Assembly: GCF_002078015.1 (NCBI RefSeq)
Contig: NZ_LWBP01000056.1
Coordinates: 1 to 64,000, forward strand
Direction: 5' to 3'
DNA length: 64,000 bases
DNA from: Niastella populi
GTDB taxonomy: Bacteria > Bacteroidota > Bacteroidia > Chitinophagales > Chitinophagaceae
This document shows, in pieces, positions 1-64,000 of this stretch. The position numbers and the translations under genes are program-made. How positions within the stretch are numbered: the stretch's first letter is position 1; every line of letters starts with the position of its first letter. The notes beneath the pieces are model-generated. The model saw only the letters and a program-made list of their open reading frames with translations. It was not told the origin of the DNA and did not search any database.

Positions 1-2
1 TA

Positions 3-152
3 ATTAAAGGTATTTTTCGTATGAAAGGATTGAGTGAGACACTTATGGAGGAAATAATGGAAATGCCCGGATACTATTGTTCAATCAATGGAGACGGCAA
101 GATAGAATCAACTCATAAGACTTTTGACGATTACCTAAACAGGGACAGATGA
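3..152 (+). CDS. C-terminal end of an unidentified protein (5' partial)
   Basis: An open frame enters from the left edge and ends at a TGA at 150-152, giving about 49 residues. The peptide is mixed and non-repetitive (it contains METs at MKGLSETLMEE and ends in YLNRDR), which looks like genuine coding sequence. I do not recognise the family. An internal ATG at 21 would make a 43-residue protein, but the frame is open upstream of it, so a longer gene truncated by the window is more likely. A 240-base spacer separates the stop from a perfect hairpin that could end its transcript. Confidence 0.4.
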   Translation: MKGIFRMKGLSETLMEEIMEMPGYYCSINGDGKIESTHKTFDDYLNRDR

Positions 153-391
153 ACTGCTTCCTCTGTAAACTGATAGAACAGGCTCTTGGGTGTGGAATTG
201 TGGAAGTAGGTAAGGGGTATTGAATTGTAAAATGATGCTGGCTCAACCCCATTTTTAACATCAACCCCAATTTTTTCCTCGAACCCTTCTTGGTGAAAAT
301 TTACACCTAACTAACTGAAAATTCCTTCAAATTCACCAAATCCCCCATCAAAAAGTTCGAGTTCTCCACCCTTGGGGACACAAGAATAGGC

Positions 392-426
392 AAACGCCAT
401 CAAATCACTGTATTTGATGGCGTTTT
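392..426. terminator. Perfect 14-bp hairpin, probable terminator
   Basis: AAACGCCATCAAAT at 392-405 is exactly complementary to 412-425 across a 6-base loop. The arms start with A and end with T, so it could act on either strand. The surrounding 153-563 stretch holds no supported gene. Confidence 0.6.
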
Positions 427-563
427 CAGGTTTGAAGAACTTCATGGGGAATATTCGATCAAGTCTCCGGCGCACGCATTTTATATATTACAATATCCTG
501 ATTCTTAGCATAAATAACACCGTCAAACAATTCTAATTCCGGCTTCAGTAGTAAAAATATCCT

Positions 564-611
564 AGCGCCCGGCTTTCGAAAAATAACATCAGAAAACCGG
601 GCGCTCTTTTT
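564..611. terminator. GC-rich hairpin with T-run next to the DUF2254 stop
   Basis: AGCGCCCGG at 564-572 pairs with CCGGGCGCT at 597-605, followed by a T-run on the + strand. It sits directly beyond the stop of the minus-strand gene at 614, so it may also end that transcript. Confidence 0.6.
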
Positions 612-613
612 TG

Positions 614-1840
614 CTATGACACCTGCCCGGTTTCCTTAATTGTTCTGCTTGTTCTTTGATGCAGTCTTGTAATTGCCGCATATTCGCCATAATGCTTCAA
701 CTGCTCCAAAATATGCAGTAATTCTGTTCTAATGAGGCGATCGCCTTTGCCGTAATCCCAAATAGGTTCAATATATGTTTCTACCAGTTGGTTAATATCA
801 AGCTCCCTTATTTGCACTCTTGGCTGTCCCATACCGTCATATAAAATATTTACCGGCTCGTGTTGCATCCGGTAAGCTAGTAATTCGGCCAGCGCCTGAA
901 GGCTTATTACCGCTGTGCCGGGATCGTTAATTCCTGGGCTCAATGCCTTTATCGCCACTTCCATCAGCTTTTGAAAGCCATAGTAGTAATTCTTTTCAAT
1001 AGCGCGGCTTTTATCAATTAAAATAAGAGAACACAATTTTGACCTGAGTTCTTCATCCAGTACCGTCAACCCCTCTATCGACGCAAACTCCGACCCTTTC
1101 AGTATAAACGTGCCCATGCAATATTGAAAAGATAACCGGATATTATGTTTTTGACAGGTCTCGATCAATTCCTTAGCCTGGAACGACTGCAATAGCCCGG
1201 AAACGGGGGCGGTTAGCGCAATTGTAAATCGTTCATGAGGCCGGGCAGGTGTATTGCCCGTACACTGAAGTTTCAGCTCATCGAGGGTTTGCACAGCAAT
1301 ACGGTTAATGATGGTGCTATACCTTACCGACTGTGTTATATAATGCAAAAAGTAGATAAAAAGAAATATATCGCCAACGGTAAAAAGGATCAACAGGTAA
1401 GTGCTCAATGCCGGAACGGAGACTCCCGAGTCTGTGCTGCGTATGGTACTTAATAAAAACAGCGCATACACAATGGTACCAATGTACACCCCGAGCACAA
1501 GCTGTTGAAACTTGTTGCCGATAAGTTTGTCCAACACCCTGTTACTCATCTGGCTGGCTGCCTGGTTCAGCACAATCATTACCATGGAGAAACTAAAAAC
1601 AGACAGGGAGATCACGCCTGCTACTATTGAAGAAATGACACTGCGGGCCGTTGAAGCATCCTTAAGGCTAAACCAGGTTAACCGGCTTTTGAATGCCTTG
1701 CCCGCTTCAGAAAAATCCAGTAAGAGCATACCTATGGCCAGCAATATAAAACCAAGGGCAATCAATGCAGGTAAAAAAGCAATACTGTTAACTGTTTTTC
1801 GATACGTAATAATAAACCAGTTAAGTATTTTGATATTCAC
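614..1840 (-). CDS. DUF2254 family integral membrane protein
   Basis: A 408-residue protein that matches the DUF2254 family of predicted bacterial membrane proteins, whose function is not established. The N-terminal half has hydrophobic segments near residues 20-45, 65-95, 110-130 and 140-165. The conserved stretch from about residue 68 (SSIVAGVISLSVFSFSMVMI) and the ALSPGINDPGTA motif near residue 303 are typical of the family. The C-terminal half is soluble. The start codon is GTG at 1838-1840, and no upstream ATG fits. It stands alone between a hairpin at 564-605 and the terminator of the GH76 operon. Confidence 0.85.
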   Translation of the reverse strand: MNIKILNWFIITYRKTVNSIAFLPALIALGFILLAIGMLLLDFSEAGKAFKSRLTWFSLKDASTARSVISSIVAGVISLSVFSFSMVMIVLNQAASQMSNRVLDKLIGNKFQQLVLGVYIGTIVYALFLLSTIRSTDSGVSVPALSTYLLILFTVGDIFLFIYFLHYITQSVRYSTIINRIAVQTLDELKLQCTGNTPARPHERFTIALTAPVSGLLQSFQAKELIETCQKHNIRLSFQYCMGTFILKGSEFASIEGLTVLDEELRSKLCSLILIDKSRAIEKNYYYGFQKLMEVAIKALSPGINDPGTAVISLQALAELLAYRMQHEPVNILYDGMGQPRVQIRELDINQLVETYIEPIWDYGKGDRLIRTELLHILEQLKHYGEYAAITRLHQRTSRTIKETGQVS

Positions 1841-1969
1841 AGTTTACATTTCTATAATATAATGCAATAATTGTGCACTCCCCATTTTTAACTCATTAAT
1901 CCATTCATTAAGACCGGGTTAATCGTTGTGGAGAAAAAACAAACGGCCCCGGTTCTCTGCCCGAACACA

Positions 1970-1998
1970 AACAAAAAAGCCTCCGGATACCGGAGGCC
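1970..1998 (-). terminator. Terminator of the sus/GH76 operon
   Basis: GCCTCCGG (1979-1986) and CCGGAGGC (1990-1997) form an 8-bp stem with a 3-base loop. On the minus strand it is followed by a run of six T. It lies 25 bases after the GH76 stop. Confidence 0.8.
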
Positions 1999-2022
1999 CA
2001 TTTTATTGTACAGGAATTATCA

Positions 2023-3186
2023 TTACTCAAGATATCCTTCTTTCTTCAGTAATGCCAACGCTTCCATTAAAGTACATGCGGCTATTTGGGTACGTAATGC
2101 AACCTTTGTTTGGGGTGGGGCTTCCCACCAATGGTAACCGAACAAAACAACCGGGCTTTTCACCGAGCCTTCCGTCCACAGGATCTGCGCACTGTTCCTT
2201 AAAAAGTAAACATATCTTTTCCTGTACGATTCAGGCAGGTCTTTATGCATGATCAACAAAGTAAGATAACGTACAAAGATCCCTTTGAACAGGTTAACAT
2301 CGTGGTCCTGCTGCTCTGCCCAGTCGCTCAACACTTTGTTATTTGAGTTTATCAGCGTGCTGGTTGTCCAGTCGGCGGTTTTAATGGCATCATTCAAATA
2401 CACCTTGTTACCGGTGATGTTGTAATACTCCAGTGCTGCACCCATGTACGTTCCTGCATTGTACGTCCAGTCGCCTTTGGTATCATCCAGCTTTTCAAAT
2501 ACGCGGCCGCTTTGTTGTACAACGCGGTGCTCTTTCATCCAGTTATAGATCCGCTCGAGCCATTCCAGATTATTGAGGCCGTTCACTACTTCGGTTGCGC
2601 CGTACTTCTGCCATCTGCGGGCTGCTATTATAGCCGCCGGGCCATTTGACGGAATACCTTTACTGCGGCCGGCCTCATTATTTTCATGATTCCAGGGAAT
2701 GCCGCCCCCATCGAAATCATTCCAGCCGGCAACGATCCATTGCCATAACTGTTTTGCCGATGTTTCATAACGCGCATCACCGGTTGCATCAAATGCACGC
2801 ATGTGGGCCATACCATGCCAGCCCATATCGTCATAATAATTATTATAGAAGCTGCCGCCGTTCTTGGCTTTTACGCCGTCGTGAAATTGACTGATGCGGT
2901 CTTTATAGACAGCGCTGCCCGTGCGTTTATAAGCATCGATCAACACATCGAGCCCATGGGCCTCGGGCCAGTAATCGAACTGGCTTATAGCGCCAAAATT
3001 GTCGTTATTGAAATGATGTTTGGTTGAGTTAAAATATACATTCACCAGGCTGGTGCTGCTGCTGTCGGCAGCAGCGGCCCAGTCAATATCGTATTTGACA
3101 CTATTATCGACGTATTCGTCTTTTATCTTACCGCACGCAAGGGTGAGCCCGGCGCCGGCAATTAATACAATTTTCCGCATTGGCAA
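2023..3186 (-). CDS. GH76 family alpha-1,6-mannanase lipoprotein
   Basis: Glycoside hydrolase family 76 enzymes cleave alpha-1,6-mannosidic bonds, such as the backbone of yeast mannan. The 387-residue protein has a lipoprotein signal peptide with lipobox LTLAC (Cys18), so it should be anchored to the outer membrane or face the periplasm. The paired acidic residues expected for GH76 catalysis are seen as Asp119-Asp120 in YYDDMGWHGMA, and the family-like GGGIPW motif follows. It is the last gene of the susC-susD-susE-like operon, 61 bases after the SusE-like gene and directly before a terminator. That context points to alpha-mannan as the locus substrate. A second ATG two codons downstream is an equally good start. 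Confidence 0.85.
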   Translation of the reverse strand: MPMRKIVLIAGAGLTLACGKIKDEYVDNSVKYDIDWAAAADSSSTSLVNVYFNSTKHHFNNDNFGAISQFDYWPEAHGLDVLIDAYKRTGSAVYKDRISQFHDGVKAKNGGSFYNNYYDDMGWHGMAHMRAFDATGDARYETSAKQLWQWIVAGWNDFDGGGIPWNHENNEAGRSKGIPSNGPAAIIAARRWQKYGATEVVNGLNNLEWLERIYNWMKEHRVVQQSGRVFEKLDDTKGDWTYNAGTYMGAALEYYNITGNKVYLNDAIKTADWTTSTLINSNNKVLSDWAEQQDHDVNLFKGIFVRYLTLLIMHKDLPESYRKRYVYFLRNSAQILWTEGSVKSPVVLFGYHWWEAPPQTKVALRTQIAACTLMEALALLKKEGYLE

Positions 3187-3247
3187 TTTTTTTGTTGAAT
3201 ACCTGACTATTTACACAAGATCCGCTTTAACGGTCAGGTCATTGTCA

Positions 3248-4369
3248 TTAGTAAATTATTTCATGGGTATAGTTGGCATCAGGGCTGAGCGATACTTCAA
3301 TACTGCATTTCGCTACCGATCTGTTAGGGAACTTGAAAGAGTAATCCCATCGCCCCGCATCTGTATTGAAGTAGGTAAAGAAATAAGACCCTGTGGTTGT
3401 ACCGGGAGGCTGATTATCTTTGTTAATACTTCCTAATTTTTGTTCGCTGCCGCCAATGGTGATCCAGAAGAAATAACGGTCGTCGGAAAAGCCGCCGTTT
3501 ACAAAGTCGGGCACTATATTATTTACTCTCCAAACACCTTTACCCTGGTAGGTAAGCGTTTCGCGTTTTTGCGGCGTACACATCCAAAAGTCGAGTTTGG
3601 TGACCTCAGAAAAGGTAACTGCTGCGTTGGTAAAATCGACGAAGACCTTGTAAATACCATCTTTTGCTACCGTAGCGCCATCTGCGTTTTCAACGAGTGT
3701 AGTGCCATTGCTGCTTACAGAGAACGTACGCATTACGTTGGTTCTTGAATCAACAAAAGAATATTTTTTACCGGCCACCAGCCTGGTATAGATCTCAAAT
3801 TCATTTCCGTCGGGCAGTGCCTTAACAGTGAGGGCCTGGGCCAGGTTGGCTCCGCCTTCGGTTCCTTCACCGGTGAGGAACAATGCATCGGGCGCATCGA
3901 TACCGTTTGTTCTGGTGATATGAATAGTGCGTACTTTTTCTGAAACGGTCCTGGTCAACCCCCGTGAAGAGGCTACCGTCCATTTCAGTTTACCATCTTT
4001 ACCGGAAGCGATGCCGGCCAGTCTGGCGATCTTGTTCAACAGCTTATGGGGAATGCTTGCACCGGTGCTGGTACCGTTGTTATCGGCCACCACGGTAAAT
4101 ATAGGATTTGAAAAATCGCCGTCCGGTTTAGCGAACAACACATCATAATACACCACGCCATTATCCTGGGCCACCGCTTTCTCCCACTCGAAATATAAAG
4201 TGGGTGAACCGGTAGGCTGCAAAAACACATTACGTTCGTCATCGGGTGAGTACAGGGTGGTAACTTCCGTTACTTTAACTTCTTTGAAATTGTCGTCATC
4301 CTTTTTGCATCCGGTAATGGCTGCAAATAACAGGATCAGGAAAGCTATCGATAATTTATTTGTTTTCAT
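3248..4369 (-). CDS. SusE/SusF-like outer membrane lipoprotein
   Basis: Surface glycan-binding proteins of the SusE/SusF type capture polysaccharide for a SusCD transporter. The protein starts MKTNKLSIAF and has lipobox ITGC with an acidic KKDDD stretch after the Cys, a pattern consistent with surface export in Bacteroidota. A SusE-type domain follows (FEWEKAVAQDNGVVYYDVLF). The open frame extends 27 codons further upstream but would then overlap susD and lack a signal peptide, so I chose the ATG at 4367-4369. It lies 17 bases after susD. The second half has Ig-like beta-rich sequence, and binding specificity cannot be read from it. Confidence 0.85.
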   Translation of the reverse strand: MKTNKLSIAFLILLFAAITGCKKDDDNFKEVKVTEVTTLYSPDDERNVFLQPTGSPTLYFEWEKAVAQDNGVVYYDVLFAKPDGDFSNPIFTVVADNNGTSTGASIPHKLLNKIARLAGIASGKDGKLKWTVASSRGLTRTVSEKVRTIHITRTNGIDAPDALFLTGEGTEGGANLAQALTVKALPDGNEFEIYTRLVAGKKYSFVDSRTNVMRTFSVSSNGTTLVENADGATVAKDGIYKVFVDFTNAAVTFSEVTKLDFWMCTPQKRETLTYQGKGVWRVNNIVPDFVNGGFSDDRYFFWITIGGSEQKLGSINKDNQPPGTTTGSYFFTYFNTDAGRWDYSFKFPNRSVAKCSIEVSLSPDANYTHEIIY

Positions 4370-4386
4370 TTTGTGCTGATTGAAGA

Positions 4387-6012
4387 TTAATAACCGGGGT
4401 TTTGAGAGAGGTTTGTGTTCAGTAATCGTTCTGCTCTTGGGATCGCCCACAGGTAATCGCGATTAAGGTTGAAGCTGCCTGCAGGGAGTTTTATGTAATC
4501 ATAACTGCCACTGCTTTTATCGAATCTGGCGCCATGCCGCTCCACTGTCAATACGTTCTCTGCTATCTTCCACCGGCGGATATCGAAGATGCGCAATCCT
4601 TCCAGCGCCAGTTCCACACGGCGTTCGTTGCGAATCACATCGCGCAGTACAGCCTGGTCGCTGCCGGGCATGTCCATTGCTTCAGCAGTGTTATCGAAGC
4701 CGGCCCGTTGCCTTAACCTCTTTATAGTTTGATCCCACACGGTTGTGCTCATTTCTTTCAGTTCGTTCTTTGCTTCGGCATACATCAGCAATACATCGGC
4801 AAACCGGATCAATGGCAGGTTCAGGCTCGACTCCCAGCCACCGCCTGTATACGTTGCCGGATTGGGATCGCAGAGCTTACGGTAATAATAACCTGTTGGG
4901 GTTTGCGCGGTACCGGCTCCGGTATATTTATCTGATGTTCTATTGGGATCAACAGGACCATCGGGATGAATAACTACCTGATAGGTATTACCATTTCTGT
5001 CTTTCCAGGAAGAGCCATCGTACACAATAGTTGCTCCCATGCGCGGATCGCGGCCGGCATAATCAGGATCGGCAGCCGTCCATTTTTTACCATTCTTCAT
5101 CAGGTACGTATTCACCAGTTCCTGGGTAGGCCCTGCCAGGGAAAGGCGGGCGCCGGCCGACATCGGTGCATAGTCGACCAGGTTCCCCCATGTTCTGTTT
5201 ACCGGTACGTACTGAAGGCTTAAGATGATCTCTGAGTTGAACTCATTTTCAGCCCAGAACAACTGCTCGTAGTTGGGAAACAGGCTATAGGTACCATACG
5301 TAGTGCTGTTGATGAGCTTATCGCAATACTCCGCCACTTTACCCCAGTTGCTTTCATACAGGTAAGCGCGGGCGTTCAGGGCGATGGCGGCGCCGCTGGT
5401 AATTCTTCCGTTATCTGCCGCTTTATAGTCTTCGCGTTTGGGTAAAACCGCCGCCGCTTCATCCAGTTCCTGGTGAATCCATGCCATGATACCGGCCTGT
5501 GACTTACGCTCAACCTCTTTCGATTGGTTGAGCGTGATATCCTCCGTAAAATGAGGAACATCGCCATACCAGGTGGTAAGCTCAAGATAAAGCGATGCGC
5601 GAATAAAACGGATCTCGGCTTTTCTTTTTGCCTTCAGGTCATCGCTTATGGTAGTTACCCTGTCGATATTCGCCAGGAATGTATGGCAGGTTTTTATCCC
5701 TTCATAACAGGCTTTCCATTCATTGGCAAAGCGTGGGTTCGAGGCATCGGCCAGGCCGAGTGCTATCACCTTTTCGTTAGTAGTTCCATATCCATTATAA
5801 ACGTTATCGCTCAAAATTTCATTCAACATGAAAAAATCGCTCGAGTACATCTGGCGGTAGGCCATGTTCAAAACCGAATTGGCTTTATCTTCCGTTGTCC
5901 AGTATGTTTCGTCGGTGAACTTGTTGGTAGGAGCTACATCCAGCTTCACACATCCGGTAAGCATCAACCCCATCAACAGTATGGTCGCAAGACCCTTTTC
6001 AACAAACTTCAT
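4387..6012 (-). CDS. SusD/RagB family nutrient-binding lipoprotein (alpha-mannan locus)
   Basis: SusD proteins cap the SusC barrel and bind the incoming glycan at the cell surface. After MKMKFVEKG there is a lipobox LMLTGC, then the conserved SusD N-terminus (TDETYWTTEDKANSVLNMAYR) with TPR-like helices, and the typical C-terminal end (LWAIPRAERLLNTNLSQNPGY is the last stretch). A possible AAGGA ribosome site lies before the tandem ATGs at 6018 and 6012, and spacing favours 6012. The frame extends further upstream, but those codons overlap the susC end and precede the signal peptide. It follows susC by 31 bases. Confidence 0.9.
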   Translation of the reverse strand: MKFVEKGLATILLMGLMLTGCVKLDVAPTNKFTDETYWTTEDKANSVLNMAYRQMYSSDFFMLNEILSDNVYNGYGTTNEKVIALGLADASNPRFANEWKACYEGIKTCHTFLANIDRVTTISDDLKAKRKAEIRFIRASLYLELTTWYGDVPHFTEDITLNQSKEVERKSQAGIMAWIHQELDEAAAVLPKREDYKAADNGRITSGAAIALNARAYLYESNWGKVAEYCDKLINSTTYGTYSLFPNYEQLFWAENEFNSEIILSLQYVPVNRTWGNLVDYAPMSAGARLSLAGPTQELVNTYLMKNGKKWTAADPDYAGRDPRMGATIVYDGSSWKDRNGNTYQVVIHPDGPVDPNRTSDKYTGAGTAQTPTGYYYRKLCDPNPATYTGGGWESSLNLPLIRFADVLLMYAEAKNELKEMSTTVWDQTIKRLRQRAGFDNTAEAMDMPGSDQAVLRDVIRNERRVELALEGLRIFDIRRWKIAENVLTVERHGARFDKSSGSYDYIKLPAGSFNLNRDYLWAIPRAERLLNTNLSQNPGY

Positions 6013-6043
6013 TTTCATAATTCCTTGTTTGAATTGATGTGCT

Positions 6044-9000
6044 TTAAAATTCAACATGTACACCTCCTCCTATATATATGAGTCGCGGGTAATTGCGGGC
6101 GCTGTTGGCGCCGGCGCTGGTCATGTTGTTTCCAAACTCGGTTGATTCGGGATCAACGAAATCGATCTTACTGATCGTTAACAGGTTTTGACCGGTAACG
6201 AAAACATTGAGTTTGTTTACACCATATCTTGTTGTGAGGCCTTTAGGCAGTGTATAGCCAAGCCTGATATTCTTCAACCGGGCATAGGCGCCGTTAAAGA
6301 GGTTGAAGTCTGACCCCTTACCATAATTATTGATAGTAGAGGCAGTACCCGGTGCGGTCAGTCTTGGCCAGCGGGCGTCGGAATTGGCAGGCGTCCAGTA
6401 ATCGAGCTGGTGCTCGAACATCACAAACGAGTAGCCGCCATGGAAAGGCTCTATGGTTTCCCCTCTCAGGGCCATATCGCGTTTTCCAACACCCTGCCAA
6501 AGCATGTTGAACTCAAGTCCTTTCCAGTTAAGGGTATAGTTGAAACCGAAGGTCAGGCGTGGGAACGCATGCCCCAATACGTAGCGGTCGTTATCATTGA
6601 TAATACCGTCGCCATTGCGGTCTTTATATTTTACATCTCCGGGTTTGGCTGAAAAGCCAATGGGAAGTGCCGAATTTTTAACATCGCCATCGTTCTGGAA
6701 CAGGCCGTCTGTTTTATAGCCGTAGTAGCTATACAAAGGCAGGCCTACCCTGATGATGCGCTCAATTTCGTCGGCCTTGCTGATCTGTTCATTGCCTTCG
6801 AATTTGGTAACCTCATTCCATGAATCGGCTACGTTGAGCCCGAACGAATGGCTGAAGTCGTCGTGACGCAATGAATAGTTAAGGGTCAGTTCCCAGCCCT
6901 GGTTCTTCATTTCGCCGAGGTTGGCTTTAGGTACCGCACCGCCCAATACCATTGGCGTTTGCGGTGTTAACAGAATACCTTTGGTTAACTTTTGGAAGAA
7001 GTCGAAACCTACCCGCAGGTTGCCCTGTAAAAAGGTGGCATCGGTTCCAATATTCCACGAAGTGGTGGTTTCCCATTGCAGCTCGGGGTTACCGAATGTA
7101 TAACCCGTACCGGGTACACCCACATTGTTAAAGCCATACTGGTTGATATAAATATCGTACGTGGTAAGCGTTTGATAATCGTCGATGTTCTGATTGCCCA
7201 GTTTACCATAAGTACCGCGGATCTTCAGATCGCCGAACCTGTTCTTCCAGAAATCAAAGAATGGCTCTTCGGTAATGCGCCATCCCAGTGATACGGAAGG
7301 GAAGAAACCCCAGCGGTGGTCTTTGGCAAATTTGGAAGAACCGTCGTACCGGAAGCTTCCCTCTGCATAGTATTTATTGGCAAAAGCGTAACCCACTCTT
7401 CCAAAATAGGAATAGATACTTCTTTCGGTGGTGCCGCCAACCGAATTATAACTGGTTGGGTCAATAACGGTACCATCGACAGGAATGCCCAGCACCGGAT
7501 CAACAAAACGCTTTTTTATTTCCTGGCGTTTCTGGCGGTACGATTCATTGGAGAAACCGGCCAAACCAGATACATTGTGCCTTCCTGCAAAGGTTTTGTT
7601 ATACTCGAGCATGGCCTGAATATTCAGCAGCGTGGCATTGGCGTTGAAATCTTCAATGTGGTAATCCTTCGAGGCGTTTTGGTTAACGGGCGTTTCGCCG
7701 CCTGCCAGGCTGTACACCGGCCAGTAATACCTTCTGATCAACCTGTTCTCGGGCCGAACGTCGAGGCCTACCAGGCCTTTTGCTTTCAAACCATCGAACA
7801 GTTTAAGCTCGCCATTCAGACTTCCCTGGAAGTTATCGTTGATGTTCTTTATATAACCGCCATGCTCCAGTGCGGCTAAAGGATTGCCACCGGTTATCAC
7901 GTCATTATTGTAATAGCGGCCGTTATTGTCTTTCAGGATATACGTATTATATACCGGCACACGCGATGCATCGGCGATAATAAATCCTTCGTCGCCCTGG
8001 TACGAATTCCCTTCCGTTCTGTTATACCAAAGTATGGTGCTCAGTTTTAACCGGCCGATGCTTGTGGTAACATTCGAGCGGAGGTTGTACCGTTTTATTC
8101 CATAATCGGGTCCTTTGAAATTGCTTTGCTGATCGTAGTAGCCCAGCGATACCATGTAACTGGTTTTCTCTGCCCCACCCTGTACGCTGAGGTTATAATT
8201 TTGCTGCAGTGCATTTTGTAAAATGCTTTTCAGGCCGTACTCGCTGTCGCCCTTGGCAAACTGGCGTATTTGTTCCGAGGAATAAATAGGGTCGGATCCT
8301 GAGTTGATATACGAATCGTTGCGAAGCAGTGCATTCTGGTAGCCTTTCAGGGGCTTTACCAATACCTGCGGATTTTGTGAACCCACCAAACCGGTGAAGC
8401 TCACAACGGGCTTCATACCCGGTTTTCCTTTTTTGGTAGAGATGAGGATAACGCCATTGGCCGAGCGCGAACCATAGATGGCTGCACTACCGGCGTCTTT
8501 CAATACAGAGATATCCTCGATATCGCTTGGGTTCAGATTATTCATGTCGCTCACATCATTGCTGATCACCCCGTCAATCACCAGTAACGGCGAATTATTG
8601 CCGAAGGTGCTGATCCCACGGAGGTTGATGTTCATGGAGTTGTTGTTGGGGTTCATGTTACGCTGCTGAATTACCAGGCTGGGCGATAAGCCCTGTAATG
8701 CCTGCATAACATTACCTACGGGCCGGTCTTCAATTTGTACCCCTTTAACCCTGTCAACGGCGCCAACGAGGTCGGCCTTTCTTTTTGTTCCATAACCAAT
8801 GATCACTACCTCGTTCAGGTTGTCGGGCATTTTGATCAACGTTATGTTGAAGGTGTTTTGGCCCGACAGCGACACCGTTTTCGACTGGTAGCCGATACTG
8901 GTGAACGTAAGGCTGGTTGCATTGTCGGGAACCGACATTCGAAAACTTCCATCGGCGGCCGTAATGGTGCCTGCGTCATTGTTCGATCGTACGTTTACGC

Positions 9001-9451
9001 CCTGGAGCGGACTGCCAAGTTCATCGGTGACCTTGCCCGAAATATCTTTCTGTACGTTTACGATACCAGGTGTCGTGTTACGTTCAGGGCGGGCAATCGT
9101 TTTAATGACAATGCTGTTTTTTTCCAGTTGGTACGTATACTGCGTTTGCTTCAGGCAAAACGTCAATACATCCGTAACCGGTGTTCTGTTGAAATTTACC
9201 GTGAGTGGTTTAATGCTTTCCAGCACGTCACTTTCACATAACACCGCCAGACCGGTTTGTTTTCTGATCTCCAGAAAAATGCGTTCGACAGGTATGCTGC
9301 GGCCTTTGAGCGAGATGCTCTGGGCATAGCTATTGGCATTTACCTGCAGCATGGCAAACAACAGGATCAACAGCAGCTTCATAGTAATTAGAAGTTTTAG
9401 CAGTCCTTTAATTTTGGTTGGTACAGGCGCTTTACCTGAGTTTAAAATCAT
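6044..9451 (-). CDS. SusC/RagA TonB-dependent receptor with N-terminal STN signalling domain
   Basis: This outer-membrane barrel imports glycan fragments using TonB energy. The order is signal peptide, STN (secretin/TonB N-terminal) domain at about residues 50-115, carboxypeptidase-like regulatory domain (ISGKVTDELGSPLQGVNV), TonB box and plug (VIIGYGTKRKADLVGAVDRV region, DAGSAAIYGSRSANGV), then a barrel to the C-terminal Phe at 1135. The STN domain is the part that touches FecR-type anti-sigma factors, and fecR and an ECF sigma gene lie directly upstream. The receptor therefore probably senses its substrate and induces its own operon. A downstream ATG at 9382 begins a cleaner signal peptide (MKLLLILLFAML), and either start is possible. 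Confidence 0.92.
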   Translation of the reverse strand: MILNSGKAPVPTKIKGLLKLLITMKLLLILLFAMLQVNANSYAQSISLKGRSIPVERIFLEIRKQTGLAVLCESDVLESIKPLTVNFNRTPVTDVLTFCLKQTQYTYQLEKNSIVIKTIARPERNTTPGIVNVQKDISGKVTDELGSPLQGVNVRSNNDAGTITAADGSFRMSVPDNATSLTFTSIGYQSKTVSLSGQNTFNITLIKMPDNLNEVVIIGYGTKRKADLVGAVDRVKGVQIEDRPVGNVMQALQGLSPSLVIQQRNMNPNNNSMNINLRGISTFGNNSPLLVIDGVISNDVSDMNNLNPSDIEDISVLKDAGSAAIYGSRSANGVILISTKKGKPGMKPVVSFTGLVGSQNPQVLVKPLKGYQNALLRNDSYINSGSDPIYSSEQIRQFAKGDSEYGLKSILQNALQQNYNLSVQGGAEKTSYMVSLGYYDQQSNFKGPDYGIKRYNLRSNVTTSIGRLKLSTILWYNRTEGNSYQGDEGFIIADASRVPVYNTYILKDNNGRYYNNDVITGGNPLAALEHGGYIKNINDNFQGSLNGELKLFDGLKAKGLVGLDVRPENRLIRRYYWPVYSLAGGETPVNQNASKDYHIEDFNANATLLNIQAMLEYNKTFAGRHNVSGLAGFSNESYRQKRQEIKKRFVDPVLGIPVDGTVIDPTSYNSVGGTTERSIYSYFGRVGYAFANKYYAEGSFRYDGSSKFAKDHRWGFFPSVSLGWRITEEPFFDFWKNRFGDLKIRGTYGKLGNQNIDDYQTLTTYDIYINQYGFNNVGVPGTGYTFGNPELQWETTTSWNIGTDATFLQGNLRVGFDFFQKLTKGILLTPQTPMVLGGAVPKANLGEMKNQGWELTLNYSLRHDDFSHSFGLNVADSWNEVTKFEGNEQISKADEIERIIRVGLPLYSYYGYKTDGLFQNDGDVKNSALPIGFSAKPGDVKYKDRNGDGIINDNDRYVLGHAFPRLTFGFNYTLNWKGLEFNMLWQGVGKRDMALRGETIEPFHGGYSFVMFEHQLDYWTPANSDARWPRLTAPGTASTINNYGKGSDFNLFNGAYARLKNIRLGYTLPKGLTTRYGVNKLNVFVTGQNLLTISKIDFVDPESTEFGNNMTSAGANSARNYPRLIYIGGGVHVEF

Positions 9452-9544
9452 AGATTTACATAGTTTTTTAATTGAGTTAAGGAAACGCTTGATTGAAAAA
9501 CACTACATAACAGGGTCGGAGTGTTCGCTGCACACCGGCCCTTT

Positions 9545-9750
9545 TTAGGCTGAAGGCTGAAGGCTTAAGGCTGAAGGCTGGTTCCCGTACTGGCTGTCGG
9601 CCATCTTTTGCGGGGCTGCGCGAAAGCGCGGCAGGCCCTTTTTAGGCTGAAGGCTGGTTCCCGTACCGGCTGTCGGCCATCTTTTGCGGGGCTGCGCGAA
9701 AGCGCGGCAGGCCTTTTAGGCTGAAGGCTGATTCCCGTACCGGCTGTCGG
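9545..9750. repeat. Tandem repeat of about 76 bp between fecR and susC
   Basis: A unit starting AGGCTGAAGGCTG begins at 9568, 9644 and 9718: two near-complete copies of 76 and 74 bp and a third partial one, preceded by extra AGGCTGA words. Each full copy contains CTGCGCGAAAGCGCGG, a 6-bp stem closed by a GAAA tetraloop. It fills most of the 354-base gap between fecR and susC. Confidence 0.85.
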
Positions 9751-9805
9751 CACACAGGGATGTATTCGCGTTCGGCCTTAAGCATTCAGCTTTGAGCATT
9801 TTCGT

Positions 9806-10996
9806 TTATTTTTTTACATAGATCCTTCTTCCTTCGATAGTGAAATGTACCCGCCCCGTGGCTTCCAGCATTTTCAGTACATCGTTTACCTGTGCAAACC
9901 GCGACACGGTACCCCAAAACCGGGTATCGGTGACCGGCCCCTGATAAGTTACTTCCACATCGTACCAGCGGGCTATTTTATTCATTACTTCTTTGATCGG
10001 TTCCCTGTTGAACATAAAATTTCCTTCTTTCCAGGCCACCGCGTAGCTGGTTTCCGCTTCCTGTATATCCACAATTTTTTCGGCGTTTACGATTGCCTGT
10101 TGCCCGGGCTTCAACAGTGCCTGTGACTGACTGCGGGTAACCTGCAAACTGCCCGTCAATAATGTAGTGATCTCCTGCTCATCATCCTGGTAGGCGTTCA
10201 CATTGAAACTGGTACCCAGCACGCGCAACCTGGCGCCGGTGGCGGTTTCAACAATAAATGGATTTTTGGGATCTGACTTCACTTCAAAATAGGCTTCACC
10301 CAAAACCTTTACTTTTCTTTCCCCGGCTTTAAAAGCAGTTGGGAAGAACAGGCGGGTCGATGCATTCAACCATACCCTCGAGCCATCGGGCAATGCTATC
10401 TGGTACTGGCCGCCCCTTGGGGTTTCCAGCATATTTAATTCGTTTACTTCGCCGGGCGTTTCGCCATCGCCCCTTGCCACCAGTAAACCGCTTTTTTTCT
10501 CAAAACCGGTGGTCTTGTCATTCATGGTAATAGCCCCATCGGCCACCTCTTCGAGCAGCACTTCCCTGCCCCCGCTTAATTTCAACACAGCCTGGTTCCT
10601 GCCGGGAACGATGGTTTCAGTTTTATGAACCACAGGTACTTTGTCGATATACTTAGGTCTTTTTTGAAATAGGAAAAATGACACCATCGACAGCACCGCC
10701 ACGAAAACGGCAGCCACTTTCAGGTAAAAAGCAACAGGAGTGCGCTTTTGGGAAATGGAATGAACAGGATGATCTATCCGGTTCTCTATGCCCTCTTCAA
10801 TCCGCCTGATCGCTTCACTGTCAACGCTATGGACAACGTTACCGGCGCCGAACGCCTGCTCATACCTGTCTAACGCTGCTGCGGCCTGCTCTTCGGGGAG
10901 GGCCTTCAGCCAGTCAAGAAATTGGGCTAATTCTGAAGGAGAATGTGTTTGTTGTGCTACCTTCTTAAGAAAATCGTCAAATGATTGTTGGTCCAT
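9806..10996 (-). CDS. FecR family anti-sigma factor
   Basis: A 396-residue inner-membrane protein that should hold the adjacent ECF sigma factor inactive until SusC signals. A cytoplasmic N-terminal segment of about 85 residues is followed by one membrane helix (about residues 87-109), the FecR domain (about 170-290, with TPRGGQYQIALPDGSRVWLN and GEAYFEV motifs), and a C-terminal DUF4974 domain (about 325-395, NREPIKEVMNKIARWYDVEV). The C-terminal domain resembles STN and contacts the receptor. The gene follows the sigma gene by 77 bases and precedes susC, the standard Bacteroidota order. Confidence 0.93.
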   Translation of the reverse strand: MDQQSFDDFLKKVAQQTHSPSELAQFLDWLKALPEEQAAAALDRYEQAFGAGNVVHSVDSEAIRRIEEGIENRIDHPVHSISQKRTPVAFYLKVAAVFVAVLSMVSFFLFQKRPKYIDKVPVVHKTETIVPGRNQAVLKLSGGREVLLEEVADGAITMNDKTTGFEKKSGLLVARGDGETPGEVNELNMLETPRGGQYQIALPDGSRVWLNASTRLFFPTAFKAGERKVKVLGEAYFEVKSDPKNPFIVETATGARLRVLGTSFNVNAYQDDEQEITTLLTGSLQVTRSQSQALLKPGQQAIVNAEKIVDIQEAETSYAVAWKEGNFMFNREPIKEVMNKIARWYDVEVTYQGPVTDTRFWGTVSRFAQVNDVLKMLEATGRVHFTIEGRRIYVKK

Positions 10997-11073
10997 ATCG
11001 CGGTTAAGACACGCGCGGCGAAAAAAAGGACCCCCCGGTTAAAAGATTTTTTAAAAATATCCGGAAGAAAAGA

Positions 11074-11667
11074 TCAAAACCGGGTGAGGAATGTTATGAC
11101 CGGCAGCAAACACTTTAAGTATTTTATGATCTCCTGGTTTCGTATCGTAGCAAGGCCCGAGTAAAGCAGCTTCTTCACTACATTTTTTGAAGCGCCCACT
11201 CTTAATGAAATTTCATCGAGGCTCAGCCCTTCGCGGGTACTCATTTCAACGATGATCCTTCTTTTGGGCGACAGGCGGGCCAGGGCTTCGTCGCCCAACC
11301 GCATGCCTTCTTTAAATGTCAGCTGTTGTTCGGGTGTTTCGGTATCTATTGTGTTGAAGAGACGATTTTTAATGACGGTCCGTTCGTTCTTCTGTTTTCT
11401 TAACTCGTTGAGGAACCTGTTCTTCGCAGATTTATATAAATATGATCTAACTTGTTTAATATCTGTGGCCTTTGCGCGGTTATCCCAGATCCTGATAAAG
11501 ATCTCCTGTACGATATCTTCACATAACGCATCGTCATTACATAAGCTTTTCACAAACGGGTACAGTGCAGGAGTATAGCGCTGATACAACTCTCGAAACG
11601 CGTTCCGGTCTCCCTCACTTATACGCATAAGCAAATCAATTTCGGAAGTTTCCTTCATACCTGGCAA
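11074..11667 (-). CDS. ECF RNA polymerase sigma factor, RpoE-type of the SusC/FecR class
   Basis: A 197-residue group 4 sigma factor. Region 2 lies at about residues 20-90 (FRELYQRYTPALYPFVKSL, then CEDIVQEIFIRIWDNR) and region 4 at about 125-175, with the helix-turn-helix stretch LSLDEISLRVGASKNVVKKL. There is no C-terminal extra domain. With FecR and the STN-bearing SusC it forms a trans-envelope signalling triad that would switch on the downstream susC-susD-susE-GH76 operon. A housekeeping-type promoter box lies about 50 bases upstream. Confidence 0.93.
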   Translation of the reverse strand: MPGMKETSEIDLLMRISEGDRNAFRELYQRYTPALYPFVKSLCNDDALCEDIVQEIFIRIWDNRAKATDIKQVRSYLYKSAKNRFLNELRKQKNERTVIKNRLFNTIDTETPEQQLTFKEGMRLGDEALARLSPKRRIIVEMSTREGLSLDEISLRVGASKNVVKKLLYSGLATIRNQEIIKYLKCLLPVITFLTRF

Positions 11668-11714
11668 GATTAAAATTGAACCTTACAAATCGTTATTTGA
11701 TCACTAGCTGAATC

Positions 11715-11722
11715 CAAAAGTA
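11715..11722 (-). promoter_or_regulatory. Candidate -7 box for the ECF sigma gene
   Basis: The minus strand reads TACTTTTG, an exact match to the Bacteroidota -7 consensus TAnnTTTG, 48 bases before the ATG. I find no convincing -33 TTG at the usual distance. Confidence 0.4.
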
Positions 11723-11968
11723 GAATAATTTTTATTTTATTCCACTATAACGTTTCAAGTCATTGAGCCTGAATGCCTGAATTCAGCTATACTTTTTTCA
11801 GCAAAATATTATAGCCATGATAATGTATCACCTTTTTTAAAGAACGATATTTCCACGGTTTTATGTGCGTGCAAAATCATTTTTAAAATAACAGCGCTAA
11901 AGTAAATAAAAAATATATGCATGGCTATTGTGAAAAGCATAGACCTGCCTAAATCAGGTACAGGAAAT

Positions 11969-12003
11969 AAAAAAGAGCCGGCACTTGTTGCAACGGCTCT
12001 TTT
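11969..12003 (-). terminator. Terminator of the MBL-fold gene
   Basis: AGAGCCG (11974-11980) pairs with CGGCTCT (11994-12000). On the minus strand it is followed by a T-rich run. It sits 25 bases after the stop of the gene at 12025. The rest of the 11668-12024 gap shows only the promoter box of the sigma gene. Confidence 0.75.
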
Positions 12004-12024
12004 ATGAAATAAATATTTTCAATC

Positions 12025-12867
12025 CTATTTCAACCTGATAACCCCTTCTGTAATGGCCGGGAATTTCATCAGTGCCGAATCAAAACCGGGTTTCAGGCCG
12101 TTTTCATCGGTCACCAGCAATCGCATCTTTTGCATGGCTTTTATATAACCGTTTGCATCGAATGTACTGAAAGTGGGCGCGGGTGTTACAAAGTTGGAAT
12201 TATAGTAGATCCAGACATTATCTGAACCAAGCGCCATATTACCGAGGCTTGTTTTAACCAATACGTATTGCGGCAGAACAGGTTTGCGCGATCCGGGGAA
12301 CATCCTGATGCCTTCAATGATCTCTTTGTTGTAACCCTCTACCAGGTTTATGCGGCCTGCGGTATTGAGATCGATCAGTTTTTTTACTTCTTTCCTGTTG
12401 AACTCGCTGTTTTCACCGCCCTTCTGCCAGGAAGCAGTAGTGAAATATGCATAATCTTCTTTCTGTACCCAAACTTTTGCATTGGGAAACAGGTCGATGC
12501 TGTTGATATGGTCGAGATGCTGATAGCTTAAGATGATGTCGGTTACTTCTTCGGTATGAACAGAAAGTTTTTGTAAAGTTGAATCGGGGCGCAGGTCGTC
12601 GATCACATCAAAATCCCTGGCTGCTTCAACGCTATACAAATGCCCGGCATCCATTAAAACAACTTTACCGTTGCCTTTGATCATCCAGATCATGAAATCG
12701 ATGCTGACACTATCGGTGGTTTTTGTTCTTGCAAGTGAATCATGCGTAAAGGAAGCGTACTTCAAAGCCGACACTTCATAATGTGTGGTTTGGGAAAAAG
12801 CAATAAAGGAAATAAATAGTGCGGTCAGAATAAGACACATTTTTTTCATAGTACCGATTAATTGCAT
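12025..12867 (-). CDS. Secreted metallo-beta-lactamase-fold protein with altered metal motif
   Basis: The layout matches the MBL-fold hydrolase group that includes N-acyl-homoserine lactonases. An N-terminal signal peptide (MKKMCLILTALFISFIAFSQ, starting at a second ATG at 12849) implies export. The core strand-turn VVLMDAGH and the motif YQHLDH (residues 115-120) align with the family HxHxDH, but the first His is Tyr115. The later GH-type metal ligand region reads FPGSRKPVLPQY, with no His, while an Asp is kept in LGSDN. Metal binding is therefore doubtful, and I assign no substrate. It is monocistronic, with a promoter box upstream and a terminator downstream. The first ATG at 12867 is possible, but 12849 gives a cleaner signal peptide. 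Confidence 0.75.
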   Translation of the reverse strand: MQLIGTMKKMCLILTALFISFIAFSQTTHYEVSALKYASFTHDSLARTKTTDSVSIDFMIWMIKGNGKVVLMDAGHLYSVEAARDFDVIDDLRPDSTLQKLSVHTEEVTDIILSYQHLDHINSIDLFPNAKVWVQKEDYAYFTTASWQKGGENSEFNRKEVKKLIDLNTAGRINLVEGYNKEIIEGIRMFPGSRKPVLPQYVLVKTSLGNMALGSDNVWIYYNSNFVTPAPTFSTFDANGYIKAMQKMRLLVTDENGLKPGFDSALMKFPAITEGVIRLK

Positions 12868-12887
12868 AATAGGGGCTGACTTATAGT

Positions 12888-12917
12888 CAAAGGTATTTTT
12901 GGCGTAAAAATATCAAT
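12888..12917 (-). promoter_or_regulatory. Candidate promoter of the MBL-fold gene
   Basis: The minus strand carries TACCTTTG (12888-12895), an exact TAnnTTTG box, with a TTG 18 bases upstream (12914-12916) as a possible -33 element. The leader would be about 15-35 bases. Confidence 0.5.
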
Positions 12918-13239
12918 AACCATTAATAACCAAAAAGAATCCCGGGGCTAGCCGGGACAAGATGTTGCAACTTTTATCAATATTATAAGAGCCGGGTATT
13001 ATTGTTCAGTGAACCCTTAATTTTCATTAATGCACAAACCCAATGACCTCATTTTTAACAGTGGCTTGAACATACCGGGGCGTATTATACAAACGTCTTG
13101 CCAATAGTTATATTTGAAGCACCTATTATTAAAATTGTTCACTTTACACCAGATAGTCTGCCATTGGGTCATTAATCAATACAGTAACATTGACAGTTAT
13201 AATATATTTTATTGATAGCTTATGGTTTGTGGTTCTTCG

Positions 13240-13395
13240 TGTAAAGGCAACGAGGCAACTAGGCAACGAGGCACAAAGGCATAAAGGGAAATACAGAATA
13301 CAGGCTAAACTTGAAAATACCCGCGTTTGGCTTTCGGCCTGTATTCTGTTATTCCTCGTTGCCTTGTTGCCTTTGTGCCTCTATGCCTTTATACA
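13240..13395. repeat. Inverted array of AGGCAAC-type words around an AATACAG core
   Basis: The left arm repeats AGGCAACG/AGGCACAAAGGCATAAAGG. A centre containing GAATACAGG and CCTGTATTC follows, then the right arm repeats CTCGTTGCCTTGTTGCC and ATGCCTTTAT in reverse complement. The 12868-13388 gap otherwise holds a promoter at its right side for the gene at 12867 and a small CCCGG/CCGGG hairpin at 12941-12956. No gene is supported. Confidence 0.8.
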
Positions 13396-14912
13396 AGCAA
13401 AGTTAAATTACGATGGTAAGTAGAATGGCCGATGTAGCCGTAGCCATTGGTGGTACGGGCCCATGCCTGAATAATAAAGCTATAGGCGCATTGGATGGGC
13501 GGACGCCAGTTGGCAGGCGTAGTAGGAACCGCAAAGTTCATCACACCGGCCCAGTTGTTTCCCGGCGGAACCGCCGATTCGTATGCCTGGCTGTAAATAC
13601 CTACCGACTGGTTTTCGCCAAAGGTGGCGCTGAAACTCCATGCACGCAGGTTGCCTTCGGGGTCGTTGGCCGTAACATTGAAAGTAAGCCCATCGGTTCC
13701 CTCCCCTATTTTTTCAATGGCGCAGGCCGTTACTTCAGTAGCGCCATGTTTTATGCTGTTGATATTAACGACTGGTACATTGTTATCGATGTACAGCGAC
13801 AGCACCTGTGCTGCTGAAGGCACCGGTGTAATGCCATCGGCTTTGAAGAATTCCACTTTAAACCGATGGATACCGGTATCCATACCATAGGTAGAGAACT
13901 GGATCAACAGATCGTCGATGGAATATTCCTCGGCAGGATTGGTAAGCGTATATTGTTTGTTGACATTGGCCGAAAAAGACATGGGTATATAGTTGGAACC
14001 GGTCCAACGGTAATTGGTCCACGCAGACACCAGTGGCAGGAAGGCAGCGCTGCCCGGGGTGGCATGCAGGATGCGGTATTTATTGGCGCCGATGCCAATA
14101 AGGGCATTCAGGTTCACGCTGTTGGCAATAAAGTTCAGCACCCCGCCGAAAGCTGCATTGTGCGCTTCCACAAAATAACCTGCGGTGGTGGTGGCCCTGC
14201 CTGTGGCAGCATTCAGTACAGCGGAAGAAGTAGGAATAAGGCCAACCGTACCAATAATAGCGCCCATCAATGATTGATTTGGCTTCGGTTTGCGGGCAAA
14301 GTACAACTTCGTAAGGTTAGCAAAGTTTTGATAGAAGTTGGCCGGAAAATCTGCGGTGAAGGCGGGGTTGGAAGAGCTTACCCGGAAACCGAAATACGTA
14401 TAAGGCAAACCCAGCAGCGAGAAGAGGCTGGCATTTATTTCAGTCAGTGCAATTTTGAATTTCCAGATGCGGTGCGGCACGGCCGATTTGGGCGAAGGGC
14501 CAAACTCAACCCGGCTCTTCGATTCGGGTGGTTCAGAGATGCCGGTCCAGGTACCGGGGCCGAGGTATTTCTGAATACCCATTTTGTTAGGGAAACCGGG
14601 GTAAAGGCCATAGTTCACATCTTTATTGGCGGAGATGCCGCGGTTCTCATCCACATCAAAACTCAGCCAGTAATAATCACCGGTACCAAAATCGTTACCG
14701 GTATCACCGATAACATCAAGCACGAGGTACAGGAACTTTGCGTCGTTTTTAGCATACACCCAACCTTTGGGAAATTGAAATTCGCCGGCGCCCTGCCAGG
14801 CGTCGTCCATAACGGAGGTAGTGGGTTCAATGGGCGATTCGGTCCATTTGCTGATAAGCGCTGTAGCAGCGGTAACGGTGTGCGACAGGGAGATACTTTC
14901 TTCTGTAAGCAT
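13389..14912 (-). CDS. Unidentified 507-residue protein with a CBM9-like N-terminal region
   Basis: I do not recognise the full-length family. Residues about 15-110 (DDAWQGAGEFQFPKGWVYA, then LYLVLDVIGD and YYWLSFDVDENRG) resemble the beta-sandwich of CBM9/DOMON-like carbohydrate-binding domains, in which a test-of-presence pattern of variable strands precedes a DVDENRG acidic turn. The middle (about 215-330) is rich in Ala and Asn. The C-terminal part (about 340-507) looks like beta-sandwich modules. No signal peptide, lipobox or sorting tail is visible, which is odd for a carbohydrate-binding protein. The stop lies within the inverted word array at 13240-13395. Confidence 0.6.
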   Translation of the reverse strand: MLTEESISLSHTVTAATALISKWTESPIEPTTSVMDDAWQGAGEFQFPKGWVYAKNDAKFLYLVLDVIGDTGNDFGTGDYYWLSFDVDENRGISANKDVNYGLYPGFPNKMGIQKYLGPGTWTGISEPPESKSRVEFGPSPKSAVPHRIWKFKIALTEINASLFSLLGLPYTYFGFRVSSSNPAFTADFPANFYQNFANLTKLYFARKPKPNQSLMGAIIGTVGLIPTSSAVLNAATGRATTTAGYFVEAHNAAFGGVLNFIANSVNLNALIGIGANKYRILHATPGSAAFLPLVSAWTNYRWTGSNYIPMSFSANVNKQYTLTNPAEEYSIDDLLIQFSTYGMDTGIHRFKVEFFKADGITPVPSAAQVLSLYIDNNVPVVNINSIKHGATEVTACAIEKIGEGTDGLTFNVTANDPEGNLRAWSFSATFGENQSVGIYSQAYESAVPPGNNWAGVMNFAVPTTPANWRPPIQCAYSFIIQAWARTTNGYGYIGHSTYHRNLTLLV

Positions 14913-15188
14913 AATTGGAAGATTTGTTGGTTATTGACAATAGTTAATGAACATGAACTGAGCTGTCATGCAACCGGGTTAAATAAATGGTTGGGAAACC
15001 GGGAAGAGGGGTAAACGAATTAGCGGCTACAAATAGTTAGCAATAACCAGGCGGAGATTACAGAAAGTGGTTAAAACAAAGGTGTATGATCTGTTTTGAA
15101 CATGCACCCGCATTAATACCCGAAAACGAGGCGTAATACTACGGAAAATAATGTAATAACAAGGAGGTTAGAAAGTTTTTGATTTTGG

Positions 15189-15566
15189 TCATGTTTTGGG
15201 AGGGAGTGGTGGAGCTGCATGCTCCTTCAATTTTCCCGTTTCATCTATATGCTGTACAATAATATCGTCAGCAACCAATACCCCGGCAATTAGTTTGCTG
15301 CGGTGGCACTGGGCGGGATTTCGTTCGCTGCACATGATCGCCACGTTTATATCTTTTTCGTAAGCCGTTTTTAGCCGGTCGATCCCTTTTATGAAATAAT
15401 CTTTGGTCTTTACCAATTCATAGTCAATCTTTCCTTCGCTATCATAACAGGTAGCATCCTTTGGCCGGCCGCCCAATTCCCCAGACCGTACAACAAAACA
15501 AGTCTGAACTTTAACAAAGCCCCATGCCGCTTTTAACAGGAGCTTTGCGTCATTACCAATGGCCAA
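15189..15566 (-). pseudogene. DUF488 protein lacking its N-terminus
   Basis: The C-terminal part of a DUF488 domain is clear: ELGGRPKDATCYDSEGK near residue 30 and AIMCSERNPAQCHRSKLIA near residue 76, the Cys-His family signature. Family members usually run to about 150-190 residues and begin with a beta-strand, a TIGHS-like motif and an Asp-Val-Arg segment. None of these is found here. The frame opens with TTG at 15566, and a stop lies 11 codons further upstream. The other upstream frames do not supply the missing part clearly. It is probably a 5'-truncated remnant, though expression from the TTG as a short protein cannot be excluded. Confidence 0.5.
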
Positions 15567-15638
15567 CGCTATCCGGCGTTTTTGGGTGAAATACTTCTAT
15601 TGCCCTCATCATCCGACTAGCTGCTGCGTCTTTTTGCC

Positions 15639-15803
15639 ATGCCTAAGCCCTCATTGAAAGATATCGCCGTTCAGTTGGGCAAAAACAGGAAAGCCGGCAA
15701 CGTAAAAGCAAAAAAACTGCTGAACCGGCAACCACGTAATCATGAAGAGGCTATCTTAGCGGCAGCAGAAAGTTCTTTAGATCAGCAAAAGAACAGGTAT
15801 TAA
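15639..15803 (+). CDS. Small basic hypothetical protein (54 residues)
   Basis: The ORF starts at ATG 15639 (MPKPSLKDIAVQLGKNRKAG) and ends at TAA 15801-15803. It is Lys/Arg-rich and probably helical, with no membrane segment or signal peptide. I recognise no family. It ends 24 bases before the GH171 gene on the same strand and could be its leader partner. No ribosome-binding site is evident, which is normal in this group. Confidence 0.4.
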   Translation: MPKPSLKDIAVQLGKNRKAGNVKAKKLLNRQPRNHEEAILAAAESSLDQQKNRY

Positions 15804-15827
15804 ATTTCTATACATCAATTTTCAGCT

Positions 15828-17102
15828 ATGAAGATCTACGGTTCACTGGTTATACTATTAGCAATAATAACGTTCGGCTTTACCACAGAAAGAGGTTTGC
15901 ATCTGGCAGATGCCACGAATGAAATCGGAAATCCAAAGAATGAATATCCCACTCGCCACCTGCCACTTACCACTAGCCCGATACTCACCGGCGCCGAACA
16001 AACGGAGAAATACCTTCCCCTGCTGAAAAATAAAAGAGTAGGCATTTTGGCCAACCCTACTTCTGTGATCGGCAAAAAACATCTTGTCGACAGCCTGATG
16101 AACCGGGGCATCAAATTCGTAAAAGCCTTCGGTCCCGAACATGGTTTCAGGGGCCGGGCCAGCGCCGGCACCCATGTATCTGACGAGGTAGATTCCGCTA
16201 CCGGCATTCCCATCATTTCCTTATACGGCAGCAAAAGAAAACCAACGGCCACCGACCTCGCCGATGTGGATATCATGATCTACGATATACAGGATGTAGG
16301 CTGCCGCTTTTATACCTATATCAATATCCTGCGCGATGTAATGGAAGCCTGCGCAGAGAACAATAAAGAATTGCTGATCCTCGACCGGCCCAATCCCAAT
16401 GGTTACCTGGTCGACGGCCCCATTCTCGATATGAAATACAAATCGGGCATTGGCCAGTTCCCGGTTCCCATTGCACACGGCATGACCATCGGCGAATTTG
16501 CCAAAATGATCAATGGCGAAGGCTGGCTGCCCGAAAAACGGAAATGTACAATCACCATCATTCCCGTAAAGAATTACCGCCATGATATGGAGTATGTGCT
16601 GCCGGTAAAACCTTCGCCCAATTTAAATACGCAACAAAGCATTATGCTGTACCCTTCTACCTGTTTATTTGAGGGGGTGGCACTGAACCATGGCCGCGGA
16701 ACGCAGTTCCCTTTCACCGTTCTGGGCGCACCGGCATTAAAAGGCAAATACACGTTTTCCTTTACCCCGGTTAGCATTCCCGGCATGGCCGAATCGCCGC
16801 TGTTCATGAACGAGGTTTGTTATGGGTTAGACCTGCGCAACTACGACATCGCGAACCTGCGCAAAAGCAAAAGGATCAATATCGAATGGATGATAGAATT
16901 GTATAAGGCGCACCCCGAAAAAGAGCGTTTTTTCGACCGCTCTATCAGCAGACAGATCGGGAATATCGATTTTCTGTCGGGAACCCCCGAATTCAAAAAA
17001 CAGATCATGGCAGGCAAAAGCCCCAAACAGATCAGGGATTCCTGGGAGCCGGGATTGTCGAAATACAAACAGATGAGGAAAAAGTACTTATTGTACCCAT
17101 AA
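15828..17102 (+). CDS. DUF1343/GH171 exo-beta-N-acetylmuramidase (NamZ-like)
   Basis: DUF1343 proteins include NamZ, which releases N-acetylmuramic acid from the non-reducing ends of peptidoglycan fragments. The 424-residue protein has an N-terminal signal peptide (MKIYGSLVILLAIITFGFT), then the family domain from about residue 60 to the end. Conserved motifs are GILANPTS, the FGPEHGFRG block with Glu104, YDIQDVGCRFYTY, and DRPNPNG. Length matches the family. Export to the periplasm and a role in cell-wall recycling or in digestion of foreign walls are inferred. The cox cluster begins 300 bases downstream, after an inverted GTTGAC word array. Confidence 0.88.
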   Translation: MKIYGSLVILLAIITFGFTTERGLHLADATNEIGNPKNEYPTRHLPLTTSPILTGAEQTEKYLPLLKNKRVGILANPTSVIGKKHLVDSLMNRGIKFVKAFGPEHGFRGRASAGTHVSDEVDSATGIPIISLYGSKRKPTATDLADVDIMIYDIQDVGCRFYTYINILRDVMEACAENNKELLILDRPNPNGYLVDGPILDMKYKSGIGQFPVPIAHGMTIGEFAKMINGEGWLPEKRKCTITIIPVKNYRHDMEYVLPVKPSPNLNTQQSIMLYPSTCLFEGVALNHGRGTQFPFTVLGAPALKGKYTFSFTPVSIPGMAESPLFMNEVCYGLDLRNYDIANLRKSKRINIEWMIELYKAHPEKERFFDRSISRQIGNIDFLSGTPEFKKQIMAGKSPKQIRDSWEPGLSKYKQMRKKYLLYP

Positions 17103-17151
17103 AATTAATAACACGCACTGGTGAGTATATAAGGCAGACATAGTAGTAAGA

Positions 17152-17195
17152 ATCAGTTGACGGGTTGACGAGTTGACTCGTCAACTGGTTAACAA
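17152..17195. repeat. GTTGAC-type inverted word array
   Basis: AGTTGACGGGTTGACGAGTTGAC is followed by GTCAACTGGTTAAC, so the two arms are complementary. Relatives occur at 30145-30175, 59605-59640 and 59888-59925. The 17103-17401 gap otherwise shows nothing I can name. Confidence 0.75.
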
Positions 17196-17401
17196 TGGAT
17201 AATAACGCAGAATTCCCAGATTCGTAATTACATTCCCGTAATATCTCCCCCATCTTATTTTTTTCCCTCCCTTCATTTTTTTCCTTAACTTAATAGAGTA
17301 AAGAACGATTGCATTCAGGTAACAGCACTTCCATGTTACCGGGTAACCTTATTATAATTTTCTGCTAACTCCGTTCCCTGCCACTATTAATACTATGCCA
17401 T

Positions 17402-17854
17402 ATGCAGCTTGCGGGGAAACATCTTATACATGCAGCGCCAGCCAAAGTCTGGGCTATATTAATGAATAAGGAAACCCTCGCGCATATAGTGCCCGGCATT
17501 TCCGGGCTTGAACAAACAGGCGATCACTCCTTTAAAAGCACGCTCGATATTAAACTGGGCCCGGTGAGCGGTTCGTTTACCGGCAACCTGCAGCTCCATG
17601 ATCTGCAGGAACCCAATGCGTTTACCTTAAAAGCACAACAGAACAGTAAAATGGGCAATGCCAACGCCGCTATTGCCATCAGCCTTACGCCGGTGGGTGA
17701 TAACGATACCGAGGTTATGTTCAACGGCGATGTAAAACTAAGCGGCATGCTGGCATCACTGGGAAACCGGGTAATGGGTGGCGTATCGAATACGCTCACC
17801 AAACAATTTTTTTCGAACCTGGAAAAAGAACTGGAAAAAACAACTGCTCCTTAA
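17402..17854 (+). CDS. coxG: CoxG family SRPBCC protein
   Basis: A 150-residue SRPBCC/START-fold protein of the CO-dehydrogenase subunit G family (PF06240). CoxG is associated with aerobic molybdenum CO dehydrogenases and has been linked to membrane recruitment or quinone handling. Family features are [21 protein letters not shown] near the N-terminus, the central [11 protein letters not shown] strand, and the C-terminal helix with [19 protein letters not shown]. There is no signal peptide. It opens a six-gene cluster in the order G-S-L-M-D-E and is followed by coxS after 34 bases. Confidence 0.9.
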
Positions 17855-17888
17855 TAATCATATTGTTCAAAATACTAAACCACATTAC

Positions 17889-18389
17889 ATGAACACCAGC
17901 ATACATGTTACGGTCAATGGTGTACAATACAGTCACATGGTTGAACCCCGGCTTTTATTGGTGAACTACCTGCGCGATGTGCTTCGGTTAACAGGCACGC
18001 ATGTGGGCTGCGATACCAGCAGTTGCGGCGCCTGCACCATACACCTGAATGGCAAGGCTACCAAGTGCTGCACCATTCTGGCCGTTCAGGCCGATGGCTG
18101 TGAAATAACCACCATTGAAGGCCTGTCGCACAACGGTGAGCTGCATCCGCTGCAGGAAGCCTTTAACGAATGCCACGGCTTGCAATGCGGGTTTTGCACA
18201 CCCGGTATGATCATGACCGCCGCCGATCTGCTGCAACACAATTCGCAGCCATCCGAAACCGATATCAGGCATGCACTGGAAGGCAATTTCTGCAGGTGTA
18301 CGGGGTATCATAATATAGTGAAGTCGGTTCAGTATGCGGCGGAGAAGATCAGTGAAAGTGCGGTGGCGCCCGCGGAGGTGAAAGCCTAA
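17889..18389 (+). CDS. coxS: [2Fe-2S] small subunit of a molybdenum hydroxylase (CoxS-type)
   Basis: The small subunit carries two [2Fe-2S] clusters that pass electrons from molybdenum to FAD. The plant-ferredoxin cluster is formed by Cys41, Cys46, Cys49 and Cys61 ([15 protein letters not shown]). The second, in the helical domain, is formed by CGFC and CRCTGY. All eight ligands are present. The start is the ATG at 17889 ([15 protein letters not shown]). A longer open frame from 17778 overlaps coxG and has no homology there. No twin-arginine leader is seen, so the enzyme is cytoplasmic. A 190-base word array separates it from coxL. Confidence 0.93.
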
Positions 18390-18535
18390 AGGCAAAAGGC
18401 AAAAGCAAATACAGCTCCTGACTTTCGGTTTTCGCTTTAGGCCTTCAGCTTTCGGCTTTAAGCTGTATTTCCTTTATGCCTTGTTGCCTCGTTGCCTTTA
18501 TGCCTTGCCTTCAGCTTTCAGCTTGCCCCATAATA
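18386..18535. repeat. Inverted word array between coxS and coxL
   Basis: AAAGGCAAAAGGCAAAAGCAAATACAGC on the left is mirrored by GCTGTATTTCCTTTATGCC on the right, with further CTCGTTGCC and CAGCTTTCAGCTT words. It begins at the coxS stop. Confidence 0.8.
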
Positions 18536-18579
18536 TAACTAATCATTCAAATAATCACTAATCACTCTTAATTCAACAT

Positions 18580-20958
18580 ATGAGCACCAACGGACTGATC
18601 GGCCGCGCCGTTAAACGGGTTGAGGACAAACGGTTCACTACCGGCCACGGTAATTATACCGACGATATAATTCTGCCGCAACAAACCTATGCGGTGTTTG
18701 TACGAAGCCAGTACGCCCATGCAAAAATAATAAGTGTCGATACCAGCGCCGCGAAAGAAATGCCCGGTGTTATTGCCATCTTCACCGGGGCCGACCTCGC
18801 CGAAGTAAACGGCGTCCCCTGCGGCTGGCAGGTGAACTTCAAAAATGGCGACACCATGAAGGAACCCAAACATCCCCTGCTGGTAGCCGACAAAGCACGG
18901 CATGCAGGCGATGCCATCGCCATCGTTATCGCCGAAACAAAAGAACAGGCTACCGATGCCGCCGAAGCCGTTATGGTAGAAATGGAAGAACTGCCCTGCG
19001 TTATCGATGCCGCCAAAGCGGTTCAACCCGGCGCACCGCTGGTGCATGACGATGTGCCCGATAATAAAAGTTTCGACTGGGTGCTGGGCAATCCCATCGA
19101 CGAAGTGAATGAGGCCATGAGCCGGGCTGCGCATGTTACCACACTCGATTTTGTAAACCAGCGCCTGGTGCCCAATGCCATAGAACCGCGCAGCTATAAC
19201 AGCTCGTACGACCCTGCCAGTGAGAAATATACTTTATATACCAGCTCGCAGAACCCGCACCTGATAAGGCTGCTGATGTGCGCCTTTGTACTGGGCATTC
19301 CCGAACATAAAGTACGCGTGGTTAGTCCCGACGTTGGCGGCGGGTTCGGCAGCAAGATCTTTCACTATACCGAAGAAGCATTACTTACCTGGTGCAGCAA
19401 AAAAATTGGCCGCCCCGTTAAATGGACCTCAGAAAGAAGCGAAAGCTTTTTGCTCGATGCCCATGGCCGCGACCACGTAACCAAAGCCGAAATGGGTTTC
19501 GACGCCGAAGGAAAGATCCTTGCCCTGCGGGTAAAGACATACGCCAATCTCGGCGCCTACCTCTCTACCTTCAGCAGTTGCGTGCCTACTTATTTACATG
19601 GCACCCTGCTACAGGGTTTGTACACCACGCCCAAAATAAATGTAGATGTAACCGCCGTATTCACCCATACAACGCCGGTCGACGCGTATCGCGGCGCCGG
19701 CCGGCCCGAAGCCACCTACCTCCTGGAACGGCTGCTCGACCTGGCCGCGCATGAAATGAATGTTGACCCGGCCGAACTGCGTTTCAAAAACTTCATTCCG
19801 CCATTCGATGGCGTTCAGCAACCCGGTTATCAAACCCAGGTAGCGCTGCAATACGACAGCGGCAACTATGAAGGGGTGCTGAAGAAAGGGCTTGACATGC
19901 TGGGCTATGCCGATGTGCGCCGCCAGCAACAGGAAGCCGCCGGCAATGGTAAACTGCTAGGCGTCGGGTTCTCTACGTATATAGAAGCATGTGGTATTGC
20001 CCCATCGGCGATCGTTGGCGCGCTGGGGTGCCGGGCGGGTTTGTTTGAATCGGGCCAGGTACGGGTACAGCCAACCGGTAAAGTAAGTGTATATACCGGC
20101 GCTCATTCGCACGGTCAGGGTCATGAAACCACCTTCGCGCAGGTAGTGGCCGATAAATTAGGCATCAACCTCGAAGATGTGGAAGTTGTGCATGGCGATA
20201 GCGAGGCCGTTGCCTTTGGCATGGGCACCTATGGTTCGCGCAGTCTGGCCGTTGGCGGCAGCGCCATTATAAAAAGCATCGATAAGATAATTGAAAAGGG
20301 AAAGAAAATAGCCGCTCATAAACTCGAAGCCAGCGCCGATGATATTGAATTCGCATCGGGCAGGTTCACTGTTAAGGGAACCGACAAATCGGTAGGTTTT
20401 GGTGAAATAGCGCTCACCGCCTATGTTCCGCATGTGTATCCCAAAGACCTGGAGCCGGGTCTCGATTTCAGCAGCTTTTATGACCCCACCAATTTCACCT
20501 ATCCCTTCGGCTGCCATATAGCGGTAGTGGAAGTGGATAAGGAAACCGGCAAGGTAGAATTGAAACGTTTTGTTGCGGTTGATGATGTGGGCAATGTGAT
20601 CAACCCCATGATCGTGGAAGGACAGATCCATGGCGGACTGGTGCAGGGAATTGGCCAGGCGCTGTTCGAGGGCGCCGAATACGATGAGAACGGACAGCTC
20701 ACCAATGCTTCGTATATGGATTATTGCCTGCCCCGGGCCGATGACCTGCCCATGTTTGAAACAGGCAGCCAGGTAACACCTTGTCCGCACAACCCACTGG
20801 GCGTAAAAGGCGCCGGCGAGGCGGGCACTATTGGCGCGGCCCCGGCCATTGTGAATGCCGTTATAGACGCGCTCTGGAGCGGCGGCCACAAGGTGAAGGA
20901 TCTCAGGATGCCGCTCACTTCGGAAAGGGTGTGGCATGCTTTGCAGGAAGTTATTTAG
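18580..20958 (+). CDS. coxL: Molybdopterin-binding large subunit, form II CO-dehydrogenase type
   Basis: The 792-residue large subunit of the xanthine-oxidase family binds the molybdenum cofactor. The diagnostic loop reads AYRGAGR (residues 369-375), the form II signature. The true high-affinity CO dehydrogenase of form I carries AYxCSFR with a catalytic Cys, which is absent here. The cofactor-binding GGGFGSK (253-259) and the catalytic Glu747 in GAGEAG are present. Form II enzymes have uncertain substrates: CO oxidation is weak or unproven, and other hydroxylations are possible. The neighbouring S, M, D, E and G genes support a complete maturation set. Confidence 0.92.
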   Translation: MSTNGLIGRAVKRVEDKRFTTGHGNYTDDIILPQQTYAVFVRSQYAHAKIISVDTSAAKEMPGVIAIFTGADLAEVNGVPCGWQVNFKNGDTMKEPKHPLLVADKARHAGDAIAIVIAETKEQATDAAEAVMVEMEELPCVIDAAKAVQPGAPLVHDDVPDNKSFDWVLGNPIDEVNEAMSRAAHVTTLDFVNQRLVPNAIEPRSYNSSYDPASEKYTLYTSSQNPHLIRLLMCAFVLGIPEHKVRVVSPDVGGGFGSKIFHYTEEALLTWCSKKIGRPVKWTSERSESFLLDAHGRDHVTKAEMGFDAEGKILALRVKTYANLGAYLSTFSSCVPTYLHGTLLQGLYTTPKINVDVTAVFTHTTPVDAYRGAGRPEATYLLERLLDLAAHEMNVDPAELRFKNFIPPFDGVQQPGYQTQVALQYDSGNYEGVLKKGLDMLGYADVRRQQQEAAGNGKLLGVGFSTYIEACGIAPSAIVGALGCRAGLFESGQVRVQPTGKVSVYTGAHSHGQGHETTFAQVVADKLGINLEDVEVVHGDSEAVAFGMGTYGSRSLAVGGSAIIKSIDKIIEKGKKIAAHKLEASADDIEFASGRFTVKGTDKSVGFGEIALTAYVPHVYPKDLEPGLDFSSFYDPTNFTYPFGCHIAVVEVDKETGKVELKRFVAVDDVGNVINPMIVEGQIHGGLVQGIGQALFEGAEYDENGQLTNASYMDYCLPRADDLPMFETGSQVTPCPHNPLGVKGAGEAGTIGAAPAIVNAVIDALWSGGHKVKDLRMPLTSERVWHALQEVI

Positions 20959-21078
20959 TTATTCAGTTCTTAGTTCATAGTTCTTAGTTCTTTATTCGGG
21001 ACTCGAAAGTATTTGCAAGCCTCGCTTTGAGCTTTCTGTTTTTGGCTTTGGCTTGCAGCTTGCAGCGTGAAGCCTGCA
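20959..21078. repeat. Word array between coxL and coxM
   Basis: AGTTCTTAGTTCATAGTTCTTAGTTC words, then the core CTTTATTCGGGACT, then a different run of TTTGGCTTTGGCTTGCAGCTTGCAG words. It starts at the coxL stop and fills the 151-base gap. Confidence 0.75.
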
Positions 21079-21109
21079 TTTCCCATTATCACATTATCAA
21101 ATTGGTTTT

Positions 21110-21943
21110 ATGATCCCAGCAGCATTTGAATACGAAAAAGTAACAACAGTTGATGAGGCCATTGCCGCCCTGTCAAACGACGATACCAAAATACTGGCCG
21201 GTGGCCATAGCCTGATACCCGCCATGAAATTACGGTTAAGCCGCCCGGCCAAACTGGTCGATATCGGCGGCATCGCCGCTTTGAAAGACCTGAAGGAAGA
21301 AGATGGCGAGATCGTGATCGGCGCGGCGGCCACCCATGCCGATATCATGTATCATAACCTCATCAGAACGCACCTGCCCTTTTTTACCGAAGGCGCTTCC
21401 ATGATCGGCGATGTACAGGTGCGCAATCATGGTACTATCGGCGGCAGCCTGGCCCATGCCGACCCGGCAGCCGACTGGCCGGCGCTGGTGCTGGCAGCCG
21501 ATGCAACCATTGAAGTGCGGGGCAGCGACGGAAGCCGGCGGATAAAGGCTACCGATTTTTTCACCGGGTTGTTCACCACCCGGCTCGGGCCAAATGAGAT
21601 CATTACCGCGGTGCGCATTCCTAAGCCGGCCGATGGCGCTAAAAGCACCTATCAAAAATTTCCGCAACCGGCTTCACGGTTTGCGCTTGTTGGTTGCGCG
21701 GTGATTCGTTTTGCCGATGGCAGCACCAATATCGCATTTACCGGTGTGGCTGAAAATGCGTTTCGCGACAGCGGGGCCGAACAGGCACTGGCCGGAAAAC
21801 CGGTGAATGAAGAGCACATTACTGCTGCGGTAAACGCCGCCCTGCAAAATGTAGATGTATTGGGCGATCATTATGCATCGATACCGTATCGTACACATTT
21901 GGCGAAGGTATTTCTTAGAAAGGCTTTGTGGGCAGTAAAGTAA
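21110..21943 (+). CDS. coxM: FAD-binding medium subunit of a molybdenum hydroxylase (CoxM-type)
   Basis: A 277-residue FAD subunit of the xanthine-oxidase family, which passes electrons to the respiratory chain or another acceptor. The two FAD loops are visible: AGGHSLIPAMKLRL near residues 31-44 and NHGTIGGSLAHADPAAD near 106-122. The C-terminal CO_deh_flav domain begins near residue 170. Length is usual for CoxM. It is separated from coxL and coxD by word arrays rather than by close coupling, and yet keeps the cox order and strand. Confidence 0.93.
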   Translation: MIPAAFEYEKVTTVDEAIAALSNDDTKILAGGHSLIPAMKLRLSRPAKLVDIGGIAALKDLKEEDGEIVIGAAATHADIMYHNLIRTHLPFFTEGASMIGDVQVRNHGTIGGSLAHADPAADWPALVLAADATIEVRGSDGSRRIKATDFFTGLFTTRLGPNEIITAVRIPKPADGAKSTYQKFPQPASRFALVGCAVIRFADGSTNIAFTGVAENAFRDSGAEQALAGKPVNEEHITAAVNAALQNVDVLGDHYASIPYRTHLAKVFLRKALWAVK

Positions 21944-21954
21944 TACTTTAAAGG

Positions 21955-22069
21955 CAGTTTATTGTTTATAGTTTTTAGTTTATGGTTCTTTCATTCGGGA
22001 CAACTAACAACTGTAAGACCGCCTGAAATTTAAACAGCAACAATAAACAATAAACCATAAACTATAAAC
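21955..22069. repeat. Inverted word array between coxM and coxD
   Basis: TTTATTGTTTATAGTTTTTAG words on the left are mirrored by AATAAACAATAAACCATAAAC on the right, around a centre containing TTTCATTCGGGAC. The array ends directly at the TTG start codon of coxD. Confidence 0.8.
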
Positions 22070-22957
22070 TTGTTCCAGCTTCACGATATTCAACAAATGC
22101 TCCACAACCAGGGTTACATTACAGACAAATCCGTTGCCATGTCTGTATTTCTTTCTCTTCAGTTGAACAAACCCCTGCTTATTGAAGGGCCGGCCGGTGT
22201 GGGCAAAACGGAGATCGCGAAAGTGATGGCCAATGCCCTGAAAACCGATCTTATCAGGCTGCAATGTTACGAGGGGCTCGATGCCGCCCATGCCCTGTAC
22301 GAATGGAACTACCAGCGCCAGCTGCTTCACTTAAAAATGACCGAGCACGACACGCATACCATCGATGAAAAGGAACGCACCATCTTCAGCGAACCTTTTC
22401 TGATGAAACGCCCGCTGTTACAGGCCATCACGCATTCGCAAAAACCGGTGCTGCTGATTGACGAGATAGACCGGAGCGATGAAGAGTTCGAGAGCTTTCT
22501 GCTGGAAGTGCTGAGCGACTGGCAGATCACCATTCCCGAAACAGGCACCATCAGGGCCACCTATATTCCCCAGGTAATTCTCACCGGCAATCGCACCCGC
22601 GAATTGAGCGAAGCCCTGCGGCGGCGTTGTTTGTACCTGTATATCGATTACCCCGATTTCGATAAAGAATGGCTGATCGTAAAAAATAAAGTGCCGGGGA
22701 TCGATGCGATCCTCAGCGAACAGATCACCCGGTTTATGCAGGAACTGCGCAAAATGAAACTGGAGAAAACACCCGGACTGGCCGAAACCATCGACTGGGC
22801 CATGGCGTTATCGGCCCTGCATATCGATCACCTCGATAAAACCATCATTGAACAAACACTGGGCGTGGTATTGAAGGATTGGCAGGATACGAGGCAGGTG
22901 CAGCTATCTATAGATGAGCTTCTGGCAAAAACAGGAGTGCATACTAAAATAGGCTAA
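22070..22957 (+). CDS. coxD: MoxR-type AAA+ ATPase (CoxD-like)
   Basis: CoxD is a MoxR-family AAA+ ATPase needed to mature the copper/molybdenum or molybdenum site of CO-dehydrogenase-type enzymes. Walker A is GPAGVGKT (residues 40-47) and Walker B LLIDEID (about 128-134). A sensor-like TGNRTRELSEALRRRCLY block lies near residue 170. The N-terminal motif LHDIQQMLHNQGYI aligns with the start of CoxD proteins, which supports the TTG at 22070 as the start. The first ATG at 22097 would delete this motif. It pairs with the VWA gene 102 bases downstream, the usual MoxR-VWA partnership. Confidence 0.9.
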   Translation: MFQLHDIQQMLHNQGYITDKSVAMSVFLSLQLNKPLLIEGPAGVGKTEIAKVMANALKTDLIRLQCYEGLDAAHALYEWNYQRQLLHLKMTEHDTHTIDEKERTIFSEPFLMKRPLLQAITHSQKPVLLIDEIDRSDEEFESFLLEVLSDWQITIPETGTIRATYIPQVILTGNRTRELSEALRRRCLYLYIDYPDFDKEWLIVKNKVPGIDAILSEQITRFMQELRKMKLEKTPGLAETIDWAMALSALHIDHLDKTIIEQTLGVVLKDWQDTRQVQLSIDELLAKTGVHTKIG

Positions 22958-22969
22958 TACCCGAGAAAC

Positions 22970-23058
22970 AGTTTGTAAGTTATTCAGTTCATAAGTTATT
23001 CAGTTTGTCTTTAACTGAATAACTGAACAACTTATGAACTGAATAACTCAATAACTCA
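22970..23058. repeat. Inverted word array between coxD and coxE
   Basis: AAGTTATTCAGTTCATAAG on the left is mirrored by CTTATGAACTGAATAACT on the right, with extra AACTGAAC words. The two arms could form a long imperfect hairpin. The array ends at the coxE ATG. Confidence 0.85.
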
Positions 23059-23059
23059 T

Positions 23060-24175
23060 ATGACCAACAGACTAACTTCTCTTCCACAAAACATTGTCCA
23101 GTTCTGTCGCTACCTCAGGCAACATGGATTTACCGTAGGCATAGAAGAAGAAACGATGATCCTGCAATCGCTGCAGCAATTTGATTATACCAGTGCCGAA
23201 TCGTTCTTCTTGTTGTTGAAAATGATCATTTGCCGAAGCAAATCGAACCTCGATGATTTTGATGAACATTTTCGCCAGTACTGGAAACGGCTCGATAAAC
23301 AACTGGATGCAAAAACGAAAGCAACTGCAAAGAAAAAACAACCTGCGCCACAGGCGCAATTTGCGTCACTCAGCGCCTGGCTGAAAGGCAACCAGAAAAA
23401 AGAAACCGAGGAAACGGCTTCATACAGCATAAGGGAATCCCTGTCGCAAAAAGACTTTTCTGCCGTTCCCGACAATGAAGTAGCGGAATTGATGAAATGT
23501 ATTCGCAGCCTGGCGCGCAGACTGGCGGCTAAAGCCAACCGCCGGTACGAAGGAACGAACAGGATAAACCTGCCCGATCTGCGGCAAACGCTGCGTAAAA
23601 ACCTGCGCCGCGGCGGTGAACTGATAGATATTATGCATCGCCGCCCCAAACGCAACCGCGTGAAACTGCTGATGCTTTGCGATGTAAGCAAATCCATGGA
23701 ACTGTATTCCGCCTTCCTGCTGCAGTTCATGTACGCTTTTCAACAGGTATACCAGCGCATGGAAACGTTTACCTTCAGCACGGCGCTGCAACGGTTAACG
23801 CCCATGCTACAGCAAAAACATTTCGGCGAAGCGCTTGAATGGCTGAGTGCCGGTAATGAAGGCTGGAACAGCGGCACCCGCATCGGAGAATCGCTTCATG
23901 CATTTGTAAATGATTATAGCCACAAACTGATCGACTCCAAAACGATCGTGATCATTTGTAGCGATGGCTGGGATACCGGTAATATCGACCTGCTGAAACA
24001 AAGCATGCGCCAGATACACACCAAAGCCAAAAAGGTGATCTGGTTAAACCCGCTGGCCGGTTATACCGCCTGGCGGCCCGAAGTGGCCGGCATGAAAGCG
24101 GCAATGCCTTTTGTTGATGTGTTTGCGGGTGTATATAACATTGATAGTCTGAGAAAACTATCCAAGTGGATATAA
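23060..24175 (+). CDS. coxE: VWA-domain protein of the CoxE family
   Basis: CoxE-type proteins carry a von Willebrand factor A domain and act with the MoxR ATPase CoxD in enzyme maturation. The MIDAS metal motif DxSxS is intact as DVSKS (Asp208, Ser210, Ser212). Later metal-coordinating stretches are GNEGWNSGTRIGESL and ICSDGWDTG. The N-terminal 130 residues are helical and basic, with a Lys-rich linker near residue 85. The length of 371 matches the family. It is the last cox gene and ends in a convergent word array facing the minus-strand reductase gene. Confidence 0.9.
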   Translation: MTNRLTSLPQNIVQFCRYLRQHGFTVGIEEETMILQSLQQFDYTSAESFFLLLKMIICRSKSNLDDFDEHFRQYWKRLDKQLDAKTKATAKKKQPAPQAQFASLSAWLKGNQKKETEETASYSIRESLSQKDFSAVPDNEVAELMKCIRSLARRLAAKANRRYEGTNRINLPDLRQTLRKNLRRGGELIDIMHRRPKRNRVKLLMLCDVSKSMELYSAFLLQFMYAFQQVYQRMETFTFSTALQRLTPMLQQKHFGEALEWLSAGNEGWNSGTRIGESLHAFVNDYSHKLIDSKTIVIICSDGWDTGNIDLLKQSMRQIHTKAKKVIWLNPLAGYTAWRPEVAGMKAAMPFVDVFAGVYNIDSLRKLSKWI

Positions 24176-24179
24176 CATT

Positions 24180-24262
24180 GGGCTGAAAGCAGAAAGCTAA
24201 AAGCCCAAAGCAAATACAATTAAAATGCTTTTTGGCCTTTAGCTTTAGGCTTTTAGCTCTTT
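24180..24262. repeat. Inverted word array between convergent coxE and reductase genes
   Basis: AAAGCAGAAAGCTAAAAGCCCAAAG is mirrored by CTTTAGCTTTAGGCTTTTAGC around an AAATACAATT centre, followed by CTTTTTAT. As a hairpin with T-run between convergent genes it could also terminate both. Confidence 0.8.
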
Positions 24263-24819
24263 TTATAATGCAAACAAACTACCCCACACGCAAGCTTCTT
24301 ACTTTCCACCAGCTCCAGTTTCGTCACCTCTGGCACATTCTTAAACAACGGGGTGCCTTTCCCGATCAATATCGGGTTTACAAAGATCCAGAACTCGTCT
24401 ATCAGGCCCAACTGCGTCAACGAATGGGTTACGCCGGGACTGCCGAAAATAATGATCTCTTTTCCCGCCTGCTGTTTCAACGCTTTTATCCGGTGTTCGA
24501 CATCGTCGCTGATGATAACCGTATTGGGGAGTTGTTTTCCTTTCATGCTTTTTGAAAGAATCACCTTATCTACCTGCATATACCACGTGGAATGTTCGAT
24601 ATCGTGTTTGGAGGGATTGGGCTTATCGGCAGCGGTTGGCCAGTAGGCATCCATCATTTCCCAGGTTACACGGCCATACAATGCGGTATCGCTTTCGCTG
24701 GTGCGATTACCGGCGTAGTCAAAGATCTCCTCATCTACTTTTATCCAGTCCATTTCACCTTTGGGACCGCACACAAAACCATCCAGTGAAACGTGCATAA
24801 ATGACACCAGTGAACGCAT
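24253..24819 (-). CDS. RibD C-terminal/dihydrofolate-reductase-like protein
   Basis: A member of the RibD_C (PF01872) superfamily of NADPH-dependent reductases, related to YyaP-like proteins of unknown substrate. The start MRSLVSFMHVSLDGFVCGP is the conserved opening strand with SLDGF. Later come GRVTWEMM and the cofactor-binding IIFGSPGVTHSL near residue 125. Length of 188 is normal. I chose the ATG at 24819; the ten extra codons upstream lack homology. A TAGGTTTG box lies 40 bases upstream. Its stop overlaps the right arm of the convergent word array. Confidence 0.88.
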   Translation of the reverse strand: MRSLVSFMHVSLDGFVCGPKGEMDWIKVDEEIFDYAGNRTSESDTALYGRVTWEMMDAYWPTAADKPNPSKHDIEHSTWYMQVDKVILSKSMKGKQLPNTVIISDDVEHRIKALKQQAGKEIIIFGSPGVTHSLTQLGLIDEFWIFVNPILIGKGTPLFKNVPEVTKLELVESKKLACGVVCLHYKKS

Positions 24820-24859
24820 ATACTTTAGTTTATTTGTTTTGATCATTTTATTGACGACA

Positions 24860-24867
24860 CAAACCTA
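24860..24867 (-). promoter_or_regulatory. Candidate -7 box of the RibD-like gene
   Basis: The minus strand reads TAGGTTTG, an exact TAnnTTTG match, 40 bases before the ATG. No well-spaced -33 TTTG is visible. Confidence 0.35.
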
Positions 24868-24977
24868 CTGATGATAAACCAATACATAAGGGGTTTGTTG
24901 CGACAATCTGAAGGGGCGATTCCGTCAATACCCCATCTTTAAACGTAAATCCCTAATTTGCCGGAAATTGAGCGAAC

Positions 24978-25634
24978 GTGTATTCATCAGCAGAAGAAAA
25001 CTATCTGAAGGCGATATTCAAATTGCAGGAGGCCAGCGACGAAATGGTTGCCACCTCGGCCCTTGCACAGGTTTTAGGCATCCACATGGCATCGGTTACC
25101 GATATGCTAAAAAAGATGAGCAACAAAAAACTGATCACCTACCAGAAATCAAAAGGTTTTAAGCTCACCGATAAAGGCAGGCTGTCGGCCATCGGCATCA
25201 TTCGCAAACACCGCCTGTGGGAAGTGTTCCTGGTAGACAAACTGGGTTTTAAATGGCACCAGGTGCATGAAATTGCCGAGCAGCTGGAGCATATTCATAG
25301 CCAGGAACTGATCGACAAACTCGATGCCTACCTCGATTTTCCCAAAACCGATCCGCACGGCGATCCTATTCCCGATGCCAAAGGCGTATTTGTCGTCAGC
25401 AAATCTGTATTGCTGGCCTCGTTGCCGCCCGGCAGCCAGGGCAGGTTCACCGGCGTTACCGATCACTCTTCGGCCTTTCTCAACTATCTCGACAGGATCG
25501 GTCTCTCCCTCGGCGACCCTGTTAAAGTAAAAGAAGTGGAAGCCTACGACAAAAACTATACCCTGCAGTTGAAAGCGAAAAGAACGGTGGTCGTAAGTTT
25601 AAAAGTTGCCAATAGTTTATTGATCAGCGAATAG
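24978..25634 (+). CDS. DtxR/MntR family metal-dependent regulator
   Basis: A 218-residue iron- or manganese-dependent repressor. The N-terminal winged helix spans about residues 1-62 (EENYLKAIFKLQ, ATSALAQVLGIHMASVTDMLKKM). The dimerisation and metal-binding domain covers about 63-140 (HRLWEVFLVDKLGF, EIAEQLEHIHSQELIDKL), and a FeoA/SH3-like C-terminal domain follows at about 145-215. The metal-site residues I can place (Glu and His of the EQLEH stretch) are present. The start is GTG at 24978, giving MYSSAEENYLKAI. No transporter gene is beside it, so its target is not evident from context. Confidence 0.9.
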   Translation: MYSSAEENYLKAIFKLQEASDEMVATSALAQVLGIHMASVTDMLKKMSNKKLITYQKSKGFKLTDKGRLSAIGIIRKHRLWEVFLVDKLGFKWHQVHEIAEQLEHIHSQELIDKLDAYLDFPKTDPHGDPIPDAKGVFVVSKSVLLASLPPGSQGRFTGVTDHSSAFLNYLDRIGLSLGDPVKVKEVEAYDKNYTLQLKAKRTVVVSLKVANSLLISE

Positions 25635-25681
25635 GTGAATGCCGTAAAAAATAATTAATATTGGCCCAGTTAAGAATTACC

Positions 25682-26557
25682 ATGGCCGTTAACAATCCAT
25701 TACTGGAACTGAGCAAATCGGTGGTGAATGTACCTTTCGAGATACACACCATGGAGTGGATTGCGCAGAACCGGTTCCAGCAAAACTCCGTTCCGCACCG
25801 GCATAATTATTTCGTGATCATCTGGGTAGAAAAAGCCGCGGGCACCCACCTGATAGACCTCGAGAAATACGAACTGGAAGACAATACGGTTTATTGCATC
25901 ACTCCCGGGCAGGTTCACCAACTGACCACCACGGGTGACGTTGAGGGTTATGTGATCTCGTTCATGGCCGAGTTTCTCGGCGTGGCAGAAGAGAATTACG
26001 ACCTGCTGTTCAATACCGGGCTGTTTTATACCTTTTCAAATTCGCCGGTAATAAAAGTGAGTGAAGAAATGAGTGCCGAAATGGGCGATGCCGTGGCAAA
26101 AATGCTGAAGGAGTTCAATAACCACTTTATTTTGCGCGCCGAGATCCTGCGCGGTTTTCTGAAGATCTTTCTTATTTACCTTACCCGCCAGTTCGAGCAG
26201 CCAAAAGAAACCGAAGCCCAGTCAAAAAGCATCGAGCTCGTAAAACAATTCTTTGCCCTGGTAGAAAAGAAATATACCACGAAGAAAATGGTGAACGATT
26301 ATGCCGAAGAGCTGGCCGTAACGCCCAATCATCTCAATGAAGTAGTGAAGAAAATAACCGGTACTCCCGCCAGCCATCATATACAACAACGCATCATTCT
26401 CGAAGCAAAACGCCAGGCCGTGTATTCAAGGGTCACCATGAAAGAGATCGCCTACCAGTTAGGCTTTGATGATACTGCCCATTTCAGCAAATTCTTCAAG
26501 AATGCCTCGGGCGAAAGCTTTTCAGATTTCAGGGCAAAAAACACGAATAGTTTATAG
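25682..26557 (+). CDS. AraC family transcriptional regulator with cupin sensor domain
   Basis: The N-terminal cupin-like ligand-binding region covers about residues 15-130, with the NSVPHRHNYFVIIWVEKA strand and the CITPGQVHQL turn. The C-terminal AraC/XylS domain with two helix-turn-helix motifs covers about 190-290 (AEELAVTPNHLNEVVKKITG and AYQLGFDDTAHFSKFFKNAS). The ATG at 25682 was preferred to a TTG seven codons upstream. It precedes the YceI/dioxygenase/esterase genes on the same strand and may regulate them, but no operator is visible. Confidence 0.88.
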   Translation: MAVNNPLLELSKSVVNVPFEIHTMEWIAQNRFQQNSVPHRHNYFVIIWVEKAAGTHLIDLEKYELEDNTVYCITPGQVHQLTTTGDVEGYVISFMAEFLGVAEENYDLLFNTGLFYTFSNSPVIKVSEEMSAEMGDAVAKMLKEFNNHFILRAEILRGFLKIFLIYLTRQFEQPKETEAQSKSIELVKQFFALVEKKYTTKKMVNDYAEELAVTPNHLNEVVKKITGTPASHHIQQRIILEAKRQAVYSRVTMKEIAYQLGFDDTAHFSKFFKNASGESFSDFRAKNTNSL

Positions 26558-26668
26558 TTTATTGTTTTTAGTTTATGGTTGCTATCGCAAAAAACAGGCA
26601 GCCGCAATTAGTAAACCATTTCGAATAAAAGAACCACAAACCATAAACCACAAACCACAAACAGTTGC
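26551..26668. repeat. Inverted word array after the AraC gene
   Basis: TTTATAGTTTATTGTTTTTAG on the left is mirrored by AACCATAAACCACAAACC on the right around a centre with TTTCGAATAAAAG. It uses the same word family as the coxM-coxD junction. Confidence 0.8.
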
Positions 26669-26766
26669 TAAATTCCCGCTTTATCCATGAATTGTACATC
26701 AACATCCTTCGATCATCAATTGACCGGGGATCCGATTTTCCGTTATTTTGTCAATTGAATTAAGTT

Positions 26767-27309
26767 ATGAGTACAACAGTAAAACAAGCAACCTGGGCCA
26801 TCGACCCCATTCACTCGACCATCCGGTTCGATGCCAAATACCTGTTGATCACATCGGTATCAGGCTGGTTCAGGGAGTTTGAAGGCACCCTGTTAAGTGG
26901 CTGTGATGGTTTTGACAATAGTGAAATACAGCTTGCTATATATGCCAATTCATTGACCACCGGCAACGAAGAGCGCGACAACCATTTACGCTCGCCCGAT
27001 TTCTTCGATACAAAAAAATACCCGGTCATACAGTTCAGGTCAACGGCTGTTACTACGCAGGACAAACACATAACGGTTACCGGTATTTTAACCGTAAAGG
27101 GCATAGAGCATCCCTATAGTTTCAACGCCACCTTCCTCGGTATCTGCCCCGATCCCAATGGCAATACGAAGGCCGCGTTTGAAATGGACACCGTGCTTAA
27201 CCGTAAGGATTTTAATATTACCTGGAACCAGTTGTTCGATAAGAACGGATTATTGCTGAGCGATGAAGTGAAAGTGCATTGTGACCTGCAATTGTTAAAG
27301 CTTTCTTAA
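26767..27309 (+). CDS. YceI family protein (first copy)
   Basis: YceI proteins have a lipocalin-like beta-barrel that binds polyisoprenoid-type lipids. Some act in stress or quinone-related functions. The 180-residue protein shows the family layout: WAIDPIHSTIRFDAKYLLI at the start, the NEERDNHLRSPDFFDTKKYP block near residue 68, and the KGIEHPYSFNATF strand. There is no signal peptide, so it is probably cytoplasmic. A second YceI gene follows 214 bases downstream. Similarity between the two copies is moderate, so duplication is not recent. Confidence 0.9.
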   Translation: MSTTVKQATWAIDPIHSTIRFDAKYLLITSVSGWFREFEGTLLSGCDGFDNSEIQLAIYANSLTTGNEERDNHLRSPDFFDTKKYPVIQFRSTAVTTQDKHITVTGILTVKGIEHPYSFNATFLGICPDPNGNTKAAFEMDTVLNRKDFNITWNQLFDKNGLLLSDEVKVHCDLQLLKLS

Positions 27310-27330
27310 CGAGGTGAATGGTGAATGGCG

Positions 27331-27373
27331 AATGCGGGTGGCGAACAGATGATCTGTTCGCCACCCGCATTTT
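27331..27373 (+). terminator. Long perfect hairpin after the first YceI gene
   Basis: Two 19-base arms (27332-27350 and 27352-27370) are perfectly complementary around a single G, starting ATGCGGGTGGCGAACAGAT, followed by TTTAAAG. The left arm grows out of a GTGAATGG word array that starts at the stop codon. Confidence 0.7.
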
Positions 27374-27523
27374 AAAGAACTGAGAACTAAGAACCTGGAA
27401 CTAAGAACTGCGAAGCCCATAAAATGTACAACAGATTCCATGTTATCACTATTCTCCAGCTCCTGTTTCTGAGCGAAATTTGTGGAGTCAATAAATAATA
27501 ACAACCAAAAAAATATCAAAACA

Positions 27524-28060
27524 ATGGCACAAGTTAAATGGACCCTCGACCCAATGCACTCTGAGATCACTTTTAAGGTAAAACACCTGATGATCAGTAC
27601 CGTAACCGGACAATTCAGGACCTTTAACGTAACCGCACAAACCGCAGGTGATGATTTCAGCAAACCCGGTGTGGTTGACGTAACGATCGATGTATCTTCT
27701 ATCGATACCAACAATGAGCAAAGAGACGGTCACCTGAAAAGCGATGACTTTTTCAGCGCCGAAAAACATAACCAGATCAGCTTCAAAAGCACCAAACTCG
27801 AAGTTGATGGCGAAGAAGGTAAATTATATGGCGATCTCACTATCAAAGGCAACACCAAACCCGTGGTATTGAACGTAGAAGCTGGTGGTGTGGTAGTTGA
27901 TCCTTACGGACAAACAAAAGCCGGTTTTACCGTTACCGGTAAAGTAAGCAGAAAAGAATTCGGATTAACTTGGAGCGCAGTAACTGAAGCAGGTAATGTA
28001 GTGGTAGGTGATGATATTAAGTTCACTGCCGAAATACAACTGGTAAAACAGGCGGCCTAA
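27524..28060 (+). CDS. YceI family protein (second copy)
   Basis: A 178-residue YceI lipocalin-fold protein without signal peptide. It opens MAQVKWTLDPMHSEITFKVK and has the NEQRDGHLKSDDFFSAEKHN block and the KGNTKPVVLNVEAGG strand. The start is the ATG at 27524; an upstream TTG-initiated extension is only low-complexity Asn/Lys. It precedes the ring-cleaving dioxygenase and esterase genes. Similar groupings of YceI-like proteins with quinone-resistance genes suggest a role under electrophile or oxidative stress; this is inference. Confidence 0.9.
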   Translation: MAQVKWTLDPMHSEITFKVKHLMISTVTGQFRTFNVTAQTAGDDFSKPGVVDVTIDVSSIDTNNEQRDGHLKSDDFFSAEKHNQISFKSTKLEVDGEEGKLYGDLTIKGNTKPVVLNVEAGGVVVDPYGQTKAGFTVTGKVSRKEFGLTWSAVTEAGNVVVGDDIKFTAEIQLVKQAA

Positions 28061-28061
28061 A

Positions 28062-28202
28062 ATGCCGTGGCACGGTTTCGTTCAGCAAGCCGTGCCACGG
28101 TACAAACCGTGCCGCGGCTAACCCACCGGCAAATGGAACGGCCCGGCCGGAAGAACTGTGAACTGAGAACTGAGAACTGTGAACTGAGAACTGAGAACTT
28201 TA
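28062..28202. repeat. Three-copy CCGTGCCACGG element and AACTGAG word array
   Basis: CCGTGGCACGG (28065-28075) is complementary to CCGTGCCACGG (28090-28100) and, with one mismatch, to CCGTGCCGCGG (28108-28118), so two alternative hairpins are possible. GAACTGTGAACTGAGAACT words fill 28153-28201. Confidence 0.7.
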
Positions 28203-28214
28203 GAATTTACAATT

Positions 28215-29153
28215 ATGGAAGATAAAATTTTGGGCATACATCACATTACGGCGATAGCCGGCGAAGCCCAGCGCAACTACGATTTTTATACAAAAGTGCT
28301 CGGATTAAGACTGGTAAAGAAAACGGTGAACTTTGATGACCCGCACACTTATCACTTCTATTACGGTAATGAAAATGGTACACCTGGCACCATTCTTACC
28401 TTCTTCCCCTGGACCCATGTAAAACCCGGCCGCGTAGGAACCGGTATGGCTACCGACATCGGCTATGCGGTTCCCAAAGGCAGCCTGGAGTTCTGGAACA
28501 ACCACTTTGAAAAACACCAGGTACGGTTTGGACAAATTGACGAACAGTTCGGCGAGCAGATCCTTCGTTTTGAAGACCCCGACGGTTTACGCATACAACT
28601 GGTTGAACCCAAAAATGCGGACAACCGCACGCCCTGGGAAACCAACAATATTAAAAAAGAGGTTGCTATAAAAGGATTTCACAGCATCGTGCTCACCCTG
28701 CGGAACATAAAACCTACTGCCAGCATCCTTACCGACATTTTCGGTTACAAATTATTGCAGCAGGACGGCAACCGTTACCGCTTTGTAACAGATGCAATAG
28801 AGAACGCCGCCATCGTTGACCTGGTTGAAGAACCCGAAGTAACGCATGGACTGGTGGCCGGTGGTACCAATCACCACGTAGCCTTCCGCGTGAAGAATGA
28901 CGAAGTGCTGATGCAGTTCAGGGAGAAAATTGCCGCCAAAGGACATAATATAACCCCTAAGATAGACCGGAATTATTTTTATTCATTGTATTTCCGCGAA
29001 CCGGGCGGCGTGTTGTTCGAACTGGCAACCGATAATCCGGGTTTTGCAATAGATGAACCCGTGAATGAACTGGGAACCAATCTGAAGTTACCCGTACAGT
29101 ACGAAACCGACAGGGAAACCATTCAAAGCGTGTTACCCAAAATTGTACAGTAA
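28215..29153 (+). CDS. Ring-cleaving dioxygenase of the VOC/glyoxalase superfamily (MhqO-like)
   Basis: A 312-residue member of the VOC family of extradiol-type dioxygenases related to MhqO, which in Bacillus subtilis is part of hydroquinone and quinone detoxification. Two VOC modules are seen: residues about 5-135 (GIHHITAIAGEAQRNYDFY) and 150-290 (GFHSIVLTLRNIKPTASIL). Candidate metal ligands are His9/His10, a His in GTNHHVAFRV, and Glu in PGGVLFELATD. The gene is followed after four bases by a carboxylesterase, the same pairing as MhqD-MhqO. An AACTGAG word array lies immediately upstream. Confidence 0.9.
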   Translation: MEDKILGIHHITAIAGEAQRNYDFYTKVLGLRLVKKTVNFDDPHTYHFYYGNENGTPGTILTFFPWTHVKPGRVGTGMATDIGYAVPKGSLEFWNNHFEKHQVRFGQIDEQFGEQILRFEDPDGLRIQLVEPKNADNRTPWETNNIKKEVAIKGFHSIVLTLRNIKPTASILTDIFGYKLLQQDGNRYRFVTDAIENAAIVDLVEEPEVTHGLVAGGTNHHVAFRVKNDEVLMQFREKIAAKGHNITPKIDRNYFYSLYFREPGGVLFELATDNPGFAIDEPVNELGTNLKLPVQYETDRETIQSVLPKIVQ

Positions 29154-29157
29154 TACT

Positions 29158-29778
29158 ATGCATACAAAACAAATTATAAGAACTGGAAAGCAAACAGGCG
29201 AAGCGACAAAAGCATTGGTTATGTTACATGGGCGAGGCGGTAGTGCAGAAGATATTCTGGGGCTTACGCGTTATTTACCGGTAAAGGACTTCGCCCTGTT
29301 TGCACCCCAGGCTACCAACAATACCTGGTACCCGTATTCTTTTCTGGCAGCGCCAAAAGAGAACGAGCCCTGGCTGTCGGGTGCACTGGCACTGGTAAAA
29401 GAAACGGTAGCTGATATCGTGGCTGAAGGCATTCAACCCGAAAACATTTATTTCCTCGGGTTTTCACAAGGCGCCTGTTTAACGCTTGAATTTGTTGCCC
29501 GCAATGCCGTACGCTACGGTGGTGTGGCAGCGTTCACCGGCGGATTGATTGGCGATAAAATATATGATCAGAATTATAGCGGTGATTTTGACGGAACGCC
29601 GATCTTTATAGGAACCAGCGATCCCGATCCGCATGTACCGGTTGAAAGAGTGCATGCCTCGGCAGAAATATTGAACGGCATGAACGCACAGGTGACAAAA
29701 AAAGTGTATAAGAATATGGGGCATACCATCAGCGAGGACGAGATCAATATGGTAAATAGCATAATCTTTAGTAAATAA
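29158..29778 (+). CDS. Phospholipase/carboxylesterase family alpha/beta hydrolase (MhqD-like)
   Basis: A 206-residue esterase of the phospholipase/carboxylesterase family. The nucleophile Ser103 sits in GFSQG, the acid is one of the Asp residues in GTSDPDPHVP, and His189 in GHTIS completes the triad. The HGRGG oxyanion motif is near residue 24. It starts four bases after the dioxygenase stop, so the pair is translationally coupled. MhqD-type enzymes act alongside MhqO in resistance to quinones and hydroquinones. Confidence 0.9.
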   Translation: MHTKQIIRTGKQTGEATKALVMLHGRGGSAEDILGLTRYLPVKDFALFAPQATNNTWYPYSFLAAPKENEPWLSGALALVKETVADIVAEGIQPENIYFLGFSQGACLTLEFVARNAVRYGGVAAFTGGLIGDKIYDQNYSGDFDGTPIFIGTSDPDPHVPVERVHASAEILNGMNAQVTKKVYKNMGHTISEDEINMVNSIIFSK

Positions 29779-29831
29779 TACCTTGTGTTTTAACCGGGCT
29801 ACGGTTACTTCCATCAACCTAACCTAATATT

Positions 29832-30146
29832 ATGTACGCATACGACACCATTACCGAAGCGGTAAGCGATCTTAAAAAACGCGGTTATACAAAAGATTTC
29901 AATATTCGCGAAAACCGCCTTGCCTGCGATCAGCTCGACACCCATTTCGGCCATGAGGATTTTGAAATAATTGAAGTGTACAGGTTTGAAGGGCCTTCCG
30001 ATCCGGCCGATGAAGCTATCGTTTATGCCATTGAAGCGCCATCAGGCGCATTGGGCATTCTGGTAAATGGGTATGGCATGTATGCCGATGAAAATAATTC
30101 GGAATTTTTACAGCAGTTACATGAGAGAGTCAGGTTAAAAAGTTGA
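29832..30146 (+). CDS. Small conserved Bacteroidota protein
   Basis: A 104-residue soluble protein with the pattern YDTITEAVSDLKKRGYTKDF at the start and EIIEVYRFEGPSDPADEAIVY in the middle. I recall this type as widespread in Bacteroidota and often mislabelled as a phosphoribosylpyrophosphate synthetase, but nothing in it resembles that enzyme. Function unknown. It follows the esterase by 53 bases and ends in a GTTGAC-type word array and a terminator, so it is probably the last gene of the unit. Confidence 0.75.
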   Translation: MYAYDTITEAVSDLKKRGYTKDFNIRENRLACDQLDTHFGHEDFEIIEVYRFEGPSDPADEAIVYAIEAPSGALGILVNGYGMYADENNSEFLQQLHERVRLKS

Positions 30147-30187
30147 CGTGTTAACAAGTTGATCAGTTAACAAACAACTGAAATAAA

Positions 30188-30222
30188 AAGGCCTTCCGTT
30201 AAACCGGAAGGCTCTTTTTTTG
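30188..30222 (+). terminator. Terminator after the dioxygenase/esterase unit
   Basis: GCCTTCCG (30191-30198) pairs with CGGAAGGC (30205-30212), followed by a T-rich run. It ends the rightward unit before the leftward efflux operon. Confidence 0.8.
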
Positions 30223-30345
30223 CTTTTTTTCTTTCTACACCAGTCAAAATTGTTACTACTCCTACCTTAAAAACTAAAACCTGTCGTGACACATGTTACA
30301 TAATAAACGCACCAATGAACAAAAAGTTTACGATCTGTAAATAAA

Positions 30346-31509
30346 TTACTGTTTTACCGTAAGTGTTGAACCTTCCCGTACCTCTTCGCTCCCCTGTTTA
30401 ACGATCAGGTCGCCGCCCGACAGCTCGCCAAACACTTCCACCCTGCCTTCGTTCTCCCTTCCTTTCTTAACATCAACCCACACCGCTTTGTTGTTAACCA
30501 CTTTCACTACAAACACTCTTTCCTGTGAACTTACTATGGCGGTTTTCGGTAATATGAACGTGCTGTCCTTTGTCGATAAAGGAATGATCACATTCGATAC
30601 CATACCCGGTAACAGTTTTTTATTCTCATTCGCTACATCCATTTCAATCCGTTGTGAACGCAGGCGAAGATCAAGCGCGCCCGCCAGCCTTTTTACCTGG
30701 GCGGTAAATTTTTCATTAGGGAAAGCGTTCACCGTAAACTTCACTTTATCCTGTTGATCTACATAGCCGGTATATGCTTCGGGCACATAGATCACCAACC
30801 GCAATTTCTTTTGCTCCTGCAGGGTGAACAACGGGAATTCCGATCCTTTTCCTGAAGGGCCAACGTAGGCGCCGGGGTTAACGTTCCGGGAGGTGATAAC
30901 GCCGTTGAAAGGCGCTCTTATTTCGAGGTAAGCCTTTCTGTTGGCCACCTCGCGGTATTGCGCTTTTGCCGCATCCCATTGCGCAAAATCAGAATTCTTT
31001 TTAGCCAGCGCCTGATCGAGATCGTTCTGAGAAATGGTACCGGGTGTTTTGCTGGTCTCAAGTAAACGGTCGTAATTCGATTTGCTGGCGATGTACAATG
31101 CTTCCTGCGATTTCAATCTCGACTGTGCAGCAGCTTCCAGTGAAGTAAGCTCGGGCGCTTCCATGGTTACCAGTAACTGCCCGGTTTTTACTTCAGAACC
31201 TACGTCCACATATAATTTTCTTACAAAGCTGTTCTCCTTAGCATACAGGTCAACCTGTTGAAAAGCGAGCAACTCACCGGGTATTTGCAGGGAAGAAGAA
31301 AGCATACCTTTCTCCAGCGTAACCACTTCAGTTGTGGCCACAACCGGTGCGGGTTCTTTTACCGGTATTTCACCGCTTGAAGATTTACAGCTTTGTAACA
31401 GACCCAGCAATCCGGCGCCGGCGATAAGCATAATGGCGGTGGTTGAATAAGGTACAGTTACTTTCGACGTGAGCCCACTGGCTATATGTATTAAATTTCT
31501 CAGTTGCAT
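30346..31509 (-). CDS. RND efflux periplasmic adaptor lipoprotein
   Basis: A 387-residue membrane-fusion protein of the HlyD/AcrA type that links an RND pump to TolC. The lipobox is LLQSC near residue 41, after an unusually long N-region. A barrel-sandwich hybrid domain is split around an alpha-hairpin (DVGSEVKTGQLLVTMEAPEL and FNGVITSRNVNPGAYVG), with a beta-barrel domain from about residue 230 and a membrane-proximal domain at the end. It lies 274 bases after the pump gene, with a candidate promoter box of its own, so it may also be transcribed separately. Confidence 0.9.
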   Translation of the reverse strand: MQLRNLIHIASGLTSKVTVPYSTTAIMLIAGAGLLGLLQSCKSSSGEIPVKEPAPVVATTEVVTLEKGMLSSSLQIPGELLAFQQVDLYAKENSFVRKLYVDVGSEVKTGQLLVTMEAPELTSLEAAAQSRLKSQEALYIASKSNYDRLLETSKTPGTISQNDLDQALAKKNSDFAQWDAAKAQYREVANRKAYLEIRAPFNGVITSRNVNPGAYVGPSGKGSEFPLFTLQEQKKLRLVIYVPEAYTGYVDQQDKVKFTVNAFPNEKFTAQVKRLAGALDLRLRSQRIEMDVANENKKLLPGMVSNVIIPLSTKDSTFILPKTAIVSSQERVFVVKVVNNKAVWVDVKKGRENEGRVEVFGELSGGDLIVKQGSEEVREGSTLTVKQ

Positions 31510-31535
31510 ATGCGCTGTTTTCTATGATGTTCTTA

Positions 31536-31543
31536 CAAAATTA
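31536..31543 (-). promoter_or_regulatory. Candidate -7 box of the RND adaptor gene
   Basis: The minus strand reads TAATTTTG, an exact TAnnTTTG match 27 bases before the adaptor ATG, downstream of a word array. A well-spaced -33 box is not seen. Confidence 0.35.
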
Positions 31544-31559
31544 GAATTACTAATACCGG

Positions 31560-31793
31560 TGATAAAGGGTGAATGGTGAATGGTCAATCGTGAATGCCTG
31601 CCCGTCGGAGCTTTAGCGTAGGCGGGGTCAATGGCCTCGCCAATCGTGAAACGACAAACGTGAAAAGTGGAACGTCAAAGGACTCACGATAATTTAACAC
31701 AATTCACGAACTTGCACCGCCAGAAATTCGAGCCTTTTTGCCTTTTTGCCTTTTTGCCTCGTTGCCTTTTTGCCTCGTTGCCTTTACCCCTCA
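31560..31793. repeat. Mixed word array between the RND pump and adaptor genes
   Basis: GTGAATGGTGAATGG words, then a hairpin CCCGTC/GGCGGG with GGAGCTTTAGC loop (31601-31626), then ACGTGAAAAG words and finally TTTTTGCCTTTTTGCC and CTCGTTGCC words. It occupies nearly the whole 274-base gap. Confidence 0.75.
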
Positions 31794-34700
31794 TAATACT
31801 TACTCTCTTTATCAGTAGGATCCAGAGAAACCGACTGCGTTGACGCTTTACCCTGCATCCAGGCAAAGACCATGGGCAAAATAAATAAAGCGGCAATCGT
31901 AGAAGCGATCAAACCGCCAATTACGGCGCGGCCCAGCGGTGAAGCCTGGTCGCCGCCTTCACCCAAACCCGAAGCCATCGGTATCATCCCCGCCACCATC
32001 GCAATAGTGGTCATCAATATAGGGCGTAACCGCAATGCGGCTGCTTCCCTTGCCGACTCCCATGCATTACCATTGTGCATACGCAAATGTTCGGCATTGG
32101 TGATCAGCAGCACCGAGTTGGCAATAGACACACCCACCGACATAATGATACCCATATACGATTGCAGGTTAAGGGTAGAACCGGTGATCTTCAACATGAT
32201 CAGCGACCCTAAGATCACCGCCGGTATGGTGGCCAGGATCACCGCCGACACTTTGAACGACTGGAAGTTCGCCGCCAGCATCAGGAAGATCACCACTATG
32301 GCCACAATCAGTCCACCCTGCAAACTATCTAACGTTTCAGTAAGCACTTCACTCAGGCCCTTTGGTTCTATCGTTAAACCGCGGGGCAATTCTCCAAGCG
32401 ATTGTATCGCCTTCTGCACATCCCTTGTTGCCGTGCCCAGATCGGTATTATTTAAATTGGCGGTCACGCTCAACATGGGTATGGCCCCTACGTTGTCGTT
32501 CTCACCATAGGTAGTATCGGGGGTTATGGTAGCCACATCGCTCAATACCGGCCGGGGCGAATTGCTCAGGATCGGGATCTCGCCAATGGCGCTTACACTC
32601 GTCATTTTATTTTCAGGCACCAGCACCTGTACACTATATGCCAGGTTCGACTTTTCATCAACCCAAATATTTTTATCGGTATAACGCGATGATGACGTGG
32701 AGGCGATCAGCGATCGCGAAATATCATTGACATCCACGCCCAGCTGCGAAGCCCTGGTTCGGTCGATATTGATATTGATGGCCGGGTACCGGGTGCTCTG
32801 ACCCAGCTGTACATCGCGCATGTACGGGATCGCTTTCAGTTTTTCGATCACCTTGCCGGCATAGGCCTCATTTAGTTTTTTATTTCTTCCCGAAAGCCTG
32901 ATCTCAACCGGTGTGGGCGAACCCTGGCTCAGGATCTTATCGGTTAACTGTATCGGTTCGAATGATAATTTTACCTCCGGCATCAGCACATGCAGTTTCT
33001 CCCTGATCTTTTCTTTCACTTCTTCTACACTTTCCTCAAACTCCTCCTGTAACTGCACCTGTACTACCGCCTCATGCGGTCCACCCATGAACAAATAAAT
33101 AGGGCTGGTACTGAACAGGGAGGGGTGCTGGCCCACAAAGGCGGAGGTAACGGAAATATTCTTTTTACCAACGATGGAATCCAGTGCATTGAGCGCTTTC
33201 ACCATAATGCCCTCCGTACGTTCTATACGCGTACCCTCGGGCGCCCGTAACCGCAGCATGAACTGCCCTGAATCGGTGCGTGGCAATACATCGCGCCCAA
33301 TGTTCGACAACAACAATACCGCCGCACCACTCACCAGCACCACGTAAGCGATCACTACCGGTTTGCGATAAGGTAATATTCTTTCAAGGAAGCGCAAAAA
33401 ACGGTTCCTTAGTTTCTCAAACCGCGTAAGGCGCTTTTCATCTTTTTCAAGCAGCAGTTTTTTCTGGTCCCAGGTATCGCCTTCCAGCTCTTTTAAAGCG
33501 GCTGCATTGTGTAATGCATTTTGATGCGCGGGATTTATTTTCATGATCCAGTTAGCCAGGATGGGCACAAAGGTCTGCGCCAGGAAATAAGAAGTGATCA
33601 TAGAGAAGGCGATCGCCAGCGCCAATGGCAGGAACAGCGAACCGGGTATGCCCTGCATGGTGAACGCCGGTGCAAAAACCGCCAGAATACACAACAGGAT
33701 AAGCAACTTGGGAAATGCGATCTCCTTACACGCATCCCATATAGCCAGCGCTTTGGGCTTACCCATGGCAAAGTGCTGGTGTATGTTCTCGATCGTGACC
33801 GTACTTTCATCGACAAGGATCCCAATGGCCAGTGACAAACCGCTCAACGTCATGATATTGATGGTTTGCCCGAACAGCGAAAGGAACAATACACCCGAAA
33901 TGATAGAGGCCGGAATGGTCAGTATCACGATCAATGCCCCACGGGCATCACCAAGGAACAGCAATACCATCAGTCCGGTTAGTATGGCGCCGATAGCGCC
34001 TTCGGTAATAAGGCTCTTTACCGCGTTGATCACATATACCGACTGGTCGAATTCATACGACAGCGTTACATCGTCGGGTAATTGCGCCTGGAATTTCGGG
34101 AGCGCTTTTTTCAGGTTCTGCACCACTTCCCAGGTACTGGCATCGGCGCTTTTCGTGATCGGCAGGTAAACTGAACGCTTTCCGTTCACGAGTGCATAAC
34201 CCGCGGTTATATCTGCGCCATCTTCAACAGTAGCCACATCACGCAGATACAGGTTTTGCACCCCACCTTTGAATAACGGTATATTCTCAAAATCCCTGAT
34301 TGTTTTTACCAGTGTATTTACAGGTGTTATATAATTTACGTCCCCTACCCGCACGTTGCCCGATGGCGTTGTCTGGTTGTTGATACGCAGCGCCTGCACC
34401 AGCTGATCGGGTGTAAGGTTATGCGCCCGCATCAATTCAGGATCGGCCTTTATTACCACCGTACGTATGTTACCGCCAAAAGGGGCGGGAGAAACCAGGC
34501 CGGGAATGGAAGTAAAAGATGAACGTACGTACACGTTCGCCAGGTCCATCAGTTCATTATTGCTGCGGGTTTTACTGGCCAGCACCAGCTGCCCTACCGG
34601 CAGTGTGGAGGCATCGAATCGCAGGATAAACGGCGGCTGCGACCCGCTCGGAAAGATCGCCTGGGCGCGGTTACTGAATGCGCTCACTTCGGCTGCCGCC

Positions 34701-35008
34701 TGCGCCATGTTGGTGCCGGGGTAAAATGACAGCTTCATTAACGTTAGCCCCTGTATATTTTTTGTTTCGATGCTTTTTACCCCGGATACATACAATAACA
34801 GGTTCACATAGTTCTTCCCGAAGAAAGCTTCCATTTGCGTAGGGGTATAACCGCCAAACGGATGCGAAAGATAAATTACCGGCAGGTCGAGCGAAGGGAA
34901 AATATCTATTTTGATATTGCGCACCGCATTGATACCAAAAAAGAACAAACCCGCTACCAGTACCAGGATCGTTATCGGTTTCCGTAATGCTAATCTTATC
35001 AGATTCAT
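31784..35008 (-). CDS. RND efflux permease (AcrB/HAE1-like inner-membrane pump)
   Basis: A 1074-residue proton-driven pump with the usual 12 membrane helices and two large periplasmic loops. The first helix (ITILVLVAGLFFFGI) precedes NIKIDIFPSLDLPVI. The proton-relay motif reads GILVDESTVTIEN, where the second acidic residue is Glu in place of Asp. The second half repeats the fold. The permease is encoded between tolC and the adaptor gene. Substrate cannot be read from the sequence. The last codons overlap a TTTTTGCC word array. Confidence 0.93.
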   Translation of the reverse strand: MNLIRLALRKPITILVLVAGLFFFGINAVRNIKIDIFPSLDLPVIYLSHPFGGYTPTQMEAFFGKNYVNLLLYVSGVKSIETKNIQGLTLMKLSFYPGTNMAQAAAEVSAFSNRAQAIFPSGSQPPFILRFDASTLPVGQLVLASKTRSNNELMDLANVYVRSSFTSIPGLVSPAPFGGNIRTVVIKADPELMRAHNLTPDQLVQALRINNQTTPSGNVRVGDVNYITPVNTLVKTIRDFENIPLFKGGVQNLYLRDVATVEDGADITAGYALVNGKRSVYLPITKSADASTWEVVQNLKKALPKFQAQLPDDVTLSYEFDQSVYVINAVKSLITEGAIGAILTGLMVLLFLGDARGALIVILTIPASIISGVLFLSLFGQTINIMTLSGLSLAIGILVDESTVTIENIHQHFAMGKPKALAIWDACKEIAFPKLLILLCILAVFAPAFTMQGIPGSLFLPLALAIAFSMITSYFLAQTFVPILANWIMKINPAHQNALHNAAALKELEGDTWDQKKLLLEKDEKRLTRFEKLRNRFLRFLERILPYRKPVVIAYVVLVSGAAVLLLSNIGRDVLPRTDSGQFMLRLRAPEGTRIERTEGIMVKALNALDSIVGKKNISVTSAFVGQHPSLFSTSPIYLFMGGPHEAVVQVQLQEEFEESVEEVKEKIREKLHVLMPEVKLSFEPIQLTDKILSQGSPTPVEIRLSGRNKKLNEAYAGKVIEKLKAIPYMRDVQLGQSTRYPAININIDRTRASQLGVDVNDISRSLIASTSSSRYTDKNIWVDEKSNLAYSVQVLVPENKMTSVSAIGEIPILSNSPRPVLSDVATITPDTTYGENDNVGAIPMLSVTANLNNTDLGTATRDVQKAIQSLGELPRGLTIEPKGLSEVLTETLDSLQGGLIVAIVVIFLMLAANFQSFKVSAVILATIPAVILGSLIMLKITGSTLNLQSYMGIIMSVGVSIANSVLLITNAEHLRMHNGNAWESAREAAALRLRPILMTTIAMVAGMIPMASGLGEGGDQASPLGRAVIGGLIASTIAALFILPMVFAWMQGKASTQSVSLDPTDKESKYYEG

Positions 35009-35046
35009 AGAAAGTTATAAGTAATAAGTTTTAAGTAGTAAGTAGT
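35008..35046. repeat. AAGTTATAAGTAATAAG word array
   Basis: Repeated AAGTTAT/AAGTAAT/AAGTAGT words directly before the RND permease start. The same family recurs at 61467-61520. Confidence 0.6.
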
Positions 35047-35127
35047 CGCTTCAGACTATTTACCATTGAGAAGGTGGGCCACACTTTCATGGTAACGTTG
35101 ACGTAGTTTGGCACTCCTTACCTGCCA

Positions 35128-36534
35128 TTATTTTACCTGTTTTAAAAACAGGTCGAAATCACCACTGGCAGCCGCCTTCAGCAACAACGACTGCCATACA
35201 TTTATATATGCCACACTCCGGTCGGTTTCTGCGCGGTTCAATGCAAACAGCGCCTGCTGCAGGTCTACAATGTTGGTCAACCCGTTCCTGTACAACACGC
35301 TCTTTTGCAAAAAAGCATCGGCAGCAGCTTTGTATTGCTGCGGCACTTCATGCAAACTTTGCAGGCTGTTCTCTATCCGCTGATCGGCCAGGATCAGTTG
35401 GTCATGCAATTGGGTGGTCACCTGGTCGTATTCGCTTTTATATGCTTCGGTAAGAAATTGTTGCGCTTTTACCTGCTGTTTCACTTTGGCAATGCTGGTG
35501 ATGTTCCAGGCAATGGCCAAACCGGCCACATAGTTGCTGCGGGTAGGTTTTATTCCTTCAAAATAATCATGTGTGTATTTGGGATTGGTAGCCGGTGAAT
35601 AGGTATAGTCAAAACCCGAACCCCTTGTTTGAAAAACGCCGAATAAATTCACGCCCGGCAAAATGCTTCTTTTAAGATAGGCCGTTGCCACATCGCTCTG
35701 GTTGATGCGCGACTGGAAAAATTTCACCTGCGGATTTTGCGTAACAGGCGCATTGGTTTTCACCTCGGCAGGGACGCTATTGATAAAGGAAGTATCGAGG
35801 CTAAACGCTACCGGCACTACGTTTAACAATTGCGCCAGTTGATTGCGCACCTGCAGTTCATTATTTCGCGCGTCTATTAAAACCAGTCGCGCCCGCGATA
35901 CTTCAGCATTGGCAATGGAAGAATCAACGCCCGCATTTAAACCCGACCGGGTACGTGCGGTTACCGCCTGTTGCACGAACGCAGTGCGGTCGAGGTTGGC
36001 CTGTGCGTTCTGCACCAGCCGTTGCGTGGTTAGCAAATTTAAATAAGCACTGGCGATCTTAACGCTATGAATGAATTGTTCCTGCATGAGATCGGCTGAA
36101 TCTTTCTGCACCTGGGCATTGGCCAGACTGATCTTTGATCTCAACCGGCCGAACGTAAAGAACTCCCAGTTGGTATTTACAAAATACAATGCACCGAACG
36201 ATGCATTCCAGTTTTGCGCGCTGCCTACCGGGCCGCTCGATGCAACACCCGGAATACCAACCGCACCCAACGGCCCATACTGTCCATTGATGGTGCCATA
36301 ATCCTGTTGCACCGAGGCAATGACGTTTGGCAGGTATTCATTGCGGGTATTTTGCACAAGCGCGGTTGACGCTTCGAGATAATTTCGCTTCGCCTTTATG
36401 CTTTGAAAGTTTTTTAATCCGGAATTAATTGCATCGGATAATAACAGCGGCTGCGATGATTGCGCATTGACGGAATTGTAAAATAAAAACAATAGCATCG
36501 CCATTGTGATCACGGGAACTGAAATGACACGCAT
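35128..36534 (-). CDS. TolC family outer membrane efflux protein
   Basis: The outer-membrane channel of the tripartite pump. A signal peptide follows the ATG at 36534 (MRVISVPVITMAMLLFLFYN). The open frame runs 22 codons further upstream but lacks a signal there. Two OEP repeats with long helices follow (ALVQNTRNEYLPNVIASVQQ and FLQKSVLYRNGLTNIVDLQQ). Length is near 468, normal for TolC. It opens the operon of tolC, RND permease (119-base gap) and adaptor, and is read divergently from an AraC regulator 320 bases away. Confidence 0.9.
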   Translation of the reverse strand: MRVISVPVITMAMLLFLFYNSVNAQSSQPLLLSDAINSGLKNFQSIKAKRNYLEASTALVQNTRNEYLPNVIASVQQDYGTINGQYGPLGAVGIPGVASSGPVGSAQNWNASFGALYFVNTNWEFFTFGRLRSKISLANAQVQKDSADLMQEQFIHSVKIASAYLNLLTTQRLVQNAQANLDRTAFVQQAVTARTRSGLNAGVDSSIANAEVSRARLVLIDARNNELQVRNQLAQLLNVVPVAFSLDTSFINSVPAEVKTNAPVTQNPQVKFFQSRINQSDVATAYLKRSILPGVNLFGVFQTRGSGFDYTYSPATNPKYTHDYFEGIKPTRSNYVAGLAIAWNITSIAKVKQQVKAQQFLTEAYKSEYDQVTTQLHDQLILADQRIENSLQSLHEVPQQYKAAADAFLQKSVLYRNGLTNIVDLQQALFALNRAETDRSVAYINVWQSLLLKAAASGDFDLFLKQVK

Positions 36535-36853
36535 AGTACTTTTTTGGGTTCCTGCTGTAATTAGAAATGGCAGCCCGTAATTTCTTTCGCGTAAGGCCAT
36601 GGTTGGTTGTTAATTGATCGTTAACGGTGAAACAGTTTGTCTCAAATGAAGACGTTGTGTTTCTCCTTTTTAATCTATTTTTAATGGCAGCATCGTAGCA
36701 GAAGACATTATGTTTGCCCGGTGTTCATGAGGCAGGCAATCAACCGGATCGAAGTCACTAACATGCATAAGTTTATTACAGGATTGTAAAATTGCAAATA
36801 CGCAGTCGATTTTCCCTTGTACAATTTTGGGTTATTTCTGTACTTTTACAGGC

Positions 36854-37744
36854 ATGAACACGGAGAACCTGCACCAGCCGTTTGAGATCGTTTATAAAGA
36901 AACAGACGAATGTCTTAAACCGGCACACAAGCATAACTTCTTTGAACTGGTTTACATTATCGATGGCAGCGGCACACACTGCATAAACAAGAACAGGTTC
37001 GAATATCGTAACGGACATTTGTTTTTACTTACGCCGCAAGATTCACATAAACTGACAGTTAAAACAACCACGAAATTTTTCCTGATCCGCTTCAATGATA
37101 TTTATTTCAAATCACAGAACGAACAGGCCAATACGCAGGAAAGTGAATGGATAAAAAAACTGGAGTTTATTTTTCATAATACCACGCACTCACCCGGATG
37201 TATTTTAAAAGGCATGAACGACCGGGTATTGGTGAAGGCGTTGATTGACGGCCTTATAAAAGAGCATATCAATAAAGAGCCTTATCACCAGGAGATCATT
37301 CACCAGATGGTAAATACGGTGATCTCCATTGTAGCGCGCAACCTGTATATAAAAGTGCCCAACAAAATGAAGTATGATTCAAATAACGATGCCACTACAT
37401 TAAAGATCATTCATTATGTACAGGCCAATATTTATAAACCCGAATTACTGAAGGCAGAACAAATTGCCAACAACTTTCAGATCTCGGTCAATTACCTCAG
37501 CGAGTATTTTAAAAAACATACCGGCGAAACCTTACAGAACTATATTACCAACTACAAATTAAAACTGGTAGAAACAAGATTGCTGCACAGCGATATGCGT
37601 ATTAACGAGATTGCCTTTGAATTACATTTTACCGATGAAAGCCATTTGAACCGCATCTTTAAAAAGTACAAAGGCATTAGCCCAACCGGCTTCCGCAAAC
37701 AGGTACTGTTTGACAGGAAAACGATGGTAGCGGCTACTGCTTAA
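36854..37744 (+). CDS. AraC family transcriptional regulator divergent from the efflux operon
   Basis: A cupin-type sensor region lies at about residues 10-95 (KPAHKHNFFELVYIIDGSG) and two C-terminal helix-turn-helix motifs at about 195-290 (ANNFQISVNYLSEYFKKHTG and AFELHFTDESHLNRIFKKYK). The start is the ATG at 36854; a TTG nine codons upstream has no support. A near-consensus TACTTTTA box lies just before the ATG. Divergence from tolC suggests it controls the pump and perhaps the MFS gene downstream. Confidence 0.88.
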   Translation: MNTENLHQPFEIVYKETDECLKPAHKHNFFELVYIIDGSGTHCINKNRFEYRNGHLFLLTPQDSHKLTVKTTTKFFLIRFNDIYFKSQNEQANTQESEWIKKLEFIFHNTTHSPGCILKGMNDRVLVKALIDGLIKEHINKEPYHQEIIHQMVNTVISIVARNLYIKVPNKMKYDSNNDATTLKIIHYVQANIYKPELLKAEQIANNFQISVNYLSEYFKKHTGETLQNYITNYKLKLVETRLLHSDMRINEIAFELHFTDESHLNRIFKKYKGISPTGFRKQVLFDRKTMVAATA

Positions 37745-37841
37745 AACCGTTACAGGTTTCAGGGCCGTTTTCAATGTATTCCCTGCAGCATGCAACAGGA
37801 CCTTAAACAATTGATTGAACAACAAATCTCGTTATTCCATT

Positions 37842-38984
37842 ATGTCGAGCGATTCTCCGCGTAAGCACCGTATAGCTACGGCCGTTTTCTTTTTCGTTTC
37901 CGGCTTTGGATTCTCTTCCTGGGCCTCGCGCATCCCTACCATTCAACAGAAATTACATTTAAGTGAAGGCGAACTGGGCGGCGTTTTGTTCGCCCTGCCG
38001 GCCGGGCTGATGTGTACCCTGCCCATTACCGGTAATTTGTTACGCCGGTTCAGCAGCCGGTATATCATGATGACGGGCGCCATTCTTTTCAACCTTATGT
38101 TGTGCCTGGTAGGTTTTGCATCGGCCACCTGGCAGCTGGTACTGCTGTTATTCTTTTTTGGCTGCTCGCGTAACCTCTTCAATATTTCGGCCAATGCGCA
38201 ATCGATAGGCGTACAAAAATTGTATGACCGCTCTATTATTGCCACGTTTCATGGCATCTGGAGTGTGGCCGGTTTTGCTGCGGCTTCCATAGGGTCCGTG
38301 GTCGTTTCCTTAAGCATTGCGCCTTCCTGGCATTTTCTTGCCGTATGTATTGTTTTATCGGGTTTGTGTATTTTCTTTTTCAAAGACACCGTGCACCAAC
38401 AACCACAGCCGCACGAGCGGCTTCAAAGATCAAAATTCAGGATCCCGGAAAAAGCATTGCTGAAACTGGGTTTCATTTGTTTTGCCGCCATGGCCATTGA
38501 AGGAACGATGTACGACTGGAGCGCTATCTATTTGAAAAAGGCAGTACATGCCTCGAAGGGAATGGCTGCGGCCGGTTATGCGATATATATGGTGGCCATG
38601 ATGCTCGGCCGTTTTACCGGCGACAGGCTGGCCAACAGCATCGGCGTAAAACCCATGTTGAAATACAGCGGCCTTTTTATTTTGTCTGGTTTACTGTTGG
38701 CCGCGGTTTTACCTTACACCGTTGCCACCGCGCTTGGTTTTATGATGACGGGGTTTGGCGTGTCGTGTGTGGTGCCGATGGTGTTCAGCATGGCAGGTAA
38801 AATAAAACATATGAGCGGCGGACCGGCCATTGCCGGCGTTTCTACCATTGGCTATTTTGGCTTTCTGATCGTACCGCCTACCGTTGGTTTTATTGCAGAA
38901 GCTTTCAACCTGCGCTGGTCTATTGCGCTGATCGCTTTATTTGGTGCGCTGATCACCTGGCTGGTAAGTGAAATGGAGGAATAA
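37842..38984 (+). CDS. MFS transporter (YbjJ-like)
   Basis: A 380-residue major facilitator with twelve predicted membrane segments. The first, VFFFVSGFGFSSWASRIP, and the segment LSEGELGGVLFALPAGLM resemble the YbjJ group. The MFS loop motif between helices 2 and 3 appears as NLLRRFSSRYIMM. The ATG at 37842 was taken because the nine codons upstream from a TTG have no homology. It follows the AraC gene by 97 bases, so co-transcription is possible. Substrate unknown. Confidence 0.87.
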   Translation: MSSDSPRKHRIATAVFFFVSGFGFSSWASRIPTIQQKLHLSEGELGGVLFALPAGLMCTLPITGNLLRRFSSRYIMMTGAILFNLMLCLVGFASATWQLVLLLFFFGCSRNLFNISANAQSIGVQKLYDRSIIATFHGIWSVAGFAAASIGSVVVSLSIAPSWHFLAVCIVLSGLCIFFFKDTVHQQPQPHERLQRSKFRIPEKALLKLGFICFAAMAIEGTMYDWSAIYLKKAVHASKGMAAAGYAIYMVAMMLGRFTGDRLANSIGVKPMLKYSGLFILSGLLLAAVLPYTVATALGFMMTGFGVSCVVPMVFSMAGKIKHMSGGPAIAGVSTIGYFGFLIVPPTVGFIAEAFNLRWSIALIALFGALITWLVSEMEE

Positions 38985-39046
38985 CAGTTCACAGTTCATA
39001 GTTCTTAGTTCATAGTTCTTAGTTTATAGTTCTTAGTTTGATGTTC
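38983..39046. repeat. AGTTCATAGTTCTTAG word array after the MFS gene
   Basis: At least seven words of the type AGTTCTT/AGTTCAT/AGTTTAT follow the MFS stop codon. No inverted arm is evident here. Confidence 0.75.
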
Positions 39047-39097
39047 AGGGGTCAGGAAAAATGCATGCCCCCGGGAAAAAGACACTACCCGGTATAC

Positions 39098-39138
39098 AAA
39101 AAAACAGGGCACAGGTATTACGCCTGTGCCCTGTTTTG
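39098..39138. terminator. Bidirectional terminator between convergent MFS and chitinase genes
   Basis: ACAGGGCACAGG (39104-39115) and CCTGTGCCCTGT (39123-39134) are perfect 12-bp arms, flanked by an A-run on the left and a T-run on the right. Confidence 0.85.
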
Positions 39139-39260
39139 TGATCCCGGGCTCTTCTGCCTGTGTGTAGCTATGAGCCGGGTCTGCTTTGGATATTGGATCC
39201 TGAACTTATATGCTAAAGTCCGGCTCTTGTACCTTAACCCAGGTCAATTGAGCCTTCGTT

Positions 39261-42200
39261 TTATAATTTCACCAAACGGGTAATGCTTACAGTACCGGTT
39301 TTCTTATTGGTGATGCGAACGATCCAGATCCCTTTTGTAAGGTTTCCTGTTACGATAGAGATGCTGTTTACACCAGTAACAGAAGCTGTGAAGGAACGGC
39401 TGCTTACCGCATAACCACGCGCACTTTGTACTTCTACAACCAGCTGATCACCGGCTTCTGCATACTTCAACACCTGTGCTGTGCTACCCGTGATGGGGTT
39501 AGGCACAACTGAAGCACCGCCAACGGTAGTTGCCATATCGGTTGCTACAGTCCGCTGCGAAGAAGCACTGCAGGCGCCTAATGGCTTCCACCACCAGTCA
39601 GCCGTTCCGGGTGTTACGTTGTATAAGGAATTCGACAAACTTTCATACAGGTTACCATTGTAAGTTACCTTGTCGCCCGCATTGTAAATTTTGGGGTAAG
39701 GCTGGTATTCAGAAACACCTGCGCAATTACCGGTATTACCGCCTGTTCCAACAGTGATGGTTACACCAGCTGAAGTGGTAGCAGCGCCGCTGTTATCTGT
39801 CGCTTTGGCTGTGATGGTATATGTGCCGCCAGCTACGTTGGTCCAGGTATAGCTGTAAGGCGATGCGGTAACTTCACCCAGTTTGGTACCGCCATTAAAG
39901 AACTCTACTTTGCTTACGCTGCCATCGGCATCGCTTGCAGTAGCTGAAATGGTAACTGTTGCAGGGGCTGAGAAAGTAGCGCCTGAAGCAGGTGAAGTAA
40001 GCGTTACAACAGGAGCATTGCCGTTACCGCTGCCGCTACAATCACTGATGTATTTCCATACTTTACCATCGCCAACATTTACATCAGGCTGTTCGTTTTG
40101 TGTCCACCATTTAGCTTCATAGATCTTATTGGCATATACTACCTGTTTGCCACTGAGGTAAACACCTGAAGCGGTCCAGGCTTCGATACCATTACAACCC
40201 GTGCCGGTACCGGTTCCTACTGTGATCGTTACCGCTGAAGAAGTGGCAACAGCTCCGCCGTTGTCAGTTGCTTTTGCAGTAAGTGTATAAGTTCCGTTCG
40301 ACACATTGCCCCAGGTATAGCTGTATGGAGCCGAAGTAGCTTCACCCAGTTTGGTACCGCCATTGAAGAACTCAACTTTGGTTACGCTGCCATTGACATC
40401 ACTTGCATTTGCGGTGATAGTTACCGTAGCAGGACTGGTGAAGGTTGCATTATTGGCAGGTGAAGTAATGTTCACCGTTGGCGGATTGTTTCCACCTGTG
40501 TTGCCAAAGAAATAATCATAGTAATTATTGGCGAACTCATCGCCATTGGCTTTGTCCCAGTTAACACTCCAGGTCATAATGCCTCTCAGTCCGGGATAAC
40601 CGCCGCTTGATTTTCTCATTATATAACCACCACCAAATGAGGTTCCTTTGGTGAGGTAATCCAGGGCTTTCTTCACATTGGCCGGCGTTGTGTAACCTGA
40701 GCCGGCAGCTGAAGGTTGTGCCGGTAAACCAAAGGCTACCTGGTCTTCACGTAATGCGGGGAAGGTCTGGCTGGTGCCGGCTACCGGGAAACCATGCAGC
40801 AACATTTCAGTCATTGCTACAATGAAATCGGCAGTGCTTGAAGTGTAGTTCTTATTGTCCATACCCGTCATTGGACCGGTATTATACAACTGCGGATGTA
40901 TGAACGTAAGTTCATTACGCAAACCATAGATCAATGGCAGGTAAGCGCCCACCAGTGGTGAATAGGTAGAAGCATAGGCAGCCTGCACATAATAGGTTTC
41001 AGGAGCCATGGTAAGCCAGCAGTCTTTACCCTGTCCTTTGCGGTAATTGATGATCTCTTTACAACCGGCGATCAGGTTCACTACTTTGGCGGTAGTTGGC
41101 GCCATGAAGTTATTATCGCCATTGTCAAGCACGAGGTTAGAACCGCCTTCGAGGTCGATATCGAATCCATCGAAATTGTACGCGTCGATTATCGACTTCA
41201 TTGAATTTACGAAAGCGGTTTTTGCCGCTGCTGTGCTCAACACCAGGTGTCCGTTCTCACCACCCAGCGACAACAATACTTTTCTTCCCTGTGACTGCAG
41301 GGTTAAGATATCAGCTTTGAAATCGGCTACTGATGTGCCTTCCGGAGTAAAACTGATGGTTGCATTATCCGATGCACTCACCCCGAAAGCTATTTGTATT
41401 ACATTGAATTTAGGATTCACATCGCGCAAACGGATGTAAGGCGGCGTACCGGAAACAGTACCCCAGTTATGCCAGTAACCTACGATCACCTTTCCGCTGT
41501 TGTTTCCCGGGTTATTACCATTAACGGTCACTGCTACTGCAGATGAAGTGGTAGTAGCGCCTGCATTATCGGTAGCTACTGCAGTTACTGAATAGCTGCC
41601 TGCGGCTACATTGTTCCAGGTAACCGAGTAAGGCGCCGATGCGTCACTGCCCAGGCTGATGCCGCCACTAAAGAATTCCACTTTTGAAACGGTTCCATCG
41701 GCATCTGCTGCATTGGCCGTAAAAGTAATGCCGGCAGGTGCGGTGTACGTGCTGTTGTTGGCAGGTGCGGTGATAGATACCGTTGGCGGAATATTGCCAG
41801 GCGTGCTGCCATTGGCAAACACCTGGTTGATCTTGTTCACCAGTTTCGATTTGGTGTTTGGACAAAAGATCAGTTTTCCTTTAGCTACGGTACTGCTGGT
41901 CATATCGGTCATGTCGGCATATACCTGCCAAACGATAACACCGGCAAGCCCCTGGTCTTTTATGTACTGGGCCTTCGCTTCAATAGATCTTTCGTTATCA
42001 TAGCTCAGGAAATAATTGCCTTTCGTTTTGTAAGGCACTTTCGCATTATCATCCCAATGTTCGGTCCAGCCCGAACCGCTGCCTGTAGCCTGCAAAATAT
42101 AACCGTAAGAAGGCGTACCATCCCACAGGTCTTTTTGCCAGTTGGCGTAATCGGCGCAGGTTTGAATGGGCCCGTCGGGCTGAACAGTTTCGGCACGTTT

Positions 42201-43343
42201 TGTTGTAGGAGCGTTCACTGCAGCAGTACCGCTACACACAACGCCTCTGCCATAAAAAGGAGCGCCAAGTGTTACCTTGCTCATATTGATGCCAAGGTTT
42301 TTGATGCCCTGTACGGTTCCGTTCAATGAAAAGCCCTGGTATTCCATACCGGGGTAATCGTACAACGGCGCGTTATGCCCGGCCTTGTTGCTCCAGCCGC
42401 CATTATAATCATACGTCATCATGTTCATGTAGTTGAGCACGGCGTTCATACGGGTCCATGGGAAACCCTGTAATTTCGACGGCGTAGCGGAAAAACATGA
42501 AGTGATCAGTTTACTGCTTCCGATAGCTGCACGTACTTCCTCGAGCAGGGTAGCGAAGTTGTTGTAGTCGGCCGTGCTGTAACGCTCGATATTCATACCG
42601 GGGTCGTTGGGATATTCCCAGTCGAAATCGATGCCATCGAAGCCCAATGCGATCAGGTCTTTACAGTTGGCAACGAACTTTGCTCTTTTTGCTGCATCGA
42701 CTGCCACTTCGGGATAGTGTTTACACATGCTCCAGCCACCGATAGAAGCCATTACTTTCACTCCTTTCGAATGTGCCAGCTCGAGCAAACCGGGCGCACC
42801 ACCCTGTTTATGCACTGCCAGTGGGAAATTACCGGTTTTGCCGGTATTCACATTCTTCCAGCCGGCGCCTTCATTCCGATAGCCCTGGCTGTAAGCATAA
42901 CTGCCATCGGAGATATAGTACAGTGTTTCCAGCTCACCGTACAACAGGTACAGGTCCCAGCTGCTGTAAATATCATCATTCAATAAGGCAGCCGGCGCCT
43001 GCACCGCACCTACCTGATAAATGTTCTTATTACGAAAATCACCACTATGCAGTGAACCGTCCTGGGCAACGCCAAAGAACGAAAAGTTCAGGATAGTGTA
43101 CTGGGAATAATCCACATTCAAATGGTTAAACCCGCCTTTGGGAACGAGGTTCGCCACCTCTTTCCAGGCATCCCATTGGGTAATATAACCAATAACCTGT
43201 TTGTTGTGCTGGGCCGTTGTGGCCGGCACCGAAGGACTCACCTGCGCATAGCCGGTGGAGAACAAACAAAATAAAACAGCCAGATGAACATACTGCAAAA
43301 AACGCCAGGGGCGGCTTTTGCGATGGGTAGACAACGCTTTCAT
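39261..43343 (-). CDS. T9SS-secreted chitinase with two GH18 domains and two CBM5/12 domains
   Basis: Numbering is from the longer open frame at 43400; I place the start at the ATG 43343 (MKALSTHRK) before the signal peptide. Order: GH18 domain (about 65-520) with intact DGIDFDWE (255-262), Ig-like Big_9 domain (about 540-635), second GH18 domain (about 640-965) with intact DGFDIDLE, Ig-like domain, CBM5/12 chitin-binding domain (aromatic KWWTQNEQPD), Ig-like domain, second CBM5/12 (TADWWWKPLG), and a type A T9SS sorting domain. The layout matches the Flavobacterium johnsoniae ChiA type, in which one GH18 is exo- and the other endo-acting. The product should be secreted and act on crystalline chitin. 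Confidence 0.93.
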   Translation of the reverse strand: MKALSTHRKSRPWRFLQYVHLAVLFCLFSTGYAQVSPSVPATTAQHNKQVIGYITQWDAWKEVANLVPKGGFNHLNVDYSQYTILNFSFFGVAQDGSLHSGDFRNKNIYQVGAVQAPAALLNDDIYSSWDLYLLYGELETLYYISDGSYAYSQGYRNEGAGWKNVNTGKTGNFPLAVHKQGGAPGLLELAHSKGVKVMASIGGWSMCKHYPEVAVDAAKRAKFVANCKDLIALGFDGIDFDWEYPNDPGMNIERYSTADYNNFATLLEEVRAAIGSSKLITSCFSATPSKLQGFPWTRMNAVLNYMNMMTYDYNGGWSNKAGHNAPLYDYPGMEYQGFSLNGTVQGIKNLGINMSKVTLGAPFYGRGVVCSGTAAVNAPTTKRAETVQPDGPIQTCADYANWQKDLWDGTPSYGYILQATGSGSGWTEHWDDNAKVPYKTKGNYFLSYDNERSIEAKAQYIKDQGLAGVIVWQVYADMTDMTSSTVAKGKLIFCPNTKSKLVNKINQVFANGSTPGNIPPTVSITAPANNSTYTAPAGITFTANAADADGTVSKVEFFSGGISLGSDASAPYSVTWNNVAAGSYSVTAVATDNAGATTTSSAVAVTVNGNNPGNNSGKVIVGYWHNWGTVSGTPPYIRLRDVNPKFNVIQIAFGVSASDNATISFTPEGTSVADFKADILTLQSQGRKVLLSLGGENGHLVLSTAAAKTAFVNSMKSIIDAYNFDGFDIDLEGGSNLVLDNGDNNFMAPTTAKVVNLIAGCKEIINYRKGQGKDCWLTMAPETYYVQAAYASTYSPLVGAYLPLIYGLRNELTFIHPQLYNTGPMTGMDNKNYTSSTADFIVAMTEMLLHGFPVAGTSQTFPALREDQVAFGLPAQPSAAGSGYTTPANVKKALDYLTKGTSFGGGYIMRKSSGGYPGLRGIMTWSVNWDKANGDEFANNYYDYFFGNTGGNNPPTVNITSPANNATFTSPATVTITANASDVNGSVTKVEFFNGGTKLGEATSAPYSYTWGNVSNGTYTLTAKATDNGGAVATSSAVTITVGTGTGTGCNGIEAWTASGVYLSGKQVVYANKIYEAKWWTQNEQPDVNVGDGKVWKYISDCSGSGNGNAPVVTLTSPASGATFSAPATVTISATASDADGSVSKVEFFNGGTKLGEVTASPYSYTWTNVAGGTYTITAKATDNSGAATTSAGVTITVGTGGNTGNCAGVSEYQPYPKIYNAGDKVTYNGNLYESLSNSLYNVTPGTADWWWKPLGACSASSQRTVATDMATTVGGASVVPNPITGSTAQVLKYAEAGDQLVVEVQSARGYAVSSRSFTASVTGVNSISIVTGNLTKGIWIVRITNKKTGTVSITRLVKL

Positions 43344-43437
43344 ACTGTAACGCAATTTTTGATTAACAATACATACATGATTATGAACGATAAAAGACAT
43401 TAATTGATCCTCCCTGATACAATGGATCCTTAACGGT

Positions 43438-43800
43438 TCTTACAGAAAGCTGCAAGCTGCAAACAAATACAGCTACATACTACAATACAGCTAAACGCTG
43501 ATCGCTTAAGGCCGAACGCTCCACTCCGTATTTTCAAAGCTCAAAACTGATAGTAACAGCGTTGCATGTTAACTGTAAGTACATAGCTCCGCCTGCTTCA
43601 CCAGTTTAACTGATGAATTGCATCACAAAGCATTGGCTCAATGAACCAATCGTTAAGGACTCAAAGAAATATGGAATGCTGAACTAACGGATGATGCTGC
43701 ATGCTCCGGTTTCCAGGCCAAAATCAGTGAAGAATACCGTAATTGTTCAGGCCCGGGCGTTAAGCCTTTAGCCTTAAGCGTTCAGCGTTTTGAAGAAGGT
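43438..43800. repeat. AAGCTGCAAGCTGC, AATACAGC and GCTTAAGGC word arrays
   Basis: Words of the AGCTGCA, AATACAGCTA and CTTAAGGCCGAACG types lie at 43440-43530, with relatives AGCCTTTAGCCTTAAGCG at 43765-43790. They lie at the left of a 1.3-kb gap (43344-44660) that carries no supported gene. Confidence 0.6.
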
Positions 43801-43954
43801 AATTAGTAAATTCAGTAATAAAGTTGCAGAAGCCGGATGCAAAGTAAAAGCTGTTTAAAACAATTTGCTTACGAAAGCGGTTTTATTTTTTTCCACAATG
43901 TCGGTTGCCGTTATACTTCTATTGATAATCATAATAGAATATATTTTTAGATTT

Positions 43955-44042
43955 ACTGATTTCGGAATTTTGAGATTTGTTTATTATGCTAAACTCAATG
44001 AAATCTCAAAATCCCTCAATCTCAAAATCAGAGATCTAAAGA
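43955..44042. repeat. ATTTTGAGATTT inverted words
   Basis: TCGGAATTTTGAGATTT is mirrored by AAATCTCAAAATCCCTCAATC and ATCTCAAAATCAGAG. The same word family follows the GH18 gene at 47776-47880. Confidence 0.6.
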
Positions 44043-44129
44043 ATTAGTACTACTAACAATGTGAATATCATTTTACCACCGTTATAATTATCGAGTAATT
44101 TTACTCTTTTTCATCATGATAATCATTTA

Positions 44130-44137
44130 TAGCTTTG
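44130..44137 (+). promoter_or_regulatory. Candidate -7 box in the GH16 upstream region
   Basis: TAGCTTTG matches TAnnTTTG exactly, with a T-rich CTTTTTC about 18 bases upstream. If used it would give the GH16 gene a 5' leader of about 515 bases. Confidence 0.3.
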
Positions 44138-44354
44138 AAATTCCAAAACGATTTAGCCATATGAGTAGTTTGGAGTGATTTTTGTCATCACCTTCTTCGC
44201 AGAAATCATTGATTGTAAGTAGTAATATAAGTTGAAGCAGCATCCCTTGGCACTAAGTGGGTTCAACCCACATCCCTGGCATCGTTTAGGAATACATTTT
44301 TTCCCCTTTCTTTTTTATTGCCGGCCCTAACCGGGTGGCATGGTCGTGTTTTCG

Positions 44355-44640
44355 GTTGCAGGTTACAGGTTGCAATGTAACCCGTTACCAAATAACAGGT
44401 TTATGGGTTGTGCATGCATGTTATGCGCATATCTGATGGGTATGAACACATGTGTTCTGCATTCACTATTCATCATAGACCATTCACCATTCATGACCCT
44501 CGCCCCGGGTAATACATTTCGCCAAATGCGTTATGCCGGCCCGTCTATTGTGCAAACCGTGCTAAGTGAAGCCGGGATCAGTAGTTCATTCCGCAAAGGG
44601 ATTTATTACCGGTTCACGATTCATGATTCACGACATTTTA
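44355..44640. repeat. GGTTACAGGTTGCA and CATTCACCATTCATG word arrays
   Basis: GGTTGCAGGTTACAGGTTGCA with AACCCGTTACC lies at 44355-44395, and ATTCACTATTCATCATAG with ATTCACCATTCATG at 44460-44495. CGATTCATGATTCACG follows near 44620. They lie directly before the GH16 gene. Confidence 0.6.
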
Positions 44641-44660
44641 AAACACCAAATACTTCCATT

Positions 44661-46124
44661 ATGAAGAAGCTTTTACCCGCATGTTTATTGTTGGGTGCGC
44701 TAACCACGCTACAAAAAAATGCCCAGGCTCAGAACTGGCAACTTGTATGGCAGGATGAATTTACCAACGGTATCAGTTCCGATTGGGTTTTTGAAACCGG
44801 TAACGGCAGCAGCGGCTGGGGTAATAACGAACTCGAGTATTACCGCCGCGAAAACGCAACTATCGAAAACGGCCAGTTGGTGATCACCGCCAAACGCGAA
44901 TCCTTCGGCGGCTTCAACTACACTTCAGCAAGAATGAAAACGCAGGGCAACAAGTCGTGGAAATACGGCAAGTTTGAAGCCCGCATCAAAATGCCTGCAT
45001 TTTCAGGTATCTGGCCTGCATTCTGGATGCTCGGCAACACTATTTCAGACCCGAACGTAGGCTGGCCCGCCTGCGGCGAGATCGACATTATGGAACACAT
45101 CAATGCCGAGAACCGCACCTATGGTACACCGCACTGGAGAGACCATAATAACAATTATGCCTCTTTCGGTGGTAATACCTTCTGCACCGTTACCGATTAC
45201 CACATCTACAGCGTTGAATGGGATGCGAATTACATCCGCTGGTTCCTCGACGGCGCCAAGTTCCATGAAATGTATATTGGCGGCGGCATTAACGGTACCA
45301 GTGAATTCCACGCCAATCACTTCCTGTTGCTGAATATGGCCGTTGGCGGTAACTGGCCCGGCTTCAACATCGACCTGAATGGTTTTCCTGCAAAAATGTA
45401 TGTCGACTACGTACGTGTTTACCAGGACGGCGGCGGCAACCCGAATCCTGTGGGTCAAACCATACAGGCTGAAAGCTTCACCGCTCAGTCGGGCGTGCAA
45501 ACCGAAACAACTACCGATGCAGGCGGCGGCAGCAATGTGGGCTGGATAGATGCCAACGACTGGATGGCTTATGGCGCTGTCACCTTCCCTACCACCGGAA
45601 CCTACAAAGTTGAATACCGTGTAGCCAGCCTGAATGGCGGTGGCCGTTTATCGTTAGACCTGAATGCAGGCGCTACGGTATTGGGTCAGCTCGATGTGCC
45701 TTCTACAGGCGGCTGGCAAAACTGGACCACTATATCACACAACGTACATATCAATGCAGGCACTTACAATCCCGGCATATTTGCAATCGCCGGCGGCTGG
45801 AACCTGAACTGGATCCGCTTTACACCAGTGGGCACAGCACGCGTTGCTTCCAATACAGATATGGTGAATAACCTCATCGATAACTCAGTGCAATCAGGGA
45901 AAGGTTTTACTATTTATCCTAACCCGGTTCAGCAAAAACTGAACATCCTCAGCAGCGAATCTTTGATCGGTGGCCTTATCCGCATCTTCGATATCAGCGG
46001 AAGACAGGTTATTACCGCACGCCCGGCCAGCAATAACATAGATGTATCATCACTGGCGCCTGGTGTATATACACTGGTATTCATCAAAGGCAAAACAAAG
46101 ATCACCTCAGCGTTCATTAAATAG
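44661..46124 (+). CDS. GH16 endo-beta-1,3-glucanase with CBM6 and T9SS tail
   Basis: A secreted laminarinase-type enzyme that hydrolyses beta-1,3-(1,6)-glucans such as those of fungal walls. A signal peptide follows the ATG at 44661 (MKKLLPACLLLGAL). The open frame continues 107 codons upstream through word arrays and is not coding there. The GH16 domain covers about residues 25-265, with catalytic Glu140 and Glu145 in GEIDIMEHI. A CBM6 domain (about 275-395) starts IQAESFTAQSGVQTE. The C-terminal sorting domain (about 415-487) contains FTIYPNPVQQKLNI. It is followed after 29 bases by a GH18 gene with a near-identical CBM6 and tail. Confidence 0.93.
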   Translation: MKKLLPACLLLGALTTLQKNAQAQNWQLVWQDEFTNGISSDWVFETGNGSSGWGNNELEYYRRENATIENGQLVITAKRESFGGFNYTSARMKTQGNKSWKYGKFEARIKMPAFSGIWPAFWMLGNTISDPNVGWPACGEIDIMEHINAENRTYGTPHWRDHNNNYASFGGNTFCTVTDYHIYSVEWDANYIRWFLDGAKFHEMYIGGGINGTSEFHANHFLLLNMAVGGNWPGFNIDLNGFPAKMYVDYVRVYQDGGGNPNPVGQTIQAESFTAQSGVQTETTTDAGGGSNVGWIDANDWMAYGAVTFPTTGTYKVEYRVASLNGGGRLSLDLNAGATVLGQLDVPSTGGWQNWTTISHNVHINAGTYNPGIFAIAGGWNLNWIRFTPVGTARVASNTDMVNNLIDNSVQSGKGFTIYPNPVQQKLNILSSESLIGGLIRIFDISGRQVITARPASNNIDVSSLAPGVYTLVFIKGKTKITSAFIK

Positions 46125-46153
46125 ATCTGCTAACCGTGTAAAAACCAAGTATC

Positions 46154-47776
46154 ATGATTAGAAATTTAGGAAAAATTGGTCTCTTTTCTCTCTTGTTTGC
46201 CGCAGCGGCCCCACGCGCCGAAGCGCAGTTCCGGGTTGTGGGGTACATGCCCTCATGGGCCGGCGATGTAAACGTGATTCAGTACAACAAGCTTACGCAC
46301 ATCAACTATGCGTTCGCTTTACCTACGTGGAACGGCGGTTTACAACCACTTGAAAATGCATGGAAACTGCAAAGCCTTGTTTCGCAGGCGCACGCCCGCA
46401 ATGTAAAGGTTTGTATTGCAGTAGGCGGCTGGAACAACGGTGATGACGGCGCTTTTGAATCACTGGCAGCCAACGCCACTTATCGTACCAACTTTGTAAA
46501 TGCCCTTATCGGCATGGTAAATCAGTACGGCCTGGATGGCGTTGATATGGATTGGGAATACCCCGACAATGGCGCTTCCGCCAACAACTACGTTGCGCTG
46601 ATGAGCCAGCTGAGTACCGAACTGCACAATCGTGGTAAGATCCTTACCGCGGCTGTTGTAGGCATCAACGGTAGCAGCATCCTGAGCAGTGTGTTCAACG
46701 TCGTCGACTTCCTGAACCTGATGGCTTACGACTATAACAGTTTCGATCACTCCACCTTCAGCTATGCCCAACAGTCGTTGAACTACTGGAAAGGCCGCGG
46801 CCTACCTGCTTCGAAAGCGGTGCTGGGCGTTCCTTTCTATGGCAGACCAAGCTGGGAAACATTTACGCAACTGGTTAACCGTGGCGCCAACCCGAATGCC
46901 GATGTATTCAACGGCGTTGGTTACAATGGCATCACTACCATTAAAAACAAAACCAACCTGGCATGGGATCAGGGCGGTGGCATCATGATCTGGGAACTGT
47001 CGGGCGATTTCGGCGCAGGCAATTCCAATTCACTGTTATCAGCTATCAACGAAGTAGTGATCAACCGGGGCGGCAGCAATCCTCCCAACCCGGGCAATCC
47101 GTTCACTATCCAGGCTGAGAACTACAACAGCATGGCCGGCGTACAAACCGAAGCGACTACCGATGCAGGCGGCGGTTCAAATGTTGGCTGGATCGATGCT
47201 ACCGACTGGATGGCATTCTACAACATCAACTTCCCTGTTACCGGAACGTACAAAGTAGAATACCGGGTAGCAAGCCTGAATGGCGGCGGCCGTGTGTCAT
47301 GCGATTTGAATGCCGGTTCCATTCAACTGGGCGCTGTGGATATTCCATCAACCGGCGGCTGGCAGAACTGGACCACTGTTTCGCATAACGTTCACATCAA
47401 TGCAGGTACTTATAACTTCGGCGTATATGCTCAATCGGGCGGATGGAACCTGAACTGGATTCGCATAACACCGCCAGCAACCGGCGCAAAAATTTCCACA
47501 AACGGCGAAATGGTTTCAAATTTGATCAATAACTCCGTTCAATCCGGTAAAGCATTCACCATTTACCCGAATCCTGTGCAGCAGACACTGAACATTTCGA
47601 ATGGTGGCGAATCTTTAGCTGGTGGAACCATCAGAATTTATGATATTCAGGGCAAACAGGTTGTAACTGCCCGCGCAGCCAGCAACCAGATCAACGTATC
47701 AGCTTTGAGGTCCGGCGTTTATACCCTGGAGTTCATCAAAGGCGATAAGAAGATCACCCGCCAGTTTATCAAGTAG
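46154..47776 (+). CDS. GH18 chitinase with CBM6 and T9SS tail
   Basis: A 540-residue secreted chitinase. The signal peptide is MIRNLGKIGLFSLLFAAAAP. The GH18 domain covers about residues 25-300, with the catalytic motif DGVDMDWE (128-135) intact, acid Glu135 and the substrate-binding LMAYDYN stretch. A CBM6 domain (about 315-435) and a type A sorting domain (about 465-540, TIYPNPVQQTLNI) follow. There is no insertion domain of the chitinase A type. The CBM6 and tail are very like those of the upstream GH16 enzyme. Two such enzymes in one unit would release chitin and glucan fragments together. Confidence 0.93.
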   Translation: MIRNLGKIGLFSLLFAAAAPRAEAQFRVVGYMPSWAGDVNVIQYNKLTHINYAFALPTWNGGLQPLENAWKLQSLVSQAHARNVKVCIAVGGWNNGDDGAFESLAANATYRTNFVNALIGMVNQYGLDGVDMDWEYPDNGASANNYVALMSQLSTELHNRGKILTAAVVGINGSSILSSVFNVVDFLNLMAYDYNSFDHSTFSYAQQSLNYWKGRGLPASKAVLGVPFYGRPSWETFTQLVNRGANPNADVFNGVGYNGITTIKNKTNLAWDQGGGIMIWELSGDFGAGNSNSLLSAINEVVINRGGSNPPNPGNPFTIQAENYNSMAGVQTEATTDAGGGSNVGWIDATDWMAFYNINFPVTGTYKVEYRVASLNGGGRVSCDLNAGSIQLGAVDIPSTGGWQNWTTVSHNVHINAGTYNFGVYAQSGGWNLNWIRITPPATGAKISTNGEMVSNLINNSVQSGKAFTIYPNPVQQTLNISNGGESLAGGTIRIYDIQGKQVVTARAASNQINVSALRSGVYTLEFIKGDKKITRQFIK

Positions 47777-47882
47777 GATTTTGATTTTGAGATTTTGAGA
47801 TTTAGGATTTCATTCTGTTCAGCAGGTTTATAAATCGCAAAATTCCCAAATCCTCCAATCCCAAATCTCTAAATCAGAAATC
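47776..47882. repeat. GATTTTGAGATT inverted word array after the GH18 gene
   Basis: GATTTTGATTTTGAGATTTTG at the stop is mirrored by AAATCCTCCAATCCCAAATC further right. Confidence 0.75.
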
Positions 47883-47899
47883 ACATTAGAGATAATAAC

Positions 47900-47976
47900 C
47901 CTGTCAGGTCCTAAGCCGTGTATGCATATCTAATTCATATGTATACAACCGGAATGGTGACCTGACAGGTTTTTTA
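47900..47976 (+). terminator. Long hairpin terminator after the GH16-GH18 unit
   Basis: CCTGTCAGGTC (47900-47910) pairs with GACCTGACAGG (47959-47969), with an inner ATGCATAT/ATATGTAT stem, followed by a T-run. Confidence 0.85.
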
Positions 47977-48008
47977 TTTATATACATTCCTCATTTTAAT
48001 CAAGCAAC

Positions 48009-50618
48009 ATGCACAAATTAAATCTGTACCTGCTGGTAGGCCTGTGCGCAATCACATCCGTAACCTACGGTCAGGACAAACGTTATCCCATCGGAAGCAG
48101 TTCCAACATGCTAAGCAATGTTCGAAAACAGATAACGGCAACACAAAGGCCAGGCGGCCTTAGCCGTTTGCAGTTAAAGCTCTCCTCTTCTGTTACCTTA
48201 CCTGCTTCGGTAAAATTCCGCCGGTCGGCGGGTTCCGGCGCCGAACAACTGGCAGGTAGTATTGAAAATGATCCCAACTCTTCTTTCTACCTGGTGATCG
48301 ACGGCCAGTCAGTGTACGGACACATTTTGTTGCAGAACAGCAAGAAAGCATACAAATACGTTTCCGATAACAGCGGAGCTGTATTTGTGGAGGAAACAAA
48401 TATCGATAATATAGTATGTGTCGACTATACTAAAGCGAATATCGCCGAAGCCGAAGCAAGCGCTTCCGATGCCCCTGTAGCCAATGCACCTGCAGCGGTC
48501 AACGACCTGCAAAGCTATCCGGGCGGCAACGGTTGTGTGTTGCTCGATTTCGACGGGCAATATGTTTCAGGCACTGGCTGGAACAACGGTAATCCAATCA
48601 ATGCAGCCCCGGCTAATTTATCCGATGCAGACAAGGAAAACGTATGGAAACTGATCAGTGAAGATTACCGCCCATTCCATTTGAATGTGACTACCAGTGA
48701 GGCCGTTTTTAACACGTACCCGAAAACGAAAAGAATGCGTTGCATTTTTACACCTACGAATACGGCTGCCCCGGGAGCCGGCGGGGTAGCTTATTTAGGT
48801 TCTTTCAGATGGAACGACGATACGCCCTGCTGGGTGTTCAACGGTGGTGCGAAAGCAGCCGGTGAAGCCGGTTCGCATGAAGTAGGCCACACGTTCGGTT
48901 TATCGCACGACGGAAGAACATCGCCCAAAGAAGAATATTATCAGGGCCAGGGTACCTGGGCGCCTATCATGGGCGTTGGGTATTACAAATCGCTTGTACA
49001 ATGGAGCAAGGGCGAATACGCCAATGCCAGTACCACACAGGACGACCTCGCAATTATCGCAGGCACTACCTATGGCGTAGGTTACCGGGCCGATGATTAT
49101 GGCAATGCTATTTCAGGCGCGGCATCACTAACCATCGATGCATCGGGCAATGTGAACAATGCAGGGGTTATTGAACGCACCGGCGATGTCGACATGTTTA
49201 CCTTCACCACCAACGGCGGAAATCTCAACCTAACATTTAATCCGAATGCCTATACGCCAAATCTTGACATTATTGCAACCTTATACAACAACAATGGCAC
49301 AGCCATCACTTCTTCGAACCCTGCCGCACTGAATGCTGCCATCAGCAGCACGCTTGCAGCCGGCACATACTATGTTTCGGTTACAGGTACGGGTTCAGGA
49401 ACGCCCAGTACAACCGGTTACAGCAATTACGCGTCATTGGGTAATTATACCATTACCGGAACGATCGCCGGCGGTTCTACCCCAACCGGTATCGCTATTT
49501 TCTATAAAGATTGTAATTACTCCGGTTCATTTGCAGTTGGCCTCAACGCAGGCAGCTATACCATAGCGCAACTGACCGCCAAAGGCATTACCAATAAAGA
49601 CATTTCATCTATTAAAATAACACCGGGTTACGAGGTGGTGCTATACAAGAACGACAATTTAGGCGGCGCCTTTGCCGGGTTCACTGCCGATGTGGCCTGC
49701 CTGGTGAACAACGGCTGGAACGACAGCACCGCTTCATTACGCATTCGTGCTGTAACAAACACCTTACCAGCCATAAGCATTACATCGCCCGCCAACGGAA
49801 GTTCCTTTGCTTCCCCGGCCAGCATTACCATCAATGTAAATGCAACCGATGGCGATGGTTCCATCAGTAAAGTAGCGTTCTACAACGGCTCAACCAAACT
49901 GGGTGAAGATGCAAGCAGTCCGTACTCCTATACCTGGGCCAATGTAGGCGGCGGTACCTATAACATCAGGGCGGTTGCCACCGATGACCGTGGCGCAACG
50001 GCTACCGCTCAGATCAATGTGGCTGTAAGCAACCCTTCGGGCGCTACGGTATACAAACATTGCAACTACGGCGGTTATGCCATCAATCTGCCGGTGGGCA
50101 CTTATACGGTTAACCAGTTGATCGCTCTGGGCGCCGTTAACGACGACATCTCTTCTCTACGGGTGAACAGCGGTTACGAAGCCATCCTGTACCGCGATAA
50201 TAATTTTACCGGCCCCGCTTACCTGTTCAAAGGCAATTTCGCCTGCCTGGTTAGCGTAGGTTTATCGGGTGGTACAACAGTGAATTTGAACGACTGGGCC
50301 AGTTCGGTGGTGATCCGCCAGACCACGGCACAGATCACTTCTGCAGATGAAGAAAGTAACGTTTACCCGTTCATCGATCATTCAGCCACGCTCAAAATAT
50401 CGCCCAACCCGGTTAACAGCGAAATGGTGGTTCAGTACGGCAATATGGGCGATGTGTTCGATCTGAAAATCTTCGACGTAAATGGCGGTATTGTCTTTAC
50501 AGCGCCCCGCGTATTGAGTGGCCAGCATATAAATATTGCCAGCCTGCGCACCGGGGTATATTTTGTAAGGATCAACAATGGAAAGGAAACAATTACGAAG
50601 AAATTGATAAAACGGTAG
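48009..50618 (+). CDS. T9SS-secreted metzincin protease with beta/gamma-crystallin domains
   Basis: An 869-residue protein. After the signal peptide (MHKLNLYLLVGLCAITSVTYG) and a propeptide-like region, a zinc protease domain carries HEVGHTFGLSHD (290-301), the metzincin pattern HExxHxxGxxHD, with Met-turn candidate IMGVGYY. A PPC-type domain covers about 363-485. Next come a beta/gamma-crystallin domain (about 495-581), an Ig-like Big_9 domain (585-674), and a second crystallin domain (680-771). The second has the Ca-binding signature NDWASS (761-766); in the first, NDSTAS replaces it. A sorting domain ends it (about 795-869, ISPNPVNSEM). It probably degrades proteins outside the cell. The domain order is unusual. 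Confidence 0.9.
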   Translation: MHKLNLYLLVGLCAITSVTYGQDKRYPIGSSSNMLSNVRKQITATQRPGGLSRLQLKLSSSVTLPASVKFRRSAGSGAEQLAGSIENDPNSSFYLVIDGQSVYGHILLQNSKKAYKYVSDNSGAVFVEETNIDNIVCVDYTKANIAEAEASASDAPVANAPAAVNDLQSYPGGNGCVLLDFDGQYVSGTGWNNGNPINAAPANLSDADKENVWKLISEDYRPFHLNVTTSEAVFNTYPKTKRMRCIFTPTNTAAPGAGGVAYLGSFRWNDDTPCWVFNGGAKAAGEAGSHEVGHTFGLSHDGRTSPKEEYYQGQGTWAPIMGVGYYKSLVQWSKGEYANASTTQDDLAIIAGTTYGVGYRADDYGNAISGAASLTIDASGNVNNAGVIERTGDVDMFTFTTNGGNLNLTFNPNAYTPNLDIIATLYNNNGTAITSSNPAALNAAISSTLAAGTYYVSVTGTGSGTPSTTGYSNYASLGNYTITGTIAGGSTPTGIAIFYKDCNYSGSFAVGLNAGSYTIAQLTAKGITNKDISSIKITPGYEVVLYKNDNLGGAFAGFTADVACLVNNGWNDSTASLRIRAVTNTLPAISITSPANGSSFASPASITINVNATDGDGSISKVAFYNGSTKLGEDASSPYSYTWANVGGGTYNIRAVATDDRGATATAQINVAVSNPSGATVYKHCNYGGYAINLPVGTYTVNQLIALGAVNDDISSLRVNSGYEAILYRDNNFTGPAYLFKGNFACLVSVGLSGGTTVNLNDWASSVVIRQTTAQITSADEESNVYPFIDHSATLKISPNPVNSEMVVQYGNMGDVFDLKIFDVNGGIVFTAPRVLSGQHINIASLRTGVYFVRINNGKETITKKLIKR

Positions 50619-50702
50619 AAAAAGGCAACGAGGCAACGGGGAATACAGATTTCCGCCACTTAATGCATTTTGCCTTAATGCTATATATAATAAAACATTA
50701 AA
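50618..50702. repeat. AGGCAACGAGGCAACG word array after the protease gene
   Basis: AAAGGCAACGAGGCAACGGG and GAATACAG are mirrored by TTAATGCATTTTGCCTTAATGC. It starts at the stop codon. Confidence 0.75.
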
Positions 50703-50753
50703 ACCAATTGCTGGCATGAAAGAATAGTCCATTAGTCACAGTCATAGTCCGTC

Positions 50754-50792
50754 AAAACGGAGCGGGAAGCATGCCACCCGCTCCGTTTTTTA
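50754..50792 (+). terminator. Terminator of the protease gene
   Basis: AAAACGGAGCGGG (50754-50766) pairs perfectly with CCCGCTCCGTTTT (50777-50789), followed by further T. Confidence 0.85.
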
Positions 50793-50902
50793 TGTTATGG
50801 CAGATGCGCCACACCTTCGAGGGGTGGCACATCTTTTAAAAAGTTGCCGCCACTTTACAATATGGCCACCGCTTACCCGTCTACCTCTGAAAACACGGCT
50901 CT

Positions 50903-51019
50903 ATGCATTCAATAGCTTTTCCCATTGTTACCGGCATTCTTCTGATCGGCCTTGTATTATCATTCTACCTGAATAACAGGGGTAACAGGAACGACAGTGA
51001 TCTCAACATTTACTCATGA
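50903..51019 (+). CDS. Small single-span membrane protein (38 residues)
   Basis: ATG 50903 to TGA 51017-51019 encodes one hydrophobic segment (FPIVTGILLIGLVLSFYL, residues 6-23) and a short polar, Asn-rich tail. The composition and the clean membrane span make a real micro-protein plausible. No family is recognised and no ribosome-binding site is evident. It lies downstream of the protease terminator. Confidence 0.4.
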   Translation: MHSIAFPIVTGILLIGLVLSFYLNNRGNRNDSDLNIYS

Positions 51020-51320
51020 GGCCAACCATTTAGCCGGCCTGCCGCATTGCCGGGAATTCGCCCGTTGTAAACCTGTGCACCCGTCAATCCCACTCTTAAC
51101 AATTCCGGGGAGTCATTTCTCAATTATTTTTCTTAACTTAGAAATGGCCCGTTGAAGGTAAACCCACTTCTGTTTAAAGACCACTATAGAAAGAATTATA
51201 CTTTTTTAATCTTACAGGTTGCCAATTGTATTGAATCAGCTGCCGAAGCAGCTGGTGAGGAAAAACCACGGCTATTTCCAAAGCTAACTACCATTTCTTC
51301 ATACACTAAACCATGTACGT

Positions 51321-51644
51321 ATGAATTTATCAATAACACACAAGCAGCGCTGGCTTTTATTAACGATAGTGGTTATTGGCATTACAGGAGCCGCATTTGG
51401 AATAGCATCTACTGGTAATGGCGTTTGGATCTCGCTGATCGCCCCATTGGCGCTGATCGCATTTGCCCTGTTGTTTAAAAACCCGGTACGGTCGCAGCAA
51501 AATATGGTAAACGACCAAAGTGTAGCCACCCCGCCGGTAAATAAGCTGGAAGAAATGATAAAGCTGCTCGACCTGAAAGATCATGGCAGTATCTCCGACG
51601 CAGAATTCCAGGAAAGAAGAGCCGACCTGATATATAATCATTAA
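51321..51644 (+). CDS. Small membrane protein with C-terminal SHOCT domain
   Basis: A 107-residue protein. Two membrane segments lie at about residues 11-30 (WLLLTIVVIGITGAAFGIAS) and 33-52. A linker precedes a SHOCT short C-terminal domain at about 74-103 (LEEMIKLLDLKDHGSISDAE). SHOCT domains occur at protein ends and are thought to mediate oligomerisation or binding. The true function is unknown. The stop codon runs into a long AGGCAAC-type array. Confidence 0.75.
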   Translation: MNLSITHKQRWLLLTIVVIGITGAAFGIASTGNGVWISLIAPLALIAFALLFKNPVRSQQNMVNDQSVATPPVNKLEEMIKLLDLKDHGSISDAEFQERRADLIYNH

Positions 51645-51866
51645 AAAAAGGCATATAGGCAAAAAGGCAACGAGGCAACGAGGAATACAATTCCGGACAC
51701 TTAATGCCTTCTTGCCTTGGTTTATTAAGTAGAAGTATAAGAGACCTGTATGCCTTTATGCCTTATTGCCTTCGCTTATTAAGTATAAAGTATAGGAAAC
51801 CTGTATTCCTTTATGCCTTTATGCCTTTATGCCTCGCTGCCTTAGTACCTCGTTGCCTTGTTATTT
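51645..51866. repeat. Large AGGCAAC/TATGCCT inverted word array
   Basis: AAAGGCAACGAGGCAACGAGG with AATACAATTCC on the left is mirrored by CCTGTATTCCTTTATGCC and CCTCGTTGCCTTG on the right. Two TTATTAAGTA words separate a third block. It spans about 220 bases between the SHOCT gene and the convergent FAD oxidoreductase. Confidence 0.85.
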
Positions 51867-53867
51867 CCCATCCGGCACCAGTAGTACCGCATCTGCCACC
51901 ACTGCCCCATCGGCATTGGCCGCATGTATTGTTATGTGCGCATTTGAACCTGCACGTAATTTAAACTTACCTATCGACACCCATTCGCCGGAGGTTTGTC
52001 CCTGCACCTGAATGTCGCTTTTCTTCAACGTAACCTTTGCTTCTTTACTGCCATCAAAAACAGTGACCATTGTTTGGGAAGCCAGCTTGTTATAGTTGGG
52101 CAGCATATACGTATAAAGCTGGTAAGAACCATCTTTTTCAACAACCGGTTTGTATTGTACCGACCGTTCTTCGGCTGAAGGTTCATCGGCCGTAAGCACA
52201 GAAGGACCGTAACCTATACGCTCTTTGGTGGCCCAGTTTCCTTTTATGGTTACCTGGTTTGTATTGGCATTATCAACAAGTATCTCGGGAATACTGCCAT
52301 CGGCCAGCGGATTTGTTTTAAGCGCCTGTTGCAACTGCTGCACATTCACCTCCTGCACATCGAGTTTACCCTCAAGGGCCATGGAAGCGGCGGTAGCGGC
52401 AGCCTGGCCAAGCACCATGAACACCGGTTCCATCCTGATAGAACCATAGGCAATATGACTGGCCGATAAACAAACCGGCACCAGCAGGTTCTTAATTTCT
52501 TTTGACCGCGGAACAATTGAACGGTAAGAAATTGGATACGGTCCAAAACCGCCCACCTGCACATCGCCTTCGTTCTTCACCATTTTATTGACCACAACGC
52601 GTTGGGCATTGTGCGAATCCATGGTATAGGCAGCCATACCGATGCCATCGCTCACAACTTCCTTACCCAGGCAATTGGCTTCCGTCATAACGTAGGCGCT
52701 GATCATGCGCCGTGCTTCGCGCACATACATTTGCGGCGTGAAATTATTATTATCGGTGAACTCGTCTTTTGGATAACCCCATGCAAGCATTTCCTTCCGC
52801 AGGTGCTCAGGCATGCGGGGATCGTGACCAATGAAATACAACAGCCCCTTTACATAGGTTTCATGCTGCTTTTTAATGATCTCCCGTTTTTCATAATTGC
52901 TTTCGGGATACTTATAGTTCATGCCGATCATATCGGTTGAGAACGGCCCGTTGTTATTGATATCCGTTTTATGATTGGGCATGCGGTCGATCTTGAGGAT
53001 TGCGCCAAGGCTGGCGGCCGGCTTTTTGGCAAGCAAACGCAACAACAATTCATACATGGTTGAATCGTACCCTTCGGGCCGGGTAATATCGATGCGGTTG
53101 GCCGGATCATCGGTTAAACAGATGCGGTAATTATAGGCCTGCACTTTGGTATCGGCCGAACCGTTAGGCAGCAGCAGCGCTTCCGAGATCCCCCATAATA
53201 AACCGCTTTCGGGTTTACCGGGGATCCTGTAAGGATCAACGCCATCGGGGAACTGGTGTTTATCGCGCAATTGCACCCCGTTGATGGTTTCGTTATACAT
53301 GATGTTCGATTCACGGCCCACTGTAAACGAAACGTTCGCCTTTGCCATCAGATCGCCTTCATAAGAGCAGTCGATGAACATTTTCGCCTCTACCTTTTTG
53401 GTAGTGATCTGCCCTTCTTCATTGAGATAATTGAGCTCCAGCTCTTTGATATACCCGAACTCACTTCTAACGGCCATCAGGGTATGGCCCAGCGCCACAT
53501 CTACCTTTGCCGATTTAATGTATTGCATGAATACTTCTTTGGCCACATGCGGCTCGAAGATCCAGCTCTCGAACTTGCCATATTTCTTTCCTACTTTCCG
53601 GTAAAAATCAAGCCCGAGCCCCGATACCGCATATTTATTACCGATATCGGTAAAACCCAGTCCGCCCGAAGTAAGGCCGCCGATATGTTTGCCCGGCTCT
53701 ATCACCAGCACCGAATGATGCATCTTTTTGGCCGTATATGCAGCAATGATGCCGGCCGAAGTGGCGCCGTAGATACATACATCGACCTGTACGGGTCTGG
53801 GACTTTGACTATGAGCAGGAACGATAAAAACAAGGATGCCGATCACCAGCATTCGTAATTGTAGCAT
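51861..53867 (-). CDS. Secreted FAD-dependent oxidoreductase with C-terminal beta-sandwich
   Basis: A FAD_oxidored (PF12831) protein of about 668 residues. It has a signal peptide (MLVIGILVFIVPAHS region), then a Rossmann FAD-binding stretch (VCIYGATSAGIIAAYTAKK, EPGKHIGGLTSGG) and a long catalytic region. The last 130 residues, from about NQVTIKGNW to AVVADAVLLVPD, resemble the golvesin/xanthan-lyase-type carbohydrate-binding domain. Such proteins are common in Bacteroidota glycan loci, and their substrate is not known. The ATG at 53867 is used in place of a TTG two codons upstream. The 3' end touches a word array. Confidence 0.85.
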   Translation of the reverse strand: MLQLRMLVIGILVFIVPAHSQSPRPVQVDVCIYGATSAGIIAAYTAKKMHHSVLVIEPGKHIGGLTSGGLGFTDIGNKYAVSGLGLDFYRKVGKKYGKFESWIFEPHVAKEVFMQYIKSAKVDVALGHTLMAVRSEFGYIKELELNYLNEEGQITTKKVEAKMFIDCSYEGDLMAKANVSFTVGRESNIMYNETINGVQLRDKHQFPDGVDPYRIPGKPESGLLWGISEALLLPNGSADTKVQAYNYRICLTDDPANRIDITRPEGYDSTMYELLLRLLAKKPAASLGAILKIDRMPNHKTDINNNGPFSTDMIGMNYKYPESNYEKREIIKKQHETYVKGLLYFIGHDPRMPEHLRKEMLAWGYPKDEFTDNNNFTPQMYVREARRMISAYVMTEANCLGKEVVSDGIGMAAYTMDSHNAQRVVVNKMVKNEGDVQVGGFGPYPISYRSIVPRSKEIKNLLVPVCLSASHIAYGSIRMEPVFMVLGQAAATAASMALEGKLDVQEVNVQQLQQALKTNPLADGSIPEILVDNANTNQVTIKGNWATKERIGYGPSVLTADEPSAEERSVQYKPVVEKDGSYQLYTYMLPNYNKLASQTMVTVFDGSKEAKVTLKKSDIQVQGQTSGEWVSIGKFKLRAGSNAHITIHAANADGAVVADAVLLVPDGK

Positions 53868-53935
53868 AAGCAATCTTTCAGATGAATATTAGGATTAAAC
53901 TGCAAAGAAAGGGCTAAAACGCAGTTCGCGGCGTA

Positions 53936-54511
53936 TTATTTTTTGCTCAATGTAGAATCGGGAATATCAATAACTGAGACAATGTCTTTGGGTGGTGCAG
54001 GTGGCAGCGGCGGCGGCGCCTGAGGTTTTTGCATCAGATCGAGGTGATTGAACAAATGCTCGTACCTGCCTTTGGCATTGATGGTTTGAACCGAAAGCAC
54101 GATCTGTGTCAGCCGCAGGAATGCCTGCTCCCAGGTTTTGCGCATCAGCTCATTCCAGGCCGGGTGGAGCTGCAGCAGCGCATTCATATTCTTTCTGGAT
54201 ATATATAACAGGTGACAGTTCTCAATGGCTTGTATATTGAACTTTGCCGCGCACTGGTAAGTATAACTCTCGAGGTCGGTAAAGAAATTCCCTTCAAAGG
54301 CAAACCAGTTGGTGACAACCAGGTTATCGACCATCGTATAAATACGCAGCGTGCCCTTCTCCACAAAATAATAGTTATCGCAGTACTGACCGGCTTTTAT
54401 GAGATGGCTTTCCTTCTCCAGCTCGAGGTATTGAAACGACTGCACCATATACTCCAGTTCACTTTCCGTAACGGAAACAGAGCGTTTTATATGGTCTATC
54501 AGCGTTTTCAT
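53936..54511 (-). CDS. Crp/Fnr family regulator with Pro-rich insert in the C-terminal region
   Basis: The N-terminal cyclic-nucleotide-binding-like domain (about residues 5-115) is clear (ELEKESHLIKAGQYCDNYYF, GTLRIYTMVDN). The C-terminal helix RKTWEQAFLRLTQIVL and the YEHLFNHLDLMQ stretch match the usual dimerisation region. The winged helix normally follows, but here a run PQAPPPLPPAPP intervenes. Then KDIVSVIDIPDSTLSKK recalls a helix-turn-helix that ends at its recognition helix. DNA binding may be altered or lost. I chose the ATG at 54511 because 25 extra upstream codons have no homology. A TACCTTTG box lies 73 bases upstream. Confidence 0.8.
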   Translation of the reverse strand: MKTLIDHIKRSVSVTESELEYMVQSFQYLELEKESHLIKAGQYCDNYYFVEKGTLRIYTMVDNLVVTNWFAFEGNFFTDLESYTYQCAAKFNIQAIENCHLLYISRKNMNALLQLHPAWNELMRKTWEQAFLRLTQIVLSVQTINAKGRYEHLFNHLDLMQKPQAPPPLPPAPPKDIVSVIDIPDSTLSKK

Positions 54512-54583
54512 TTCAATTGATATAAGGACGGGATGGCGCAACAGGCGGGATGTGCACATTTCAACAGGACCATAACCGATAAA

Positions 54584-54591
54584 CAAAGGTA
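54584..54591 (-). promoter_or_regulatory. Candidate -7 box of the Crp-like gene
   Basis: The minus strand reads TACCTTTG, an exact TAnnTTTG match, 73 bases before the ATG. No well-placed -33 box is visible. Confidence 0.4.
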
Positions 54592-54758
54592 TGATTTATA
54601 ATAGCTGTTGCATATACGTGAATATACTATTTAGGAATAAACCTGAACAAGGGATTACATAATAAATAACTACAATATGGGAGGAAATAAAATAATTAAA
54701 AAAAGCTGATGCCCTGTAACGGTAAACAATTAAAACCAAACTTTCAGCCGTATCTCCT

Positions 54759-54778
54759 TACGAAAACGGTTTCGTAAT
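54759..54778. promoter_or_regulatory. LacI-type operator upstream of susC2
   Basis: TTACGAAAACGGTTTCGTAA is a 20-base inverted repeat with one mismatched pair at the centre and a CG-rich core typical of LacI-family sites. It lies 112 bases before the susC start. A near copy (perfect palindrome AACGAAACCGGTTTCGTT) precedes the GH89 gene at 62564. The rest of the 54512-54890 gap shows only a weak CAACTTTG -7 box at 54860-54867. Confidence 0.6.
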
Positions 54779-54890
54779 TTCTTAAAAGATAATATTCCGT
54801 TGATATTTCCTTAATGTATTCATAACCAGCACTTATTAAGGTTGCCCCATTTATTCTAACAACTTTGCGGCACAAAAAAATCAGCGCTAA

Positions 54891-57800
54891 ATGAAATTAT
54901 TCAACTCACGGGTTGCCGTGTTGGGTGTACTGCTACTGGCACATCTGCTGGTGTATGCATCTGCCTTTTCCCAAACGACCCAGACCACTGCAAGAGGAAC
55001 AGTAGTCAATGAAAGCGCCACACCATTGCAAGGTGTTACGGTAGTGGCGGTTAACGAAAAAAACCAAAACAAAAGATCGGTTCAAACGAATTCAAAAGGA
55101 GCATTCGAAATTAAGGACCTCAATACAACAGGTACTTACCGCTTCACATTCTCCTACGTAGGTTATGAAGATAAAACAATCAGCGGCAGTGTGCCCGACG
55201 CTTCAGGCAACATTGTGCTGAATGTAACCATGGAGCCATCTACCACCAATACGCAGGCACAAGTAGTAGTGGTGGGTTACGGTAAATCAACCAAACGCGA
55301 CGTTACCGGCTCAATGAAATCGGTAAAGGCAGCCGACTTCAACCGCGGCATCATCAACACGCCTGAAGAACTGTTACAGGGTAAAGTATCAGGCGTAAAC
55401 GTTACTTCTGCAAGCGGTGAGCCGGGCGCCATTCAAAATATTACCATTCGCGGCCCGGGCGGTGTACGTACCGGAAGCACTCCATTATTTGTAGTAGATG
55501 GTATGGCCCTCGACAACTCTTCGGTTGGCGGCACCATCAACCCCATCAGCTTCCTCAATCCGCAGGATATTGAATCGATGGACGTATTGAAAGATGCATC
55601 CGCAACTGCCATCTATGGAGCGAGAGGCGCCAACGGCGTTGTGATCATCACTACTAAAAAAGGCCGTGCAGGATTTAGCTCGGTAAACTATAACTTCAGC
55701 GGCGGCTTCAGCAGAATGGCCAACCCCTTACCTGTTTATAAAGCCGATGAATACAGAACACAGGTAAAAGCACTGGGCAATGCGCTCGAAGATTTCGGCG
55801 GCGCTACCGACTGGCAAAAAGAGGTGAGCCGTACTGCCTGGACGCAAAACCACAACGTTACACTTTCCGGCGGAACCGAAAAGTTCACCTATTATGGTTC
55901 CTTTGGTATGCAGCTGCAACAGGGCATCCTGAAAGGCAACGATGTTAAACGTTACAACGGCCGCTTCAACATGAGCCAGAAACTGCTCGACGACAAACTC
56001 GTGATAGAAGCTAACCTGAGCGCCAACAATACCGTTAACCTGCGCCCCAATGTCGGCAGCCTTATCGGTGGCGCCATCTCAACCAATCCTACCATCCCTG
56101 CATATGGTGAAGATGGCAAACCTTACCAGTTCCAGAACGGAATCAATCCACTTACCGTGCTGGCGCTTGAAAAAGACCTCACTACCATCAACCGGGTGCT
56201 GGGAAATATCAGCGGTTCTTTGACCCTTACAAAAGGACTGGTATACAAACTGAACTTTGGCGTTGATAACTCATCCGCTACAAGAGATAGTCTGGCACTG
56301 CCCAATACCGTACCATTACGTTTGGGCCGTTTGGCAACCTATACCAACGTTAACCGTAACTACCTGATCGAAAACTACCTCACTTATTCAACAACGATCA
56401 ACGCCCACAAACTCACGGCACTGGCAGGGCACTCTTACCAGAAGATCTTTGTACAGCGCCGGGGTACCAGTATCAACAACTTCCCCATCTCAAATATAGA
56501 TCCTGTCTACAATCCGGGCCTGGGACAGGAGCTCACGCTTGCCAACAACCGCCCAACGGGACATGCGCTCATCAATGAGCTGCAGTCATTCTTCGGTCGC
56601 GTAAACTACCAGTACAACGACAAATACTTATTTACAGCGACCTTACGCGCCGATGGTTCATCCAAATTCGGTTCCAATAACAAGTATGGTATCTTTCCCT
56701 CCTTCTCAGGAGCATGGATTATGTCGAAAGAGAAATTCCTGGAGAACGGCCCCTTTTACAACCTGAAACTGCGTGCAGGATGGGGACAAACCGGTAACCA
56801 GGAAATTCCGTCCAAGATCACACAGGCGTTGTTCACCGCCACACCAGGCGCAGGCGCCAGCTACCCGCTGTACCCCGGCACCACTTACCCGGTAGGGACC
56901 GCTTATCAGCGGTTAGCCAATCCTGATATCCAATGGGAAGTTTCTTCACAAACCGACATCGGCGTTGACTTTGAACTATTGGGCGGCGCATTGTCAGGTA
57001 CCGTCGACTACTTCCGTAAGGTTACCGGCAAGATCCTGCTTGAAGTAATACCCGCCGACCCCATACAGCCGGCATCTACCCAGTGGACCAATGTACCGGA
57101 TATGACCATCACCAACCAGGGTGTGGAAGTTGACCTTGCCTACCGCCACACAACCCGCGGCGGGTTTTCTTATACAGTAGGCGGTAACGTTACCTTCATC
57201 AATAATAAAGTAGAAGAATCGCCCTACTCCGTGATCCCTTCAGGTTCAGCTTCCGGCGCCGGCCTTACCTCAGCTACCATCAATGGATATGTGAATGGTG
57301 AGCCCATCGGTACCTTCTTTTTACAGGAGTTCATTGGTTTCGATGCCAATGGCATTAGCATGTACCGCGACGTTACAGGAGACGGCATCGCCAATGATAA
57401 AGACCGCCAGGCGCTTGGTTCAGCATTACCTAAAACCATGTACAACTTCTATTTCAACCTCGGTTATAAAAAATTCGACCTCACGGCCAACTTCAATGGC
57501 ATATCGGGCAACAAGATCTATGACAACACCGCCAACTCCAGCTTCTACAAAAACCTGCTGGCAAAAGGTGTGAACACGACGCCCGAAGCCATTGCCAGTG
57601 CCGAAGAAGCGATCACCAACGCAGCGCCGGTTTCATCGCGCTACCTGAAAGATGGTAAGTTCCTTCGCCTGAACAACCTGAGCATTGGTTACAATTTCAA
57701 TCCACAGGCACTGGGCCTCGGCAAATGGGTAAAAGGGATGAGAGCATCGCTCACCGGGCAGAACCTGTTCGTGATCACCCCTTACGACGGCTATGACCCC

Positions 57801-57908
57801 GAAGTAAATACCGACAGGACCATCAACGGTATTTCATCTTATGGCATCGATTACCTCAGCTATCCTAAAGCAAGGTCATTTCTCCTTGGAATCAATGTAA
57901 CCTTCTAA
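54891..57908 (+). CDS. SusC/RagA TonB-dependent receptor (second locus)
   Basis: A 1005-residue outer-membrane glycan importer. The signal peptide (MKLFNSRVAVLGVLLLAHLL) is followed at once by the carboxypeptidase-like regulatory domain (about 33-112, ARGTVVNESATPLQGVTVVA). The TonB box/plug follows (about 125-235, VVVGYGKSTKRDVTGSMKSV, DASATAIYGARGANGVV), then a barrel to the C-terminal Phe. Unlike the first SusC it lacks an STN domain and has no sigma/anti-sigma genes beside it. An operator for a LacI-type regulator lies upstream instead. It is 11 bases before susD2. Confidence 0.93.
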   Translation: MKLFNSRVAVLGVLLLAHLLVYASAFSQTTQTTARGTVVNESATPLQGVTVVAVNEKNQNKRSVQTNSKGAFEIKDLNTTGTYRFTFSYVGYEDKTISGSVPDASGNIVLNVTMEPSTTNTQAQVVVVGYGKSTKRDVTGSMKSVKAADFNRGIINTPEELLQGKVSGVNVTSASGEPGAIQNITIRGPGGVRTGSTPLFVVDGMALDNSSVGGTINPISFLNPQDIESMDVLKDASATAIYGARGANGVVIITTKKGRAGFSSVNYNFSGGFSRMANPLPVYKADEYRTQVKALGNALEDFGGATDWQKEVSRTAWTQNHNVTLSGGTEKFTYYGSFGMQLQQGILKGNDVKRYNGRFNMSQKLLDDKLVIEANLSANNTVNLRPNVGSLIGGAISTNPTIPAYGEDGKPYQFQNGINPLTVLALEKDLTTINRVLGNISGSLTLTKGLVYKLNFGVDNSSATRDSLALPNTVPLRLGRLATYTNVNRNYLIENYLTYSTTINAHKLTALAGHSYQKIFVQRRGTSINNFPISNIDPVYNPGLGQELTLANNRPTGHALINELQSFFGRVNYQYNDKYLFTATLRADGSSKFGSNNKYGIFPSFSGAWIMSKEKFLENGPFYNLKLRAGWGQTGNQEIPSKITQALFTATPGAGASYPLYPGTTYPVGTAYQRLANPDIQWEVSSQTDIGVDFELLGGALSGTVDYFRKVTGKILLEVIPADPIQPASTQWTNVPDMTITNQGVEVDLAYRHTTRGGFSYTVGGNVTFINNKVEESPYSVIPSGSASGAGLTSATINGYVNGEPIGTFFLQEFIGFDANGISMYRDVTGDGIANDKDRQALGSALPKTMYNFYFNLGYKKFDLTANFNGISGNKIYDNTANSSFYKNLLAKGVNTTPEAIASAEEAITNAAPVSSRYLKDGKFLRLNNLSIGYNFNPQALGLGKWVKGMRASLTGQNLFVITPYDGYDPEVNTDRTINGISSYGIDYLSYPKARSFLLGINVTF

Positions 57909-57919
57909 AGCTAATTACC

Positions 57920-59605
57920 ATGACAAAGAAAATATTTATCCCAATTATATTCAGTGCGCTTGTAGCAGGTGCCGGCTGTACAAAACTCAACGAAAAAGTA
58001 CTTGACGAATCATCAGCCACCGAACTTACGCCCAAACAGGCAGCCGAAGGAGCTATAGCTCCCGTATATGCGCAGCTGCCCACCATCTTCCTGCATACAA
58101 ACTACCTTGCCATCCAGGAAATATCAACCGACGAAGCCATTCTCCCCTACCGCGGCGGTACCGATTGGGGCGATAACGGTATTTACCTCGCCATGCACAG
58201 GCATGCCTATACCTCAACCGACCCCAACCTCCGCAACACCTGGAACCTGCTGGTACAGGGCGTTTCAAGATCGATCTCGGCCCTGAACTCACTGCCAACA
58301 CTGAACGACCCGTCGGTAAAAACGTTTGTTGCAGAAGCAAGGGCCATGCGCGCCTATTACAATATGCTGCTGCTCGACCTGTTCGGACTGGTTTTTGTAA
58401 AAGACGAGCCCAGCGCATTATCAGCTATTTTGCGTGGTAACGAAGCAGTGGAATACATTAAAAAAGAACTGCTCGATGCCGAACCCAACCTCGAGAGCAG
58501 TGTTACAACAGGAAGAATTTCGAAAGAAGCCTGCTGGGGATTACTGGCCCGCCTGTATCTCAACAGCGCGGCCTACAGGGATATCTATGGCGCCCAGTTT
58601 ACCTTTACACCAGCCGATATGGACAAGGTGATTGAGTATTGCGACAAGATCATTTCTTCGAATAAATACCAGTTCTCGCCTGAGTACTTTGCTATTTTCG
58701 ATGACAACAACGACACCAACAAAGAGATCATCTTTGCAGTAGACCAACGTGCTGATCTGAACGGACACAACCGGATGGCCTACTTCTCCCTTTCAGGCGA
58801 CCAGTTCCCGCTGCCCGATTATGTAGGCGCCAACGGTACCGACGGCGCAGCCATAACTTCCGATTTCTACCAGTCATGGGCACAGGCTTATGCACCGGCA
58901 GACCCAGCAGCCGACCCACGTTTCTATAAAGAAAACCTGTCAATCTATTCAAACCCTGCCGACAGCTGCGTACCCGCTGCACAGTTCTTCATTAACCGTG
59001 GGATCCTGCGCGGACAGCAATATGGCCTCATCAGAAAGAACGGCGTATTTCAGAAATGTACCAGCGGCAGCATGAAAGTAGGTCCGTTGTTTCACGACAC
59101 GCGTAACAAACCTACCCAACCGGTGATCTTTACTGAACAGGTAGACTTCACTACCGCCGGCAGCGATTATCCTTCGGGCTACCGCGTATCTAAATACATG
59201 TTCAGCCGCAAATCGGTAAGCGGCCGAAATTTCGGTGAAGCGGATATCGTTATCCTGCGCCTGGCAGATGTATACCTGATGCGCGCCGAAGCGAAACTCA
59301 GAAAAAACAATGATGCAACCGGTGCGCTTGCCGATGTAAATATCGTAAGAGCTTCGCGTACCGCCCGCCAGCAACCGCCAGCGCTTACCACCATGAACCT
59401 CGACCTGCTTTTCCGCGAGCGCGGTTTTGAATTGTATTGGGAATGCCTCCGCAGAACCGATATGATCCGTTTTGGTAAGTATGAAGGTACCTGGACGGAG
59501 AAGACCGACAACAATCCAAAGAAGCGGTTGTTCCCCATTCCGCAAACAGCGATCGATGGGGCAAGTAACCTGAAGGATTACCTGATACAGAACGACAGTT
59601 ATTAA
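57920..59605 (+). CDS. SusD/RagB family lipoprotein (second locus)
   Basis: The glycan-binding partner of SusC2, 561 residues. The lipobox is VAGAGC near residue 19. The SusD fold is recognised from LTPKQAAEGAIAPVYAQLP, the ADVYLMRAEAKLRKNNDATG helix near residue 440 and the C-terminal KRLFPIPQTAIDGASNL. The gene follows susC2 closely, so they are co-transcribed. No enzyme gene follows directly: a terminator and then a purine permease come next. The enzymes for this pair are probably encoded elsewhere, with the GH89 gene at 62680 the best local candidate. Confidence 0.92.
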   Translation: MTKKIFIPIIFSALVAGAGCTKLNEKVLDESSATELTPKQAAEGAIAPVYAQLPTIFLHTNYLAIQEISTDEAILPYRGGTDWGDNGIYLAMHRHAYTSTDPNLRNTWNLLVQGVSRSISALNSLPTLNDPSVKTFVAEARAMRAYYNMLLLDLFGLVFVKDEPSALSAILRGNEAVEYIKKELLDAEPNLESSVTTGRISKEACWGLLARLYLNSAAYRDIYGAQFTFTPADMDKVIEYCDKIISSNKYQFSPEYFAIFDDNNDTNKEIIFAVDQRADLNGHNRMAYFSLSGDQFPLPDYVGANGTDGAAITSDFYQSWAQAYAPADPAADPRFYKENLSIYSNPADSCVPAAQFFINRGILRGQQYGLIRKNGVFQKCTSGSMKVGPLFHDTRNKPTQPVIFTEQVDFTTAGSDYPSGYRVSKYMFSRKSVSGRNFGEADIVILRLADVYLMRAEAKLRKNNDATGALADVNIVRASRTARQQPPALTTMNLDLLFRERGFELYWECLRRTDMIRFGKYEGTWTEKTDNNPKKRLFPIPQTAIDGASNLKDYLIQNDSY

Positions 59606-59645
59606 TGAAGTTGAAAAGTTGACATGTTAACATGTTGATAAGGGA
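59605..59645. repeat. AAGTTGACATGTTAACATG word array after susD2
   Basis: AAGTTGAAAAGTTGACATG with GTTAACATGTTGATAAGGG begins at the stop codon. A close relative lies at 59888-59930. Confidence 0.65.
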
Positions 59646-59687
59646 TTCTATAAATCAAGTCACCTGATTAATTCATAACCAGGCAAC

Positions 59688-59726
59688 AAAGAGGCTGTCA
59701 AAATAGAAGACAGCCTCTTTGGTTTT
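59688..59726 (+). terminator. Terminator of the susC2-susD2 unit
   Basis: AAAGAGGCTGTC (59688-59699) pairs perfectly with GACAGCCTCTTT (59709-59720), followed by GGTTTT. Confidence 0.8.
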
Positions 59727-59840
59727 ATAGAGCCGTTAGCTAAACAATAATGATTCCGGAATTAATAATTTGTTTTCCCTGTTTCGTAAGCTCATGTTGA
59801 CATTTACGCCTAAGTTTGTACCTACGCACACATTACAAGA

Positions 59841-59879
59841 CCAGCGGAACCCCGGGTAGATCCCGGGGATTCCGTCTGG
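59841..59879. other. Strong GC-rich hairpin of unknown role
   Basis: CCAGCGGAACCCCGGG pairs with CCCGGGGATTCCGTCTGG with only two single-base bulges and a TAGAT loop. It has no T-run, so it is not a typical terminator. The 59727-60168 gap otherwise holds a GTTGAC word array (59888-59930), a terminator, and GCTTT words (60050-60135). Confidence 0.5.
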
Positions 59880-60023
59880 CACAATTCTAAAGTTGAAAAG
59901 TTGACAGGTTAACAAGTTGATAAGGGTCCTGTATTTAAGCCAACTGACAACCACATAGTCTCCGACTTTATAAGATTTTAAGGGCACCAATGATAATCAG
60001 GTAAATAATAACATACATAACGA

Positions 60024-60052
60024 ATCCCCCGCCGGCTGGCGGGGGATTTTTG
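60024..60052 (+). terminator. Hairpin terminator upstream of the NCS2 gene
   Basis: ATCCCCCGCC (60024-60033) pairs with GGCGGGGGAT (60038-60047) over a 4-base loop, followed by TTTTTGC. Confidence 0.7.
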
Positions 60053-60137
60053 CTTTAGGCTTTGGGCTGTATTCGCTTTCGGCTTTAGCCTGTATTTCGC
60101 TTGCAGCTTGAAGCTTGTAGCTTGCAGGGGTATTTGT
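60050..60137. repeat. GCTTTAGG, CTGTATTCGC and AGCTTGCAGCTTG word array
   Basis: Words TTTAGGCTTTGGGC, CTGTATTCGC, CTTTCGGCTTTAGCC and GCAGCTTGAAGCTTG fill the spacer just before the permease gene. Confidence 0.65.
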
Positions 60138-60168
60138 ATTCGCTTGCCGCTTTTTCTTATCTTACCTT

Positions 60169-61470
60169 ATGTTTTCAGCCGAACTAACCAAACACAACAG
60201 CACCTATTCAACCGAGATCATTGCAGGCATTTCATCGTTCCTGGCAACCTCCTATATCATTGTTGTTAACCCGGCGGTACTTAGCCAGGCCGGCCTGCCC
60301 TTTAGCGGGGTGCTCACCGCCACAGTGCTGGTGTCGTTCTTCAGCAGCCTTATGATGGGTTGGTATGCGAAGAACCCGGTACTGGTAGCGCCGGGCATGG
60401 GGCTCAATGCCTTTTTTACTTTTTCAGCAGTGATCGGCATGAAAGTGCCCTGGCAGGTGGCGCTGGGCGCCGTGTTCTGGAGCGGCGTGCTCTTCCTCGT
60501 ACTGTCGGCCTTTAACATTCGAACCTATATCGTACGCGCCATACCCAGGCCATTACGTTATGCCATTGCCGCCGGCATTGGTTTGTTCATTACGCTTATT
60601 GGTTTCGTGAATGCCGGTTTTATTGTACATAACCCGGCCACCATAGTAGGTATTGGAAAACTGCACCCGGCCCTGCTGACGTTTTTGGCGGGTTTGCTGT
60701 TTACCGCCGTACTGGTAACCCGGCAGGTAAAAGGCGCCATTCTCATTGGCATTGTGTTCACCACGCTGGCTGCTGTGCCATTGGGCCGCTGGTGGGCAAC
60801 AGGCGCCCCGCCCCTTGTTGACTGGAAAGGTTTGATAGCCGCACCGGATTTTAGCCTGGTGCTGAAGCTCGACCTGGTGAACTCGCTGCAATGGTCGGTA
60901 ATACCCGTGATCTTTGCCTTTGTATTTACCGATATGTTCGATAGCCTTTCCACCCTCGTTGGTTTATCTGAAGCCGCCAACCTGCTCGATGAAAAAGGCG
61001 AGCCGCGCAATATAAAACGGGCACTCGTAACCGATGCAGTAGCCACAACGCTTGCCGGACTGGCAGGATCGAGCCCCGGCACCGCCTATATAGAATCTGC
61101 TGTTGGCATTAAAGAAGGAGGCAGAACCGGGTTAACCGCCATAACCGGCGCATTGTTATTCCTGCCTTTTTTATTTTTAGCGCCCCTGTTATCGATGGTG
61201 CCTGCTATTGCCACCGCGCCGGCTTTGGTGCTGGTAGGCGTATTTATGGTGCAACCGGTAACAAAGATCAACTGGACTCAACTCGATGAGGCCATCCCCG
61301 CCTTTCTTGCCATGGTGATCATTCCCTTTTCTTACAGTATAACACAAGGTATCATTTGGGGTTTTCTCAGCTGGACGGCCATCAAACTCATAACCGGAAA
61401 AACAAAAGACATCAGTATTGCATTATGGATCATCGATGCATTTGCGATACTAGCTTTGATACTTGGATAA
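60169..61470 (+). CDS. NCS2 family purine permease (AzgA/PbuG-like)
   Basis: A 433-residue membrane transporter of the NCS2/AzgA group, which imports adenine, guanine or hypoxanthine. It has about 12-14 membrane segments. Family signatures are EIIAGISSFLATSYIIVVNP near the start, PVLVAPGMGLNAFFTF near residue 70, the FTDMFDSLSTLVGLSEAANL region near 255, and GSSPGTAYIESAVGI near 300. It is monocistronic, between two long intergenic stretches. Exact base preference cannot be deduced. Confidence 0.9.
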   Translation: MFSAELTKHNSTYSTEIIAGISSFLATSYIIVVNPAVLSQAGLPFSGVLTATVLVSFFSSLMMGWYAKNPVLVAPGMGLNAFFTFSAVIGMKVPWQVALGAVFWSGVLFLVLSAFNIRTYIVRAIPRPLRYAIAAGIGLFITLIGFVNAGFIVHNPATIVGIGKLHPALLTFLAGLLFTAVLVTRQVKGAILIGIVFTTLAAVPLGRWWATGAPPLVDWKGLIAAPDFSLVLKLDLVNSLQWSVIPVIFAFVFTDMFDSLSTLVGLSEAANLLDEKGEPRNIKRALVTDAVATTLAGLAGSSPGTAYIESAVGIKEGGRTGLTAITGALLFLPFLFLAPLLSMVPAIATAPALVLVGVFMVQPVTKINWTQLDEAIPAFLAMVIIPFSYSITQGIIWGFLSWTAIKLITGKTKDISIALWIIDAFAILALILG

Positions 61471-61522
61471 GTTATAAGTTGTAAGTGGTAAGTTATAAGT
61501 TTTAAGTTTTAAGATTTTCACT
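61467..61522. repeat. TAAGTTATAAGTTGTAAG word array after the permease gene
   Basis: At least seven words of the type AAGTTAT/AAGTTGT/AAGTGGT/AAGTTTT start at the stop codon. In the remaining 61523-62046 gap (AT-rich) I see only a TGATC/GATCA small inverted repeat at 62007-62019 and no gene. Confidence 0.7.
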
Positions 61523-62046
61523 GTTCAACGGGTAAAAGGGAATGAAAAAGGCAGCGAAGAATATATTTCGTTTTTGTATATCTATTACGGCAGGCATTTA
61601 TCGTTAGCCTACAATACGTAATTTATACACTAACATGTATTCCCCATACTGACCAGTCTGAGCAAAAGTTTCAACCTTTTACAATCACTTAACAAAAGAA
61701 CCCAATAATACTTTGACCCGGTAACATAACCCACTAAACACATAGGGTATTAAAATCAAACACCGATGTCCTGCCTGCAAACTCAACGCTTTCCCCCATG
61801 CATGCCGCCGGCATATACAATTATAAACAGCCTGTCGTACGCTGTATAATTATTGTAAGCTCATTGTTATGATATCCACGTTTCAACAGATTGGCACGCT
61901 TTTTTAATAGTAGTGGCCGTTAAACAAAACGTAGATATGTAAATAATTTGAGTTAGCTTTTAATGCAGATTATTAATAATATCATAAACGTCAATTAACA
62001 CTACAGTGATCAGCGATCATTTATTTCAAACCATTAATTTATTTAT

Positions 62047-62328
62047 ATGAACACATTTACTGCACGGGTTGAATTACACAGTGCGAACCCAAATGATTAC
62101 AATAATCTATATACTGAAATGCAGAAGGAGTCACTGGTTGCAGCTGGTGAAAAAGTAGAATCAGGAAATGTTGAGTTCAAAAGCAAAGACAAAATATCGA
62201 TAAGAGAAGTGATCGATGCGGTGGTAAGGGCAGCATCGAAAACGGGAAAAAAGTTTTCATTTACCGTAATGAAAGATAAGAACCTCGAGAAACTGGAAAG
62301 CAGAATGCGGTACCATTTGCAGCATTGA
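62047..62328 (+). CDS. Small protein resembling the DUF2622 group
   Basis: A 93-residue soluble protein. The opening FTARVELHSANPNDYNNLYTE and the later REVIDAVVRAASKTGKKFSF match a pattern I recall from small Bacteroidota proteins of the DUF2622 group, with a predicted ferredoxin-like alpha/beta fold. The function is unknown. No partner gene is within 300 bases. It is followed by a terminator, so it is monocistronic. Confidence 0.65.
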   Translation: MNTFTARVELHSANPNDYNNLYTEMQKESLVAAGEKVESGNVEFKSKDKISIREVIDAVVRAASKTGKKFSFTVMKDKNLEKLESRMRYHLQH

Positions 62329-62378
62329 TAATATGTTTCCTGCAGAATATTTTCAATTATAATACTTGTAAAGAAAGT

Positions 62379-62411
62379 AACAGGGCATCGTGGGCAGGTG
62401 CCCTGTTTTTG
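62379..62411 (+). terminator. Terminator after the 93-residue protein gene
   Basis: ACAGGGCA (62380-62387) pairs with TGCCCTGT (62399-62406), followed by TTTTG. Confidence 0.75.
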
Positions 62412-62563
62412 TGTCTGTTCACTTCCCCAATGATATCAATGAGGATCTATTTTCCGATCAAAAAACATAATCCGGAATAAGCACATAATAATGTGCCAGA
62501 CTGCCAGTCACTAATTTAAATAATACAAACTTTTTTTGGTAGCGTATAAACACGGTTTTTAAT

Positions 62564-62581
62564 AACGAAACCGGTTTCGTT
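62564..62581. promoter_or_regulatory. LacI-type operator upstream of the GH89 gene
   Basis: AACGAAACCGGTTTCGTT is a perfect 18-base palindrome, 99 bases before the GH89 start. It is nearly the same as the site before susC2 at 54759. A second palindrome, ACCAAATTTGGT, lies at 62648-62659 close to the start codon. Confidence 0.65.
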
Positions 62582-62679
62582 AAATACCTCAAATGTTTAG
62601 CTAACCCTTTTTGCCGGGAGTGAAATTGGTTATACCTTAACGGTTTCACCAAATTTGGTATGATAACCGGAAACAAGTT

Positions 62680-64000
62680 ATGCTAAAACGTATGAAAATT
62701 GCCGGGCGTCACAGCTTTATGCTGTTGATCATGGCTACAATGCTGCCATTTACGATTGCTGCCCAACTAAATACCCAGGCTTCCAAAGCACTTATTCAAC
62801 GGGTTCTTCCCAAACACGCTACCCGGTTTATTGTTGAAGCCATTGCTGCCGAAAACGGTAAAGACATATTTGAGGTGGAAAGCCGCGCCGGCAAAATTGT
62901 ATTGCGCGGCAACAATGGGTTATCGGTTGCTTCAGCTTTATACCACTATCTTACCGAATATGCGCATTGCCAGATAACCTGGAACGGCACCAACCTCAAC
63001 CTGCCGGCCAGTCTGCCTGTGGTAAAGGAAAAAGTTCGCAGGGCCACGCCATATACATATCGTTATTATCTTAATTACTGTACGTTCAACTATAGTATGA
63101 GCTGGTGGGACTGGGACCGCTGGCAAAAGGAAATTGACTGGATGGCCCTGCACGGGATCAATATGCCCCTGGCCATTACGGGTGAAGAGTATACCTGGTA
63201 CGTGGTGTATAAAGACATGGGTTTTAGTGATGCCGAGTTGAAAGACTTCTTCAGCGGCCCGGCCTATTTCGGCTGGTTCTGGATGGGAAACCTCGATGCC
63301 TGGGGTGGTCCACTCCCACTGAGTTGGATGAAAAGCCATAAAGTATTGCAGGAAAAGATCCTGAAGCGCGAGAGAGAACTGGGTATGAAGCCGGTATTGC
63401 CGGCTTTCACTGGTCACGTACCACCGGCATTTAAAAAGAAATATCCCAACGCCAGATTAAAGGCCACCAACTGGACGAACGGATTTGCCGATACATATAT
63501 CCTCGATTCGGAAGATCCGTTGTTTGCGGAGATAGGTAAAAAGTTCCTGCAAAAACAAACGCAGTTGTTCGGAACCGATCATTTGTATTCAGCAGACACC
63601 TTTAATGAGAATGAACCGCCCTCCGATGATCCTGCTTTCCTGGGGGCCCTGAGCGCCCGTGTATATGAAGGCATGAAACAGGCCGATACCGCAGCCACCT
63701 GGGTAATGCAGGGCTGGTTATTTTATAGCGATAGAAAATTCTGGAAAGCGCCGCAGATAGAAGCATTGCTGAAAGCGGTGCCGGGCGATAAAATGCTGTT
63801 GCTCGATCTGGCTGCAGAAATTGAACCGGTATGGAAACGCACGAACGCGTTTTATGATAAACCCTGGATCTGGAATATGTTGCACAATTTCGGCGGCAAT
63901 GTAAACATGTTTGGCCGGATGGATGGCGTGGCCGCCGGACCTGCAGCTGCATTGAACGATAAATCGTCGGGCAAAATGTGGGGCATTGGGTTAACCATGG
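62680..64000 (+). CDS. GH89 alpha-N-acetylglucosaminidase (3' partial)
   Basis: The frame is open from ATG 62680 to the right edge with no stop, giving 440 codons. It starts with a signal peptide after a short lead (HSFMLLIMATMLPFTIAAQ region). The NAGLU/GH89 signature is clear: YCTFNYSMSWWDWDRWQKE followed by IDWMALHGINMPLAITGEEY, and the acid/base Glu310 in TFNENEPP. The second catalytic Glu normally lies in the part beyond the window. GH89 enzymes release terminal alpha-linked N-acetylglucosamine, for example from mucin-type or heparan-like glycans. A LacI-type operator lies upstream. Confidence 0.9.
   Translation, partial: MLKRMKIAGRHSFMLLIMATMLPFTIAAQLNTQASKALIQRVLPKHATRFIVEAIAAENGKDIFEVESRAGKIVLRGNNGLSVASALYHYLTEYAHCQITWNGTNLNLPASLPVVKEKVRRATPYTYRYYLNYCTFNYSMSWWDWDRWQKEIDWMALHGINMPLAITGEEYTWYVVYKDMGFSDAELKDFFSGPAYFGWFWMGNLDAWGGPLPLSWMKSHKVLQEKILKRERELGMKPVLPAFTGHVPPAFKKKYPNARLKATNWTNGFADTYILDSEDPLFAEIGKKFLQKQTQLFGTDHLYSADTFNENEPPSDDPAFLGALSARVYEGMKQADTAATWVMQGWLFYSDRKFWKAPQIEALLKAVPGDKMLLLDLAAEIEPVWKRTNAFYDKPWIWNMLHNFGGNVNMFGRMDGVAAGPAAALNDKSSGKMWGIGLTM

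Follow-up and report, generated by a model that had tools for sequence, protein, structure and literature searches.

REP/BIME and MITE elements are intergenic, palindromic, and present many times per genome, and the STRR repeats of cyanobacteria form classes of degenerate heptamers. Closest to the arrays described here are the heptamers GGGAATC and GGGGA(C/T)T of Xanthomonas and Nostoc, which are degenerate, with fixed and free positions (GGGANTN in Xanthomonas), and mainly intergenic (Rehm et al. 2015, PMC4692102). There, two Xanthomonas genomes have 186 and 183 GGGAATC-type sites, with inverted convergent pairs in 70 and 75 cases and only a few in Nostoc; the repeats are scarce between divergent genes, and their length and sequence differ between species. 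The work follows one period-7 vocabulary per genome, picked for its quadruplex potential, and leaves the function open. Direct repeats of TAACTGA are described from Beggiatoaceae, cyanobacteria, and five Bacteroidetes, in some of which they are mixed with other heptamers, and close relatives have shorter spacers without obvious repeats (MacGregor 2015, PMC4679880). That study concerns one heptamer, variants of which are rare as repeats in the main genome. In P6b of the Nostoc tRNA-Leu intron, classes of degenerate heptamers pair in a hairpin with a variable number of repeats (PMC3488679). Tandem repeats also arise where a short re-annealing tract is combined with a payload, as in telomerase repeat addition and DRT10; the DRT10 template is organized as A-B-A' with four repeated bases (a 9-nt unit in Eco3), and protein-primed cDNA is made from one RNA template per system (PMC12632851, preprint). 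The printed heptamer accounts, as far as their accessible text goes, each deal with a single word and concern unrelated bacteria, and their guesses differ (quadruplexes, regulator sites, slippage).

The arrays found in spacers of Niastella (Bacteroidota) are a multi-vocabulary variant of these heptameric intergenic repeats. Like the GGGAATC type, they are tandem, degenerate heptamers that are mainly intergenic, with a strand preference relative to the adjacent gene and with inverted convergent pairs, but period 8 is also common. Unlike that type, they have consensus words (12 examined) without G-tracts for quadruplexes, and they comprise about 17 vocabularies (periods 7, 8, and sometimes 9), with one orientation rule across different vocabularies. 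The accessible text of the TAACTGA account reports no bracket rule or dialects (PMC4679880); in the window, the stretch of 64,000 nucleotides analyzed here, TAACTGAA units lie at 23012-23056, before the start codon at 23060, and other vocabularies use other words. The P6b repeats belong to a single intron locus, unlike a genome-wide set of spacers (PMC3488679). In contrast to REP/BIME and MITE elements, no shared element body is seen for most Niastella vocabularies, their arms are independent, and no whole copy was found for the two elements searched. The fixed and free bases of the words follow the same grammar as the re-annealing tract and payload of DRT10, but no cognate enzyme was recognized in the genome with libraries that may lack a DRT10 model, the three RVT_1 matches being of other types. 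A sequence-only reading of this DNA had known of no named element with this layout; printed relatives exist (GGGAATC/GGGGA(C/T)T, PMC4692102; TAACTGA, PMC4679880; cyanobacterial heptanucleotide repeats, PMC3488679), and a multi-vocabulary bracket system was not found in the literature searched, mostly open-access papers. The presence of many vocabularies under one orientation rule weakens explanations tied to a single word and makes the origin of heptamer repeats testable, in terms of what adds words outward and why mostly on the G-rich strand.

Word arrays in Niastella spacers

The word arrays are real and exceed chance. Genes were called from ORFs of at least 90 aa, and spacers of 30 to 1500 bp were scored. 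At least one array of 7- to 9-base words is present in 19 of 35 window spacers (54%), and all seven word families named in the sequence-only reading are among the arrays detected. A larger sample, 1.256 Mb of the genome, has degenerate-word arrays with units of 7 or 8 bases in 215 of 678 spacers (32%), compared with 16 after shuffling. The dispersed intergenic class proposed earlier thus came through the shuffle test that had been set beforehand as refuting, on about 15% of the genome, although the statement that most gene gaps contain such words applies to the window and not to the larger sample. The arrays are also of practical importance, as they fill about 10% of the sampled spacer DNA (15,631 of 157,197 bp).

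The 4-mers of 245 spacers are repeated at lag 7 at a rate of 21.6 per 1000, against 6.9 after shuffling and 5.2 within genes; the corresponding rates for lag 8 are 17.2, 6.1, and 4.6. The signal is echoed at lags 14, 16, 21, 24, 28, 32, and 35. Arrays of period 7 were found in 106 of 456 spacers (6 shuffled) and arrays of period 8 in 78 (4 shuffled). The remaining periods are far scarcer in the same 456 spacers (observed versus shuffled: period 4, 3 v 6; 5, 6 v 2; 6, 6 v 5; 9, 16 v 1; 10, 11 v 1; 11, 11 v 3; 12, 3 v 5), and 216 and 131 of 365 arrays have periods of 7 and 8, respectively. The arrays are tandem, of degenerate words, which corrects the earlier view that they are not tandem repeats in the usual sense. 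A 100-kb control from E. coli K-12 had arrays in 0 of 49 spacers (0.6 shuffled), and Rfam 15 gave no matches in the window at the gathering score.

Arrays are rarer between divergent genes (16 of 89 spacers) than between co-directional (115 of 291) or convergent (30 of 76) genes. They had been described as starting at stop codons and ending near start codons, and an array edge does lie within 10 bp of the stop in 151 of 422 array-stop pairings and within 10 bp of the start in 37 of 308 array-start pairings.

The genome sample contains about 17 vocabularies, and single vocabularies are common to up to 35 spacers. Words in the 12 vocabularies examined have 4 to 6 conserved and 1 to 3 nearly free positions, and none of the 12 consensus words contains a run of GGG. 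In each of the 12, the likeness of neighboring units in an array exceeds that to units of other arrays by 0.02 to 0.12, an excess for which the array detector itself partly selects; there is no such excess between non-adjacent units of an array (0.01 at most).

Orientation of words at gene edges

For each vocabulary, W denotes the word strand that reads 5' to 3' away from the gene, which is usually the G-richer strand, and W' denotes its reverse complement. The following features were recorded in the window (coordinates, strand, description; a dot marks features given without a strand).

9547..9580, +, left bracket W, vocabulary AGGCTGA/AACGCTG, period 7
9768..9800, -, right bracket W', vocabulary AGGCTGA/AACGCTG
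13245..13298, +, left bracket W, vocabulary AGGCAACG, period 8, terminating in AAATACAG
13342..13394, -, right bracket W' of AGGCAACG that overlaps with the following gene's edge
17156..17193, +, short bracket of GTTGAC/GTTAAC words, period 8, between convergent genes
18381..18411, +, left bracket W, AAGCTGC-type words, period 7
18423..18506, -, right brackets W', the first of AAGCTGC-type words and the second of AGGCAACG words
20963..21005, +, left bracket W, AGTTCWT words, period 7, continuing into TTATTCGGGAC
21024..21103, -, right brackets W', AAGCTGC-type and GTGATAAT, vocabularies different from the left partner AGTTCWT
21957..21987, +, left bracket W, GTTT[GA]T[GTA] words, period 7
22039..22070, -, right bracket W', GTTT[GA]T[GTA] vocabulary
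22970..23058,., two arms, AGTTATTC ... TAACTGAA, period 8, with 1 bp left between them and the following start codon
24182..24261,., W and W' brackets of AAGCTGA-type words in a convergent spacer
26548..26580, +, left bracket W, GTTTATA words, with the stop codon of the upstream gene inside the array
26632..26662, -, right bracket W', GTTTATA vocabulary
27313..27334, +, left bracket W, GTGAATG words, period 7
27376..27414, -, right bracket W', AGTTCWT words; the left partner (GTGAATG) is of a different vocabulary
28153..28214, -, W' array AGAACTG, period 7, immediately upstream of a start codon
31561..31689, +, two W arrays, GTGAATG and then CGTGAAA words
31732..31783, -, W' array, AGGCAACG words (GCCTTTTT GCCTCGTT)
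35012..35046, +, W array, AAGTTATA words, period 7
38982..39056, +, W array AGTTCATAGTTCTT, 3' of a stop codon
43757..43978,., the sole rule-breaking spacer of 104, W' then W
47779..47805, +, left bracket W, GATTTTGA words, period 8
47832..47875, -, right bracket W', GATTTTGA vocabulary
51645..51685, +, left bracket W, AGGCAACG words
51745..51862, -, a pair of AGGCAACG right brackets W', CCTGTAT at each
59608..59642, +, W array AAGTTGACATGTTAAC, period 8, preceded by a stop codon and followed by a T-tailed hairpin
59881..59924, +, second W array, AAGTTGACATGTTAAC words
60045..60127, -, W' arrays, AAGCTGC-type words, with CTGTATT between them
61467..61527, +, W array ATAAGTTATAAGTTGT, 3' of a stop codon

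The orientation of arrays goes with the gene edge and not with a hairpin partner. With W fixed solely from same-vocabulary hairpins, the order W'...W is absent from 103 of the 104 spacers with at least two usable arrays, compared with a mean of 70 and a maximum of 84 of 104 in orientation shuffles; 6 of 110 multi-array spacers were omitted for want of a second usable array or of a same-vocabulary hairpin. The rule is kept between different vocabularies in 53 of 54 adjacent pairs, 12 of the 66 such pairs having been omitted because no same-vocabulary hairpin defines W. It was testable in 14 vocabularies and held across them. Single arrays no more than 30 bp from a gene edge also follow it (43:7 at stops and 17:5 at starts, with W inferred from position in three small vocabularies).

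Composition points the same way after stop codons, where array strands read outward have G>C in a ratio of 141:27 and array-free edges are at 197:204. The skew on the start side is not specific, because array-free sequence upstream of start codons is equally skewed (368:161). Counts of 165:20 after stops and 63:13 before starts are inflated, since the sign of each family was set by majority; the 141:27 and 103 of 104 counts avoid this inflation. The outward strand has G>C in 16 of 17 vocabularies, only slightly in a few, and fails to do so in the AAGCTGC type (299 v 333). In other Niastella, 82 unlike neighboring pairs include 39 that are G-rich and then C-rich and 4 in the reverse order, and the composition version of the rule is also seen outside the genus, in smaller numbers. 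A role in supplying stop codons in all frames was considered, as 7 and 8 are not multiples of 3 and many W words hold TGA, TAA, or TAG, and was rejected because stops are commoner on the opposite strand in 4 of 17 vocabularies, including two large ones.

Same-vocabulary inverted pairs have the same left arm within each vocabulary in 55 of 55 cases, of which 41 are informative, the first of each of 14 families being trivial. A 13-mer test of the 34 W-W' brackets that join different vocabularies leaves 24 in which neither array shows a trace of a partner arm; two alternative settings give 23 and 25. Some partner match is present in the other 10, with 7 and 8 arms matched versus 2.2 and 2.6 in controls. 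An earlier 11-mer version was too permissive, with control hits in 15 and 13 of 34 compared with 23 and 16 observed and neither in 8. These brackets weaken inherited palindrome polarity as the whole cause of orientation.

Arms, cores, and turnover

Frequent inverted arms, as reported in the sequence-only reading, are evident: among 150 adjacent array pairs, 46 are inverted-similar and 21 direct-similar, whereas the shares among random pairs are 2.5% and 2.4%, respectively. The suggestion that the arms fold as one hairpin unit did not survive. Sharing of 7-mers is 0.327 both for own arms and for swapped arms in 41 hairpins, with 601 of 2000 permutations at least as high, and own arms base-pair no better than swapped arms in 38 hairpins. 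The arms are independent and not one folded unit, and an RNA stem maintained by pairing or compensatory change was rejected on the same comparison.

A shared core is the exception among arrays. Of the two centers proposed earlier, GAATACAG/CTGTATTC has 34 occurrences in 171 kb of spacer (3.0 shuffled), 22 of the 34 near arrays, whereas TTATTCGGGAC occurs once in the same 171 kb. Several loci of the GTTTRT family have core stretches related to one another (GCGCGGCAGCAAC in 5 places), and the AATACAG hinge is close to arrays in 69 of 126 occurrences. T tails follow 7 of 74 array inverted repeats versus 44 of 195 inverted repeats outside arrays. In all 20 cases with both an array and a T-tailed hairpin, the array comes after the stop codon and the hairpin lies beyond it, a count biased towards this order because the array was required to be within 60 bp of the stop.

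The genomes compared are 76 to 84% identical, and array births are therefore not seen directly. Vocabularies differ as dialects: the AGTTC[AT]T pattern has 77 matches in genome G000 and 4 in G005, and AGTTC[AC]G has 0 and 99. Slots occupied in both of two sister species hold different vocabularies in 10 of 17, 5 of 21, and 5 of 6 cases (three pairs); re-use of slots by different vocabularies above chance (p of 0.02, 0.008, and 0.36 for the three pairs) was not accepted, as numbers were small and spacer length was uncontrolled. The slot of the GTTT[GA]T[GTA] right bracket (22039..22070) has, among the genomes compared, the same vocabulary in G002 and G003, another in G005, and none in G004, and no array was called at the GATTTTGA bracket slot (47832..47875) in the aligned spacers of seven other genomes compared. 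Orthologous arrays of one vocabulary are 79.6% conserved versus 82.8% for their flanks. Whole units are gained and lost in orthologous pairs (pairs 8, 11, and 14), one G005 array contains a repeated six-word block, and in one spacer (pair 5) a second vocabulary lies inside an older bracket. Among 18 filled/empty slots, in many of which the flanks are too diverged for placing edges, the three cleanest (11, 14, and 17) are insertions at a gene edge, and no target duplication was seen by eye in these three.

A genome-wide search with two elements found no near-identical copies among the 40 of 77 and 40 of 156 first-look candidates that were scored; the best non-self matches were 78% over 72 bp for one element and, for the other, either 75% across 109 bp or 91% across 47 bp. 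With regard to a RAYT/REP system, the genome has only two Y1 transposase (Y1_Tnp) matches, one directly downstream of a GTGAATG bracket and among five arrays in 3.3 kb, and the other with no array in 3.2 kb. The three reverse transcriptase matches by PF00078 (RVT_1) were typed as a group II intron type over the cut-off, a group II fragment under it, and a retron XIII type; no candidate enzyme for word addition was recognized among them with libraries that may lack a DRT10 model.

Possible origins of the arrays

We tentatively propose that these are fast-turnover, non-coding arrays that grow outward from gene edges by re-annealing onto other arrays. Each edge would carry one fixed word orientation (W outward), so that the two edges of a spacer form W...W'. 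Spacer DNA would break or stall, and a 3' end directed away from the gene would be extended in steps: its conserved word bases would re-anneal to any same-vocabulary array elsewhere in the genome, the free bases would be copied from that donor, and the end would release and re-anneal again until two extended ends were finally joined. The break, the stepwise re-annealing, the donor, and the polymerase are what we infer. Under outward growth the words need no function, and the arrays are probably transcribed within the 3' untranslated part. The proposal leaves unexplained the tendency of W to be the G-rich strand. In its favor are the orientation rule and its validity across vocabularies, the scarcity of partner traces, the independence of arms, words as alike between loci as between distant units of one array, the lack of near-identical copies of the two searched elements among the candidates scored, the dialects, the gene-edge insertions in the three cleanest slots, and a conservation of arrays no better than that of flanks. 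Counting against outward growth are the core stretches common to several GTTTRT loci, which fit whole-element copying, the partner matches in 10 of 34 different-vocabulary brackets, the lack of an enzyme candidate among the PF00078 matches, the signs of slippage, the missing G>C excess of the AAGCTGC type, and the equal skew of array-free sequence on the start side.

It is possible, if somewhat doubtful, that each vocabulary is instead a MITE- or REP-like family of W-core-W' palindromes that were moved in trans, favoring gene edges and nesting in one another, with single arms as decayed halves. The constant left arm of same-vocabulary pairs agrees with this, since inversion of a palindrome preserves it, as do the GTTTRT cores, the filled/empty slots, and the nested vocabulary. 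However, own arms are neither more alike nor better paired than swapped ones, neighbors of different vocabularies obey the rule mostly without partner traces, and the two searched elements lack near-identical copies among the candidates scored. The genome has only two Y1 transposase matches, and their placement, one beside arrays and one not, does not decide the matter. A more doubtful reading takes each vocabulary as a strand-specific motif with a 7- to 8-base pitch, read by its own RNA- or DNA-binding protein and kept by selection, with wrong orientations purged (for example, G-rich words before a start codon). The motif-like fixed and free positions, the independence of arms within one vocabulary, the orientation relative to gene edges, the poverty of divergent spacers, and the biased 20 of 20 order would all suit such sites; array-free edges before starts are also G-poor, so selection could account for the start side. 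RNA-binding proteins have been proposed for TAACTGA (MacGregor 2015, PMC4679880). Against it, sister-species slots hold other vocabularies or none, conservation of arrays is not above that of flanks, array-free edges after stops are unskewed, and about 17 proteins would be required.

Telomere-like capping of bacterial gene edges is a further, unlikely reading: free 3' ends in a spacer would gain G-leaning 7- to 8-base words by re-annealing and copying, and capped ends would fuse, giving W...W', independent arms, many vocabularies, and dialects, with GGGAATC, TAACTGA, and the cyanobacterial heptamers as single-vocabulary cases. Slippage of the replication machinery that expands chance 7- to 8-base repeats within a locus, without any transfer of words from other loci, has been suggested in print for heptamers but is improbable here as the sole cause. 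Among long simple repeats, those with heptamer units are the most frequent in many bacteria (Mrazek 2007, cited in PMC4679880 and PMC4692102), but slippage predicts locus-specific words, whereas non-adjacent units are no more alike than those of other loci and vocabularies are widely shared; nor does it predict the bracket rule. Slippage does not spread words between loci, which contradicts it as the only process, and it remains a contributor, because adjacent units are more alike, gains are unit-sized, and a six-word block is repeated in the G005 array. Function as a G-quadruplex or intrinsic terminator is very improbable. The outward strand is mostly G>C, as in the GGGAATC repeats that form quadruplexes in vitro (PMC4692102), but the 12 consensus words lack a run of three G; as for termination, T tails are rarer on array inverted repeats than elsewhere, and separate T-tailed hairpins stand downstream of arrays in 20 cases.

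Word arrays in the spacers and their vocabularies

The arrays of short intergenic words described in the sequence-only reading proved to be real, as 215 of 678 spacers bore arrays in a 1.256-Mb sample of the 8.61-Mb draft genome that contains the window, versus 16 of 678 after shuffling. The long contigs of this final sample were picked nonrandomly, the spacers were set by a script with a greedy ORF caller (at least 60 to 90 amino acids), so that gene edges are approximate, and spacers of <30 or >1,500 bp were omitted from the counts. In 245 spacers, four-letter words recur at lags of 7 and 8 at about three times the shuffled level, with echoes at the multiples, and this recurrence was absent from genes in the same analysis. 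Among 456 spacers, a log-odds detector found arrays of period 7 in 106 (6 after shuffling) and of period 8 in 78 (4 after shuffling); other periods were far rarer, with a slight excess at 9, 10, and 11. Of the 365 arrays in the final sample, 216 had a period of 7, 131 a period of 8, and 18 a period of 9. Arrays occupy 19 of the 35 spacers of the window and 0 of 49 in an E. coli K-12 control. The window also contains the following gene, whose best named matches are Niastella records:

18580-20958, xanthine-dehydrogenase-like protein (91-94% identity)

Clustering of the arrays gave 22 clusters, including 3 singletons, with at least four arrays in 17 of the clusters. In the 12 vocabularies (sets of related words) examined, a word has four to six better-conserved positions and one to three that are nearly free, as in GTTT[GA]T[GTA], T[GT][TCA]G[AC]TAA, TT[GA]AC[AGT][AG]G, and AG[GA]CA[ATC][CA][AG]. 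Nonadjacent units within an array have no likeness beyond that to units from other loci (maximum excess of 0.01 across the 12 vocabularies; drift in register may depress the within-array value), and neighboring units exceed units from other arrays by 0.02 to 0.12, partly through selection by the detector. Thus, an array comes close to a random draw from a vocabulary common to the whole genome, with a degree of slippage at the locus itself. Slippage as the sole cause does not predict arrays that resemble such random samples. One AGTTC[AC]G array of 14 units in a congener with a 9.03-Mb, one-contig genome (G005, C1:5872372-5872474) has an A/C pattern made of a repeated six-unit block (AACACC AACACC AC), which therefore points to duplication of larger blocks besides single words.

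Arrays are sparser outside Niastella (109 of 867 spacers versus 28 shuffled), and few were found in twelve sampled stretches from the same family, so their amplification looks like a feature of the genus. TAACTGA arrays have five Bacteroidetes among their hosts, some alongside other heptamers (MacGregor 2015, PMC4679880), degenerate heptanucleotides base pair in the Nostoc tRNA-Leu intron (PMC3488679), and the work of Rehm et al. concerns quadruplex formation and leaves function open (PMC4692102). Within the portions of the literature on such repeats covered by our search, we found no account of the number of vocabularies, period-8 words, a rule that holds across vocabularies, independence of arms, or dialects. 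A Calditrichia MAG labelled as lying outside Bacteroidota carries 7-base arrays as well (ATTGAAG..., CGTTGACCGCTGACC).

Orientation, composition, and pairing of the arms

The 150 adjacent array pairs comprise 55 inverted and 29 direct pairs of the same vocabulary and 66 pairs of different vocabularies. Across the 55 inverted pairs, of which 41 are informative, the left word is constant within each of 14 vocabularies; we call this orientation W, its reverse W', and the arrangement W...W' a bracket. With W defined solely from same-vocabulary hairpins, 54 of the 66 different-vocabulary pairs could be scored, and their order was W-W' in 34, W-W in 13, W'-W' in 6, and W'-W in 1. Two or more arrays could be scored in 104 spacers, and W' never precedes W in 103 of them (mean of 70 and maximum of 84 with shuffled orientations), the sole rule-breaker being a divergent spacer of 939 bp in the window (43401-44339). 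Scored by the sign of G minus C alone, with vocabulary disregarded, different-vocabulary pairs were plus-minus in 29 cases, minus-plus in 2, of the same sign in 28, and with a tie in 7. Lone arrays close to a gene edge follow the bracket rule by 43 to 7 at stops and 17 to 5 at starts.

On the outward strand, arrays at stop edges have G>C rather than G<C by 141 to 27 in the source genome, 150 to 25 in seven other Niastella genomes summed, and 35 to 14 outside the genus (ties omitted), and array-free stop edges are near parity (197:204, 198:180, and 297:281, respectively). Only the stop side is clean in this respect, because array-free start edges carry a skew of their own (368:161 in the source genome). 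Inverted repeats inside arrays have G>C in 53 cases versus 8, and ordinary inverted repeats outside arrays are without bias (81 with G>C and 82 with G<C). The 5' arm has G>C in 31 of 34 array hairpins from other Niastella and in 17 of 18 from outside the genus. This composition rule is a tendency, and the AAGCTGC vocabulary runs against it (G, 299; C, 333).

If the arms of a hairpin were one folded or copied unit, its own arms would fit better than arms swapped within the vocabulary. Neither measure bears this out: in 38 hairpins, a mean share of 0.54 of the swapped duplexes equaled or exceeded the own duplex in energy, and 7-mer sharing was 0.327 for both own and swapped arms (41 hairpins; 601 of 2,000 permutations at least as high). 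The arms are independent in these samples, and a stem kept by pairing was rejected. Among the 34 different-vocabulary W-W' brackets, a partner trace was found for neither array in 24 and some trace in 10, which exceeds the chance level of 2 to 3 per arm.

Turnover between species and a proposed origin of the arrays

Sister species that are 76 to 84% identical keep the local gene order and have changed arrays. Arrays were present in 26 and 30 of 83 spacers for G004 and G005 (both in 17; vocabulary shared in 7, different in 10), in 22 and 31 of 64 for G006 and G007 (both in 21; 16 shared, 5 different), and in 10 and 8 of 17 for the source genome and G002 (both in 6; 1 shared, 5 different). Re-use of a slot, or orthologous spacer position, by a different vocabulary was somewhat above chance in two of the three pairs (P = 0.02, 0.008, and 0.36, with spacer length uncontrolled). 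Eighteen slots filled in one species and empty in another were inspected. Three of them (11, 14, and 17) have well-preserved flanks and place the insertion at the gene edge, and in many of the remainder the flanks are too diverged for such placement. The AGTTC family shows dialects: AGTTC[AT]T has 77 matches in the source genome, 30 in G002, and 0 to 4 in the other eight of the genus, and AGTTC[AC]G has 99 in G005, 3 in G004, and 0 in the other eight. Tandems of AGGCAACG have 18 matches in the source genome, 2 in G003, and 1 in G005, and are absent from the remaining seven.

The edge-set orientation, independent arms, shared vocabulary, and absence of whole copies jointly fit an outward growth of each gene edge. 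The edge would be extended as its end re-anneals over short stretches to arrays elsewhere that share its vocabulary, the fixed bases of the words acting as the re-annealing tract and the free bases as payload, and vocabularies would be kept separate because their tracts would not cross-anneal. Tandem repeats are made through short-tract re-annealing by DRT10, a bacterial telomerase relative (PMC12632851). No DRT10-like enzyme was recognized among the three reverse transcriptases found in the genome (group II intron type, group II fragment, and retron XIII type), and template switching at the DNA level is therefore the more modest version of the proposal. Outward growth leaves the G-strand tendency without explanation. 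Mobile nested hairpins, one rival, explain part of the data; against them, genome-wide searches with two elements returned relatives and no near copy among the 40 of 77 and 40 of 156 first-look candidates scored. Selected binding sites, the other rival, likewise explain part of the data; against them, in 23 orthologous same-vocabulary spacers, arrays were not better conserved than the remainder of the spacer (79.6% versus 82.8%).

Other elements beside the arrays

At 47880-48008 of the window, before the gene at 48009, CCTGTCAGGTC ... GACCTGACAGG form a long, imperfectly paired stem that encloses a ATATGTAT palindrome and is followed by a T tract. It is recognizable by eye in the window and in the seven other Niastella genomes compared, has no Rfam match at the gathering score, and may be a conserved attenuator or leader RNA. 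The genes that begin at 26767 and 27482 are preceded, at 26663-26766 and 27415-27481, by blocks of the kind CATAAAATGTACAACAGATTCCAT...CACTATTCTCC that are kept across the Niastella species compared while the adjoining arrays change, and these are possible promoter or regulator sites. At 9568-9751, a 76-bp unit present 2.5 times (96% match) contains a GCTGCGCGAAAGCGCGGC palindrome, with AGGCTGA words at the flanks. A distinct palindrome of the GCTCCGTAGGAGC / CTCCTACGGAGTC type occurs in several copies in stretches from Terrimonas pollutisoli (L034, 9919-12830) and Foetidibacter luteolus (L035, 13436-14415). Those of T. pollutisoli adjoin, by eye, a putative IS200-type transposase reading frame, an arrangement that we take, also by eye, to resemble REP/RAYT systems. 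In the source genome, a bracket of GTGAATG words (L149, 1339-1461) lies directly upstream of one of its two Y1_Tnp matches.
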